A stretch of DNA of 64,000 nt from Chiridota heheva (Eukaryota > Echinodermata > Holothuroidea > Apodida > Chiridotidae): positions 773,501-837,500 of the forward strand of contig JAIGNY010000165.1 of NCBI GenBank assembly GCA_020152595.1, written 5' to 3'. The notes beneath the pieces are model-generated. The model saw nothing but the letters and a program-made list of their open reading frames with translations. It had not been told where the DNA came from and ran no database searches. Positions 1-64,000 of this stretch are shown piece after piece. Positions within the stretch are counted from its first letter, which is position 1. Each line of letters starts with the position of its first letter. The translations under genes and the position numbers were made by a program.

Positions 1-302
1 CGGCAATGTCAGTCAAAAGTGAGTCATTGACATGAATTAGTGACTCACATGTGCATCATTGTACCAAATTGTCAGTCACCAGAGTGACTCTGGGGTGGGT
101 CAATTTACTTCAGACCCATTGGCTTTGTACAGAGGTGATTGATTTGGGGTAGGCCTAGGCCTATGTCATTTCACAAAAAATGTAAGTCACGCTAAGTGAC
201 TGGGGTGCGTCAATGTACATGTTTTATCCACCCACTTTGGTGTCATTATGACTCACCTTGTCCAGGACTATAAGGGTAAGTCACACAATTGACAAGTGCA
301 TT
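1..302. repeat. Dispersed TGACTCA-rich repeat R1, copy 1
   Basis: An AP-1-like heptamer (TGACTCA or its complement TGAGTCA) occurs at about 20, 41 and 249, among many partial GTCAC/GTGAC words. The same ordered segment recurs at 465-1066 (interrupted) and at 19763-20010, sharing phrases such as GTGCATCATTGTACCAA, TCAATGTACATGTTT and CACACAATTGA. The left end may lie beyond the window. No coding sequence was seen. Confidence 0.7.
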
Positions 303-464
303 AGGCTACAGTTAGTAGGCCTAGTACTAGTAGTCAGTACGACTACACATAGGCCTACCCAAATAGAGCAGATTTACCGATTTGGATATGTGTCTATGTC
401 TATTAAAAAAGATGCACCTCAAAAGTCAATGGGATTTAACACATCTCCACAAAATTTTCTCAGG

Positions 465-1066
465 TTTTTTTTCTTGGAAAGAGTGACTCTGGGGTAAGTA
501 AATTTACTTCAGACCCATTGACTTTGTATAGAGATGAGTAGTGCTGTCATGACATGTCGAATATCGCGATATCTTTTTCCCACGACAAGAAATATGCCTC
601 ACAATACATATCGTGATACCTAAAATTATATTCAAGTAAGAAATTTTTGTGCAACTAGGCTAGGCTTCTTTGTATGTTACAATTTTAAGATTACAGAATT
701 AAATCTATAAGTCAGTTTCATAATTCATGGTAACGTTGGCTGAAATAATGAACATAGTAGTCACGTGATCATGTTGTCTGCTAGATCTGCAAATAGTTTT
801 TTCTTGCGTCCATAAAAGAAGTAACGTTAGTGATATTAACAATTTGTGTCATGAGTCCGTTTTCTTGAAAAATATCGCGATATATCAATATATGGCGATA
901 TTTTTAGTGAGTGATTTAGGGTAAGTCATTTCACAAAAAATGTCATTCACCTAAGTCAATGTCAGTCACCTAAGTCAATGTACATGTTTTGGTCACCCAC
1001 TTTGGTACAATGACTCATCTTGTCCGGGGATGTAGGGGTGAGTCACACAATTGACAAGTGCATAAT
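465..1066. repeat. R1 repeat, copy 2, split by an insertion
   Basis: The R1 order resumes after a ~365 bp interruption. The left part (about 475-537) matches copy 1 around GACTCTGGGGT and TTTACTTCAGACCCATTG. The right part (about 905-1066) matches from the GTAAGTCATTTCACAAAA segment to CACACAATTGACAAGTGCAT. TGACTCA occurs near 1012 and TGAGTCA near 1039. Confidence 0.6.
538..905. mobile_element. Non-autonomous DNA-transposon-like insertion with TATCGCGATA palindromes
   Basis: This segment interrupts an R1 repeat. It carries ATATCGCGATAT close to its left end (about 560) and ATATCGCGATATATC close to its right end (about 872). The flanks AGATGAGT (left) and TAGTGAGT (right) agree at 6 of 8 positions, which would fit a decayed 8 bp target duplication of the hAT type. 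AT-rich ATCGCGAT-type inner sequence is known from non-autonomous hAT elements. Perfect terminal inverted repeats are not visible, so the superfamily is uncertain. No transposase frame is present. Confidence 0.4.
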
Positions 1067-3630
1067 GAAGTGTCAACACCAGGGCTCAGAAATTGATAAT
1101 ATGTACACTGTATGCATCTAGTGCTATGCTCATAAGAAAATAGCACAATCTTATGCCCAAATCATGTAGTGACCTATATCATCTGGATTAAGGCATGAAC
1201 GCATGTGTATAGAAAAAAATTGATCTACTGTACACACTGAAGCAAAAGTCAATGGGCTACAACACACAGCCAAAAAAGTTGCACTAAAAATTTAGTGCAA
1301 CTCAAATTGCGATACGAAAACTTCCTTACTTTTGTCTTAAAATTCAACCATACATACTGTGATTCCATCTTTAGTAATCCACTAAAGAAAATTTATGAAA
1401 GGCTATTTGGAAGACAAAGTTTTTGCTCTTAAAAAAATGGTTTCTTCAAAAACAGTTTCCTCAAAAAATTGATCTGCATTTCACCAAAACAATGTACGCA
1501 CACTTCCATCTTTGACGGCGAGCACAAACCAAAATGTGAGAGCATTTGCAAATGATTGATTTGTTTTTGAATGGCAGCCCAATTTTTTGTGAAATGCATT
1601 TGCGTTTGCACGTAGGTATCTTTTACTGTGCATTCTCAGCTCCAGCTGATATTTGCAGTACACATATTGCAAATATAAATAGAACTTAATGTAACTCGAA
1701 CAATAGTGCTGTAATTTTTTTTGTTTTTTTAAGTGTATTTGGTCTCCTTAAGCTTAGTTAAGTGTATTTGGTCTCCCTAAGCTTAGTTCTTATGCAAAAC
1801 CAGCATGGAGAAGGTGTCAAGACGTTTGGGAGTAACAAACAAATTAATTGATAAGATATACATTTGTAAATTAATCTTGCATGCGACTTAATTTAGAATA
1901 TTTTTGCCCATTGTAAACATAGCATCGCGTAAGCGCCCATGAAAACTTTTTGTACCTTTCATGTAATTTTGTATACTGGTGCGATACGAGTACACGAATA
2001 CACAGTTAGTCATTTTATGCTTGGTAGTCGAGCAGTACTGGTGGACAAAGAAAATATTTCGCACAACTTTTCGATAAAAATGCTATTTTGTTACCGTATT
2101 AAGACGTTTAAGTTTATTTTAAAAAGTAGTATTGTCATAGTATTGTCAAACAATATTTTGAACAGTAAGTAAATTTTTGGACCTTTTATTGAATGAACTC
2201 TGGATCACTTTGAGAAATGTAAATTGGAGTGTTCTGTTCAACTTCGCCATTTTAATTTGCCATTGGATTGCATAGGGTATGCTCCCTGGCTAATACGAAT
2301 AAAGCTTATTGTTAGTATACTTCAGTATAAAAATATTACACATGAGTTCCATGCATTTGCATTTTCAAGGCATAATATTTTCTCACTTATTGACAGCAGA
2401 TGCCTGAAATATAGTTTATGTATAGAACACTTAATACATTCAAAGAAACAAATAGAATTCTTGCTAAATAACAGTAAAGTTCTGCTTTGGCCACACCAAA
2501 ATGTACCCGACGGTCATTTTTATCACTTTGCATGAAATTTGCATGACAAAAATAACATATTGAAGATGCTATTAAAAACTATCCAACCTGGAGCTCTTAA
2601 ATATGTATGTACTGTAGTGTTACTTCCTATACCGTATTAGGATAAAAGCTTATTAATGGTATTGCGCATAGTTAAAAGTTATATTTAGATCTTGAAATCC
2701 ACAAAAATTAGCCATTTTTCGAGCTGATGTGCCATTTTGAATTATTATTTTTTAATTACTAAACTTATATCTTTTGAATACTAGAATACAATGATATATA
2801 TTCTCTACAAACAATTGTGATTTGTGCTAAATTAAATGTACATTTTTGGGGTCGATGTGGTCAGGAACCTATCCGGTCTGCTTGTTGAGCGTGTGTGTGT
2901 GTGTATATGTACAGGGGTCGAAATTCCCGCTGTACCAAGAACAGTGCTTTTTAAGCAAGAACAGTGAATTTTCAAATATCACTGTTCCGTGGAACAGTGC
3001 TTTTTTTCTCACCCATATAACATCAACATCCTGTAATATATTGTTTTCTGCTCATAAAACATGTTCTAAGAATAAAATGCCTCCTTACAAATATTTTTAA
3101 AGTATGAAAAGCCTTGGGGTCAAAAATTTGCCATAGTGGTTGTGCATTTTTTTTACTTAGCATCGTAAATTGAAGCAATTTTGGTGTACTTACAAAAATC
3201 ACGGTACTAAATAAGTGTATAAGATACACACTCATTTTTTTTGGCGTGTAAACGTTTACTAAAATCCCTAAACATTCACAGCTCTAAAAGTATGTCAGTT
3301 TACACATTCCACGTGGAAAGCATTTCAGTACGTACTACCTGGGGAACAGTTCCCTGGGCAGTTTCCTTCTTAGGCTTACCTTGGAGATGTCGAAATAACA
3401 GCTCCCAGGACCCTGGACTAAGCTTAAATGGGGATTTACTTACTAACAGGGAATATATATGTTGGGGATATTAATGCTTGCTTGAAAAGTGCTCCATATG
3501 TAGAATAAATAACTAGAAATAATGATATGCGTGCGTGATAATTCCGAGAAATTAATGTGGGATGCAAGTCCTCATTAAAATGAACTGTGTGTGTGTGACC
3601 TCAGGTTTTTGGGGGGGACAAAATATAATA
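1067..3630. other. Gene-free stretch
   Basis: AT-rich sequence without a supportable exon. It contains a 30 bp direct duplication at 1731-1789 (unit with GTGTATTTGGTCTCC and AAGCTTAGTT), a short GT run near 2892, and a segment at about 2550-2740 (GGTATTG, TTAAAAGTTATAT, AGCCATTTTT) that recurs at about 7290-7450. Open frames here (such as 2224-2535) have no recognisable domain. Confidence 0.6.
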
Positions 3631-3636
3631 TAAGTT

Positions 3637-3945
3637 CCCACCACGTGGTGTAGTCAACTTGACCATGTCACTCGTATAACTTCCATAATCTGCCGGAAGA
3701 GGTTAGAATTACCCATTGATCCACACATTATGATTCATACAGAACAGCTCATAACTTTTGTTAGAAGCATATTTTTATGTTCAAACATCCCCATGAATTC
3801 ATTTTGCCTTTTAATGCCTTTTAAGTTTGTTTTTTTGTTAGGAAAATATTTTTTCCAGCACGTGGTATGGTCATATTGACCCTCCCCTCTCCCAATGTTT
3901 GCCGAAGACGTTAGAATTTGTGCTACATATTCATAATCTTGAAAA
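3637..3945. repeat. Imperfect direct duplication with CACGTG cores
   Basis: Two ~85 bp blocks (about 3637-3720 and 3859-3940) share the order C-A-C-C/G-ACGTGGT, a GTC-A-TTGACC motif, then GCCG-AAGA-GTTAGAATT. They are separated by about 140 bp of unrelated sequence. Each contains the E-box palindrome CACGTG. No coding sequence was seen. Confidence 0.5.
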
Positions 3946-4732
3946 AAAGATTGTCTCTCCCACATCCCTGATACTGTGTTTGCATGTGTTAATTATAACA
4001 ACTATCACGAGCTTCATTATGTATTTTTACTGTACATACGATATGATACATGTTACAGCCTTACTTAGTTTAGAATTTCGACATCATGACTATTATTTAT
4101 TTCTTGTCTCTCTTACAGGTATATTATGACAATAAAGGTGTATCCAATTTAAAGCAAGGAATTTGCTTTTTATTGACAAATATTTTGGAAGAGTGAGATT
4201 GAATCCGGAACTGTGTTTTGAGCATGCGAAGCATAATGCGAACCTATGTAAATGGCGATTTCGTCCGTCCAGCCGTCCACAGTTTTTCCTGAGATTTCCT
4301 CAGAAATGTTAATGTTTTTTGAGAATTCCTCAGAAAATGTTAAAATCTCTTCAGAGTTTCTCGGAAAAAGTAAAAGTTTCTTCAGATATCCTTATGGAAG
4401 CTTACAATTTCTTTACAAAATATTAAAGTTTTTCAGAGACACTTAAGATAGATTGAAGACTAGTTTCCTTAAAAAGTCTACAAAACATTTGATATTTTCT
4501 TAGAAGATAAGTGTAAAATGATATGATTTTCCAATATTCTTCAGAGATCCTCAAGCGTCTCTCTCGTAGCACTGAAGATTTAAGATTCTTCAAAATATTT
4601 GGGCACCAACGGTTGTATCAGGCATGATTATTAAATTCCGCCTTTATTATTGTGGTCATTTGCATAAAGTTGCTACAGTATATGAACTGACCAGACTTTT
4701 TTATTTACAGTAGTATGCTCAGTCAGGGAGTG
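3946..4732. other. Gene-free stretch
   Basis: No gene was seen. At about 4200-4280 lies a segment with GTCCGTCC and GCCGTCC words resembling 18165-18280, a dispersed-repeat edge. An acceptor-like TCTCTCTTACAG at 4107-4118 is followed by a stop in the phase used by the SRCR exons. Confidence 0.5.
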
Positions 4733-5545
4733 TGACAGGATGTGACTGCATATGGACATAGGGAGGGATGCCATGTGGGACATGGATTGAATCCATGCAG
4801 GACATATGATATAATATATACCATGTAGTATACATTAAGGGCTATATCAGGCATAATTATTTGACTCTGCCTTTTTTTACTTATTTAACAGGTCATTTGC
4901 ATATTATTATATAAACTGACACTGCATACATAGTATGCTGATTTAGGAACTGTGATAGCTAGGACGAGACTTCTTATGAAGCCTATGGGATGTCATGTTG
5001 GACATGGGTGGGATGCCATGTGGGACATGAGGTGGGATGATATGTGGAACAGGGTGGAATGCCATGTAGGATATATGGTGGAATGCCATGTAGGACATAG
5101 GGTGGAATGCCATGGGATGGGTGGGATGCCACGAGTAACACAGAGTGTGACATAGGTTAGGATGCCATGTGTGACATAAAGTAGGAGGCTATGTGGGACA
5201 TAGGGTAGGAGGCCATGGGGACATGCAATGCCATGTGGGACATAAAATAGGATGTCATTGGGACATTGGAAGGGATACCATGTGGAACATATGGAGGGAT
5301 CCATTGTGAGACATAAGGTGGGATGCCATGTGGGACATCAGGTGGAAAGCCACTGATGTGGGACATATTGTGGGATGCCAAGTGGGACATGAGATGTCAT
5401 GTGGGACATGGGGTGGGATGCCATGTGGGAGATATGGTAGAATGCCATGTGGGACAAGGGATGGAATGTCATGTGGGACATGGGGTAGGATGCCATGTGG
5501 GACATTGGATACCATGTTGGACTTAGTGAGAGATGCCATTTTATA
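4733..5545. repeat. Minisatellite MSAT1, degenerate 23-24 bp unit
   Basis: About 30 degenerate tandem units built on GATGCCATGTGGGACAT followed by a variable GGGGTGG-type spacer. Units differ by substitutions and short length changes, so the array is old. Long open frames on both strands through it (Cys-Pro-Thr-rich or Met-Ser-His-rich) are by-products of the repeat. The same GGCATGTGGGACA core forms MSAT2 at 18720-19665. Confidence 0.85.
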
Positions 5546-5699
5546 ATTGGCCAGGTCAAATGATATGGGTGTCAATTTGCATGGGCATGCGAACCATGAC
5601 GGTCTTTACCGTTCTAGTTTAAGAAAGCATTGTCCCATGGAATAGTGGTGAAAATTTAAAATTCAACTCCTGATGTATGTACAGTATGTTTGTGTGTTA

Positions 5700-6715
5700 C
5701 GCCTACATGTATCTTGTAAACATGATACCTCAATAACGGTACATTAGATTCATGTCCTGTGTGGTACACAGATAGCCCACAGTCCGAAAATGTGCCCTAT
5801 TGATTTTGGTATTGATGTCATGCATATTAATGAGTGGGCGAGGCTAAATAAAACAAATTTTTGAAATGTTTATATTTAAACAAGAGTTTGTCCGTTTTGT
5901 TTCATATTTGGTATAATAATGTTGTTAGCTAGTGTCCACATGCTCATGGTATGAAATGTAAAAATGTTGAGTCTCATTAATATGTGTAGTAGGGAAGGGG
6001 GAGGGGTAGGGGAGGGGGAAGTTTAATGTGGTTTTGCCAAATAGAGCTTGTAAACACGAAATCTTTAGAATAACACATTAGATTTATGTCATATGTGGTA
6101 CACAAGTAGCCCACCGTCCGCAGATCTGCCCTTAAAATTTTTGGTGGTGACGTCTTGCATATAATTGAGTGGGTGGGACTTAATGTAAAAATGTTTATAT
6201 TTCAACAACCGCTTGGTTGTTTTGTTTCATATTTGGTATAGTAATTTTGTTAGATAGTGTCCACATGCTCATGTTGTAAAAAATTTGAATCTCATTCATA
6301 TGCGTAGTAGGCAGCCTGGGCTAAATGTGATTTTGCTTGTATATAGCTCGTAAACACGAAATCTCCAGAACGACACATTGTGTTTATGTGGTATGTGTTA
6401 CATAGTTAGGCGATAGTCTGTTGATATGCCCTATTGTTTTTGGTGATGATGTCATGCATATTAATAAGTGGGCAGGGCTTGCTTAATGTAAAAATCTTGA
6501 AATGTTGTTTTTTTAACAACCACTTGTCGTTTTTTTTTCTTTCCTTTTCATATTTGGTATAATGTTGGTGTTCGCTAGTGTGTATGTCTTCATGGTTTTA
6601 AAACATTTAAATTCATCAATATGCATAGTGGGCAGGGCTTAACATGATCAAATTCATGTCATATGTGGGACGCAGATAGCCCATGGTCTGTAGATGCCCT
6701 ATTGTTTTTGCATTA
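5700..6715. repeat. Tandem repeat of about 300 bp, three to four copies
   Basis: Successive units start at about 5712, 6049 and 6350 with a TGTAAACACGAAATC-type phrase. They share TTCATATTTGGTATA, TAGTGTCCACATGCTCATG and GCATATTAATGAGTGGG. A fourth, shortened unit ends near 6715, and a further echo (ATTAATGAGTAGGCGGGGCT) lies near 7115. Spacing is about 337 bp, then about 301 bp. No coding potential was recognised. Confidence 0.7.
5994..6020 (+). other. G-run cluster, possible G-quadruplex
   Basis: Five runs of three to five G separated by one or two bases (GGGGGAGGGGTAGGGGAGGGGG core) inside one unit of the 300 bp tandem repeat. The other units lack the insert. It satisfies the usual G3+N1-7 pattern; any function is speculative. 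Confidence 0.4.
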
Positions 6716-6717
6716 AG

Positions 6718-7012
6718 AATTTTTGGCCCTTAGACCCCTCCAACCCGGCACCCCCGATTTTCTCAAAATCAGGGGTAATCCATACCATTCAACCCGGGAG
6801 ACTCTTCACACTTTATTGACTAGCATCCAGCTATTGTTACACCATACACAACACAGGGGTAATCGATACCTTTTTATCTGATAACATCTTCATAGTTTAT
6901 TCACAGTTCACTTGTTAGCAACCATAGGTCAATAGGTCATTCATCTTATGTAGCTTGCTACATAAATGCTGTTCAGTGATATGAATCAGATTAGTCCTTG
7001 GCAGAGCCTAAA
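6718..7012 (-). repeat. Dispersed repeat R2, reverse-oriented copy
   Basis: The reverse complement of this block matches 41333-41640 in order: the CCAAGGACTA word, AATGACCTATTG, a TGTAACAATAGCTG block, AGGGGTAATC (read as GATTACCCCT at the other locus) and CCTCCAACCC. A third, shorter copy lies at 51687-51810. No coding frame was recognised. Confidence 0.6.
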
Positions 7013-8657
7013 TAAAAAAAAAAACATTATATGCTTGGGAGGACTTTGTGCAAAACCCATGAATGAATGATGGACCATTCTTCATAAGGATGGTTATTTC
7101 ATCATGGGTGGTGATGGCATCATTAATGAGTAGGCGGGGCTCAATGTAAAACTTGAAAATCAACCAACAGTCAAAGGATGCGTCGGAACCACTTAACATT
7201 TTTGTTTTCTGGTGGTTAAGAGATATATTGACTAACTCAAAATCCACCCAAAGGTCATCGTACTTTGCGTCACAAAATGACATATTAAAAATGCTATTTA
7301 ATATCATATAGTGCTCTGAAATTTGAGATATTGTTACTCCATATACCATATCTTAGATTGTAATGTTATTAATGGTATTACACATGGTAAGAAGTTATAT
7401 CTATACCTTAAAATCTACAAAATCACAAAAATAGCCATTTTCAACAATTTGACTTGAGGTACAAAATACTCTAAAATGAAAACAAAACAGAAAACCATTG
7501 CCATTGTTGCCCCAGAGATGGATAAACTAATATACTTTCAGTATGCAAAGCTACAATCATTAACATTTTTGCCTTTTTGGCAAGGACGTTTTGAAAATAA
7601 CCTTTCCATAAACATTTTTACAAAATAAATACTTGCCCTGGGAGCATTATAAGTGTAATTTTTGGATTCCCCATCTTCCATAACAGCCTAGTATCAATTT
7701 TTAAAGCGATACAAAAGTAAAGAAAAAAAATTATAATGGAAATTTGTGTTTGTTGGAAATTCAAAATGGCCACCGACAGCAGGAAATTTAGGCAAATATA
7801 GCAGAGATTCACATGTCCATATCTCAAACTCCACTTAAGCAATAAGGCTACAATTTTAGGGGTGTTCTATATACATAATTCTCAGCATGTGTCAAATTTT
7901 AAGCAAATCTGAGGTAGTGGTTACATGGTCTGTTGAATTGACATGGGATGGCATTAGAGTCAAACTCAAAGCTCAATATCACTCAGGCTGACTCAAACGC
8001 AACAGTGTGTGTAATACTGATATTAGGCCAAAATTAGTCCATAGAAGATAAGGCTTAATTAGGTATCGAAGTTAGAAAAATATCATTAGCTGATCCTGTC
8101 CTTAAAAAAATAAACACTCAGACCCGATGTCAAAGTAAGCAGATCGGGCCAGACATTTCCCTATCATTTTTCTATCTTTTCCATTATTTTGAAACCACAA
8201 GCAATTAAGCTCAGGTTCCACTGCTGATAATATTCCAGATACCAGCTACTCAAATTACACCCACGTGTCCAAAGATAATTGCACACAGTAAATACAGTTC
8301 ATAAAAGTTCACACAGTAGTTGTAACTAGTTCTGACAATAAGGGAACCATTGTTTTCTATGATAACCCTAACTGACCTTTTATTAAACAAGGTGTTTCAT
8401 TACATGCATGCCATATGAACTGTCAATCATTTAGCAAGACATTTATTTTAGGGAGGATAATTGGTTATATTGGTCACAATATTTAGGTTTGTGGTTTGGA
8501 CTGGCTGGAACAGAATTTTAAGGAGAGCCACAGCTAATGTATGCCTAATTATGTTTGAACACCTATCCAATCTACTGCCCTTTTATTATTAGGATTTGGT
8601 CACAGCGTGATTTGGTTTCAAACTACTGTACACACAATGCAAATACTGCATTGGCCC
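7013..8657. other. Gene-free stretch with two dispersed-repeat segments
   Basis: Segment 7290-7450 echoes 2550-2740. Segment 7730-7890 (AATTTGTGTTTGT-GGAAATT, GTCCATATCTCAAA, AACTTAAGCAATAAG) echoes 18005-18150. Nothing resembling an exon was seen. The minus-strand frame at 7008-7349 has no recognisable domain. Confidence 0.55.
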
Positions 8658-9258
8658 TTCAGGTAAGACTTACAGAAATATTCCCATGGATTTTCATTTT
8701 TTTCATATTTGATCGAGGAAAATTGTAAAAACAAAGTGGTGAAAAAACTATGTTAATATCTTATTCGGTTTAGAAGTTTACAAAATTTTAAAGTATTTTT
8801 GAATTTGGACAAAAGTGACTGATTGGCAACATCTGTGATGTCATAGAGACAGTTTCAACAAAAGGTCTTTTGTAGTTCTTTAAAAATGATTTGGATTTTT
8901 TTCCCATTGTAAATGTGATGTACACCATGAAAATAACAAAATGTTTTCTTGTAAATTATCTATTCCACCCTATCTCTATAATGAACCAAAAATGCTGTTC
9001 GATAATGTAACAAAAAATGTGATTAAATTTAGAAGAAATACATAAGAACTGTGCTGGAATTGCCTTGATGACATCACCAAGCTGAAGGACATATACTGTA
9101 CGAGGTGTTTTTAAGAACATTTTTCTACTCTTAACATTGTTACAACTTCTAAACGGAAAAAAAAATTAACATAGTTTTTTTCACCACTTTGTTTCTACAA
9201 ATTTTCTCTATCATATATGAAAAAACGAAAATCCATGGGAATATTCCTTTAATTGTTA
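8658..9258. mobile_element. Inverted-repeat (foldback) element FB1
   Basis: The left arm (8658-8800) reads inward from GAAATATTCCCATGGA through ACAAAGTGGTGAAAAA, TATGTTAATATCTTATTC and GTTTAGAAGTT. The right arm (about 9134-9256) is its reverse complement, ending CCATGGGAATATTCC then TTTAA. The ~330 bp centre contains no frame. Imperfect arms over 100 bp long and lack of a gene identify a non-autonomous foldback or MITE-like element. A second member at 27923-32104 is flanked by TTAA on both sides; here the left TTAA is degraded. Confidence 0.75.
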
Positions 9259-9502
9259 TAACTTCTAAACGGAAAAGATATCAACAGTTTTTTTCACCAC
9301 TTTGTTTCTACAAATTTCCTCTATCATATATTAAGAAAACGAAAATCCATGGAAATATTCCTTTAATTGTTATAACTTCTAAACGGAAAATGATATTAAC
9401 ATAGTTTTTTCACCACTTTGTTTCTATACATTTTCTCTATCATATATGAAAAATGAAAATCCATGGGAATATTCCTTTAATTGTTATAACTTCTAAACGG
9501 AA
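9259..9502. repeat. Tandem amplification of the FB1 right arm, period about 114 bp
   Basis: After the first right arm, the arm sequence is repeated head to tail: TTTAA junctions fall at 9248-9252, 9362-9366 and 9476-9480, each followed by TTGTTATAACTTCTAAACGG. A fourth unit is interrupted at 9502 by LINE copy A and resumes at 13808-13901. Confidence 0.8.
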
Positions 9503-9907
9503 TACCCACACCACCTCCACCACCACTTCTCTCCTCAACCCCCCTTCCTACTCTAAAGCCCCTACCGCCCCCTGCACCAACTCCACTAATACCTTCATAC
9601 ATCAAGCTAAAACCAGCCAAGCAAACAACCAACAAACCAACAAATCCACCAACAAACAACCAACCAAAAAACAACCAACCAAAAAACAACCAATCAACAA
9701 ACAACTAATCAACAAACAACCTATCAACAAACAACCAATCAACAAACAACCCACCTCCCAAACCCACACTGAAGAGAGTATGGATTGTTCGATTACCGAA
9801 CACACCGATCATACTTCTCGTCCAATTTTCAAAAACAATCGCTCCCAAAGAAACAGATCCAAAGAAAAAACAAGCGAACTCAGACCCAGCAGATCTTCCT
9901 CCAGATA
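9503..9907 (+). pseudogene. LINE A: C-terminal remnant of ORF1 with Gln-Pro-Ile-Asn-Lys minisatellite
   Basis: Open frame whose retained end matches the ORF1 C-termini of copies D and E (the SITEHTDHTSRPI stretch, then NRSQRNRSKEK). The zinc-knuckle part is missing through 5' truncation. Between about 9613 and 9755 a 15 bp unit encoding QPINK or QPTKK is repeated eight to nine times. Copies D and E have only one or two units at this place, so the array expanded in this lineage. The product would be a gag-like RNA-binding protein; this piece cannot function alone. Confidence 0.7.
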
Positions 9908-9949
9908 ACCCCCCGCCTCCTTTATGGCATACACCACAAACAATTACAA

Positions 9950-12900
9950 TAACACCCACAACATCATACAATGGAACATTAGGAGCCTTAAGGCCAATTC
10001 TGAAGAAATCGACCTTCTGGCCTCCACCTTCAACCAGTCGTCTTCTGCCTACAAGAAACTTTCTTGAAAACCACCGACCATTACTCCCTTAACAACTTTG
10101 CTTGCTATCACAAACATCAAGTGGATGCTGACAGGGCCTGTGGTGGCGTCTCCATTCTCGTTAGACACGATATCCCACACAGCCCTGTTCGTGTGCACAC
10201 TGACCTTCAGGCCATCTGTATTTCTATCTCCCTCCACAAAACTTTCACTCTCTGCAATATCTATCTCCCTCCCAACACCAACATTCAACCAACCAGCCTT
10301 AACAACCTCATCTCTCAGCTTCCCACCCCCTTCATCCTTCTTGGTGACTTCAATGCTCACAACCCTCTGTGGGGCTCTAATACCACCACCCCTAGAGGCA
10401 AGTTCATCGAAAACGCTCTCCGTCAGCACAGCCTGTCCTTACTGAACACTAACTCCCCGACCTTCATCCTGCCACAGGCTCTCTCACCTGTATTGACCTG
10501 TCTATCTGTTCCCCTATCCTCCTCCCTGATTTTAGTTGGAGAGTCACTGCTGACCTCTGTGGTAGTGATCATTACCCTCTTCTTATACACTCCAATCTTC
10601 AAATCCCCACTGAGCACACCCCCAATTGGAACCTCGACAAGGCTGACTGGTCCCTTTTTGAAACCCTCTGTGACTCACACCTCTCCCCCATCTTCTCGAG
10701 GATGAGGATCCCATGTCTAACTTCAGTAATATCCTTATCAACATCGCCACCTGCTCAATTCCCAAAACCTCCAAACCCCAAATCATCCCCCAACCCCTGG
10801 TTCTCAGATGACTGCAAAACCGCCATCAAGAACAGGAAAAGAGCCCTCAGGAACTTTAAAACTAACCCGACCACCCATAACCTTAACCTCTTTCGCATCA
10901 GCCGTGCAAGGCCAGACGCACTATCAAGGACAGTAAAACCAACACTTGGAACAACTTTATCTCTTCTCTCACCACCAACACCCCCACTAAGAAGATTTGG
11001 AGAATGGTTAACAGCTTCCCACGGCAGAGTAGGCAAATCTTCCATCTCCCATCTCTCTTGGAATGGAGACCTTCTCACATAAAAAAAGACATCGTTGACC
11101 ACCTACTTCGCCTCTTTCAGCAACATCTCGTCCTCGACCAACTACTCTAATGCTTTCAAAATCAAAAAAGCTTGCGATGAAGCCCAGAGAATCACTTTTC
11201 CCTCTGACAACTCCAAAGCTACAACACCCCTCTCACCCTTTCTGAATTAAACCAAGCCATCAGCGGCGCTGGCTGCACCTCCAAGGGCCCAGATAACATC
11301 CCCTATCAGTTTCTGAAACACCTCCCCATCAAGGCCACCACTACCCTACTCACCATCTTCAACCACATTTGGTCCTCACACTCCTTTCCCCTATCTGGAG
11401 GACAGCTATTGTCATCCCGTCCCTTAAACCGGGAAGGATAGCACCGACCCCACCAGCTACCGACCCATCGCCCTTACTTGCTGTCTCTGTAAAATTATGG
11501 AAAAGATCATTAATCAGAGACTAAACTGGTTCCTCGAGACCAACAGAATCCTCTCCTCACCAAAGCGGCTTCCAAAACGTCGCAATACCTAGACCAGTTA
11601 ATTACGCTCGACACGCTATCCGGGAATCCTTTGCAAAAAGGAACACCTCATTGCCATATTTTTTGACCTCGAGAAAGCTTTCGACACTACTTGGAAATAC
11701 GGCATTACCGGAAACTTCACACCATTGGCCTCAGAGGCCACCTCCCCATCTTTATTCAAAACTTCCTCTCACCCAGGCAGTTCCAAGTTAGTATTGGCCA
11801 CACCTCTCCAAGCCAGTACCCCAAGAAGAGGCGTCCCCAAGGCAGCATCCTCTCCCCCACTCTCTTCAACCTGAGCATTAATGACATCGGGAATGACCTT
11901 GGCCCCAGCATCAAACGTACCCTCTACGTGGATGACTTCACCATCTTCTACTCCTCCCCTAGCTTTCCTATTGTTGAAAATAGGCTCCAAACCAGCCTCA
12001 ATCAGCTGCAAGTCTGGAGCAACAATAACGGTTTTAGATTCTCCAAAGACAAGACAGTCTGCATGCACTTTTGTCATTTCAACAACCTCCACCCCAACCC
12101 GAACTTTGTGCTCAACGGGAATCGCATCCCTAAAGTTGAAAACACAAAGTTCCTTGGTCTAACTCTAGACCCCAAGCTCACCTACAAGCCACACATCACC
12201 AACCTGAAACTAAAATGCAATAGCTCCCTCAACATCCTCTGACTGCTCTCCAACACTACTTGGGAGCGAACGCTATGCTCTCCTCAAAATTTTCAGGCTC
12301 ACCATTCGTGCCAAGCTTGACTATGGCAATATTGTTTACTGTGTCGCTCACAACTCATACCTCAACCACATTAACACCATCCAAAATGAAGCCCTCAGGC
12401 TTTGTCTAGGAGCCTACAGGACCTCCCCAATCACTAGCCTTCATGTTGAAGCCAACAGAACCCCCTTTCTACTTAGATGTAAAAGCTTAGCCTCTCCTAT
12501 GCTTTTAGAGTCCTCACCAACACCCAGAACCCTGTTTACAACCTCATTAGGTACCCCAATTTCTCCTCCCTCTTTGATAGGACTAAAACCCTATCGCCCC
12601 CTTCAGCTTACGCATTAAATCAGACCTCTTTCAACTTGGCATCAACCCCGCCACTCTCGGCACCTATTCCTGGCCCACTTTTCCGCCATTGGGCCACCCC
12701 CTTCCTTCTGTCCACCTAGACCTCTCCACTTATAACAAAACTCAAACTCACCCTAATCTCTTCATCAATCTCACAACCAAATCAAAGACCAACTCTCAAA
12801 TTACACCTCCATCTATACTGATGGCTCCAAGGAAGGCAACAAGACAGCTGCTGCTGTCATCATCCAAGACATCACCCTCAGTAGCAGACTTCCTGACCAC

Positions 12901-13597
12901 TCATCCATCTTTTCAGCCGAGGCTAAGGCCATTCTCCTCGCCCTCAACTTTATTGAGTACTCTCCTCTTTAGTCACTTTGCCATTTTCTCTGACTCAAAG
13001 GCTGTTCTTACTTCATTACTCAATCTTAAATGGGATAACCTCACCTGCCACCTCCTCCTCCGGAAACTCTTTTCTCCCACCCTCTGCAGGAAAAGTGTTC
13101 TTTTCTTCTGGATACCCAGCCATGTTGGCATCCCTGGCAATGACAGGGCTGATACAGCCGCTAAGCTTGCCCTTAACCTCCTCCCTTCCTTTTCCCAAAA
13201 CCCTCTCTGACATCAAACCGCTTATCGCTTCTCTTGTTCGTGACCGCTGGCAAACCTTATGGAACTTCCAAATTGATAACAAACTCCATGTTATCCAGCC
13301 CACAATCGATCAAATCCACCATCAACAACCTTTCTCGTATCGACAACGTTCATATTACCCGTCTTAGAATTGGTCACACCCACCTCACTCCTCCCACCTC
13401 CTTATTGGTTCCCCCAACCCCTCTGTAACAATTGCCACTGCATCCTCACAATCCAACACGTTCTCCTTGCTTGCCCCTGTACAACCTTCCCAGAGCTTCT
13501 CTCGCTCCCCACAACTCAATTGCTGAGTTCTTCCAAAAATCCTCCAGATGAAATAGTCTCCTTCCTTCAGCATGCATCTCTCTACAACCATATTTAA
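9950..13597 (+). pseudogene. LINE A: broken ORF2 (endonuclease, reverse transcriptase, RNase H)
   Basis: Domains in order: APE-type endonuclease with the starting motif QWNIRSLKANSEEIDLL (about 9969) and the catalytic-region motif LLGDFNAHNPLWGS (about 10338); fingers and palm of RT with the GSILSPTLFNLSINDI block (about 11843) and the YVDD active site (about 11920); thumb; RNase H with DGSKEG (about 12820), SAEAKAI, SDSKAV and NDRADTAAK acidic positions; and a C-terminal Cys-His cluster CNNCHCILTIQHVLLACPC (about 13428). The frame changes several times and stops interrupt it, for example just after the first endonuclease motif and at 12240. ORF2 would nick the target and prime reverse transcription; this copy cannot make the protein. 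Confidence 0.85.
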
Positions 13598-13807
13598 TTC
13601 TCCTCTTCCACCCCCTCTCTACTTTGTTTTTAGTTTTACCCATGCACCTCCTCTCTCGATCACAGCTTTCTGGCTTTTGTTCTTGAATTTCTCTCATTCT
13701 TCCCCTGGTCTCTTTCCTTACTACCTCTAAAATGATCTGACCTCTCAGGCACAATTTGACCTTCGTTGTCGTGGTGCCGTTAAGACCTCATCAAACAAAC
13801 AAACAAA

Positions 13808-13901
13808 CTAAACGGAAAAAGATATTAACATAGTTTTTGCACCACCTTGTTTCTATAAATCATATAAGAAAAAATGAAAAGCCATGGGAATATTCCTTTA
13901 A
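13808..13901. repeat. Continuation of the FB1 arm array after LINE A
   Basis: Starts with the second copy of the CTAAACGGAA target duplication and continues with GATATTAACATAGTTTTT, CACCACCTTGTTTCTA and CCATGGGAATATTCC to TTTAA. This is the interrupted fourth right arm. Confidence 0.8.
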
Positions 13902-13948
13902 GCATTGTTTGTTGTTGTTTGCATGGTACCCATTGCCATTTTTTGTCT

Positions 13949-14204
13949 AAACAGCTTCTATTTTCAAAATGGAATTCTGTTGTCAAAATGGACTGGAATA
14001 AAGCCTTCACATTACCATTACATGATTATACTCCTTTTTTTGGAACTTAATAAACTACAGTTTGTACCAGAAAAGCAAACAAATTTTATTATAGCTATTT
14101 TGGTACAGAGTTTTTTTTTAAGTACCAAAAATGGAGTATAATGTGAAGGCTTTATTCCAGTCCATTTTGAAAAAAGAAATCCATTTTGACAATATAAGCT
14201 GTTT
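13949..14204. mobile_element. Small inverted-repeat element
   Basis: The arms 13949-14012 and about 14139-14204 are reverse complements over about 65 bp with few mismatches (AAACAGCTT..TATT..TCAAAATGGA outward; GGACTGGAATAAAGCCTTCA inward). The ~125 bp loop has no gene. The structure fits a MITE or foldback element; no clear target duplication was found. Confidence 0.7.
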
Positions 14205-14816
14205 CTACATTTATCTCATTAAGATACAGTATATGTATGTACCTATTAGCCCACTGTATTATTTTCTTAACTTTTAAATGTTAGGACTACACAGTAGTGT
14301 CTACTTGCTTTTTTAAGTACAGTAGTGACAGCACAGGCTGAGGGTAAAGGATCTTTCGTATCTGACAATCAGTGACATCATTTTCTGGTACTGAAATGCA
14401 CAGATTTAACTTTTTATTCACCAACCACATTTGGGATGCAATGAAATGAAATTTGAACTGAGCTTTATGATCCTTTCCTATATGATTTGGCAATTAATGT
14501 TGTGAAAGCCACTCAGGTCAATGTGGCAAAGGTCATTCTTTAGGAATAAGACCAGTAGCTTGGCCAACTACATTGGAAACAACTTTCCCAATCTCCTGCA
14601 GGATTGAGAATTATAGTCACAATTTTCCCCAAAAAACTAAAAACAAAATGGTGATCTCTGATATGTGATGAAAAAACTTTTTAGTATTACTTGGAGTGAA
14701 ACTAAAGAGGGATGGCAGGTGAATATACCATGGTAATTTCATATGCATGCATTTATTTTATTAAAAAAAGTGTAAATACTCTTAAATTATGTAAAACTTC
14801 AAAGGAAACTTTAGAG

Positions 14817-14945
14817 TTTTCTATTTTGAAAATATTCCATGAAGATAAAGCTCTACAGGTACCAGTACTACACATAGGCATATTAAAGAAATTTCAATTT
14901 TGATAATATTCCATGAAGATAGCATTACAGGTACTACACATAATT
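14817..14945. repeat. Direct duplication of about 70 bp
   Basis: Two adjacent units share AATATTCCATGAAGATA, CTACAGGTAC (or TTACAGGTAC) and ACTACACATA. The second is shorter. No coding frame. Confidence 0.6.
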
Positions 14946-14954
14946 GATTAACAG

Positions 14955-15402
14955 ATATATTTGGCTTCTTTCACTCCTCTCTTACTCACTCGCATCTCTT
15001 ATCTGGCTTCCCTGCCCTATCTACCCCACTTGCAACATCGATCTCTCCCATCAAGCATATTTTCTTAACCTGTCCCCTATACCAGAACCCCAGATCTCTT
15101 CTCTCCTCAATCTCGGACCTATTCGAAAACATTCTTCCTCAAACATCATCAACTTTCTCCACAACAACAACCTCTTCCACCACATATAATCTCCTCCCCT
15201 CCTCCCTTTCTACACCTAACCTTACACACCCCTTTCTTTTCACCTAAATTTTTCTCCCACATTCAGCCTTCTTCCTTCATCTCCATTACAAACCTTCCAT
15301 CTCCTCACTATCTTATTTCTTACACCATAATTTATTAACACCCTCTTGGCACATTTAACTCTGACTGTCGCAGTGCCGTTAAACATCGACAAACCAAACC
15401 GT
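14955..15402 (+). mobile_element. 3' end of a second I-type LINE family (LINE-2)
   Basis: Encodes the C-terminal Cys-His segment C-P-T-C-N-I-D-L-S with a following INFLHNNNLFHHI end, corresponding to the ORF2 C-terminus of copy A but divergent. The 3' end reads TTTAACTCTGACTGTCGCAG..CCGTTAA and closes with ACAAACCAAACC rather than CAAACAAACAAA. Related fragments lie at 23080-23800 and 23936-24055. Confidence 0.7.
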
Positions 15403-16837
15403 CTTTCAGAAATAATTTTCTTATAAGTGTTCCCATATTTAATGACAATTTGTTCTTTCATGAGGAGTAAAGGCCATTAGGCTCTATGCTGAATATATTT
15501 CTTTAAAAAATTTCAAGATACTATTTGCCCAAATAGTATCTCCATGGTTAAACTTTGACTATGCATGCTCTCTGCAGACAAATCATTTAGCTCCAAATGT
15601 TTGAAACAGCCAACTATTGTTGCTCAGTAAGCTTTCTGCTTCACCACCCTTATTTAATAAGGCAAGCAATTACACTGCATTTGCTGGTTAAAAATAGATC
15701 CTTTAATTGAATCAGTGGAGCGGAAAGCTCAGACAAGGCTAGTATCACACAAATGGTTGTGGTTTTTGACATGCAGCAAGAATAAGCTTTCTGAAATCCG
15801 CGGTACGGCGGATATTTTCATTAATTGTAGTAATGGTATTTACACTGCATGTTTGAGCATGCACAATGTTCACTTAGTAAGTGATTGTTAGCGTCTAGAC
15901 AAAAGAAAGAGTTATCCATAGATGCCCGTTTACTTACTGTATGTTCATATGCATTACACATTTTATACACAAATATAACTTAACACACAGCTTATACTGT
16001 ACAGTAACACTGTATGTACACATCTACACTATTCTACTCTCAAGATCCAATATAGTAAGAAAAATCACATTTAGATGAGCATATACAGTAGTCTGAGAAT
16101 ATGATCTTGTGGTATGATAAATAGATCATCTATTTATTTGATTTACTTCACCATTGAGTGACTCATCTTTATCAAGTATACTGTAGCTCATACAGTTGAA
16201 AGGTGGATTGAGATTTGGCCATTTTACAATGAATTAAAAGATATATTAAACAAAACATAAACAGATTGGTAGGCAAAAATAACAAACCATACATTGAATT
16301 ATTACAAAAAATGAGACATAAAGTAGATGTTCACATATAATTACACATCTGGAATAATTCAGACCCCTAGCCTAAAAAAGGGACAAGGTTACTAGATTTT
16401 TTGAGGGGCACATTAACGCATGCACAAATTGCTGCACCTTTTAGCATGGTGGCCAGGGGTCCCCTTAAGGCTGAAATCCCTGGTGAAGCTCTGGGTTTTG
16501 TAATAGCTATTTACTTCAGAATGAGACTATTCTGACTGATTATAATGAAACAGAACAATTTCTTAGGCTTTCATTCTGTGTTCTGTATCCATGTTAGGTA
16601 TTTCATTTATGAGGCTAATTATTAAAGATTATTAAGTTGTGAAATAATTTGTTTTAATTAGATTTTTTAAACATTTTTTTCTATATGTTTTTCTGATGAG
16701 AGCCAGGGCGGACCAGAAGGGGGTTGGGTTGGGGGCGCCCTTCTGAAACAGCAAAGCTAGGGCACTGGGAATTAGATGTAGTACTGTAAAACGAACAGCA
16801 AATATTTGTCAGCTTTTACACTCTCCAAGTTTTTTAC
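15403..16837. other. Gene-free stretch
   Basis: AT-rich DNA with no exon, RNA gene or clear repeat that I can support. Confidence 0.5.
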
Positions 16838-16966
<129 letters not shown>

Positions 16967-17317
16967 TTTTTTTTATGTGAGTAGGCCTCTAATATGAACA
17001 TTTCAACCTGATATCCTCATAAAGCTTGCTGTTCAATGTACCTTCTGTGTTGGAATGCACATAGGCCTATAGCTTGTTATGAAATAGAAAAGTTAACTTT
17101 TTGAATACTTCAGCAGGTAATAATTGCAGTTATTTGAATGATCAAACTTACATTGTTTGATTTCTCAGTATCTTTTAAACATGATCAAGTCATGATTATC
17201 ATTTTTTTTTTTTTTTAAGGACAAAAATTATTGGCTTTTAAATTTGCAGTTTTAGTCATCCTGCATGTACAGTAATATGGTAATATCCCCCAAAAAATTT
17301 ATAATGATAATTTAATT

Positions 17318-17545
17318 GACTGACTGTTTAGATGAGAAAACACCCACAAGAGGTTGTGCACCACCCCCTAGACAGAACCAGTCAACCATCAGTGGTGGTA
17401 CTTATTTTGCAGCTGAGTGGATTGAAGCAAGTAAAGTGCCTTGCTCAAGGACACAATGCAGCGCTTACGGCGGAAATCAGACCTGTTACCTTTCACATAC
17501 GAGCAAGACTCATTAACCACTGCCCCTCTGCAATCATGGATTTCA
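17318..17545 (-). mobile_element. tRNA-headed SINE (family S1)
   Basis: Read on the - strand, the element starts with an A-box-like GGGCAGTGGTTAATGAG and a degenerate B-box-like GGTCTGATTTCC, as in tRNA-derived SINE heads. It continues with the core GTGTCCTTGAGCAAGGCAC, CTTGCTTCA and ACTCAGCTG, followed by AAATAAGTACCA. The same core occurs at 47843-48055 and 48962-49142. TCCTTGAGCAAGGCAC-type cores are widespread in animal SINEs (from memory). The plus-strand open frame here is not a gene. Confidence 0.65.
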
Positions 17546-18004
17546 AACATCCCTAAAATTTGAGCATTATTGCTAAAGCCGTTTTCGAGATAAGGATGCG
17601 TAAAGCTCGGCTATAATTGCCCAAATTTTTAAAAGGTCCTTAATTGCCACAAAAGTATTTAATGTACATAACTGAACCTTGGTATATTAAACGTATTATA
17701 GGCTTTTCCGTCTGTGGGCCAAAAATGGCATTTTGGAGTGACCAAAATAGAACTTGGGATATTTAGCAGGAATTTGTTTTCTTGAATGTATTAAGTGGCT
17801 TTTTTTCTGTAAGTGTGTATAGAATACATTTCAGATCCATCTGTCAATAAATGAGAAAATATTCTGTATTATTAAAAGTGCATATACAATGTACTGTATG
17901 TGCTGATAATTGTTTGAAAGATCAAATTTTATGTGATTTTGCTGTTTTTATATTTTTTTTTACTATATGGTTTATACAAAAAATTTTTTATATAAACAAA
18001 AGAA

Positions 18005-18280
18005 ATCTAGTAACAAGGGAATTTGTGTTTGTCGGAAATTAAAGTGACCACCAACGTCAAGAAATTTGAACAAAAGTGGTCAAGATTTACGAGTCCATAT
18101 CTCAAAAACAACTTAAGCAATGAGTCTAAAATGTCAAGGGAAGGGTGTACTTAACATATTATTATCCCTTGCCAACAAAGTTGGTGAAGAGGGGATATAG
18201 CATCTTTACTGTGCGTTCATTTGTCTGTCCATCCATTCGTCCACATCCATTGTCCGTCCGACCTCGTGCATTGCTCAGCT
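18005..18280. repeat. Two adjoining dispersed-repeat segments
   Basis: 18005-18150 matches 7730-7880 (GTCCATATCTCAAAA, ACTTAAGCAATGAG). 18165-18280 has TTGGTGAAGAGGGGATATAG followed by TGTCTGTCCATCC and GTCCGTCCGACC, similar to 4200-4280. Confidence 0.5.
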
Positions 18281-18719
18281 ACTAGGGAAAATAGATCTTA
18301 GCCCTTGAAAAGGAATTCCAACTAGTTTTATAAAAGAAATTAATATAAAGGAAAATCTTGCTTTGAAAAAAACTTGGAACAAATGCATTCCAAACTTGAA
18401 TAGCAAGTAAAATGTTTGTTGTGGGAGGAAAAAATAGTTGAATTATAGAGCTGACGACTGAATGGAATTTATAATGGAATGTCTTGGGAATGAATAGGGA
18501 AAAAACAAGTCTTCCCTTGAATAGAGAGGAAACATAATTGACTTCTGATAAACTCAAGATTAATCAACAATGAATTTTCATTCTGATTCGGTAGATAGAT
18601 CAGCTCTTTCTGGTTTATAAAGGGTAAAAAGTTGAACATGTTTCTATTGGGAGTGTCAGAATTAAGTTATTGGGAAGGGGGGTGGAGCTGTGCGGCATTG
18701 GAGTACTCTAAGTGAAGTT
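18281..18719. other. Gene-free stretch
   Basis: No exon or clear repeat could be supported. The minus-strand frame at 18282-18557 shows no known domain. Confidence 0.4.
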
Positions 18720-19665
18720 TATATTGAAGGTTTGAATGATTTGTTGGTTAAGAGCATATTTGATAGATGAGGCGATGGTAAAAGGTGGGTAGGGGTAGTA
18801 GGTGAAGCAGGGATGAAAGATGAATGGTAGGTGATTGGAGGATGGTAGATTTATGAAGGATGGCAGGTGAAGGGGGATGGCAGATGAATGGGGCATTCCG
18901 GGTGGAAGATGGCATAATGATTGGTACTGTACTGTAGATGTAGGAATTGGGATGAAGGTGGGGTGGCATGTGAGATACTGTAAGATGGAATGAAATATGG
19001 GACAATGTGAGATGGCATGTGGGACAGGGTGACATGTAGGACAGGTTGACATGTGGAACAGGGTGCCAAGGAATGTGCCTATCGGATGTCATAGCATCTA
19101 GGACTGGGAGGGATGGCATGTGGGACAGGGTGGCATAGCATGTGAAACAAGGTGGTGTCATGGCATTTATGACAGGCTGGGATGGCATGTGGGATGAGGT
19201 GGAATGGCATGGGGACAGAGTAGGATGACATGGGACAGGGTGACATGGCATCTGGGACAGGATGGCATCTAATTAAAGGCATCTGCAGTTCAGGTGGGAT
19301 GGCATGTGGGACAGGTTTGGATGCCATGTGGGATAACATGAGATGGCCTGTGGAACAGGGTGGGATGGCACTTGATGCAAGCAGGGATGGCATGTGGGAC
19401 AGTGGGATGGCAGGTGGTATGGCACAAGGTACGATGCGTGGTATGGTACTTGGTATTGTGTTGTGTGTGGTACAGGGAGAGATGGCATGTGGGACACAGT
19501 GCCAGGTCATATGGCTGGATGTCATCTTGATTGGAGGTGTGATGACATTGGTCATGTGGTGGAATGGCATCTGGATTTTTGTGTGTGATTTCCTGTAGGG
19601 AGGAAGGTAGCATGGTATGTCATGTGGAACAGGGTGGGATGGCAGGTGTGACTGAGGCTGGAAAG
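18720..19665. repeat. Minisatellite MSAT2, composite
   Basis: The first ~220 bp consist of GGTGAATGGAGGATGGTAG-like units resembling MSAT3 (44460-45040). The rest consists of GGGATGGCATGTGGGACAGG-like units resembling MSAT1 (4733-5545). Unit length drifts between about 20 and 24 bp. The long Cys-His-Pro frames on the - strand (up to 167 codons) are artefacts of the repeat. Confidence 0.85.
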
Positions 19666-19762
19666 CATGTTATTAGCAGCGAGGGGATTTGTATCGTTTG
19701 CGATGTCTGGTTCCTAATGCACCTGTTAGTTGTATAATTCACCCCTACTACCCCCTGCAACA

Positions 19763-20010
19763 TCAGTCTGTGTGAGTCACTGATGCAGCGACTCACATGT
19801 GCATCATTGTACCAAGTTGTCGGTCGACTTTGGGGGTGAGTTAATTTACTTCAGGCCTCTTCACTTTGTACAGAGGTGAGTAATTTGGGGTAAGTCATTT
19901 CAAAAGAAATATCCAGTCACCCAAGTGACTGATGGGTGCGTCAATGTACATGTTTGGTCACCCAATGACTCACTTTGTCCAGGGGTGTAGGGGTAAGTCA
20001 CACAATTGAT
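19763..20010. repeat. R1 repeat, copy 3
   Basis: Collinear with copy 1: GACTCACATGTGCATCATTG, TTAATTTACTTCAGGCC, GTAAGTCATTTCA, TCAATGTACATGTTTGG, AATGACTCACTTTGTCCAGG and CACACAATTGA. TGACTCA-type words are conserved (about 19773, 19790 and 19976). Confidence 0.7.
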
Positions 20011-21316
20011 ATATACCAGATTTCAAGCAAATTTGAAATGGCGGGTTAAATATTCATTTTTTTTTTCTGTTGAATTTATTTAGAATGACCCATTAGTAAC
20101 AAGGGGATTTGTATTGCTCGCAATGTCTGGTTTATAACAATAGAGGGATTTCATCACATGACTAACTCATCTGGAAGCCATTTTGCAGGGGAACAGCATT
20201 GTTGTGTTTCACGTTTCTTCACACAGCTCAGTCACATCACACGTACAACAAGCCTACTACATGCTAACCTACCAGTACCAGTTCAGCGAATTTTCCCATA
20301 CTAATTACAATTTTTGTTTGCTTCCGATTCTACTTCATATTTTCCTTAATTTGTATCTATTCACCAGGTATACGAAGAGTAACTTTAATGTTAATGCAGC
20401 AGATTGTTTGTTATACTCGGACAAAGCCTACACACCTACTAGTGCTCGCTGCAAATCCTACTGTGTACTGTAGGTTGAAAACCGTCACGTCGTACAGCAA
20501 AACCCACTTCAAATATTGATCAGGATCAGATGAAAATCGAGAAAATTTCTTTTAATTCCCCGCACACATCTATAAGTGCAAGCCAAGGCACAGTAAGATT
20601 CTGGTATAATCATCCTACATAAATAATCTTATATAGCAACGTGCAAACGTACGTAAGTCTAATTAGGTGCACAGAAAATGATAAGTGTTTTTGTCAAACA
20701 AAATGGCGATGTAAACAAAGTCTTGTGACCTGACGTCAGCTAAAACACCCTTATTAGTAGGCATAGGCCTTATTAATGGAATGTGGTGTTGTTTTGAGAA
20801 AGCATAAAAGTTTAAATTACAAATTGATGACTGTTATTCAAAGCATGGCATACAGTATGCATGCAATTCACTACAGTGTATTAATTAAAACAATCTTGAT
20901 CTTATAAAAGCAAGACACATTCAGGTCTTCATGCACCAGTGCTTCACAACTGGTTTAACGAATGGACATGTTGAGAAAATGCTGTAAAATGCCCAACCTA
21001 CCAACTGTTACCTTTCTACAGTGTTCACATTAGGGTGTGTGATTGCGGGATTCCTACACATATTCCTGCTCAAAAATAATTAAAGAAGGGGGGGATCCAG
21101 CAAAATAATGTTTTGGCATTTTATGGTATTTTTGGCCTTGTTTGGTGTTATTGGCCTTTTCTGTTTTTGTTTTTTCCAACAAGAAATCCCCCCCCTTCTC
21201 CCCCAAATTTTACAAGGGGTAAAATCCCTCCAAATTTCCCCTCTCCCAATTTTGAACTCGCTGCCTTTCTTGAATGGTTTTAAATTACATGTATTTTTTA
21301 TGTTGTTTGTCTGTAG
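20011..21316. other. Region upstream of the first visible SRCR exon
   Basis: No exon was recognised here. A motif at about 21019-21065 (TTCACATTAGGGTGTGTGAT, then GCGGGATTCCTACACATATT) is the reverse complement of a segment just before exon B2 (41645-41695). Pyrimidine-rich sequence TTTGTCTGTAG closes at the acceptor 21316. This region presumably contains intron. Confidence 0.5.
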
Positions 21317-21640
21317 GTATCTTCAACAGGATTCGTTTAGCTGATGGTATAGCAGAGGGAGAAGGAAGGGTTGAAATCTTTTTTAAGAATGAATGGAGCA
21401 CCATCTGCAACACAAACTTTCGCATAGAAGAGGGGCATGTCATCTGCCAGCAACTTGATTATGTTGGGTTGGTATGGCTGGATTCCTTTGGCCCAGGAAC
21501 TGGACAAATACTTCATTCAGGTGGAACTTGTAATGGAGGTGAAGTTTCAATACTAGACTGTGATTTATCTTCTGACAATATCGTTGGTGATACTAGCTGC
21601 AACCATGACCTTGATGCTGGGGTTGTTTGTAAGGTTCGAG
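21317..21640 (+). CDS. SRCR domain exon A1 of a transmembrane scavenger-receptor-like gene
   Basis: A 324 bp exon (108 codons), acceptor CTGTAG before 21317 and donor GTGAGT from 21641; both junctions are phase 1, the usual symmetric arrangement of SRCR exons. It encodes one complete group A SRCR domain: IRLADG start, EGRVEIFF, W-STIC, VICQQLDY, FGPGTGQI, CNGGE, ILDC and the closing CNHDLDAGVVCKV. All six group A cysteines are present. SRCR domains are extracellular ligand-binding modules of innate immune and adhesion proteins; the ligand cannot be read from sequence. It joins in phase to exon B1. The signal peptide and first exon are not visible upstream. A methionine frame running in from 21274 is intronic before 21317. 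Confidence 0.9.
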
Positions 21641-22065
21641 GTGAGTAATTTTCTTAATTAGTTTATTGCAATCTTCAGCAGAAATTTGTGTACAGTTCGT
21701 ATGTACATTTTGTGTATAAGGTTACAAAAAGTAAGGAGATATTCAAGTTTAAAGATCTTATATATGTAGAAACGACTGGTTTAGTAAGTCTACTAGTGGA
21801 AGGTTGGAATCTTCATCCTCCCATTTTGAACAATTATTAATATATTGTAATGAAATTTATGTAACTTATTTACTATTTTAATTATTTTTCCTCTATCTTC
21901 CTTCAGGTGGTCATTATAATTACCCTTACTAGATTCTGTTTTATTACTTTCCTGACATGACCGATGATTTTTAAGTTATAGATATGGCAGCAAAAATATG
22001 ATAGAATACGTAAAGACTATGAAGAATCTCAGGCTGTCATATCACAAATAGTCTCTACTTTTTTT

Positions 22066-22233
22066 TTGCACCCATGTACTTCCTCTGCTAATCCCAGCTT
22101 CTGGCTTTTAGTTCCCGTGTTTCTCTCAATTCCCCTTTTTCTTTTCTTCCTACCTCTGGAATGATCTAACCTCTCAGGCACATTTTGACCCTCGCTGTCG
22201 TGGTGTCGTTAATCCCTCATCAAACAAACAAAC
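22066..22233 (+). mobile_element. 3' end of LINE family 1 (intron 1)
   Basis: Only the 3' untranslated part: starts near GCACCCATGTACTTCCTC and ends in TCAAACAAACAAAC. The flank ACAAATAGTCTC at 22044-22055 reappears as ACAAGTAGTCTC at 22234-22245, a candidate 12 bp target duplication with one mismatch. Confidence 0.75.
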
Positions 22234-22245
22234 ACAAGTAGTCTC

Positions 22246-22648
22246 CTTATTGGCTCCCCCCAACCCCTCTGCAACAATTGCCATTGCACCCTCACAATCC
22301 ATCACGTTCTCCTTGCTTGCCCCCTGTACAACCTTCCCAGAGCTTCCCTCGCTTCCTACAACTCAATTGCTGAGTTCTTCCAGAAAAATCCTCTGGATGA
22401 AATTATCTCCTTCCTTCATCATGCCTCCCTCTACGACCATATTTAATTCTTCTCTTCCACCCCTCTTTACTTTGTTTTTGTTTCAACCATGTACCTCCCC
22501 TCACGATCACAGCTTTCTGACCATTTGTCCTTAAATTTCTCTCATTCTCCCCCTGTTTCCTTTACTTCCGACCTCTAGAATGATCTAACCTCTCAGGCAC
22601 AATTTGACCCTCGCTGTCGTGGTGTCATTAAGCCCTCATCAAACAAAC
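22246..22648 (+). mobile_element. Second 3' end of LINE family 1 (intron 1)
   Basis: Begins within the ORF2 C-terminal region and encodes the end that in copy A reads TQLLSSSKN..HASLYNHI, then the 3' UTR and TCAAACAAAC tail. The following ACAACTAGTCT (22649-22659) again resembles the flank before the preceding fragment, suggesting two successive insertions at one site. Confidence 0.75.
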
Positions 22649-23079
22649 ACAACTAGTCTTGATTCCAGTCGTTTCTACACAAATAATACCAAACCTAAAA
22701 CTTATATATCTCCTTTATATATAGACTTTTGAACGCTTTCTTCACCATTTGGTGTCTTGTGAAGACCTGTATCATGTAAGATGGAATTGCTTGATTCCTG
22801 CACTAATCCTTGAAAAGAAAAAAAGCTTTACAAAGATGGAAATTAAGTCTTTAAAACTTGACGAGTGACTTCAAATACCAGATGGTGTGTAGTATATGTC
22901 ACAATCTTAGTATTTTGGCATACAATTAAGAACTATGAATATTCATATAAGATCTGCCCATACGTACATCACAAATTAGTTGAACATAGATAATATATTA
23001 ATTTGAAATTATTTTGATGGGAATTTCAGCTAATTCCAACGAAGCCTTGTTTTCACCTGCCTTTGTTTGTTTGTCTGTC

Positions 23080-23800
23080 ATCAACATATCTCTGACTCCA
23101 AATCAATTCTCACAGGCATCTTAAGCATGCGCGCTCTGGTCTTATTCACTTATCTTACAAATCATAATTTACGCTCTTATTCCTCAGCGAAGAAATTCAT
23201 CTTCTTCTAGATCCCCAGCCACATTGGTATCTCTGGGAAAGAAAGGCTGACAGAGCAGCCAACAACGCGCTGTGAAACCACATTTCACCAATCCTTATTC
23301 CGCGCTCATGATTTCCACCTCAACATTTCCAGCTACTTCATGGAGACCTGGCAAGACTCCTGGAATCTTGAGACCAGTAACAAACTTTACACTATCAATC
23401 CCAAAGTAGGGACCAACCGCTCCTTACACAGTCACAATCATAGAGAGGACGTTGCTGTCACCCGCACACGTTTTGTCACTCCTTTCTCACCCACTCATAC
23501 CTCCTATCAGGCTCTCCCAAACCTCTGTGCCCAACTTGCAACACTGATCTGTCTATCAAGCATATCCTCTTAACCTGTGTCTTATATCTGAACTCCATAT
23601 CACTCCTTTCCTCCTCCACCTTCATTTCTAATCTCTTCAAGAACAATCCCTCCTCCAACATCATCACCTTCCTCTGCAATAGCAACTTATCTCCATCCTT
23701 ATTCTAGCACCTTAAATTTCTAACACCCTCTCGGCAGATTTGACTCTTGACTGTTGCAGTGCTGTCAAGCATCAACCAACCAAATCATACCAAACCAAAC
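23080..23800 (+). mobile_element. LINE-2 fragment: RNase H end and 3' UTR (intron 1)
   Basis: Translates in pieces to ISDSKSILTGIL, a broken IPSHIGISGKERADRAANNAL (RNase H third and fourth acidic positions) and the C-terminal Cys cluster region, then a 3' end GACTCTTGACTGTTGCAGTG followed by CAAACCAAACC. Stops interrupt the frame. It belongs with 14955-15402. Confidence 0.7.
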
Positions 23801-24180
23801 CAAAAGAGTGATTTAACTTTGTTGACATTTTAGCCAGCTTTTTTGATGTAACAGTAGAAAAATCAGAAGAAATGGTCACTGACCCCTACAATTTGACCAC
23901 GAGGCAGAGTGGAAATGGGGGATACCCATTTTTTCTCTCCTCCCTATCCCCTCTCCCATTCATCTCCATCCTAACTCTAGCACCTTAAGTTTCTAGCACC
24001 TTCTCGGCACATTTGACTCTGACTGTTGCGGTGCTGTTAAACATCCACAAACCAAACCAAAAGTGCGATTTAACTAATTAGCCAGCTTTTTTATGTAACA
24101 GTAGAAAAACCAGAAGAAATGGTCACTGACCCCTACAATTTTACCACGAAGCAGAGGGGATGGGAGGTACCCATTAAAGT
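23680..24180 (+). repeat. Direct duplication of about 250 bp including a LINE-2 3' end
   Basis: Unit 1 (about 23680-23935) and unit 2 (about 23936-24180) both carry CTCCATCCT, TAGCACCTTAA, the LINE-2 terminal motif, AAACCAAACCAAAAG, GATTTAACT, AGCCAGCTTTTTT, GTAACAGTAGAAAAA, CAGAAGAAATGGTCACTG and ACCCCTACAATTT. Both the LINE tail and its flank are repeated, so this is a local duplication after insertion. It ends ~130 bp before exon B1. Confidence 0.75.
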
Positions 24181-24306
24181 CAAGAACCACATACTTTTTT
24201 TAAGAAAGTGAAGTTGAATTTTGTTTGATTTAATAATTCTTAATGGTCATTCCAAAAGGAAAAACTGCATTTATCATAACTACTATATTTTCTTCCACCA
24301 TTCTAG

Positions 24307-24613
24307 ATTGGGAGCATTCTGTCAGACTTGTTGGTGGTAACTCGATTGCTGAAGGACGTGTTGAATTTTACGATAACCAGTGGTAGGACGCCCTGCTCCG
24401 ATGATTTAAATGAAGAGACAGCCAGAGTTATTTGCATAGATCTGGGATTCATTACGGCCAAAGCTTACAACTCTCTGACTGTCAATTCTGCGGGACAGTC
24501 TTCTGGCTTCTACTACTATTGTACCACATATGATTTCACATTGGAGGACTGCTTACAAATGTTTTTCAGTTCCAGCTGTTTTTCTCCTGGAGCATCAGTG
24601 GTCTGTCAAACAG
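24307..24613 (+). pseudogene. SRCR domain exon B1 with a one-base frameshift
   Basis: The acceptor TTCTAG ends at 24306 and the donor GTCAGT starts at 24614. In the incoming phase the exon reads DWEHSVRLVGG, EGRVEFYDNQW and then a TAG stop at about 24385. One base later the frame continues RTPCSDDL, VICIDLGF, AYNSL, YYYC, LEDC and VVCQTG to the donor in phase 1. Sister exon B2 has RWLTPC at the same point, so one surplus T after the TGG codon accounts for everything. Exon length is 307 bp, where 306 would keep phase. All six cysteines exist across the two frames. Either this allele is broken, the exon is skipped (a 1-1 exon can be dropped without shifting the rest), or the base is an assembly error. 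Neither option can be chosen from sequence alone. Confidence 0.85.
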
Positions 24614-24975
24614 GTCAGTCATGGTCAGCAAGTAGTCTTTAGACTTAAGAAAAATATTCTAGTATCCAAGTAGACATGCATGTTTATCAAAGAGGGCAGT
24701 AAAAGGACAAAATGATGAAGAAAATGTTTTTGTTGTTATTATCATTATTACAAGTTTATGTATTGTTAGTGTTTCCATAAATTAGAACATGTCACCCTCT
24801 AAAGTACAGCAAATGTGTGTCTGTGTTTGAAGATCAGTCATCATGTTAATGTTAATATTAATATAAAACAAGAATGCAATCCACGTAGTTGCTGGTCTCA
24901 TCACCACTTGTCATTTAGCAATGACCTACCCTTTATATGATTCTGTATCATTCTGTATATCAGATTTAAAACTTT
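24614..24975. other. Intron 2, 5' part
   Basis: No feature recognised beyond the splice donor. Confidence 0.4.
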
Positions 24976-25490
24976 GACCTCATAACAGTCACCTTTGACT
25001 TTTCCCCTCACAGCAATGCAATAGTTCCCATAAGGCCCCCATAAAATGAAAAATTCCATTTACCTCAGTCAAACACTGCAGCAGAAATGTGAAAATAAGT
25101 TTATTACCACTTGACATTTGTACTCGAAAGTCTGTGCGGCACAACTTCACCTTACAGGGTACCATGCTACTACAGTACTTTGGATCACAATTGGCCAAAA
25201 ACTTTTTATGTTTATATTGGCTCAAATTTCTTCAATTTGAACAAATATTTGACCTTTAACTTGACTTTTTCAGAAGCCAAACTATTACATGCATATCACA
25301 AGTTACACTGCTATTTTACTCTTTATGTCCCATCCATAACTCTTGTCTGTTGACCTTATAATAGTTCACCTTTGACTTTTCCCATCTAAACAATGCAATA
25401 GTACCCATAAAGGCCCCCATAATGTGCAAAGTCCCATTCACCCCATTCAAGAAGCACAGCAGAAAGGTGAAAATAAGCTTCATTGTCAGT
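24976..25490. repeat. Two direct copies of about 140 bp separated by about 230 bp
   Basis: 24976-25120 and 25350-25490 share GACCT-ATAA-AGT, CACCTTTGACTTTTCCC, CAATGCAATAGT-CCCATAA, GGCCCCCATAA and AGCAGAAA-GTGAAAATAAG. No coding frame was recognised. Confidence 0.6.
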
Positions 25491-27922
25491 TTATGTATCT
25501 AAAGTTTCATTGATATAACAATCAGTAAGCTGTTGTAATATCTCTATAAGAAAATTACTATTTACTAATTACTATTTTTAGACATAATTGTTTTTCTCTT
25601 TGAATACCATTAGTCTAGGCCTATCTGTAACATATCGAGAAGAGAAGAAAATAGAAGATTAATTAGTAACAAAGTTAATAAAAAAGTGAAGTAACTTAAC
25701 GCAAACGAAACGAGGTAGTTGTTAAAAAAAATTGTCGAGGCCTGCACTGAAACACTGGTTTTAATACAAATACTCTGCTCTTACATGCTTAGGATTTGTA
25801 CAATATTTACGCTTCTCATGCTTGTTTTGATTATTTGCATCTTCAAAAACTAATTCCAAATACGTCTGTTCCGGTGTTTTGATTTTTCACTCGGTGGCAC
25901 ACACGATTTAGAGGAAGACTTTAAATCGTCCACCTTGCATACATGAGAGAAGGGACATTATCACAAATCAAGATTGAATGTTGCGTGTAATATCATTTCT
26001 TTATTGAATAAATCATGATGAAAAATTAATTATCAGGATATTTGACTAAGCTTAGCATTTCTGTCGAAAGTATAATGTTAAGTGCTTAAAAACAATTGGT
26101 GAAAAATGGTTTTACACATGTACTACTGCAAAAGGACAAACTTCTGATAAATCACTGTGCTGGACCAAATGAGAAACCCCAGAGAAAAGGCTTAAGAAAT
26201 CATTTCTTTGCCAATATGCCACTATACATTGGGGCGCTAGGCCCTACATCCCGATTTGTGCCTTTAAACAAATGGTAAACATATCAAATACGACTTACTA
26301 CTAAAACCAATAAAGAAAACAAAAAATTTGAGCTAAATTGTCTTGAAACAGATTATTGTCATGGCTGTTTTAGTGTTTTCGATATACAGTAAGCATGCAT
26401 GCACGTAAACGCCTGAGAATTTAAATAGGCCACGGTAGAGGGGTACTATAACGCGGCAGGTCGTTTGTTTACAAAAACATTTAAGCGTATCATGCATACG
26501 CAACATTAGTCCAAATGTAGGTTATGGGCTATGCATAATACACTGACTACTGGTATTCCTACGACTATTTTTCATTTATGTTAATTTTTCTTGATGTTAG
26601 GTTGTCCTGTAAGTATGCACAATTTTAAAATTTATTTAGTTCAGCACACAGGGGTCAAAAACATTTTCAATTTCGTTGAGTTCTCTGTAGAACCCTATCA
26701 TCGTCAGCGGATCCAGACTAGCCTTACGTAATCTCTATAGGCGTAGGCTAGGCCTACAGTAAGTGTAGGCTCATTTTGCAAAAGAACATTAAAATTGCAA
26801 TGTTCTGTAATAAATCAATAGAACGAACAGCTGAATATAGTATTAAAAGATAACTGATTAATTCCTTCGGCATTTACAATATATATCTAAGGAAAATATT
26901 TTTGATTTTCACATTATTTTGTGTATTTCCCCTTAATTTAGGGTAAACCCAAATTCCAAGAATTTGACATAAATGTATCAAAACGTTTATTTCAAAGGTC
27001 AGGTACAATCTGAATTACATAATCCAGAGAAAGATGCGATTATGTTTAATGAATTAAGTCTTGAATTTCCATTTTTCTCCTTTTTTAATTTTATGTGCCT
27101 TTGGCATCAATCTGAAAACAGGAATTAATGCTTGAATTCTGAACCCTCAAAAATAGTTTTTGATATGGGGCACTAAATTTGATACCATATTCAGTCTTTT
27201 CATTAGAAAATGACTCTAAATAGTCTTACCTTTACTGTTCAAAACCTGTTATTATTATTTTTTCATTTCTATACATTATTATATAGTAATTATTATTAAA
27301 TACATTTAGGAAGCGCTAAACAACTTGCAGCAGGGGTTTTATTTAATATATACCATGAAATAGGGGCCAACAAATCGTGCAGCATTTGGTTGAATTTCAA
27401 CCAATCAAACAACTTGAATTGAGTTCTAAACATTGTGTCCATATAAAGATTTTGCCTCTTTAAATAATTCAAAATATAGAATCAGTTACAATGTGACCAT
27501 TTTACAGTATTTTCAATTTTTTGGCCGCATTGTGCAATAATTTGTGGCATAGACAGATGAACACGTTTTCAATTGTTTGTGTATTAAACTCCTTTGTTTT
27601 CCAATCCTCTCTAACGTATATTTTGAAGGGCCATTATCTGATTCATCCAGATAATTTTAAACTTGAGACACCTATTGTAGAGCATCAGGTAATCAGCAAA
27701 GAAGAAAACAAATTAACTGCTTAAAACTGAAGAACACATTTTAAAGAATTACTTCAAGATATTGAACTGTGTTTATCTGATGACTTCACAAAGTTTGCCC
27801 GAATTCTAAAATCTTGAAACATTGATTGACCATAACCGAAAAACTACATAAGCCTTTTGAAAGATTTAGAGGACATTTTACTCAGAATTTAATATTCTTT
27901 TACATATATAAGAACTAGATGG
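25491..27922. other. Gene-free intron stretch
   Basis: AT-rich intronic DNA. TAGGCCTA-type words near 25617 and 26750. No exon with SRCR motifs or other recognisable element. Confidence 0.5.
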
Positions 27923-28032
27923 TTAAAGGAGTATTCCCATGGAGTTTTTTTTAAAATATATATGATAGAGGAGAATAAAAGAAGCAGATTGGTAAAAAAA
28001 CCCAAGTTAATATCTTATTCCTACTAGATCAA

Positions 28033-30956
28033 GGACAGTAAAACCAACACTTGGAACAACTTTATCTCTTCTCTCACCACCAACACCCCCACGAAGAAGA
28101 TTTGGAGAATGGTTAACAACTTCCACGGCAGAGTGGGCAAATCTCCCATCTCCCATCTCTCTTGGAATAGTAACCCTCTCACCGCAAAAAAGGACATCGT
28201 TAACCACCTCGCCGCCTCTTTTAGCAACATCTCGTCCTCGACCAACTACCCTAATGCTTTCAAAGCCAAAAAAGCGTGTGATGAAGCCCGGAGTATCACC
28301 TTCCCTCTGACAACACCAAAAGCTACAACATCCCTTTCACCCTTTATGAATTAAAACAAGCCATCCACGATGCTGGCTGCACCTCCAAGGGCCCAGATAA
28401 TATCCCCTACCAGTTCCTGAAACACCTCCCCATCAAGGCCACCACCACCCTTTTCACCAACTCTCAACCACATTTGGTCCTCACACTCCTTTCCCCTTAT
28501 TTAGAGGACAGCTATTGTCATCCCCATCCTTAAACCGGGGAAGGAGGGTACCGACCCCTCCAGCTACGGACCCATCGCCTCACTTGCTGTCTCTGTAAAA
28601 TTATGGAAAAAATCACTAATCAGAGACTAAACTGGTTCCTCGAGACCAACAGAATCCTCTCCCCTCACCAAAGCGGCTTCCGAAAACGTTGCAATACCCT
28701 AGACAAGTTAATTACGCTCGACAACGCTCGACACCGCTCGACACCGCTATCCAGGAATTCTTTGCAAAAAAGGAACACCTTATTGCCATATTTTTTGACC
28801 TCCAGAAAGCTTTCGATACTACTTCAAAATACGGCATTACCCGCTAACTTCACACCATTGGCCTCAGAGGCCAACTCCCCATCTTTATTCAAAACTTCCT
28901 CTCACCCAGGCAGTTCCAAGCTCGTATGGGCCACACCCTCTCCAACCCGTACCTCCAAGAAGAGGGCGTCCCCCAAGGCAGCATCCTCTCTCCCACTCTC
29001 TTCAACCTGAGCATCAATGACATCGCGGATAACCTTGGCCCCAACATCAAACGTACCTTATATGTGGATGACTTCACCATCTTCTACTCCTTCCCTAGCT
29101 CTCCTATTGCTGAAAATAGGCTCCAAATCAGCCTCACAGGCTGCAAGTCTGGAGCAACAATAACGGTTTTAAATTCTCCAAAGACAAGACGGTCTGCATG
29201 CACTTTTGTCATTTCAACAACCTCCACCCCAACCCGAACTTTGTGCTCAATGGAAATCGCATCTCTAAAGTTGAACACACAAAGTTCCTGGGTCCAACTC
29301 TTGACCCCAGGCTCACCTACAAGCAACACATCACCAACCTGAAACTAAAGTGCAACAGCTCCCTCAACTTCCTCCGGCTCCTCTCCAACACCACTTGGGG
29401 AGCTGACCGCTATGCTCTCCTCAAAATTTTCAGGCTCACCATTCGTGCCAAGCTTGACTATGGCAATATTGTCTACTGTGTCGCTCACAATTCATACCTC
29501 AACCACATCAACACCATCCGAAATGAAGCCCTCAGGCTTTGTCTAGGAGCCTACAGGACCTCCCCAATCACCAGCCTTCATGTTGAAGCCAACAAACCCC
29601 CCTTTGTACTTAGATGTAGAAAGCTTAGCCTCTTCTATGCTTTTAGAGTCCTCACCAACACCCAGAACCCTGTTTACAACCTCATTAGGTACCCCAATTT
29701 CTCCTCCCTCTTTTATAGGACTAAAACCCTATCCCCTCCCTTCAGCTTACGCATTAAATCAGACCTCTTCAATCTCAGCATCAACCTCGCCACTCTCGGC
29801 ACCTACTCCTGGCCCACTTTTCCTCCTTGGGCCACCCCCCTCCCTTCTGTCCACCTAGACCTCTCCACTTATCATAAAACTCAGTCTCAAACCCACCCTA
29901 ACCTCTTCATCAATTTCCACAACCAAATCAAAGACCAACTCTCAAATTACACCTCCATCAATACTGATGGCTCCAAGGAAGGCAACAAGACAGCTGCTGC
30001 TGCCATCATCCAAGACATCACCCTCAGTAGCAGACTTCCTGACTATTCATCCATCTTTTCAGCCGAGGCTAAGGCCATTCTCCTTACCCTCAACTCTATA
30101 GAGTATACTCTCCTCTCAGCCATTTTGCCATTTTCTCCGGCTCAAAGGCTGTTCTTACTTCATTACTCAATCTTAAATAGGATAACCTCACATGCCACCT
30201 CCTCCTCCAGAAACTTTTTTCTCCCACCCTCTGCAGGAAAAGGGTTCTTTTCTTCTGGATACTCAGCCATGTTGGCATCCCTGGCAATGAGGGCTAATGC
30301 AACGCTAAGCTTGCCCTCAACCTCCTCCCTACCCCTTTTCCCAAAACCCTCTCTGACATCAAACCGCTTATTGCTTCCCTTCTTCATGACCGCTGGCAAA
30401 CCTCATGGAACTCCCAAATTGATAACAAAGTCCATGTCATCCAGCCCAAAATCCCGATCAAATCCACCATCAACACCTCTCTCGTATCGACAACGTTTAT
30501 ATTACCCGTCTTAGAATTGGTCACACCCACCTCACTCACTCCCACCTCCTTATTGGTCCCCCCCAACCCCTCAATAACAATTGCCACTGCATCCTCACTA
30601 TCCATCACGTTCTCCTTGCTTGCCCCCTGTACAACCTTCCCAGAGCTTTCCTTGCTCCCCACAACTCAATTGCTGAGTTCTTCCAGAAAAATCCTCCGGA
30701 TCAAATTATCTCCTTTCTTCATCATGCTTCCCTCTACAACCATATTTAAATCTCCTCTTCCACCCCCTCCCTACTTTGTTTTTCTTTCATTCATGCACCT
30801 CCTCTCTCGATCACAGCTTTCTGACTTTTGTTCTTAAATTTCTCTCATTCGCCCCCTGTTTTCTTTCCTTCCTACCTCTAAAATGATCTGACCTCTCAGG
30901 CACAATTTGACCCTCGTTGTCATGGTGCCGTTAAGACCTCATCAAACAAACAAACA
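28033..30956 (+). mobile_element. LINE family 1, copy B (5' truncated, nested in copy C)
   Basis: Begins at a point equal to about 10926 of copy A and runs to a (CAAA)n tail. An 11 bp direct repeat TACTAGATCAA flanks it (28022-28032 and 30957-30967). The target is the 5' junction of copy C. It contains palm and thumb of RT (GSILSPTLFNLSINDIADN at about 28978; YVDDFTIF at about 29062), a long open frame at 29198-30514 reading the thumb, linker and much of RNase H, then the C-terminal Cys cluster and 3' UTR. Frameshifts break RT and RNase H; endonuclease and ORF1 are absent. Confidence 0.9.
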
Positions 30957-30967
30957 TACTAGATCAA

Positions 30968-31445
30968 ACCCACCATCCACAACCTCTCCCATGTCAACAA
31001 TGTTCACATTACTCGTCTTAGAATAGGTCACACCCACCTCACTCACTACCACCTCCTTATTGGCTCCCCCAACCCCTCTGCAACAATTGCCATTGCACCC
31101 TCACAGTCCATCACGTTCTCCTTGCTTGCCCCCTGTACAACCTTCCCAGAGATCCTTTGCTCCCCACAACTTAATAGCCAAGCTCTTCCAGAAAAACCCT
31201 CCAGATAAAATTATCTCCTTCCTTTATCATGCTTCCCTCTACAACCATATTTAGTCCTCCTCTCCCATCCCCCTCTCTTTACTTTTTTTTTCTTCACCCA
31301 TGCACCTCCTCTCTTGATCCCAGCTTTCTGGCTTTTCTCTCAACTCCCCCTGTTTTCTTTCCTTCTTATCTCTGGAATGATTTAACCTCTCAGGCCAAAT
31401 TTAACCCTCGTTGTCATTGTGCTGTTAAGCTCTCATCAAACAAAC
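30968..31445 (+). mobile_element. LINE family 1, copy C (3' end only)
   Basis: Contains the ORF2 C-terminal region (reading, with shifts, a Cys-His cluster and HASLYNHI) and the 3' UTR ending TCAAACAAACA. ATTCCTAC at 28017-28024 (before copy B) and 31446-31453 (after copy C) is the target duplication of C. Copy C is therefore older than B and both are younger than FB2. Confidence 0.8.
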
Positions 31446-31792
31446 ATTCCTACAAGAAGTTATTGAATTTCAAAGAATGTTCTTGCCCGCATAAAAATGG
31501 TTTTTGCACCGAGTCTTAAGTTATCATTATGATGTCATCATAGCACTTTCTATACTAATCTTTATGTATTTCTTTGAAAATTAATTACCAATTTTTCATA
31601 ATTAAAACATGAGGTATGTGAACAGATTGGAAAACATTGTAAAAAAATTTTCTATAGTATTCTTAATCCTTTTTTGAAATCCTTTTTTTGAATTTTCTTA
31701 AATTCTTTTGAAGAAAAAATGTTCCTAATAATTAAGAAAATATACAATTTTTTTTTTTTTAGATGCATAAAGAATATAGTACAGGAAGTGCT

Positions 31793-31940
31793 GTGATGAC
31801 ATCATAATGATGACATCATAATGATGACATCATAATGATGACATCATAATGATGACATCATAATGATGACATCATAATGATGACATCATAATGATGACAT
31901 CATAATGATGACATCATAATGATGACATCATAATGATGAC
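31793..31940. repeat. Minisatellite of a 14 bp hairpin unit
   Basis: Ten full units of ATGATGACATCATA (the first starts GTGATG) and a partial one, almost without variation. Each unit is an inverted repeat, ATGATG-A-CATCAT. The left arm of FB2 holds only one to one and a half such units at 31525-31545, so the array grew in one arm only. Confidence 0.95.
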
Positions 31941-32267
31941 TTAGACTGAGTACAAAAGTCATTTTTGTGTGGGCAAGAAAAGTCATTAAAGTTCAATAAC
32001 TTCTTCCAGGAATGAGAATTCAACATGATTTTTGCATCAATATGTTTCTTAAAATTTTCTCTGTTAGATATATAAAATAAACTTCCATGGGAATATTCCT
32101 TTAAGGGTATTTATAAATGGTACTGTACTATATAATGTCTGAATTAATCAGCTATAGGGATCAATAATTATAATCTAAAATAATTCCACTATACAATTCT
32201 AAATTTAGTGATTAATTGGCTTTTTCTGGATGATTCTCTAACACAATCCTTCCTCTGTTTCTGATAG

Positions 32268-32588
32268 GTCAACGCAATTCTTACGATATTCGTCTGGTAA
32301 ACGGTTTCTCAGAGGGACAAGGAAGAATTGAAGTCCTTTCTGCAAACGCATGGAAAACGGTCAGTGTCAGTGAATTTGGAATTAATGAGGGTCGTGTGGC
32401 TTGTCAGCAACTGGGCTACATTGAGCTAATTAAACTGACATTTTTTGGAAGTGGAACAGGATCACAGGGGTGCATTGCTTCTCTGGTATGTAGCGGCGGG
32501 GAAGAGTCCCTCATGGATTGCTCATCAGTGGAATTCTCCTCTACCTGCAATCATTTGAATGATGTAGGTGTGGTTTGTAAAGTTCCAG
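32268..32588 (+). CDS. SRCR domain exon A2
   Basis: A 321 bp exon (107 codons), acceptor TGATAG before 32268, donor GTTAGT from 32589, phase 1 at both ends. It encodes an SRCR domain closely matching exon A1: IRLVNGFSEGQGRIEVL, GRVACQQLGYIEL, FGSGTGSQ, CSGGE, LMDC and CNHLNDVGVVCKVPG. The cysteine normally present after the W-T-hydrophobic motif (TIC in A1) is replaced: the sequence reads W-KTVSVSEF. An additional cysteine appears in SQGCIASL. The total stays six, but the usual C2-C7 disulphide partner is gone. The donor is weaker than that of A1. It joins in phase to exon B2. Confidence 0.9.
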
Positions 32589-32671
32589 GTTAGTCATTTT
32601 ATTTATTTACATGTGGTATATTCAAATCATGGGCAATTGGGCATAGGAAAGGTCTGTGGACAGGTACAGAA
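32589..32671. other. Start of intron 3
   Basis: Short intronic segment between the exon A2 donor and the 16 bp minisatellite; nothing else seen. Confidence 0.4.
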
Positions 32672-33066
32672 GTTTATTTCTAGTCCGAAGGTTCAATAGG
32701 CTGAAGGTTCACTAGTCAGAAGGTTTACTAGTCCAAAGGTTCACTAGTCCGAAGGTTCATTAGGCTGAAGGTTCACTAGTCTGAAGGTTCACTAGTCCGA
32801 AGGTTCATTAGGCTGAAGGTTCACTAGTCTGAAGGTTCACTAGTCCAAAGGTTCACTATACCGAAGGCCTAATAGTCTGAAGGCCCGATAGTCTGCAGGC
32901 CCGATAGTCCAAAGGCCCAATAGTCCGAAGTTTCAATAGTCCATAGGTATACCCTAACCCTAACCTTTGACCTATTGGGCCTTCAGACTAGTAAACCTTC
33001 GAACTAGTGAACCATCAGACTAGTGGGCCTTTTCTTTCAGACTATTGAACTTTTAGGACTAGTGGG
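32672..33066. repeat. Inverted 16 bp minisatellite centred on a telomere-like motif
   Basis: Left array (32672-32948): about 17 units of TTCACTAGTCCGAAGG with variants (AGTCTGAAGG, AGGCTGAAGG, later GGCCCGATAGTC). Right array (32969-33066): about six units in reverse complement (CCTTCGAACTAGTGAACC type). The unit carries the palindrome ACTAGT. The whole forms a long imperfect hairpin with one arm expanded. Confidence 0.9.
32951..32965. repeat. Telomere-like (CCCTAA)n stretch
   Basis: ACCCTAACCCTAACC, two and a half vertebrate/echinoderm-type telomere units, at the turning point between the two inverted 16 bp arrays. It is too short to be a functional telomere. Confidence 0.7.
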
Positions 33067-33124
33067 CATTTCTACCCTTGTCCAATCTGTTTGACATTGA
33101 GAGATATGAAGACACTTTGGTATG

Positions 33125-33200
33125 AGCCAGCCAGTATTTCAACCCATGACTTTCCCATCTGGGAAAGTGCTCTACCAACCAATCAGGATCATCAAACCAA
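33125..33200 (-). other. tRNA-like Pol III promoter remnant
   Basis: On the - strand TGGTTGGTAGAGC matches the second half of a tRNA A box. CTTTCC-loop-GGAAAG can form an anticodon-like stem, and GGGTTGAAATAC resembles a B box. Acceptor and T stems do not pair well, so this is a tRNA pseudogene or SINE head, not a functional tRNA. Confidence 0.45.
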
Positions 33201-34296
33201 GCTAATTGTTTTATGTACATAGGCGTCACCAGAAAATATAAAAGGGCGTCGAATCACACAATGAGGGTGTCCTACTTTACTTTTTTTTTCACGTGAATCG
33301 GCATGGGGTCCAGAGGCCTCTGCGATTTTAGTCATTATGAGGGCCTAAAAGTGGATGGAATTTTCATGTATCCTTGCACGCTATTTTCTACACACCTGGG
33401 GTATGTGTAACTGAAAGTCTAAGGAGTGGTGCTACAGTATTCAAAGGATCGCACCATTTCAAGAAGTTTTTTTTTTCTTTCTATTTTTATGCTACTCATC
33501 TTACTTCTATGCTTACTGTGAATATAGCATAATTGCTGTTAGGAACTAGACCTATATACCAGGGCATATATTTCATAGCATTGGCTACTAACATATAGGT
33601 ACAATCATGGGGTTTCAGGGGCTGGTAGTCCAGGGACTCACTTTAGAGCTACAGCTGTGTACAGTAAATCATACCATCATTGCATCTACTGTACGTAATT
33701 TGTTGATGTAATAACGTGTAGAAATAAGTCAATTTTTGGGAGAGGCCTATTTCATATCTTCTTAAAGAATATTTTCTGATAGGCCACCCACCCTCTTTTT
33801 GGTGATGCATATGATTTATTAGAACACCTTTAAAAACATAACATTAAAATTTTGTTGAACGAAAAAAGGGGGTTGTTGCACCCCCACCCTCCTTTTTTGG
33901 TGCTGCCTATGATGCACAATCAATTTTCCTTTCTGCAAATAACAAACACCCTCACAATTAAGACCTAATCACATGATAGCATCATAACTTGCATTACTAC
34001 TTCAATCTTTAAATAATTTGGTTTGGTATTACCTAACAAATTTGATGTGATTTTTTGTGAGTCAAAGACCCCGCTTGTTGTCATTACTTCTTCCAATTTG
34101 ATCTGGGCAATCACAAAGATAAAGGATAACAGAATGGTTTACACAACCAATAATTTGTCACTTTGACTGCTAAAATCAATAAGCAGTATTATAACACCTT
34201 TTCTCTCAAAGGTTAGCCATTTGTCAATATCAAAACGTATTGTGATTTCCTGCTCATGCCCAGTGTTGGCATTACATTGGGGCATTTTCGCTACAG
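33201..34296. other. Gene-free intron stretch
   Basis: No exon seen. Two short echoes near 33785 and 33885 (CCACCCTC, TTTTTGGTG) mark an old repeat. Confidence 0.4.
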
Positions 34297-34420
34297 CGAG
34301 ATCTCTGTGCTGCCCGTGAGATCATTTTGCCCCAGAGAGGTCGCTTTGCCCCCACGAGATCACTTTGCCCTATGAGATCACTTTGCCCTCTGCGAGATAG
34401 CTTTTCCCCCAGGAGACAAA
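34297..34420. repeat. Short minisatellite, GAGATCACTTTGCCC-type unit
   Basis: Five to six degenerate units of about 20-24 bp containing GAGATC(A/T)(C/T)TTTGCCC. Open frames across it on both strands are by-products. Confidence 0.75.
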
Positions 34421-34936
34421 ACTGCCATCCTGTCCCCACCCCCCAAAGCATCAAAACCCTGTTGCCACCCCTGCTCATGCCACCTGTGAAGAGGAGTAAA
34501 CTGCACAAATCAGTATTTAAGTCCAGTGAAATGGATACACAGCATTGGATTAAGATCTATTTTGACTGTAGGGAGAGACAGACCACATCTAATTATACTC
34601 CAGTGATTTATTTACAAAATCTTCTTCAAAACATGATTGTTCTGTTTTTCAAAAGTACTTTGTGATAGATCAGATACCAGTGGTAAAGTGTTTGAGTATT
34701 TTGGTTCTCTGATAGCATGCTGGATGTCTGCCTTGCCATGTTGGCCCTTGATATGACACACAAGGCATAATAGGAGAGCTCTTTTCATGAACCATACTGG
34801 TAACCTGAGATATGAAATAAAAAATTGTTGCTTTTAAGTCACATACAACTTTGTATTTGCATTATCATATGCAAGAGGCTCACTCTTCATGACCCTTTAG
34901 GGTTCATCAAGTACTTTGTTCAGAAAGTGTCCATGA

Positions 34937-35050
34937 AATTGGTGACATCTACTGATGTTGTCCTAAGTATTGCCGCTGCAGCTGTGCCTAGAGCTTAAAT
35001 TGGTAACATCTACTGATGTTGTCCTAAGTATTGCCGCCAGTGCCTAGGGC
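34937..35050. repeat. Direct duplication of about 60 bp
   Basis: Two adjacent units share GGT(G/A)ACATCTACTGATG, TTGTCCTAAGTATTGCCGC and GTGCCTAG.GCTTA. Confidence 0.8.
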
Positions 35051-35981
35051 TTACATGTACATGAAATTTTTCCTGTAATCATACATTAATATATAGGCCT
35101 AGAGGCTAGAGCATATTTGAGATAATGCATGTGCTATGCAAATGGATATGTACAGGATGTGTGATAATGCAGATACAGGGGCCATCTTCCATGTTGGATA
35201 TCATTTTGGTTGACATGGTGTACCTTGAGAAAATTGGTGAAAGGAAGCTACCACACTGCTTGATTGATTACATCGTTTTATCTGCAAAATGAAAAATAAA
35301 TTCAGTTTTTGAAATAATACAGTACGTAATACAAATTTGCATATTAAACTTCTACTTGTTTTGGGGTTTTTTTTCTTCAAATAGCAAATCACTAATGTAG
35401 CACATGCACACTAACTGACACATTGACAGGCTTTCTAAGGTGTTTTATTCATTAATTCATGGTAGCATCATATACTATACACCTAATCGCTTTGCAACAA
35501 GTGCTTAAGAGAGGCTGTGAGAAAAAGAAAACGGTGCTTCTTGGCTTATCGTTATCGAGTTTCATGTTGTTTTTCAAGATCATTTAGTACAGATTACCCT
35601 TTGATAGTAAAACAAATACCTCTTGTAGATCTGAACAAACAAAAATGATACAAAGTTTATGCACCAGCATAATTTAAGCTGCTTATTGCCTACATTACCT
35701 TCCCTTTATTTTTCTAAGCATCCATGACATCAATTAAAAAATGTATTTCAAGAAAATGAATTAAATGTTAATCGCATACCATTATTGAGTAAATAATGTG
35801 GTCTAAGTACTTTCTATTTACTTCAAGTTATACCTTACCTTCCATGCTATAAATATAAAATCTGGTCCATGATCTGATTCTAACGCACTTCTAACTGACC
35901 TTAAAAACATAGTTACCAGGTCAGCCCTGTTCTCCGTAATACCTCTAATATCCCTCACTCTTTTTTAATACAGAAACTGTG
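35051..35981. other. Gene-free intron stretch
   Basis: No exon or repeat could be supported. Confidence 0.4.
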
Positions 35982-36269
35982 TTGAGAGCGACGTGACTTC
36001 TATTCTATTCTCTCCAACTTTTCATTCCGATTCACTTTACCTTGCACTTTACCACCTAAATTTTGTTTTATATCTTCATTTTCTGGGATTCTCTCTCTGT
36101 GGATGGGCATCTGCTTTTGGTGAGATTGTTCTTTCGTTTTTTCTTCCCTTCCGTTCTGACCAGACTTTTGCGCCTTTTCGTTACCTGTACAGCGGTTCTC
36201 CAATAGTAGTAAAGGGATTTTTTTGTAGTTGCTTTGGGTCTCTCAGCCATTGGTTTTTTTTCTTCATCA

Positions 36270-37588
36270 TGATGAAACGCTTCTGCTGTGACCTTGACCC
36301 TCCCTTCCCTACCAGAGGCCACCAATCAACCAAAAAGTTATAAAAGAGTTTCCCCTTTTCTAATTCACAAAGTGCTCCAAGGCCTTGTCGGTACCCTCCT
36401 CAAAGTCTCTACCCTCAGATCCGGCGATCTCCTGGTGCACTGCACAAGGGACGCTCAAGCCACCACCCTCCTCACCACCAAAACCTAGCCAATACTGGTA
36501 TTGACGTTACAGTCACCCCTCACTATTCCCTAAACTCCAGCAAAGGTGTGGTCAGAACGAGAGACCTAGCCTACTTGACCGATGAAGCCTCGTAGAGGAA
36601 CTTGCCAATCAACACGTTACTAAAGCCTGTCATCTCGTCCTCAAGAGAGATGGGGCCGAAACACCTAACAATACCATCATCCTGACTTTTTCCACACCAG
36701 CCCTCCCCTCCCACATCACTGCTGGCTACCTGAGAATCCCAGTTACCCCTTATATTCCTAACCCCCTCCGTTGTCATAAGTGCCAGAGGTATGGCCATGG
36801 TAAAAACTCCTGCCGCAGCCAAGCACGTTGTGGCAACTGTGGAGCCCATTATAGCACCTCCTGCACCAGCACCCCACTCTGCACCAATTGCGACGGTACT
36901 CACCCAGCTATCCATCCCTCCTCAATAAACTGCCCCACCTGGCTTCAGGAAAAGCAAATAACCAAACTAAAAACCCTTAATCCCAACATCACTTACCCGG
37001 AGGCCAGGAAGCTACTTCTCGCTTCCCTCTACACTAAACCATGCTACTCGAGTGCAGTCTCCTCTAATACCAATATCGCCCCCGTCCCCCCCCCCCCTCC
37101 CTAACACAACTAAATCTGACTTACATACCCAAACCGACCTCACCTGGCTCTTCTTACCCAGTCCTAGCCCATCACCGTTGCCAACAATCCAACTACACCA
37201 ACTACCAAAACCACCTCCACCACCACTTCTCTTCCCAACCTTCCTTCCTTTTCTAAGACCCTTTCCGTCCCTTACCCCAACACCTCTAATGCCATCAAAT
37301 TCAAGCCAACCTAGGCAACAAACAAACAGCAAACCAATCAACAAACAGCCCACCATCCAAACTTACATGTATGACACTGAAGAGAACATAGATTGTTTGA
37401 TTACCGAACACACCGGACATACTTCTCGTCCAACTGTCAAAAACAACCGCTTCCAAAGAAACAGGGACAGATCCAAAGAAAAAAAACAAGCCAACTTAGA
37501 CCTAACAGATATCCCTCCAGATAACCCCTTTCTCCTGATGGCATGTAACACAAACAGTTACAATAACACCCACAACATTATACAATGA
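36270..37588 (+). pseudogene. LINE D: broken ORF1 (gag-like, zinc-knuckle RNA-binding protein)
   Basis: In changing frames it reads KVSTLRSGDLLVHC and DAQATTLL (the RRM-like region of I-type ORF1 proteins), RTRDLAYLTD, VTKACHLVLKRDGAE, GYLRIPVTPYIPNP and then CHKCQRYGHGKNSC, CGNCGAHYSTSC and CTNCDGTHPA. These are two canonical CCHC knuckles (C-X2-C-X4-H-X4-C) and a third, altered one. A C run at about 37085-37098 breaks the frame; copy E has a C run at the corresponding place. The C-terminus at 37052-37588 resembles the ORF1 end of copy A. Such proteins coat LINE RNA. Stops and shifts rule out a full product here. Confidence 0.8.
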
Positions 37589-40500
37589 AACATCCAGAGC
37601 CTTAACCCCAATTCAGAAGAAATTGACCTACTGGCCACCACCTTTAACCTGGTCGTCTTCTGCCTACAATAAACCTTGAAAACCACTGACCATTATTTTC
37701 TCAATATCTTCGCTTGCTACCATAAACATCAAGTGGATGCCGACAGGGCCTGTGGGGGGCGTCTCCATTCTTGTTAGACATGGTATCCCATGGTATCTCC
37801 CTCCACAAAACCTTCACTCTTTGTAATATCTATCTCCCTCCCCCCCCCCCTCCCAACACCAACTTTCAGCCAACCAGCCTTAACAACCTCATCACTCAGC
37901 TCCCCTCCCTTTTCATCCTTCTTGGTGACTTCAATGCCCACAACCCCATGTGGGCTCCGATACTAACACTCTCAGAGGCAAGCTTGTCGAAAACACTCTT
38001 CGACAGCTCAGCCTCTCCTTGCTCAACACTACCTCCCCGACCTACCTTCACCCTGCCACAGGCTCCCACACCTGTATTGACCTGTCTATCTGTTCCCTTA
38101 ACCTCCTTCTTGATTTTACTTGGAAAGTCACCACTGATCTCTGTGGTTGTGACCATTACCCTCTTCTTATTCAATCCAGCCTTTAAACTCCCACAGACCA
38201 CACCCCAATTGGCACCTCAAGAAGGCAGACTGGCACCTTTTTAAAACCCTCTGCGACTCTCACCTCTCCCCCATCTTCTTGAGGGTGAGGATCCCATGTC
38301 AAACTTTATTACCATCCTTATCAACATTGCCACCTGCTCTATTCCCAAAACCTCCAAACCCCTTAATCACCCCCAACCCCTGGTTCACTGATGACTGCAA
38401 AACCGCCATCAAGAACAGAAAAAGGGTCCTTAGGAACTACAAAACTAACCCGACCACCCCCAACCTCAACTTTATTTGCATCAGCCATGCCAAAGCCATG
38501 CACTATCAAGGACAGTAAAACCAACACTTGAAACAACTTCATCTCTCCTCTCATGCACCACCAACACCCCCACCAAGAAGATTTGGAGAATGGTCAACAG
38601 CTTCCATGGCAGGATGGGCAAGTCTCCCATATTTTCTGGAATGTTAAACTTCTCACTGCGAAAAAGGACATCGTTAACCACCTCGCTGCCTCTTTCAGCA
38701 ACATCTTTCCTCGGCCAACTACCCTAATGCTTTCAAAGCCAAAAAAGCTTGTGATGAAGCCCGGAGTATCACCTTCCCTCCGACAAGGCCAAGAGCTACA
38801 ACACCCTTTTCCCCTTATGAATTAAAACAAGCCATCCACGATGCTGGCTGCACCTCCGAGGGCCCAGATAACATCCCCTACCAGTTCCTGAAACATCTCC
38901 CCAACAAGACCACCACTACCTTACTCACCATCCTCAACCACATTTGGTCCTCACACTCCTTTCTTCCTATCTGGAGGACAGCTATCATCACCCCCATCCC
39001 CAAACCGGGGAAGGACAGTACCGACTCCTCCAGCTACCGCCCCATCGCCCTCACCTGCTGTCTCTGTCAAATTATGAAAAGGATCATTAACCAGAGGCTA
39101 AATTGGTTCCTTGAGACCAACAGACTCCTTTTCTCCTCACCAAAGCGGCTTCCGAAAACATCGCAATACCTTGGACCAGTCAATTACTCTCGTTTTGGAC
39201 CTCGAGAAAGCTTTCGACACTACTTAGAAATACGGCATTTACACCATCGGCCTCAGAGGCCACCTCCCCATTTGTATTCAAAGCTTCCTCTGACCCAGGC
39301 AGTTCCAAGTTCGTATTGGCCACACCCTCCCCAACCCCTACACCCAAGAAGAGGGCGTCCCCCAGGGCAGCATCCTCTCCCCCACTCTCTTCAACCTGAG
39401 CATTGATGACATCGTGGACAACTTTGGCCCCAACATCAAACGTGCCCTCTACGTGGAGGACTTTACTATTTTCTACTCCTCCCCAAGCTTTCCTCTTGCC
39501 GAAAATAGGCTCTAACTCAGCCTTAACCGGCGCAAGACAGGTGCAACAATAACAGTTTTAAATTCTTCAAAGACAAGACACTTCCGTCATTTCAACAACC
39601 TTCACCCCAATCCGAACCTCGTGCTCAATGGCAATCACATCCCTAAAGTTGACCACACTAAGTTCCTGGGTTTAATCCTAGACTCCAAGCTCTCCTATAT
39701 GCAACACATCACCAACCTGAAACAGAAATGCAACAGCTCCCTCAAATTTCTCCACCTCCTCTCCAACACCACTTGGGGTGCGAGCTGCCATGCTCTCCTC
39801 AAATTATTCAGGCTCACCATTTGTGCCAAGCTCGATTACAGCAATATTGTCTACTGTGCTGCTCACAACTCTTACCTCAACCACATCAACACAATCAAAA
39901 ATGAAGATCTCAGGTTTTGTATGGGTGTCTACAGGACCTCCCCCATTGCCAGCCTTCACATTGAAGCCAACAAATCCCCCTTTCTGCTAAGGTGTAGAAA
40001 GCTTAGCCTTTCCTATGCTTTTAGAGACCTCACCAACTTCCAGAACCCTGTTTACAACCTCATTAGGTACCCCAATTTCTCCACCCTCTTTGATAGGACT
40101 AAAACCGAATCCCTTCCCTTCAGCTTACGCATCAAATCAGACCTTTATCTCGGTATCGATTCCACCTTGCTTGGCACTTTCTCCTGGCCCACTTTACCTC
40201 TCTGGGCCACTCCCCTCCCTTCTATCCTCCTGGGCCTCTCCACTCATCACAAAACTTAAACCCACCCTAACCTCTCCATCAACCTCCGCAACCAAACCAA
40301 TGACCAACTCTCAAACTACACCTCCATCTATACTGATGGCTCCAAGGAAGGCGACAAGACAGCTGCTGCTGCTGCTGTCATCCAAGACATCACACTCAGT
40401 AGCAGGCTTCCCGAGTATTCGTCCATCTTCTCGGCCGGGGCCAAGGCCATCCTCCTTGCCCTCAACTTTATTGAGTACTCCCCACTTGCCACTTTGCCAT

Positions 40501-41095
40501 CTTCTCCGACTCCAAGGCTGTCCTTAACTTCATTACTTAATTTTAAATGGGATAACCTCACATCCCACCTCCGTAAACTCCTTTCGCCCCCTTCCCCACC
40601 CATGCAGGAAAAGTATTTTTTTCTTCTGGATACCCAGCCATGTTGGCATTCCTGTCAATGACAGAGCTGATGCAGCCACTAAGCTTGCCCTTAACCTCCC
40701 CCTACCCCCTTTCCCAAAACCCTTTCTGACATCAAACCGCTTATCGCTTCCCTTGATTATGACCACTGGCAAACCTCATGGGACTCCCAAATTGATAACA
40801 AACCCCACGTCATCCAGCCCACCATTCCAATGAAACCTGTGTCGACAATGTTCACATTACCCACCTTAGGATAGGTCACACCCACCTCACTCAATCCCAC
40901 CTCCATTTCCCCACCCCTCTGCAACAATTGCCATTGCACCCTTACAGTCCATCATGTCCTCCTTGCTTGCCCCCTGTACAACCTTCTCAGAGATTCCCTC
41001 ACTCCCCACAACTCAATTGCTGAGCTCCTCTCAAAAAACCCTCCAGATAAAATTATCTCCTTCCTTCATCATGCTTTCATCTACAACAATAATTA
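37570..41095 (+). pseudogene. LINE D: broken ORF2 (endonuclease, RT, RNase H)
   Basis: Endonuclease motifs from about 37590 (NIQSLNPNSEEIDLLA) with FILLGDFNAHNPMW near 37915; RT palm with GSILSPTLFNLSIDDI near 39370, where the active-site box reads YVEDFTIF instead of YVDD (about 39450); thumb frame 39621-40259; RNase H with DGSKEGDKTA near 40337 and SRPGPR-type shifts; C-terminal cluster near 40930-41090. One acidic RT residue replaced by Glu, a deletion in the fingers near 39190 and multiple frameshifts mean it is dead. Confidence 0.8.
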
Positions 41096-41332
41096 GTCCT
41101 CCTCTCCCACCCCCCTCTCTATACTTTGTTTTTTTCCCCATGCACTTCCTCGCTTGTTCCCAGCTTTCTAGCTTTTAGTTCCCGGGTTTTTTCAATTTTT
41201 CCGTTTTCTTTCCTTCCTACCTCTGGAATGATCTAACCTCTCAGGCACAATTTGACCCTTGCTGTTGTGGTGCCGTTAAACTCTCATCAAACAAACAAAC
41301 AACGTCCTCTATGCATATAATGTATGTTATAT

Positions 41333-41700
41333 TTAGGCTCAGCCAAGGACTATTCTTATTTGCTTCACTGCAAAGCAGGTATGTGGCTTGAGTTTTGGAT
41401 GAATGACCTATTGTGTACAGTGCAACAGTAGCTGGCTGCTAGCAAGTGAAGTGTGAAGAGGCTCTCAAGTTGAAAGGTGTGGATTACCATTATGTTGTGA
41501 ATGGTGTAACAATAGCTGATTGTTAGCAATTGAGCAGTGAAGAGGCTCTCGGGTTAGAAGGTATGGATTACCCCTGATTTTAAGAAAACCAATGGTGTTG
41601 GGTTGGAGGGGCACAAGGGAAAAATATTCTTAATGAGTTCTGGTAATTTCCCCTGGGGGATTTCAAAATATGTGCAAGAATCCCACAATCGCGCACCTTA
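41333..41700 (+). repeat. Dispersed repeat R2, forward copy before exon B2
   Basis: GCCAAGGACTA, AATGACCTATTGTGTACA and GTAGCTGG are shared with 51687-51810. The block up to about 41640 is the reverse complement of 6718-7012. The last segment before the acceptor is shared in reverse with 21019-21065. Confidence 0.6.
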
Positions 41701-41737
41701 ATGTGAATAATGGTATCATCTCTTGTCTATTTTCTAG

Positions 41738-42067
41738 ATCCCGAGAATTCTGTTCGACTTGTGGGTGGATATTCAGTATCTGAAGGCCGTGTTGAATACT
41801 ATTACCACAAGAGATGGCTAACACCGTGTGCGGTGGATGTAAGTCAAAATATAGCCAACGTGATATGCAGACAGATGGGGTACCTTATTGCGACTTCTTA
41901 CAATTCATTAACCTCTTATGCAGTTGGAAATGGTATCAATGGTGGTATGAAGTTATCATACATCTGCTATTCCACTGACACAACTTTAAGCGACTGCTCA
42001 GATTTTTCTTTCTCTGCTTCCACATGCTCAGCTCCATCAACTTCAGTTGAATGTGGAGATGTTCCTG
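41738..42067 (+). CDS. SRCR domain exon B2
   Basis: A 330 bp exon (110 codons), acceptor TTTCTAG ending at 41737 and donor GTAAGT from 42068, phase 1 at both ends. It is the intact counterpart of B1: DPENSVRLVGGYSVSEGRVE, RWLTPC, ANVICRQMGY, SYNSLTSYA, SYICYSTD, TLSDCSDF, STCSAPS and VECGDVPG. All six group A cysteines are present, but the closing motif lacks the CNHxxDxGVVC consensus of the A type. It joins in phase to the terminal exon at 45393. The donor lies inside the first unit of a 30 bp tandem repeat. Confidence 0.9.
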
Positions 42068-42250
42068 GTAAGTCAATTGATTGTGTACTTGTTACTAGAA
42101 AGTCAATCATTTGTTTTCTTATCACTGTAATCTATATTTGTGTACTTGTTTACAGGTAAGTCAATTGATTTTATACTTGTTACTGGTATGTCAATTGATT
42201 TTATACTTGTTACTGGTAAGTTGAGTGATTGTGTACTTGTTACTGGTAAG
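42063..42250. repeat. 30 bp tandem repeat that multiplies the splice donor of exon B2
   Basis: Units begin at 42063, 42093, about 42123 (28 bp), 42151, 42181 and 42211, with a partial unit at 42241. The last ones are nearly identical: TACTGGTAAGTCAATTGATT then TTATACTTGT. GT-donor cores occur at 42068 (GTAAGT, the exon junction), 42156 (GTAAGT), 42186 (GTATGT), 42216 (GTAAGT) and 42246 (GTAAGA). Reading through from exon B2 stays open to a TAA at 42157-42159. Confidence 0.85.
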
Positions 42251-42917
42251 ATAAGATAAATGTCTAATGATAATTTATATTTTCATCTACTCAACGAAAT
42301 TGGCCGATGGGGATACAAAATCTTAAAGTGGTCCTGCCGTAGGGGCCGTATCTTATGTTAAATATGTTATTTGGATTAGTTGATTTGCAAAAATATAACT
42401 TTTTTTCTGCACAAAACCTAATCTTAAAAGAAAAATGCATTTTTCGTCACCTTGATGCAAAAAAACTAGAATAAAGCTGAATACGCAATAACGACATTTT
42501 GGGAACCACTGTATGTAAACAATGCATGGGTGCCACATATAACATGTGGCCGCTTTTGAAATTTCACAACTAGTATTGACAGCATTTATGTTTGTTCTTC
42601 TAAAATATTACATTTTCCAAGCAAATATAAAGCAAAATGCTGCAGCGTTGTGTACTTGGAGGATGCATTCTGAAACTAAAAGCTGTTTATCAAGGGCAAA
42701 GGGCAACTAAACGAGACAATTCTGTACGTGTTTTATCCACTTGACATGAACCAAGTTTTTGATGCTTACCGGGTACAGTGTCATATTCAGCTCACGCCAG
42801 ATTGTTATCCCTGTTCTGTTTGATTTAAACAGTAGCTTGACCACATTGTCTCTGACACGAAAATTTAACTGTTTCGTGAGTAATACAAATTTAAATAAAA
42901 GAAACAGAGAAAAAAAA
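42251..42917. other. Intron 4, gene-free
   Basis: No exon recognised. Confidence 0.4.
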
Positions 42918-42992
42918 GACTAGGTGAGATTCGAACCCATAACTCTCTCTCAAAACACAAAGCTGTATCCGACTGGGCTAATTAAATCAGTT
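42918..42992 (-). other. tRNA-like element with A box, B box and T-run terminator
   Basis: On the - strand TAGCCCAGTCGG is a perfect A-box consensus, GGTTCGAATCT is a good B box 31 bases further on, and CTAGTCTTTTTTT provides a Pol III stop. The anticodon arm and acceptor stem do not fold into a canonical cloverleaf, so a tRNA-derived SINE head or tRNA pseudogene is likelier than a working tRNA gene. It lies antisense in intron 4. Confidence 0.5.
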
Positions 42993-43924
42993 GAAAATTT
43001 GTATGATTTATTTTATATATACATGTAGTGTGGAATATGATCGAAGGAAGAACAATTCTTAAAGTGGAACTGAATTTTAATTATTGTGTCCGTATGCCAA
43101 GCCGTCCTTTTTAGCATATCAAAACTGAAAAAATAAATTAGCAAAATGTTCACAATTTCTTCAGAAACTTTCAATTCAATTGCAAAAACGCAAACAGAAT
43201 TGCATGAATGAACTATTCAGTTCACGTAGGCCTGTTGACTAAACGTCAAGCGACAGAGACTTGAAGATTGATAAATAAAACTGTATATTTCCATTAGACG
43301 TAAAAAAGGAAGGTAGATGTTGTTGCAAACACTTCAATTTGATTATGTTTAACAAAATATTACTTGCGAAACAGTAAGAATTCCATGCTGATTACACAGG
43401 CTTTGTATTGTAGGACCGAGTAAGGGTTGTAAGCCTGATCCTTTTTTCTTGTCTGCAAGTTGTTTAAATTCAAAAGGAACAACATCCCTTCATTATGAGA
43501 ATGTTTTTCATTTATTTCCAAATCATTTTTATCATAGCTTGAACTTAAAAATGACAAATTAAGATCTGAACAGCCCAAAAAACTTTTGCAATCAGACGCT
43601 ATTTGTACGTGGTTAGTATGTGTGTGATGCATTGCTTACGATCAGCAGTTCCTGAAATGACGTAGCAAACTATTATGACGTCACAAATCTCTTTCAACTT
43701 TTTTTTTGGAGCATGATTAATTTATAAGTCCTTTTTCATTATGAAAATGGACTTAAAACCAGGATTTCTTGACGAATTATTGAATTTAGGGATATGAAAA
43801 ACCTATATGAAGTCAAATCTCTTTTTTTGGGGAAGGCATGGCAGGACTACTTTAACCTTTCATTGTCCATCCGCCCAGTCAATCATTTAGCTGTTCAGCT
43901 GTTCCTCTCTCCATCTGACAACAC
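42993..43924. other. Intron 4, gene-free
   Basis: No exon or repeat that I can support. Confidence 0.4.
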
Positions 43925-44275
43925 ATCATTCAACAAGATTAACTTTGCATCATAACATTGAGGTATAAATAGTTTTATACTCATAATTTATTTCACCTTT
44001 CCCTAGTAGCAAAGACAAACAATGCCAGCATTGATCAGGCTTACTACTTATATTGCAAAGGATTGCCATTAAATTCAGATGTGTGTCACTAAAAATACCA
44101 TGTAACACCAGTGGGAGTAGTTGTTATCTTAAAGGAGCCTTGGAGAGGTGAAACTGTATACAGTTTTGTGGTTTGGGAAACAAAGAAATATATCACTTTT
44201 ACTTCCGGCCCTGCTCCATTTGAGGGCAGGTTGAGATGTTCCTGGTTTTTATAAGCAAAGCCATTTCTAATGACA
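43925..44275. repeat. Dispersed segment SD, uninterrupted copy
   Basis: Shares long blocks with 55135-55219 and 55816-56065: ATAAATAGTT, ATTTCACCTTTCCC, TGCCAGCATTGAT, GTGTGTCACTAAAAATACCA, GTAACACCAGTGGGAGTA, AAACTGTATACAGTTTTGTG and AAGCCATTTCTAAT. This copy is free of the LINE found in the other. Confidence 0.75.
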
Positions 44276-44459
44276 ATAGTTGCTGGCCCAAATAGAAATA
44301 AAACATGAGATAAATTATTTTAAAGAAAATTTTACTTTTGTATGTTAATTTATAGTAGACAGATTGCCCTATGTGATAAGACAAAACTTTTAATTAAAAA
44401 TGTTTCAAGGGAGTTTAGGAGGTGACAGTAATGACGTCATGTTTTGTAAGGTCATTAGG

Positions 44460-45040
44460 AGGGAATAGAGAGATGGGATGTAGTGGGGGGGAGGGGGTGG
44501 TTACTTGGCGTTGAGATGATCAGTGGGGGTAATTTGGTCAGTGTCACTTTGGGGTGGGTAGATGAGTGGATGGTGGATATGAGAGGCGGTAGATAGCTGA
44601 GTAGATCTGGGTATAAGAGTGGAGGTTAGGTATATGACAGCAGACGGGCAGATAAATAGTAGGTGGCATTACTGGGTTGAAGGTAGATAAGTGGAAAATG
44701 ATATGAATGGAAAGGGTAGCTTAATGCAGAGGCTTCGGATTGTGAAGAGTAGGTGGTTGATAATGATAGTTGTATAGGGGGTGACTGTGTGGTGGGGATG
44801 GTAGGTGTGTTGAACATGGTACAGGTAGTTGAATGAAGGATGGCAGGTGAATAGCGGTTGGTAGCTGAATGAAGGGTAGCAGGTGAGTGCAAAATAGGAG
44901 GTGAATGGAGGGTGCACGAATGGAGGTTGGTAGGTGAATAGATGATTGCTAGTGAATGGAGGATGGTAGGTGTGTTGGGCATGATTGGTGAATGGTGAGT
45001 GGTAGGTGAATGGAAGAGATGGTAGGTGAATGGAGGATGT
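44460..45040. repeat. Minisatellite MSAT3
   Basis: Degenerate units of GGTAGGTGAATGGAGGATG (about 20 bp), with AT-richer variants in the middle. Related to the first part of MSAT2. The Pro-Ser-Leu-rich frames on the - strand are by-products. Confidence 0.8.
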
Positions 45041-45300
45041 CAGCAGTGAAATTTCTGTCTGCAGTGAAATTTGTTAACTATCAATGTCAGAGTATGACCA
45101 TGGAAAGTGAGGTGAAGTGAGTGGAAACCCCTGGTGTAATTGCTTGTGCTGAATTGTGATTTCTGTTGTGAGCAATATAGACCCCGACAGATTTGAGATT
45201 TTGTCGGGGCTTAAGACAAATTGTATTGTGAGGTGTAGACTTCATGTTGATGCATTTATAGAATCAGACATGCCTCCTGAATAAACTTTCTGTTTTGCAG

Positions 45301-45348
45301 ATTATTCTGGAATTATTTATTGGTATATCCATTATATCGTACTTTAAA
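45301..45348 (+). other. Acceptor followed by a short open tail; possible alternative terminal exon
   Basis: AAACTTTCTGTTTTGCAG is a strong acceptor ending at 45300. In the phase used by all other junctions the sequence after it reads DYSGIIYWYIHYIVL and then TAA (45346-45348). A donor-like GTATAT at 45323 would leave phase 2, incompatible with the acceptor at 45393. It could make an alternative end without the tail exon, or be a decayed exon. Confidence 0.3.
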
Positions 45349-45392
45349 CATTAATCTGATTTGGATCCTATCTGTTTTCTATTTAATTTCAG

Positions 45393-46015
45393 AAGTAACC
45401 ATTGGCGGAGTAATTGCATTCATTGTAATTGTCATCATGATCGGTTTATGTGTCTGTGGTTGTTGCGCTGTGTGCTGCAGATCGTCATCTCGAAGAAGAT
45501 CAACACAAGCTACTACTTCAAATGTAGTAGTTACAAATGCTCCAAATGTTCCAAGTACTGTAGTGCATCCACCCCCTGGTCATCAGATGTATCCAGTTCA
45601 ACAGATGCCACTGCAGCCAGTGGTATTACCACCTCCACCATACGATGCAGTTCAACCTCCACCTAGCCAGACTTATCCTGCACCTCCTCCAGGGCAAGGG
45701 TACCCTCAAGCACCAGGGTACCCACCAGCACAGGGGCCGGGATACCCACCAGCAGAAGGGCCTGGATACCCACCAGCACAAGGGCCTGGATACCCACCAG
45801 CACAAGGGCCTGGATACCCACCAGCACAAGGGCCTGGATACCCACCAGCACAAGGGCCAGGATATCCACCAGCACAAGCCCAAGGGTACCCACCAGCACA
45901 AGCACCAGGGTACCCACCAGCACAAGCACCAGGGTACCCACCACCTTCAGCTAGCCAACCTGAGATGATCCAACAAACCCCTGCAGATCCATCAGCCCCT
46001 CCCCTGTATATCTAG
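45393..46015 (+). CDS. Terminal exon: transmembrane segment and GYPPAQGP-repeat cytoplasmic tail
   Basis: The acceptor TTTAATTTCAG ends at 45392; phase 1 joins it to exon B2. Residues 1-5 form a short stalk (EVTIG). GVIAFIVIVIMIGLCVCG is a strongly hydrophobic membrane span, followed by CCAVCCRSS, a cysteine-rich juxtamembrane stretch suited to palmitoylation, and the basic SSRRRSTQ. The cytoplasmic part is rich in Pro, Gln and Tyr: LPPPPYDAV (a PPxY WW ligand), nine octapeptides GYPPAQGP or close variants, and a C-terminus PADPSAPPLYI that combines PSAP with PPLY. The stop TAG is at 46013-46015. Together with the SRCR exons this gives a type I receptor with an extracellular SRCR array. Its role is inferred as recognition or uptake at the cell surface. 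Similar GYPP repeats occur in annexin, rhodopsin and Shisa-like tails, but no homology is claimed. Confidence 0.85.
45698..45945 (+). repeat. Coding minisatellite of 24 bp (GYPPAQGP)
   Basis: About nine units of GGATACCCACCAGCACAAGG-type sequence, in frame with the tail exon. Several central units are identical, so copy number has changed recently. Because 24 is a multiple of three all frames stay open, which explains the Trp-rich and His-Lys-rich frames on both strands. Confidence 0.95.
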
Positions 46016-46767
46016 TTTTTACTGGATTTGAAACCTGAGGAATTTCAAATCTACAGAACCCAGATAAGTGAAAAATGTTGTGAAGTAACAGCTAAGTCTT
46101 TGTGGTCATTTTTGAGTTCAGGTTGTTCAGAAAAATACAAGTTAAAAGGAGAGTGAATAAGAGAAGTATTACATCAAAATATTTAAGGCAAGTGATATAT
46201 TTCCCAACATATAGGGAGGTCTTGAAGCCTAACCTACCCTGTTATTTTGCATTGTTCTGTTTCAAAACTTCTTGTGTGTTGGGTAATATATCATTTTTCA
46301 ATGTTTAAGAGGTTTTTACATCATTTTGAAGTTTATAAGACAAGGTGAATTGTTTTCAAGAGAGAGAGACTAGTAAAATTACCCTCCCCTGTATATTTAG
46401 TCTATACTGGATTTGAAACCTAGGGAATTTCATATCTACAGTACAGAACCCAGGTAAGTGAAAAATATTGTAAAGTAACAGCACAGAGTCTTTGTGGTCA
46501 TTTTTGACTTCAGGTTGTTCAGAAAAGTACAAGGTAAAAGGAGAGTGAATAAGAGAAGTAGTAGATCAAAATGTTTAAGGAAAGTGATATATTGCTTAAC
46601 ATATAGGGAGGTCCTAAAGCCTAACCATACCCTGTTATTTTGCATAGTTCTGTTTCAAAACTTCTTGTGTGTTGGGCAATATATAATTTTTCAATATTTA
46701 AGAGGTTTTTACATCATTTTGAAGTTTATAAGACATGGCGAATTGTTTTCAAGAGAGAGAGACTAGT
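45998..46767 (+). repeat. Direct duplication of 385 bp covering the stop codon and 3' UTR
   Basis: Unit 1 (45998-46382) starts with the last codons (Pro-Pro-Leu-Tyr-Ile-stop). Unit 2 (46383-46767) starts CCTCCCCTGTATATTTAG, again Pro-Pro-Leu-Tyr-Ile-stop. Both then share TACTGGATTTGAAACCT, TTTGTGGTCATTTTTGA, AGGAGAGTGAATAAGAGAAG and AAGTTTATAAGACA. Both lie in the presumed 3' UTR and immediately behind it. Confidence 0.9.
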
Positions 46768-46882
46768 GAAATTCTTGTGTTCTTAGGTTTAGTCCGTGGG
46801 ACGGATTTGTCACTTTTTAGTCTGTTATCATTTTTACTACTTGTATTTGTTTTTGTGCTTCTATGTTAGTTTGAGAAAGAAA

Positions 46883-46888
46883 ATTAAA
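46883..46888 (+). promoter_or_regulatory. Candidate polyadenylation signal of the SRCR gene
   Basis: ATTAAA, the commonest variant of AATAAA, about 870 bases after the stop codon and after both 385 bp units, with GGGACAACAG following. No other clear signal was noticed between the stop and this point. Confidence 0.35.
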
Positions 46889-47269
46889 TGGGACAACAGA
46901 AAGGACTTATGTAAACGACATGTCTGTTACTCAATGATAATTTGATACATTAATGTGATGCGAGAGGTTTCTTCTAAAAAAGGTTGATTTTTTACTGAAA
47001 AGGGTTGATTTTTTGATCCGATCCTCGGGCACCGTGGAGACAAGAAGCCAGTGTAATTGCCTTCTAGAACTTCTGTTGGCATGGTGACTATTTCTACTAG
47101 ATCATGATTTTGTTTCAGTCTTTTATAACCAAATAACACTTGTCTTAATAACAATAATGTTCACAAGTTTGAGCTTTAACCTAGTTTTACAATCTGGTGG
47201 GTGTGTCTGGGATGGGGCCATGATAATAAGACCCTGGGCAAACTTGGAAGAAAGGGGATTGTCTGGATG
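46889..47269. other. Gene-free stretch
   Basis: Downstream of the SRCR gene; a short direct repeat GGTTGATTTTTTACTGAAAA / GGTTGATTTTTTGATCC near 46982. No gene. Confidence 0.4.
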
Positions 47270-48055
47270 ATTATTGAGTGCAGTAGCCCAGTGGTTCGGG
47301 CATTTTTTGTACTTAAACCGACCTCACCTGGCTCTTCTTACCCAGTCCTAAGCCCATCACCATTGCCAACAACCCAACCATACTCATTACCTAAACCACT
47401 TCCACTACTCCCACCTCCTTATTGGCTCCCCCACCCCCACCCCTCTGCAACAATTGGCATTACATCCTTACAGTCCACCACATCCTCCTTGCTTGCCCCC
47501 TGTACAACCTTCCCAGAGCTTCCCTCGCCCCCCACATCTCATTAGCTGAGCTCTTCTAGAAAATCTCTGCGGATAAAATGATCTCCTTCCTTCATAATGC
47601 CTCCCTCTACAACCATATTTAGTCCTCCTTCTCCACCCCCTCTCTGTACGTTTGCCCCTTTTTTCACCCATGCACTTCCTCTCTCGATCCCAGCGTTCTG
47701 GCTTTTAGTCCCCATGTTTCTCTCAGTCTCCTACTATTTTCTTTTCTTCCCACCTCTGGAATAATCTAACCTCTTAGGCACAATTTGACTTTCACTGTCA
47801 TGGTGCCATTAAGCCCTCGCCAAACAGATAAACATACTCAAAAGGCAGGGTGATGTGCTGTGTCTTTGAACAAGACACTTGATTCCATTTGCTTCAGTGC
47901 ACTCAGCTGTGAAATGATTTGCAGATTTGGCTGGGGAGTTAACCAACGATGGATTGTTGTCTCATCCAGGGCAATCAAAAGTACTTTCATCCGCTTAGCT
48001 CCATGGAAACCTGGTATAAGCACTGGTTCTATATGCCATCAAGACTTTATGGTAT
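47270..48055 (+). mobile_element. SINE of family S1, interrupted by LINE copy G
   Basis: The head GTAGCCCAGTGGTTCGGGCA (47283-47302) matches a tRNA A box. After the inserted LINE the SINE core continues: GTGTCTTTGAACAAGACAC, TTGCTTCAGTGCACTCAG and CTGTGAAATG, then GGGGAGTTAACCAACGATGG and a CTCATCCAGGGCAATC end with CATGGAAACCTGGTATAAGC. The core agrees with 17318-17545, and the tail with 48962-49142. Confidence 0.65.
47318..47834 (+). mobile_element. LINE family 1, copy G: internal-deletion derivative
   Basis: The first ~90 bp correspond to the ORF1 C-terminal region of copies D and E (AAACCGACCTCACCTGGCTC). At about 47400 it passes directly to the ORF2 C-terminal and 3' UTR region (CACCTCCTTATTGGC), skipping more than 3 kb. 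The tail is CAAACAGATAAAC. TACTTAAA (47310-47317) and TACTCAAA (47835-47842) flank it, a 7/8 target duplication, showing that the shortened form itself was inserted. Confidence 0.75.
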
Positions 48056-48571
48056 TTAACTAATTGAACCAGGGTAGAATTGTTTCTCTGCAGATTAGTT
48101 TAAGGCCACTTGATCCTTATTTGAGGCATGTAAATAGTGGGCCTGAGGGAGGTTGTCTTCTTGGCCCTGTGTGGCTGTTGTAAGTAGTTCATTTTTATTA
48201 TGTTTTTTTTCAAGTCTGATACAGAACCACTCAGGGCAAAGTACGTGTAACTTGTTATATGTTTTTTGATGTTTTTTGTAATTTAAAAAAAGTTTGACAG
48301 AAGAGTTGCTGAATTTAAGCTTTTTGTGAATATCTAAACTAGGGAAGCACCGGGTATGCCGTCGGCCAGACAATCTGGCCAGATGGTGACAAAAAATTTG
48401 GTTCCGGTGTCGGCTAGATCTGCACAAATATCCAGTTAAATTATTCTAAAAATCTAGCCTGAATTATTCCTTAAAGAAGATGTTGTTAATAGCTTAAAAT
48501 TGCTGCATGATTTGTTGGCCATTATTTCACAGTATATATTGAATAAAACCCCATGCTTGCATAACGATAGA
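48056..48571. other. Gene-free stretch
   Basis: No gene; GGCCAGA and GTCGGC words near 48360-48420 echo 48835-48900 (TCTGGCC, CCGGCCGGATCC), an old inverted or direct repeat. Confidence 0.35.
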
Positions 48572-48654
48572 TGTGACCCAGTCAGTTAAGATGATGAACT
48601 TCAGATTTTGTTCTCGAACCAACAGTTGTAGGTTCAAATCCGCCAGGACCATTT
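48572..48654 (+). other. tRNA-like Pol III element
   Basis: GACCCAGTCAGTTA resembles an A box and GTAGGTTCAAATCC a B box, with a T run after the ACCA-like end (GGACCATTTTT). The spacer is longer than in a normal tRNA. Probably a SINE head or tRNA pseudogene. Confidence 0.4.
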
Positions 48655-48961
48655 TTGTCGAATTTTGCGTTTACTTTTTTCGCTCATTGTAATTTTGCGG
48701 CATTTAAGGACCACTCAAAATTCCTATTTATTCTCTTACACCCTCTAACAAATTATATAGGTCACTAGATATTATCCCTTTCCATAATTCCTTTTGTTAA
48801 TGATATTTTTATTTTTGTAAGGCAAAAATCCAGTCTGGCTGGACTTCATCTAAGATCTGGCCAAATACAGTTCCGGCCGGATCCAAAAATTTGGATCCAG
48901 TGCATCCCTAATCTAAACATGGCTAAAGGGAACAACTTACCTCAGAAATGTTTCAATTTTT

Positions 48962-49142
48962 AACCTGCATTGTGCAAGACACTTCACTCACTCTGCTTGC
49001 TCCAGTTCGCTCAGGCTTACCTGTAAAATGAGTACCAGCATTGTTGGGGAGTTAACCTGAGATGGACTGGCGTCCTGTCTGGGGGAGTCATGCTCTCATC
49101 CGCTTACGCCAAGGAAACCAGGGATAAGCACCTACCTAATGA
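48962..49142 (+). mobile_element. SINE family S1, 5' truncated
   Basis: GTGCAAGACACTTCACTCAC, CTCCAGTTCGCTCAGGC, TGTAAAATGAGTACCA, TTGGGGAGTTAACCTGAGAT, GGCGTCCTGTCTGG and CCAAGGAAACCAGGGATAAG. Collinear with the core and tail of the copy at 47843-48055. The tRNA head is absent. Confidence 0.65.
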
Positions 49143-49689
49143 ACCTTCATGAATTTAGTATGGATTGTTATTTTAAAAGAAATTTTGTTGCGAATCTCCT
49201 TTCATTTTACATAGTTTTAGGAACAGGTGTTTTGTGATGGTGGTGTAGACCTTTTCAAACCGAGTTTAGCCAAGCATAATTTCTTCAGAACTTCGACCAA
49301 TTAATTGCTGAAGGAACTTTTCCTTCGTTTCGCAACCAATCAGGTGCGGGTTTGAGGAAAAAAATTGTAAGCAGCAATACGCGTGCATATTTCCTTCGTG
49401 TATAATGCATGCATGATACGTGCGCTTGAAAATATTTTTTCATACGCTTGGTCCCATACTGTACGTGAATTGTGCAGACGGCCAAGATTCCTCCAGTGTT
49501 TTTATTAGTCAATAAGATTCCTCCAGTATACGATTGGTCCATTATGGACACGTGAATCTTGGCCATGTGACATTATTTAAGTTAGTTATTCGGAAATGGC
49601 CGATTCAGATTTTAAACGGTCTATAGAATCTCTTGTGATGCAAGGGAAATTGGGATGGAGATCTAATTGGATATTTCATAAAGGCATAA
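49143..49689. other. Gene-free stretch
   Basis: No exon recognised. AGATTCCTCCAGT occurs twice (about 49486 and 49516). Confidence 0.35.
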
Positions 49690-50180
49690 GATCTTGTTTC
49701 TGATCATTTTCACATCACAGTGAGATCCGTGTCATTTTTGTGAAATTTTCGAAAAACATTTGCTTGTATGTATCTTCTGAAGACACGCTCTGTATTGGAT
49801 ATCATTTTATCTTCCTTTTTTTATATTGATTTGTAAATTTTAAAGAAATTTTGATAAATGTTATCTAAATGTTCAGTGTGTGAATTAAGCTATTTATCTT
49901 CCATGGAAGCCTAGCTTGAATCCAAAGATATGTTGTTTTTTTGTTTCCGATCATTTTGACATCACAGTGAGATCCGTGTCATTTTTGTGAAATTTCCGAA
50001 AAACATTTGCTTGTACGTATCTTCTGAAGACTTATTCTGTATTGGATATCATTCTATCTTTCTTCTTTTATATTGATATGTAAATTTTAAAGAAATTTTG
50101 ATAGATGTTATCTAAATGTTCAGTGTGTGAATTCAGCTATTTTTCTTCCATGGAAGCCTAGCTTGAATCCAAAGATATCT
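49690..50180. repeat. Direct duplication, period 247 bp
   Basis: The two units (start of GATCATTTT at 49702 and 49949) share ACATCACAGTGAGATCCGTG, GAAAAACATTTGCTTGTA, TGTATTGGATATCATT and CTTCCATGGAAGCCTAGC, with only scattered substitutions. The second unit ends directly before the reverse-transcriptase remnant at 50186. Confidence 0.9.
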
Positions 50181-50185
50181 TTCTT

Positions 50186-50680
50186 TTGTACTCTACTTAC
50201 ACACGTCATCAACATATTACAATCGTTCAGAGATTTGTATATTATACTGTAAATGAGGATCAAGTAGAGTACCAGTCATTTGTTGATGAGTCTGTGTCAA
50301 AATGTGATGAAAAGAACTTGTTGCTGAACCCAAAGAAATCAAAACAAATGTGCTTTGTAAACAAAAACGTTAAACATACAGGGCTTTTGAAATCAAAATC
50401 AGACAACATATTTATTCAAGGTTCAGAGGTTGCAAAATGCGTAAAACCTGATTATCTTGCTGTATGTATCGATGATAAACTGACTTTTTCCCATCATGTG
50501 TCCGAAATTGTAAGTAAAGTTTACTATATTGTTTCGAGTTTATCATACATTTTATCTTTTTGTAATCTTAATGCTAGAGTTAATCTTTTTAAATCAGTTA
50601 TTTTATCACAGGTTGTTTATGCTGTACCCATTTGGTATCATTTAATCTTACAGAAAGACAAAGACAGAATCAGATAATGA
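50186..50680 (+). pseudogene. Reverse-transcriptase C-terminal (thumb) remnant of a non-LTR element
   Basis: A 163-codon open frame with features of the post-palm region of non-LTR RTs: NLLLNPKKSKQMCF, then V-KPDYLAVCIDDKLTFSHHV (the usual KYLGV-xDxxLxxxxH motif, here with YLAV), LSFCNLNARVNLFKSVIL and VYAVPIWYHL. The catalytic YxDD block is absent upstream and no endonuclease follows. Divergent from LINE families 1 and 2; the clade cannot be told. A host gene is unlikely, because no splice or start context was found. Confidence 0.65.
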
Positions 50681-51686
50681 TTATTTTACCATACATACTG
50701 TACCTACTCACAAAATCTTTCATTTCTTATGAGAACAAAAATCTTCCCTTGAATTCAGAACCATAGATTTTTTTTTCCAGGTCTGCTGGAATGATTATGA
50801 CCTGGAATTTAAAGAACAAATGCCCTGGAATGTTTCAGTTTCTAATCCATTTTGTTGGAAGTGCAGTTTTTGTATTTCATTGTATTCAATAGATATTGAG
50901 TGAAGTGCAGGTTTTAATATTATTAGTTCTGTAGAAAATGGATACAATATGATTGTAACAACTATTATAAGCCTGTACAAGATCTTTAATTAGCTATAAG
51001 CTAAAATGTTAATACTAAGTGGAGGTACACTTCTGGTAACATTTTTGACAGTGATGCAGGTGTAGGCGGCTCTAAGCGATCTTAGTTGGAGGCAAATTAA
51101 TGATTTTGAGGGGGTGGGCATAAATTGAACATATTTTTAATTATACATAAATTCAATACAAAAAACAGTGATCAGCAAATCCTTGTGGCCAAAAACACCC
51201 CCTTGCCCCTATGTCTAACTGTGCATGGGTGCAGGTGAAACCTGGGGGCTGGGGGTGGTGACTGGGGATGTGGTCTTACCTGTTCTTGCTTTTCAAACTT
51301 GCCATCTTCGCTGCATGAGATATGTTGATTATAGTAAACACTTAGTTTTTTGATTCTTTTTAATATATGAATTTGTAGATTTCATAGAGCTTATTGCAGT
51401 AATATTCAACTGAAATGAATTTTTTCATACATGAAATTAAAAACTTATTACTTGCCATTATTAACAGTACTGGTTTGTGTGAGCTTGTTTGAGAGTAGGG
51501 TGCTGGTCAGCACCACATTGAGAGTTCCTCTTGTATGTTAAAAAGTATTTGTAGATAGAATGATAGGGGGATATGAGAACATACACCCTTTTCTTTTGTA
51601 ACATGATGAAATAACCCTCTGGTAGGAATGATTCATCAATCATTCATAGGCATTGCACAAATTCCTCCATGCATATGATGCAGAAT
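50681..51686. other. Gene-free stretch
   Basis: No gene or clear repeat. Confidence 0.4.
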
Positions 51687-51810
51687 TTATTTTTAAGGTC
51701 CGCCAAGGACTAATATGTTCCAATTTATTGCAAAGTAGGCATGTGGTTTTAGCCCAGATGAATGACCTATTGTGTACAATGTTACAGTAGCTGGTTGCTA
51801 CCCCTAAGGT
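51687..51810 (+). repeat. Dispersed repeat R2, partial copy
   Basis: GCCAAGGACTA, TTGCAAAGTAGGCATGTGG, ATGAATGACCTATTGTGTA and ACAGTAGCTGG match 41333-41450. Confidence 0.65.
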
Positions 51811-52774
51811 CTGGAGGAAATTGCAATGCCCATGAATATCAGTGACATTATCTTTTTTACAAAATTTTACTGGCTTTATAACCCCAAAATTTGACAGAAA
51901 AAGTGAAAGTCAATATGTTTCTAATATTACACATTTTTGCTTTTTATATTCAATTGCTGAAATTTGCAGTGGAGTACCATTTTGAAAATGTCCATGTGCT
52001 GTAACATTGTAAAACACTTTTTAAGTTTATGTTTCGGAGGTCTACAGGGTAAAATGCATCTCGCAATTGAGCGTATGCACTGAACTTAAAGAATAGGTCA
52101 ACAATGCTATGTGAACGCACAAGTAGAGGCATTAAAGATTAAAGGAGCACTAGACCAAAATGTAAGGGCGTATTTTTAGGGGTCCCCCAAAAATTGAATG
52201 TTTATCTAGCATGCAACGGTTTATTTATTTTCTGGTCAATATGATTATTCATGTAAGCTTTGCCCTCGCGTCATCTGTGGGCTATAGAAAGCATGAAATT
52301 TATTGATCTCTGTTGTGTAATTCTAATATTTCTGTGAAATTTGCAAAAACGAGCGCCCTCACTTTCATTCTAGTGCTTCATTAAAATCGTTCTAGAATTA
52401 TTGTGTTGATAAAATATTAGATTTGCAAACTTATAGATCAAAGTTAAGATAATACTGAAGAAAGTTAATTTGTCATGTTTTTTAGGAAGAAAAAGTTTAG
52501 GAAGAAGAGTTTTTAACATTTGCTGTGTGTATGATATTTTAATTATGCAATCAAGTTTGGGTTCTCTATGTTTCTTGATTTGATGTTTGAATTAATATTG
52601 TGGAACCGTATATTCATAGAAAATGTATGATGCACCCAGAGGCGTAGGAAGTGAGGGCAGGGTTGCAAACTGACACCCTGAGCGGATTTCACATTCCAGA
52701 TTGTATGCTTTCTGCCCAGTTGGGAGGTGAAATTGGAAAATTATTAACATGAAATGAAAAACGTTGGATGTTTC
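51811..52774. other. Gene-free stretch
   Basis: No exon recognised. AGAGGCGTAGGA near 52638 marks the start of a repeat related to 62986-63310. Confidence 0.35.
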
Positions 52775-52940
52775 AGTAAATTTTCCAGAAAACTGGGCAA
52801 AATTTCCCGACAACTGGGAAACATTTTCCTGAAACTGATCAAAATTTCCTGAAAACTGACCAGAATTTCCCGAAAATTAGCAAAATATACCGAAACTGAA
52901 GGAAATATCCCGGAAATGAGGGAAATCTCCTGGAAATTAA
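52775..52940. repeat. Minisatellite, AAATTTCC(C/T)GAAAACTG-type unit
   Basis: About eight degenerate units of 20-22 bp. A related, more decayed tract lies at 63165-63300, also preceded by an AGAGGCGTAG word, so both may be parts of one dispersed repeat. Confidence 0.7.
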
Positions 52941-54880
52941 AGAAAACTGAAAACGATTTTCCAATTAGCAGCAACTTTTAATGGAAACCTAATTTACAAG
53001 TGCAAATATTCCACTTGTTATGGAGAAAAATTATGGTTTTTGCCCCCTGAGAGGTGACACTACCTTCCTTCCGCCCTTGGATGCACCTTGGGATATTCCG
53101 TTGCAAATGTCTTGTATATAGGCTCTTTCTTGTATCGATCGTGGTGATTCTTACAAGGTATGTGGACAGGTAGGGATTTTTTTAGCAGAAGTAGGAGCAT
53201 AAATTCTGAGCAGAACAGTCTTTGAATGCTCACAGTAACAATATAGTTTTTAAGTTATGACAAATCTAAAGTTTAAAAACAATTCATCATGGGCAAACAT
53301 ACCGAACTCTTTTAGCCTCTCCTCACCTGACACCTGATTTAATCCTGAAAACTCGGGCATGACAATTACCAACCCGACATCCTGTTCAGTGTATTGTGTT
53401 TCCCTCCAAAGAATAATTGTTTATCTGCCTATCCCTTGCACACCACAACCAAGTAGCCCAAGGTTATTTGTATGTATAAGAATACAGACAGCCAGTGCTG
53501 AGTAATCTTGACACTTTTGTGATTGATATCACTCATCCGTGCTAGGTGTCTTTAGTGGGAGGAATTTGTTTGCAAACTGGTGATAAAAATATCTGTGTAT
53601 CATATGTCTGAAGTGATGTGTGCATTAACTGTGAATGATTGACGGACCATTTATCCTATGGAAAGATATTGCTTCATGAAAGTGATGATCTAGGAAAAGG
53701 AATACAGCTAAAAGTCTTCACATTTCTTTCCCAAATGTCAATTATCAAAGGTTCTCAAAATGCATTCTTCTGTTAAATCTGCATCAAGTTTATTTCCTGT
53801 TTGCTGTAGCCAACTTCTCCCATTTAAAATATCCAGGGAGGGACTAAAAAACATTAGGGTAACATGAGAAATTTTATAATTTTCTTATTCTGAGGTCACG
53901 AGATATTGTGCAATTAAATTAGCTATCTTATGTTTTAAAATGTTGTTTTGCATGGTTTGTTGTATATTTGAATCCATTTAAAGGAGACAAACAGTCTAAT
54001 ACAATCATTATTTTATATGATAAAGGATAACAATCTAAACCAACTGCGAAAAATAATAAGTCAAAATTGTATTCTTATCTCAATTTATTCATGTTTGAAG
54101 TCAATACATATAGGCAGCCATTTTGTTCAATTCTGTATTAAAATCTTGTGCATGCTCACACTATTTCCCTAACAGGGTCATAAGGATTATAAGGTATTTC
54201 TTTTTTACATTTTATCACAGTTTTTATTCAAAATAATGTAGTACAAAGTTTTGATAATTTTATTTGTACAAAAGTATCCTTGACCATTACAAAAGGAAAA
54301 CTTGAGACAGATTATAAAGAAATATGAAGGTTTATATGCATGCCGTCCAACAGCCTGCGATGACATAATTTTCTTCATGTTTCAAAATCAAACTGGCTGT
54401 TTCCATATTAATCACATTATTGTTTTTCGTAATTACAAAAAAATGTGTTTGATTGATTCGGGAGGTATGAAACTTAGAAGATTCGTTATTTGTAATTCTA
54501 CCATATGACATAAATATTATATCAGACTGCTTGATGTATCCTCCCAGCTCATGTTGTTTAAGGCTCCCTGTCCACATACCTTTTGCTATGCTATGTAGTG
54601 CTGGGTGTCTTTGGTAATGCCTCCACGTTTAGTAGATTTCTAAGATTGCTCTTTTATCATGTAAGCAACTGATTAATAATCATTTTATCCAAATATTGCT
54701 GTATTTTTGTACTATTTTTATTTATTATTTTTGTAGGCCTGCAACCAGTGAGTTCACAACTGGTTATCAAAGGCCGTGGACGTCTTGATATAATGTCCAG
54801 CACTGGATGCTTTCGGGACGTTAAACCTTGCTATGCTATGCTATGCTATGCTATATGTAATGGCTAAAATAAATGTGGAT
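52941..54880. other. Gene-free stretch with a CTATG pentamer run
   Basis: No gene. (CTATG)n occurs at about 54829-54855, with a shorter echo at 54583-54594 (TGCTATGCTATG). Confidence 0.45.
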
Positions 54881-54884
54881 AGAC

Positions 54885-54965
54885 GGAGCTTTAAACTTGA
54901 ATATCTCCTAAACAGAATAAGATGTTAGATTAGTTTCTTCACCATCTTGTTTCTCTTCAAGTCCG
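54885..54965. repeat. Solo FB-type arm remnant
   Basis: CTTGAATATCTCCTAAACAG, AAGATGTTAGATTAG and TTCACCATCTTGTTTCT follow the order of an FB right arm but with many changes. No partner arm was found nearby. Confidence 0.4.
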
Positions 54966-55134
54966 CTTTCATATAAGACGAACTTGCTCGACCACTGGAC
55001 TTATCTTTTTAGACATGGGTTTCTATGTAGTAATGGGTGTCTTTGGTAATGTGTCCACGCTTAGTATATTTCATTAGTAAAGCCACTGCTTAAAAATATG
55101 TCCTCCAATTTCAAGTCACAAATTAACTGCATCA

Positions 55135-56065
55135 TTCCACGAGATTAACTTTCAATCATAATATTGAAGTATAAATAGTTCTATGCTCATATTTCATTTC
55201 ACCTTTCCCCAGCAGCAAAAACAAACAATAATAATAATAATAATAATAATAATACATTTTTATATAGCGCATTATACCAAACGGTCTCAATGCGCTTTAC
55301 ATAAACAAAAATAAGATGAGAAAACCTTAAGATACAAACAGTAAGAGAACAAAAAACCATACTTAAAAAGATACAAGCAGGATAAAGTTACAAGTTCCAA
55401 TGAGGGGAACTCATGAAAAGGTGTGTTTTCAATACACTCTTAAAAATATCTAAAGTAGGGGCATTTCTGATGTAGATCGGGAGAATGTTCCAGAGTTTGG
55501 GGCTGCATATTGAAAAGAACGTTCACCGTAAGTCTTGGTGTTAATTTTTGGCGGCTTTAGGAGAATAGCACTGTTAGATCTGAGTGAGCGAGTTGGTAAT
55601 TGTAAGGTGAGTAAGTTGGAAATATAATTTGGAGCAAGACCATGGATGGCTTTGTATGTGAGGGTGAGAAGCTTGTAGTTTATTCTTTCACATATAGGAA
55701 GCCAATGAAGTTGGTGGAGGATGGGTTTAATGTGAGATTTCTTACTTGTGAGAGTAACTAATCTGGCAGCAGTGTTTTGAATGCGCTGAAGCTTTGAGAT
55801 TTGTTGAGAAGGAAGTCCAATGCCAGCATTGATTATGGGTACTACTTTTATCACAAAGAATACCATTATATTGCAATGTGTGTCACTAAAAATACCATGT
55901 AACACCAGTGGGAGTATTTGTTATCTTGAAGGAGCCTTGAACAGGTGAAACTGTATACAGTTTTGTGGTTTGGGAAACAAAGAAATAAGTTACTCCGACC
56001 AGCCCTGCTCCATTTGGGAGCAATTTTAGATGTTCTTGCTTTTTAGCAAAGCCATTTCTAATCTT
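55135..56065. repeat. Dispersed segment SD, copy interrupted by a CR1/L2-like LINE
   Basis: The left part (55135-55219) and right part (55816-56065) are collinear with 43925-44275. In the uninterrupted copy AAAGACAAACAATGCCAGC runs straight across; here ~600 bp separate ACAAACAA from TGCCAGC. Confidence 0.75.
55219..55815 (-). mobile_element. CR1/L2-like LINE, 3' end
   Basis: On the - strand it encodes the C-terminal RT region GLPSQQISKLQRIQNTAARL, then HWLPICERINYKLLTLTYKA and HGLAPNYISNLL, a signature of CR1/L2-group LINEs (family knowledge). It is followed by a 3' UTR reading GTAAAGCGCATTGAGACC and GCGCTATATAAAAA and an (ATT)n tail at the plus-strand left end. Strongly 5' truncated. CAAT at both borders could be a very short target duplication. 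Confidence 0.85.
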
Positions 56066-56963
56066 ACTTGCTTACTCGCGCATTAAAATATTAGATACAG
56101 TTTCCAAGCTCAGCAACGCAATTCACGCATAAGTGATTCACTATCTTGAATGATTGTTAGGCATGTTATCGTGTCTGGAAATTATCCGGCTATGCTTGAA
56201 TGTCGATATTAGTTTTGTGGGTCGTTCCAATTTGTGGAGGTGGGATGCTGCATGCATCATTAAACAGGTATACCCCCAAATTGGACAACTTTTTAATACG
56301 GCGGCGGTGGCTATGAGGAGCCTCCAAGTGTTAGTTTGCCCTAGGGCCTCGTGGTTCTCTCGGCAGATCTGCAACATGAAAATAAAAGTAAGTCATTTTA
56401 CAGGATGCAGTATATTATGATTTAAGGTGATACATTTTATCACAACATGAATTTTGATTGCCGTATCAGTATTTGTGTAAATTTGAAGACAAAAGATATT
56501 CACTTAAAACTACTTGTTGTACCAACTAGAAACCAAATATTAATTACTTTTATTGTTGAATTTCCCCGCTTCCCCGCACTAGTCATCTTTTTTATTGGAA
56601 AAGGAATGTTTAAATTGAAGCCATTCATGTTTTGTTGAACTTTTGAAGTTTGACAAATCAAAATATGAAAAAAGAATTGTATTTATCTTTTATGTAAACA
56701 ATAAGACATTAAAATCCATTTTAATTCAGTCAGGTCAATTACCGAGGGTTGGTTTCAGCCTTTTCTTTTTCAAGCACCGTATGCTTCCATTTTTGTTGTT
56801 GGAAGGAGCAAGACTTACCGACTTCATATCAGGGGCGTGGGAACCGGGGGGAAAACCCCCTCAATAATTCCATAGGGGGGGGGGAGGGGGCGGTGGCAAG
56901 CACTATTTTGAACTCCCCAATTATGAAGGTCTGACAAATTGATTTTAAAGAGTCGAAAGTGCA
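56066..56963. other. Gene-free stretch
   Basis: No exon could be supported. G-run at 56873-56892. GGTCTGACAAATT before the LINE start. Confidence 0.4.
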
Positions 56964-57256
56964 TTGAGAGCAACGTGACTTCTGTATCTCTTCTCTAAAA
57001 CTTCCTTATGTTCTACATTTTACTTCCGCTTTTTACCTTAAATTGTGTTTCATTCTTCCTTTCCGAGATTCTCATTCTGTGGATGGGCGTCTGCTTTTGG
57101 TAAGATCGTTTCTTTTGTTTTTTCCCGCCCATTTTGTCCTGACCTTCACGCCCTTTTCGATACTATACAGTGGTCCTCCTATAGTGGTTCCGCGATTTTG
57201 TTTTCTCGTTGCCTCCGGTCTCTCGGCCCTTGGTTTTTTTTCTTTTCTTTTCATCA

Positions 57257-58610
57257 TGACAAAACGCTTGTGCCTTGACCCTCCATCCCCTCCCCGTGAC
57301 CCACCTGCTACCTCCATTGACTATTTTTCATCCCCAAAATCCTAATCATGCATGCCACCAACAAACAAGAAAGCTTGAAAATAGTTTCCCCTTTCCTTAT
57401 ACACAAAGCACACTACGGCCTTGTCGGTACCCTCCCCCAACGTTTCTACTCTCAGATCCGGCGATCTCCTGGTGCACTGCGCCAGGGACGCTCAAGCCAC
57501 CACCCTTCTTTCCACCAAAACCCTAGCAAAGACTGGTATTGACATTACAGTTACCCCCCACCGTTCCCTGAACTCCAGCAAAGGTGCCATAAGAACCAGA
57601 GACCTAGCTTACTTGACCGATGATGATCTCGTAGAGGAACCAACAAGCCAACACCTCACTAAAGCCCGTCGTCTCGTTCTCAAGAGAGACGGAGCCGAAA
57701 CACCCACCAGATCGATCTTCCTTACTTTCGCCACACCATCTCTTCTCTCACATCATTGCCGGCTACCTGAGAATCCCAGTCGCCCCTTACATTCCCAACC
57801 CTCTTTGTTGTCATAATTGCCAGAGGTATGGCCATGGCGAAAACTCCTGCTGCAGCCAAGCGCGCTGTGGTAACTGCGGAGCCCCAGACCATGACAACAC
57901 CTCCTGCACTAAAACCCCGCTCTGCACAAATTATCCAGCCAACCATCCCTCCTTCTCCAAAGACTGCCCCACCTGGCTTCAGGAAAAACAATTAACTACA
58001 CTTAAAACCCTTAACCCCAACATAAGTTACCCAGAGGCCAGGAAACAATTAATCGCTTCCCTCCATACCAAGCCTTCCTACTCGAGCGCAGTCTCTTCAA
58101 ATACCAATACCCCCCCCCCCTCCCCTCCCCGCCTTAACACAACCAAAACTGACTTGCATGCCCAAACCGACCTTACCTGGCTCTTCTTACCCAGTCCTAA
58201 GCCTATCACCATTGCCAATAACCCAACCATGCCCAAACCACCTCTACCACCACTTCTCTCTTCAACCTCCTTTTCTTCTCTAAAGCCCCCGCCGTCCCCT
58301 ACACCAACACCTCTAATACCATCATACATCAAACTGCAACCAACCAGGCTAACAACAAACAACCAATCAACAACAACAAAAACAGCCCACCACCCAAACC
58401 CACATGTATGACACTGAAGAAAATATTGATTGTTTGATTACCGAACACACCGATCATACTTCTCGTCCAACTTTCAATAACAATTGCTCCCAAAGAAACA
58501 GATCCAAAGAAAAAACAAGCCAACTCAGACCCAACAGATCTTCCTCCAGATACCCCATTTCTCCTTATGGCGTGCACCACAAACAATTACAAAAACACCC
58601 ATAACATTAT
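57257..58610 (+). pseudogene. LINE E1: broken ORF1
   Basis: Reads, in shifting frames, an N-terminal tract, VSTLRSGDLLVHCARDAQA, TGIDITVTPHRSLNSSKG, RTRDLAYLTDDDLVEE and LVLKRDGAETP. Then the knuckle region near 57820-57970 reads CHNCQRYGHGENSC, CGNCGAPDHDNTSC and C-T-N-Y, so the third knuckle has lost a cysteine. A C run at about 58108-58120 lies at the same relative position as in copy D. The end (SITEHTDHTSRP-type stretch) agrees with copies A and D. Not translatable as one protein. Confidence 0.75.
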
Positions 58611-60560
58611 ACAATGTAACATCAGGATCCCATGTCAAACTTCAGTAACATCCTTATCAACATCGCCACCTGCTCCATTCCCCAAACCCCTCAACCAGCC
58701 CCAACTCCTGGTTTACTGATGACTGCAAAACCGCCATCAGAAACAGAAAAAGGGCCCTCAGAAACTTCAAAGCTAAGCCGACCACCCACAACCTCTTCCA
58801 CATAAGCCGTCGAGAAAGCTTTCGACACTACTTGGAAATACAGCTTTACCTGCAAGTTTCGCACCATCGGCCTCAGAGGCTACCTCCTCATCTGTATTCA
58901 AAACTTCCTCTCACCCAGGCAGTTCCAAGTTCGTATTGGCCACATCCTCTCCTACCCCTATCTTATGAAGAAGGCATCTCCTAATTCAGCATCCTCTGTC
59001 CCACTCTCTTCAACCTGAGCATTAACGACATAGCGGACAACCTTGGCCCCAACATCAAACATGCCCTCTTCGTGGACGACTTCACATCTTCTACTCCTCC
59101 TTAAGCTTTCCTCTTGTTGAAAATAGGCTTAAACTCAACCTCAACCGGCTGCAAGCCTGGTGCCAAAAACAACGGTTTTCAATTCTCTAAAGACAAGATA
59201 GTTTGCATGCACTTCTGTCATTTCAGCAACCTCCACCCCAACCCGAACCTCGTGCTTAATGGCAATCGCATCCTTAAAGTTGACCACACTAAGTTCCTGG
59301 GTTTAACTCTAGACCACAAGCTCTCATACAAACAACACATCTCCAACCTGAAACAGAATTGCAACAGCTCTTTCAACATTCTCCGCCTCCTCTCCAATAC
59401 CACTTGGGGTGCAAACTGTCATGCTCTCTTCAAAATCTTTAGGCTTACCATTTGTGCTAAGCTAGACAACGGCAATATTGTCTACTGTGTTGCTCACAAT
59501 TCTTACCTCAATCACATCAGCACCATCCAAAATGAAGCCCTCAGGCTTTGTCTGTGTGCCTTCAGGACCTTCCCAAACACCAGCCTTCATGTTGAAGCCA
59601 ACGAACCCCCCTTCCTGCTAAGGTGTAGAAAGCTTAGCCTCTCCTGTGCTTTTTGAGCCCTCACCAACACCCAGAACCCTGTTTACAACCTCATTAGATA
59701 CTCCAATTTCTCCACCCTCTTTAATAGGACTAAAACCCTATCCCCTCCCTTCAGCTTACGCATCAAATCAGACCTTCGTCATCTCGGCATCAATCCCACC
59801 ACTCTTAGCACTTTCTCCTGGCCCACTTTTCCTCCCTAGCAACTCCTCCCTACTATCCACCTGGACCTCTCCACTTATCACAAAACCCAAACCCACCCTA
59901 ACCTCTTCATCAACCTCTACAACCAAATCAAAGACCAACTCTCAAACTATACCTCCATCACTACTGATGGCTCTAAAAAGGCGACAAGACAGCTGCTGCT
60001 GCCGTCATCCAAGACATCACCCCCAGTAGCAGGCTACCCAACTACTCATCCATCTTCTCGGCCGAGGCCAAGGCCATCCTCCTCGCCCTTAACTTTATTG
60101 AATATTCTCCGCTCAGCCACTTTGCCATCTTCTCTGACCTCAAGGCTGTCCTTACTTCATTACTCAATGTTAAATGGAATAACCCCACATCTCATCTCAT
60201 CCTCTGTAAGCTCCTTTCAACCCCCCCCCCCACCCCCACCCCCTTCCTCCTTTCTCTGCAGAAAACATAAGCTTTTCTTCTGGATACCCAGCCATGTTGG
60301 CATCCCTGGCAATGACAGGGCTGATGCAGCTGCTAAGCTTGCCCTCACCCTTCCCCCTACCCCTTTTCCCAAAACCCTTTTTGACATCAAACCGCTTGTC
60401 ACTTCCCTTATTCGTGGCTGCTGGCAAACCTCATGGGACTCTAAAATTGATAACAAACTCCACGTCATCCAGCCCACCATTCCGATCAAACCCACTACTC
60501 ATAACCTATCCCGTGTCGACAACGTCCACATTACCCGCCTTAGAACTGTAGAATAGGTCA
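58611..60560 (+). pseudogene. LINE E1: deleted and frameshifted ORF2
   Basis: Retains a scrap of the first endonuclease block, RT palm (FNLSINDIADNLGPN near 59010; the active-site region reads a shifted FVDDF near 59072), a thumb frame 59114-59656, RNase H (TDGS near 59963, SAEAKAILLAL near 60055, IPSHVGIPGNDRADAAAKLA near 60283) and the linker before the Cys cluster. No functional enzyme is possible. Confidence 0.75.
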
Positions 60561-60670
60561 CTTCCACCTCACTCACTCCCACCTCCTTACTGGCTCCCTT
60601 CCCCCTCCCCCCACCCCTCTGCAACAATTGCCATTGCACCCTCACAGTCCATCACATTCTCCTTGCTTGC

Positions 60671-62080
60671 CGCTACCCTCGCTGCCCACAACCTTATCAA
60701 CATCATTCAAAATAAAGCCCCCAGGACTTGCCTGGATGCCTACAGGACCTCCCCCGTCACCAGCCAAGGACCCCCCCCCCTCCCTTTCTGCTAAGGTGTA
60801 GAAAGCTTAGCCTTCTTACGCTTTTAGAACCCTCACCAACACCCAAAAGCCTGTTTACAACCTCATTAGGTACCCCAATTTCTCCACCCTCTTTGATAGG
60901 ACTAAACCCCTATCCCATCCCTTCAGCTTACGCATTAAATCCGACCTCCACCATCTTTGCATTAAACCCGCCACTCTTGCACCTGCTCCTGGTCCACTTT
61001 TCCTCCCTGTGCCACCTCCTCCCTTTTATCCACTTGGACCTCTCCACTCATCACAAAATCCAAACCCACCCCAACCTCTTCATCAACCTCCACAACCAAA
61101 TCGAAGATTAACTCTCAAACTATACCTCCATCTATACTGATGGCTCCGAGGAAAGCGACAAGACAGCTGCTGTTGCCGTCATCCAAGACATCACCCTCAG
61201 TAGCAGGCTTCCCAACTTCTCGGCTGGGCCACGGCCATCTTACTCGCGCCTCAACTTTATTGACTACTCCCCGCTCAGCCATTTTGCCATCTTCGCAGAC
61301 TCCAAGTCTGTCCTTACTTCTTTACTCAATCTTAAATGGAATAACCCCGCGTCCCACCTACTCCTCCGTAAACTCCTTTCGCCCCCTCTTCCCTTTGCAG
61401 AAAAATGTATTCTTTTCTTCTGGATATCCAGCCATGTTGGCATCCCCCAACCCCCTTTCTGACATCAAACCGCTTATCGCTTTTCTTGTTCGTGAACCTC
61501 ATGGGAATCCCAAATTGATAACAAGCTCCACGTCATCCAGCCCAACATTCCGATGAAACTCACCATTCACAATCTCTCCCGTGTCGACAACGCCCACATT
61601 ACCCGCCTCACTCACTCCCATCTCCTTATCCCTCCCCCTTCCTCCCCCCCCCCCTCCACACTCCCCACCCCTTTGCAACAATAGCCATTCCCCCCTCACA
61701 GTCCACCACGTCTTCCTTGCCTACCCCCTGTACAACCTTCCCAGGGCTCCCCCCCCCCCATCCTTTTCCTACAACTTAATAGACGAGCTCTTAAAAAAAA
61801 AAAACCTTCCGGACAAACTTTTTTTCTTTCTTCATCATGCTTCCCTCTACAACCATATTTGTATTTAGTTCTCTTCTCCAACCCGCGTTTCTCTACTTTT
61901 GCCCCTTTTTTGCACCCTTTTACTTTCTCTCTCGATCCCAGCTTTCCGGCGATTAGTCCCCGTGTTTCTCTCAAACTCCCTCTATTTTCTATTCTTGCTA
62001 CCTCCGGAATGATCTAACCTCTCAGACACAATTGGACCCTCGCTGTCGTGTGCCGATAAGCCATCGTCAAACAAACAAAC
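60671..62080 (+). mobile_element. LINE family 1, copy E2: fragment joined to E1
   Basis: Starts within the thumb region (AACCTTATCAACATCATTCA, equal to about 12360 of copy A), although E1 had already reached the 3' Cys cluster, so the sequence steps back ~1.1 kb. It repeats RNase H (TDGSEES near 61136; a large deletion removes the NDRAD segment at about 61448), the C-terminal region and the 3' UTR with a CAAACAAACAAAC tail. This is either a second insertion or a tandem recombination product. C runs near 60772, 61638 and 61751. Confidence 0.8.
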
Positions 62081-62412
62081 TTATTCCAAAGGGATGATTT
62101 TCGGAAATCTATTCCTTTTTGTAAAATTTGCTTCAATTTTTGAGAAATTTCCTTCATTTCATCATATAGGAAGTTCTATAGAAATTGTTGAGGTACTATA
62201 GGAATATATGAGTAAGTATATATGTAGGTATAGAGGTACTATATGTACTACATGTATATATGTGGCAGATATTTGGCATCATATCAAGCCCGTAGCCAGG
62301 AATTTGTAAAGAGGGTTCGTTTTTCTTATAAAAGGGCAATAAATCTTAAATTTCCGAGTTTATTAATTTTTTTTAGATCTCAAAAGGGCATTTTCTCAAC
62401 AAAATGGGGTTC
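62081..62412. other. Gene-free stretch
   Basis: AT-rich; TATATGTAGGTATAGAGG words. GCCCGTAGCCAGGAATTTGT near 62288 marks another repeat edge. Confidence 0.4.
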
Positions 62413-62985
62413 GTTTGCTCAGACACACCACAAGGCCCAGATCCATTCGAACCTCTTTATCAATTTCCACATCCAAATCAAGCGCCACCTCTCAAACTAC
62501 GCCTCCATCTATGCTGATGGTTTTAAGGAAGATGACAAGACAGCGTCTGCTGCTGTCACCCATGACATCACTCTCCCGCTCTCAGAGGCAAGCTCCCCAG
62601 CTCTCAGAGGCAAGTTTCCCGACAGCTGCTTTATCTTTTCAGCGGCCGAATCCAAGGCTTTGCCATCTTCTCAGACTCCAAATGTGTCCTTACACAACCT
62701 TAAATAGGAAAACCACCCACCTCATTCTCCGTAAACTAATCCCGCCTTTTTCCCCTTTGCGGAAAAAGCATGTTTTTCTTCTGGATATATACCCAGCCAC
62801 GTGGGCATCTCTGGCATATGAGAAGCAGACTCGGCTGCTAAAACAATCTCTCAACATTCCCTTACCCCTTTCCTTAAAACACATGCCGACATTAAACCGC
62901 ACATCTTCATCACCGCTGCCAATCAAATTAGGACATCCACACGAATAACGAACTCCACACATCCAGCCTTCCATTCCACCAACCC
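62413..62985 (+). mobile_element. LINE RNase H remnant, copy F
   Basis: Decayed RNase H region related to LINE family 1 but divergent: NYASIYADGFKEDDKTASAA, a duplicated 19 bp stretch (CTCAGAGGCAAG- at 62580 and 62602), SDSKC-like and PSHVGISGI-like pieces with shifts. No 3' UTR follows. It ends near CCACCAACCCAGAGGCGTAG. Confidence 0.6.
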
Positions 62986-64000
62986 AGAGGCGTAGCCAGG
63001 ATAAAATGTCAGGCTGTCGGGTGGGGGTTCAAACCAAAATATGCATGATGTGTAACGTGTTTTATGAACAGTTTTGTCATGAATAATTAAATATATTGGG
63101 ACAAGTGTCTGAATGTGCAGAGTCTTATGATCGGGAGCAAAGAGAAAGGGAGTCCCTGACGGCATTTTTTGTTCAATTGGGAAATTATCAACAAAAATTT
63201 AAAAAAATTTGAGTAAAAGTTTTTGAAATTTGGCAACATTTCCCGATAATTAATATTTTTTCGAAAATCGAAGAAAAATTGTCCCAAAGTCAAAGAAATT
63301 TTTCAAAATTAAAAGAGAACTATCACACAAACATCGAAGGATTTCAGATAAAGAATTGGGCAGATATAAATTCAAATTGATAAGGCCAGAAAAAATCGAA
63401 AGGGGGGAGGGAGGGGGGGGGGGGGTAACAAAGCCACGCTACAAGATACAAAACTCACCATACAAAAGTTTTCATTTGAAACCATATGTGTAGAAGCAGG
63501 GGTCAGGATGTACGTGCACTCCCTACTTTTCAGAAAACTGACAAAAGTGCTCCTCTTTCAAAATGAAATGTACTAACAATTACTGTGCCCTCTTTCCCCG
63601 ACTTCCTTTCGACACTCCTGGATACCGTCATTATTCAGATAGTGGGCTAATTCATTCCCTCCATGGTCCATGACCCGTTTAAGAGAGTAGGGGTGTAGTA
63701 AGGGTCAACCCAAATCAGGGCAACAACCCCAAACTTTTCAGGTTTAAAAATTACACTGACAAATTCTATGTTTTCACCAAATTGCTATTCGTCGGGATAA
63801 CTTCTGTGAAAACATACATCCTTTTTGAGATTTATTGTTTTCCCAATAAATTTACCAATCTTAATTTTGTTTATTTTAGTAATTCCCCAAGTTTACCCAA
63901 CCGGGTACGATCAATAAGGTACAACTCACTCAGGAGCACCCCTCCCCTCCCCTCCCAATCCCGTTTCCTACGCAGCAGTCAGAGTTCTTCGTTCATCCGC
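62986..64000. other. Gene-free right end
   Basis: Repeat words AGGCGTAGCCAGGAT (62992) and AATTTCCCGA-type tract (63165-63300, like 52775-52940), and a G run at 63402-63425. The remainder shows no gene. Confidence 0.45.

Follow-up and report, generated by a model that had tools for sequence, protein, structure and literature searches.

The window, a 64,000-nucleotide stretch of a Chiridota heheva contig, carries on its forward strand four SRCR exons alternating A-B-A-B, followed by a tail exon. Its features are as follows.

21317..21640, + strand: exon A1, SRCR domain; phase 1-1; six group-A cysteines; PF00530 E 9.7e-20
24307..24613, + strand: exon B1, divergent SRCR domain; one-base frameshift inside; PF00530 E 4.8e-10 (X at the shift)
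24384..24386, + strand: TAG stop in the acceptor frame of exon B1 (shift site)
32268..32588, + strand: exon A2, SRCR domain; group-A cysteine 1 absent, one cysteine elsewhere; PF00530 E 1.6e-18
41738..42067, + strand: exon B2, divergent SRCR domain; six cysteines; PF00530 E 1.4e-13; B-type relatives on contig C3738
45393..46015, + strand: last coding exon, open frame; transmembrane segment, CVCGCCAVCC, PPPPY, GYPP array, C-terminal PSAPPLYI, stop
45713..45943, + strand: 24-bp coding minisatellite encoding the GYPP octads; Tandem Repeats Finder, 9.6 copies, 92% match
45997..46773, + strand: 393-bp tandem duplication from the last codons into the presumed 3' UTR; Tandem Repeats Finder, 2.0 copies, 90%

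The exon bounds of the first-pass annotation are correct, with AG preceding 5/5 exons and GT following 4/4 SRCR exons, and the motifs it quoted as shared by the A-type and by the B-type exons were all found by eye in the translations. SRCR is the only Pfam domain type found in the SRCR exons, all four of which exceed the curated PF00530 cut-off of 26.1 bits (40-71 bits, B1 with an X at the shift). A profile of the four domains gave no other match at the inclusion threshold among 2045 stop-to-stop frames of at least 20 residues in the window, and no further SRCR exon in 294 kb of contig C157 (27.5 kb masked). Introns span 2.7-9.1 kb, with LINE copies in the second and third; the first AATAAA/ATTAAA past the stop codon lies at 46883. 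Scanning the window for Rfam families (gathering threshold) and for tRNAs gave no match. An ATG at 21274 leads straight into A1 with a signal-peptide-like sequence (MVLNYMYFLCCLSVG...). By eye, this candidate start was set aside as not distinctive, because B2 too is preceded by an in-frame ATG in its pre-acceptor tract (41710). Under strict criteria, no candidate signal-peptide exon ending in a phase-1 donor turned up either upstream or in two control stretches; relaxed criteria gave three in 21.3 kb, versus 2 in 18.0 kb, 0 in 21.3 kb and 1 in 18.0 kb of control sequence. Judged as an SR-I-like gene, the locus has the SRCR domains, the hydrophobic segment and the tail, with no signal-peptide exon identified by either search.

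Exon B1 is 307 nt long (1 mod 3). Its acceptor frame reaches the TAG and the remaining domain lies one frame over, so that this one-base frameshift and in-frame stop make B1 unreadable through as assembled. The proposal that all junctions are phase 1 stands for A1, A2 and B2, but given its length and the displaced remainder of its domain, a phase-1 exit from B1 requires accepting the shift. The broken exon is either an assembly error or a lesion. With the other three SRCR exons symmetric in phase 1, a transcript that skips B1 would yield an in-frame A1-A2-B2-tail protein.

Searching the 1.1 Gb genome identified relatives on contig C3738, namely three B-type exons, two A-like exons and two tails. 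The B-type exons (166814-, 121472+ and 173272-) are open and 48-51% identical to B2 (E 9e-23 to 5e-22); the next best match outside the window has E 7e-11 (150 scored of 357 candidates). The related tails lie at 124576+ (43%, E 1.7e-8) and 155355- (40%, E 9e-4), and a reverse search with the 124576 tail returned only these two and the window tail at E <0.001. Three weaker tail matches had E 0.05-0.6; at one of them, L036, no tail-like frame occurs among frames of at least 80 residues. The A-like exons (105826+ and 183976-) share the strands of the B-type exons and tails, and the order A-like exon, one or more B-type exons, related tail holds on each strand of C3738. Genome-wide, four SRCR places outrank 105826+ and 13 outrank 183976- as matches of A2; these two exons are not its best matches, and it is position, strand and tree that probably place them in the family. 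In a 23-domain tree the nine family domains lie on one side of a branch (90/93) from 14 other SRCR domains, and the B-type domains form a clade (100/99). The nine-domain group is missing from the best tree of the other set with sister genes (p-AU 0.452). As judged from these comparisons, the window gene belongs to a family with three or more members in the genome, where the B-type SRCR appears so far only with this tail (150 scored of 357 candidates).

Trees were built from five data sets. Ten of the comparison domains are top Pfam matches, their neighbors or domains on C3738, and lean canonical, and four more are the best matches of A2 elsewhere. L004 (the same domain as L003) and the 50-residue L009 fragment were left out of three later trees and the cation-site comparison, as were two degenerate, long-branched L007 domains from both trees with sister-gene domains. 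A1 and A2 are identical at 48/103 positions and B1 and B2 at 46/102; A-B cross pairs share 25-35 of 101-103. The two alternating domain types proposed in the first pass are borne out: A-B cross pairings were rejected in 4/4 cases (p-AU 0.0005-0.001), in a tree that carried a warning of unsettled bootstrap and long branches, and two of them also with a CD163 outgroup (p-AU 0.002, 0.003). The tree test set beforehand, whether A1 pairs with A2 and B1 with B2, came out in part. B1 does pair with B2, firmly without sister genes (99-100) and weakly once these are added (69/65), but the pairing of A1 with A2 was neither confirmed nor rejected. They are not sisters in three of the five best trees; as a sister pair they fit equally well in one, the tree with the warning (p-AU 0.581), and are weak sisters in another that includes sister-gene domains (66/59), and the pair was never rejected (p-AU 0.186, 0.156, 0.156). 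The A group forms a clade (75/97) in the tree with the weak pair. In the best 23-domain tree it does not, the B-type arising among A-like domains, and an A clade is unrejected there (p-AU 0.458).

The suggested duplication of a two-exon cassette thus agrees with the alternating types but finds A1+A2 pairing inconsistently among the five trees; a cassette duplication within the window gene would be the simplest reading. We also considered whether a recent duplication is visible in the introns and rejected it, as the long intron-intron matches sit in repeats, the strongest LINE-derived; the same comparison showed no direct match around the A1/A2 or the B1/B2 exons. Duplication of a two-domain unit is a known mode ('Type 2') in sponge SRCR genes, by which tandem genes of Amphimedon gain domains in pairs (PMC10855680). 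In that study most Amphimedon SRCR domains are spread over three exons, in contrast to the one exon per domain of the window gene, and the SRCR domain of a sea urchin cluster corresponds to one exon.

The 'A' and 'B' exon types are not equal to SRCR groups A and B, because the six group-A cysteines are present in each of A1, B1 and B2; in A2 the first of them is missing and another cysteine stands elsewhere. All four domains contain six cysteines versus eight in the group B domain CD163d2. Canonical SRCR ligand binding of the SALSA/DMBT1 type involves six residues of a dual cation site (PMC7043408). With a column assignment that we take to hold in these domains, 1/24 of these positions is identical in the window domains and 3/24 are D/E/N/Q; for the nine family domains the figures are 4/54 and 9/54. 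D/E/N/Q occupies 6/6 positions in 10 of the 14 comparison domains and 5, 4, 4 and 2 in the others; the two L007 domains, compared with the window domains only, have 3 and 2. The family domains therefore appear to lack the canonical cation-dependent ligand site.

In the tail, the PPPPY, cysteine cluster and PSAPPLY of the first-pass annotation are present. Its nine GYPPAQGP octads are confirmed as an array but not in number, as ten GYPP units stand in an eight-residue register, GYPPAQGP being exact in five (the others are one GYPPAEGP, three GYPPAQA- and, by eye, one GYPPPSAS). Nor does GYPPAQGP serve as a hallmark of the tail, although the other motifs are real: GYPP is found once in each sister tail, and the array is a coding minisatellite found only in the window copy among three tails. 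Common to the three are juxtamembrane cysteines (4-6 in the first 35 tail residues, 3/3 tails), PPxY (two in the window tail, one and two in the sisters) and TVVHPP. PSAP occurs in 2/3 tails, those of the window and gene X but not that of gene Y; the PPLY at the C-terminus of the window tail is not common to the sisters. Lysines number zero in the window tail and three in each sister tail. Single motifs are weak evidence, since shuffles of the non-repeat tail contain PPxY in 31% and P[ST]AP in 8%; PSAP and PPxY both fall within the last 12 residues in 0.015% of such shuffles, in a test chosen after the motifs were seen. DUF4083 (E 0.54) was the sole Pfam match of the tail up to E 1.

Squid rhodopsin has GYPPQ-type repeats. 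These gave no literature match, which suggests that sequence strings are poorly searchable; with that proviso, none of the literature matches listed (in one case 10 of 63) combined SRCR domains with a PPxY or GYPP tail. Also among the matches listed, the repeat strings turned up in one fungal paper. Profile scans of IMG/VR with the SRCR alignment and with the tail gave no relatives, and a GTDB scan one bacterial SRCR-like protein, from Sandaracinaceae.

Like SR-I class molecules (CD163, WC1, CD5, CD6 and invertebrate SR-I-like genes), the window gene combines tandem SRCR domains, a hydrophobic segment and a cytoplasmic tail, and by whole-chain score the solved structures ranked first for A1 and B2 are CD163 chains. 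It differs from that class in its six-cysteine domains (CD163 being group B), in its cation residues (1/24) and in a tail built on PPxY/PSAP and proline-rich repeats. The tail recalls WBP1L/OPAL1 and the Shisa-like (STMC6) proteins, likewise single-pass with near-membrane cysteines and PY motifs in a proline-rich tail; STMC6 proteins, in contrast, have a short cysteine-rich lumenal domain where the window protein has SRCR, and its tail has no Pfam match to them. As described in PMC6991692, WBP1L is single-pass and palmitoylated, its WW-binding motifs bind NEDD4-family ligases, and its loss leads to more surface CXCR4. A further likeness is to ALG-2 type 1 binding regions (ALIX, annexin A7/A11, Scotin), whose PxYP...YP spacing is seen in PGYPPPPGGYP of annexin A11 (PMC5037681): the window tail has eight overlapping matches to a loose pattern and the sisters three and two, but by eye the window tail lacks a PPYP core.

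The pairing of PPxY with PSAP is typical of NEDD4/ESCRT recruitment. We propose that the locus encodes a type I SRCR membrane receptor, with an ectodomain that combines A-like and B-type domains, here one phase-1 exon each, ahead of the tail exon, and that PY and PSAP motifs in the tails of this family recruit NEDD4-family ligases and ESCRT-I, a mechanism we infer and a proposal whose chances we regard as even. The SRCR domains would bind ligand via a surface other than the usual divalent-cation site, the juxtamembrane cysteine cluster would be palmitoylated, and PPxY and PSAP would recruit, respectively, WW-domain NEDD4-family ubiquitin ligases and TSG101 of ESCRT-I. Through its YP-rich region the tail may also gain weak multivalent contacts, ALG-2 being one example, and a Y-x-x-hydrophobic sequence overlapping the first PPxY, which we take to be a clathrin-adaptor motif, could bind clathrin adaptors. 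As an outcome, the receptor or a partner protein would be internalized and enter endolysosomal sorting, with the GYPP array as an expansion tuning tail length or valency. By analogy, the best reading is that the protein would work like the WBP1L/Shisa adaptors without belonging to them.

Membership proper, as a Shisa/STMC6-family protein with a replaced ectodomain and a tail homologous to those of Shisa or WBP1, is very improbable: the post-membrane layout is the same, with cysteines in or after the membrane segment, then a proline-rich tail bearing PY motifs (PMC10531659 and PMC5578492), but the ectodomain is SRCR where the extracellular C*C*CC*CC domain would be expected, the tail matched nothing in Pfam up to E 1 other than DUF4083, and such tails, in our opinion, easily evolve independently. 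We find it rather unlikely that the tail is instead a signaling scaffold, a polyproline helix for SH3/WW proteins or actin regulators. Its proline- and YP-rich, low-complexity composition (27% P; sisters 22% and 21%) and the missing lysines of the window copy would suit a scaffold, whereas the presence of PPxY in every tail and of PSAP in two speaks for a sorting or ubiquitin adaptor.

Other readings concern the integrity of the gene. That the window copy is a decaying family pseudogene, its translation running through A1 and ending some 25 residues into B1, we consider unlikely. The stop and shift in B1 invite it, as do the open frames of 3/3 B-type exons on C3738 and the loss of an SRCR domain via stop-codon mutation known in sea urchin (PMC10855680); however, the remaining four exons have open frames and undamaged splice sites, a lone indel could be an assembly error, the frame survives B1 skipping, and codon differences fall less on second than on third positions (0.35 versus 0.58 for A1-A2, 0.30 versus 0.58 for B1-B2). 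It is less probable still that the exons are not one gene, A1-B1 and A2-B2-tail being two transcripts or the tail belonging to another gene. Long introns with LINE copies and the elusive start exon leave room for this, but the junctions are phase-compatible and in order (B1 only with the shift), C3738 repeats the order of A-like, B-type and tail on each strand, and no other related tail lies in the 294 kb scanned.

In some invertebrates the SRCR genes count among those innate-immune receptor genes that have expanded strongly, and the work cited here treats them mainly via their extracellular domains. Returning to the receptor reading, we tentatively suggest, as a possibility with the balance against it, that these genes form an undescribed family joining A-like/B-type SRCR domains without the cation-dependent site to a Shisa/WBP1-like PY plus PSAP tail, in which NEDD4 ligases and ESCRT would be recruited as a direct result of ligand binding, and the GYPP minisatellite would vary valency between copies or individuals. 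If so, a scavenger receptor would carry its own ubiquitin-sorting adaptor. An SRCR fold kept while the usual ligand residues are lost, together with conserved ubiquitin/ESCRT-type tail motifs, would offer a testable route from recognition to internalization, and the window copy illustrates a coding minisatellite growing within a receptor tail.

Searching the genome with the last exon of the window gene, which encodes a transmembrane segment and a proline-rich tail (hereafter the tail), gave 17 candidates, all scored. Two other tails were found at E <0.001, both on contig C3738 of the same genome; three further matches were weaker (E 0.05-0.6). When the tail of gene X, one of the two C3738 genes described below, served as query, the same three tails (the window's and the two on C3738) were the only matches at E <0.001. 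Among the best 150 of 357 matches to the fourth SRCR exon, B2, three close exons were again all located on C3738 (48-51% identical, E 9e-23 to 5e-22); after these, the strongest match outside the window was an SRCR at E 7e-11. Here A-like and B-type denote the two SRCR types of this receptor family, distinct from SRCR groups A and B.

Exons on C3738 related to the window gene
124576, plus strand: related tail (window-tail search; 43%, E 1.7e-8)
155355, minus strand: related tail (window-tail search; 40%, E 9e-4)
166814, minus strand: B-type exon (B2 search)
121472, plus strand: B-type exon (B2 search)
173272, minus strand: B-type exon (B2 search)
105826, plus strand: A-like exon (A2 search; 4 places elsewhere rank higher)
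183976, minus strand: A-like exon (A2 search; 13 places elsewhere rank higher)

Given the places that outrank them, the A-like exons are nothing special by ranking alone. Read along C3738, the exons form two partial gene models: gene X on the plus strand (A-like at 106 kb, B at 121 kb, tail at 125 kb), to which a canonical SRCR at 94 kb may also belong, and gene Y on the minus strand (A-like at 184 kb, B at 173 kb and 167 kb, tail at 155 kb). Both tail acceptors read as phase 1.

In the window gene itself, the five exon positions of the first-pass annotation hold, namely four SRCR exons (A1, B1, A2 and B2) and the tail exon. Pfam recognizes all four SRCR domains. In A2 the first group-A cysteine is missing and one cysteine stands elsewhere. 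A profile of the four domains gave no further match past the inclusion threshold within the window, nor in 294 kb (27.5 kb masked) of the surrounding contig, C157, on which the window occupies 773501-837500. Phase 1 had been claimed for all junctions, and the exon translations can be read in this way (CKVR-D-WEHS, CQT-G-QRNS, CKVP-D-PENS and GDVP-E-VTIGG), but for B1 only if a frameshift is accepted. In this 307-nt exon the acceptor frame runs into a TAG at 24384-24386, immediately 3' of ...FYDNQW, and the remainder of the domain (TPCSDDL...) sits one frame over. All three C3738 B-type exons are open at this place, reading W-Q-TPC. Either the assembly is wrong at this point or the lesion is real; in searches with B1 an X was put in place of the shift. 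The broken B1 scored only 1.3e-8 in the B2 search, which means that further B-type exons with similar damage could have escaped notice.

A 30-bp tandem repeat (42060-42250; 6.4 copies, 76%) starts at the B2 splice donor, and a GGTAAGT-like sequence recurs in several of its units, which could act as alternative donors. The intron before A2 holds a perfect (100%) 14-bp repeat at 31794-31940 (10.5 copies, unit TGATGACATCATAA), and diverged minisatellites of 17-24 bp, whose units resemble GGATGCCATGTGGGACA, occupy 4986-5505 and 19016-19417. LINE copies or pieces lie in introns and flanks at 9600-13700, 27900-31500, 36300-41300, 47300-47840 and 57000-62000 (extents by eye and blastn); four of ten scanned frames had Pfam hits to an endonuclease or a reverse transcriptase, the best being Exo_endo_phos_2 (E 7e-16) and RVT_1 (E 3e-10).

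The SRCR repertoire of this 1.1 Gb genome is strongly expanded, with large exon clusters among the best 150 of 521 candidates scored; such clusters lie on C3378, C3744, C3452, C3212 and C3711. Eleven SRCR domains from elsewhere in the genome were surveyed roughly: eight showed a candidate phase-1 acceptor, nine a phase-1 donor and seven both. Single-exon phase-1 SRCR domains are thus ordinary here, and phase alone is no evidence of a special cassette. An SRCR match at C540:25217-25510 falls within a 4348-residue open reading frame (the next longest listed has 270). A bacterial frame with an SRCR-like stretch (Sandaracinaceae MAG, L001 9626-9784) is matched twice by the SRCR profile.

The proposed alternation of two domain types was borne out by tree topology tests. 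With CD163 as outgroup, B1 and B2 pair firmly (100/100), and in the best tree the outgroup parts A1 from A2 (86/84). An A1+A2 pair is not rejected (p-AU 0.186, falling to 0.156 when CD163d4 is left out); the cross pairs A1+B1 and A2+B2 are rejected (p-AU 0.002 and 0.003). When 11 same-genome domains are included, in a run that gave a long-branch warning, support for B1+B2 is 100/99 and the four window domains sit together on one side of the tree (58/98). In that run every A-B cross pair is rejected (0.0005-0.001), and a tree with A1+A2 is as good a fit as the best one (p-AU 0.581). Once the sister exons join, support is 100/99 for B (five rows), 75/97 for A (four rows), 66/59 for A1+A2 and 69/65 for B1+B2; A1+X+Y is not rejected (p-AU 0.335). 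The largest tree adds A2's four best matches elsewhere in the genome, and in it a single branch (90/93) separates all nine family domains from the 14 other domains; B (100/99) arises from within a grade of A-like domains, an A clade not being rejected (p-AU 0.458), nor A1+A2 (0.156). Of the expected pairings, B1 with B2 is firm in the trees that lack the sister genes and weak in the tree with the sister exons; A1 with A2 is a weak pair in that same tree and is never rejected. Overall, the trees give good support to two alternating types and to a common family, and a putative duplication of an A-B pair within the window gene would be the simplest reading. Two-domain replication units have been described for Amphimedon SRCR genes (PMC10855680), and SR-I-like sequences are reported as abundant in cnidarians (PMC5119243).

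At six columns that we take to form the cation site, tentatively assigned in part from the DMBT1 sequence, the window domains have the identical residue in 1/24 positions and D/E/N/Q in 3/24 (4/54 and 9/54 across the nine family domains), a loss common to all nine. Among 14 comparison domains, most selected as strong Pfam matches, ten have D/E/N/Q at all six columns and the remaining four at 5, 4, 4 and 2; an additional two, degenerate and both in L007, have 3 and 2. These residues are also mostly lost in L007 (C2635) 59-436 and 2751-3179 and in L046 (C251), with 1, 0 and 1 of 6 identical, so the loss is not unique to this family. Structures of SALSA/DMBT1 are reported to locate ligand binding to a dual cation site that is said to be shared widely by SRCR domains as a conserved feature (PMC7043408). 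With most of its residues lost, the usual cation-dependent binding seems unlikely for the family.

In the window tail a hydrophobic segment is followed by CVCGCCAVCC, two PPxY motifs, ten GYPP in an 8-residue register and one C-terminal PSAP. In the motif scan YxxPhi matched once, at YDAV, which overlaps the first PPxY; the NPxY, acidic dileucine and ITIM-like patterns gave no match, and the tail contains no lysine. By eye, YDTV and YETV occur at the PPxY of the sister tails. All three tails share PPxY, four to six cysteines among their first 35 residues and, by eye, TVVHPP; two have PSAP. GYPP counts are 10 (window), 1 and 1, and the octads form a 24-bp tandem array (9.6 copies, 92%), a coding minisatellite added onto a YP-rich tail of greater age. 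When the 116 residues of the tail outside the repeat were shuffled 20,000 times, PPxY arose in 31% of the shuffles, P[ST]AP in 8% and both in 2.5%; the share with both inside the final 12 residues was 0.015%, a test picked after the motifs were seen. Paralogue conservation is the better argument for the motifs. A 393-bp tandem duplication (45997-46773, 90%) starts in the last codons, its second copy keeping PPLYI-stop (by eye).

WBP1L is described as a single-pass membrane protein that is palmitoylated, carries [L/P]PxY motifs on its cytoplasmic side and binds NEDD4-family ligases, and whose absence raises surface CXCR4 (PMC6991692); the layout of Shisa-like proteins is the same (PMC10531659, PMC5578492, PMC6125347). 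Membership of the window gene in Shisa/STMC6 itself fails: it lacks the cysteine domain that defines this family, and Pfam gives the tail no match to the family. PSAP is given as the TSG101 docking site in ALIX, and PxYP...YP stretches, PGYPPPPGGYP of annexin A11 among them, are given as type 1-like ALG-2 sites (PMC5037681). Among the matches listed from the open-licence literature (10 of 63 in one search), none paired an SRCR protein with a PPxY or GYPP tail. By analogy with WBP1L, Shisa-like proteins and ALIX, the window receptor would couple an SRCR ectodomain to NEDD4/ESCRT sorting. The window gene is a member of a real gene family with an ordinary fold, one exon being broken in the window copy, and the family's combination of features is unusual but not unprecedented.
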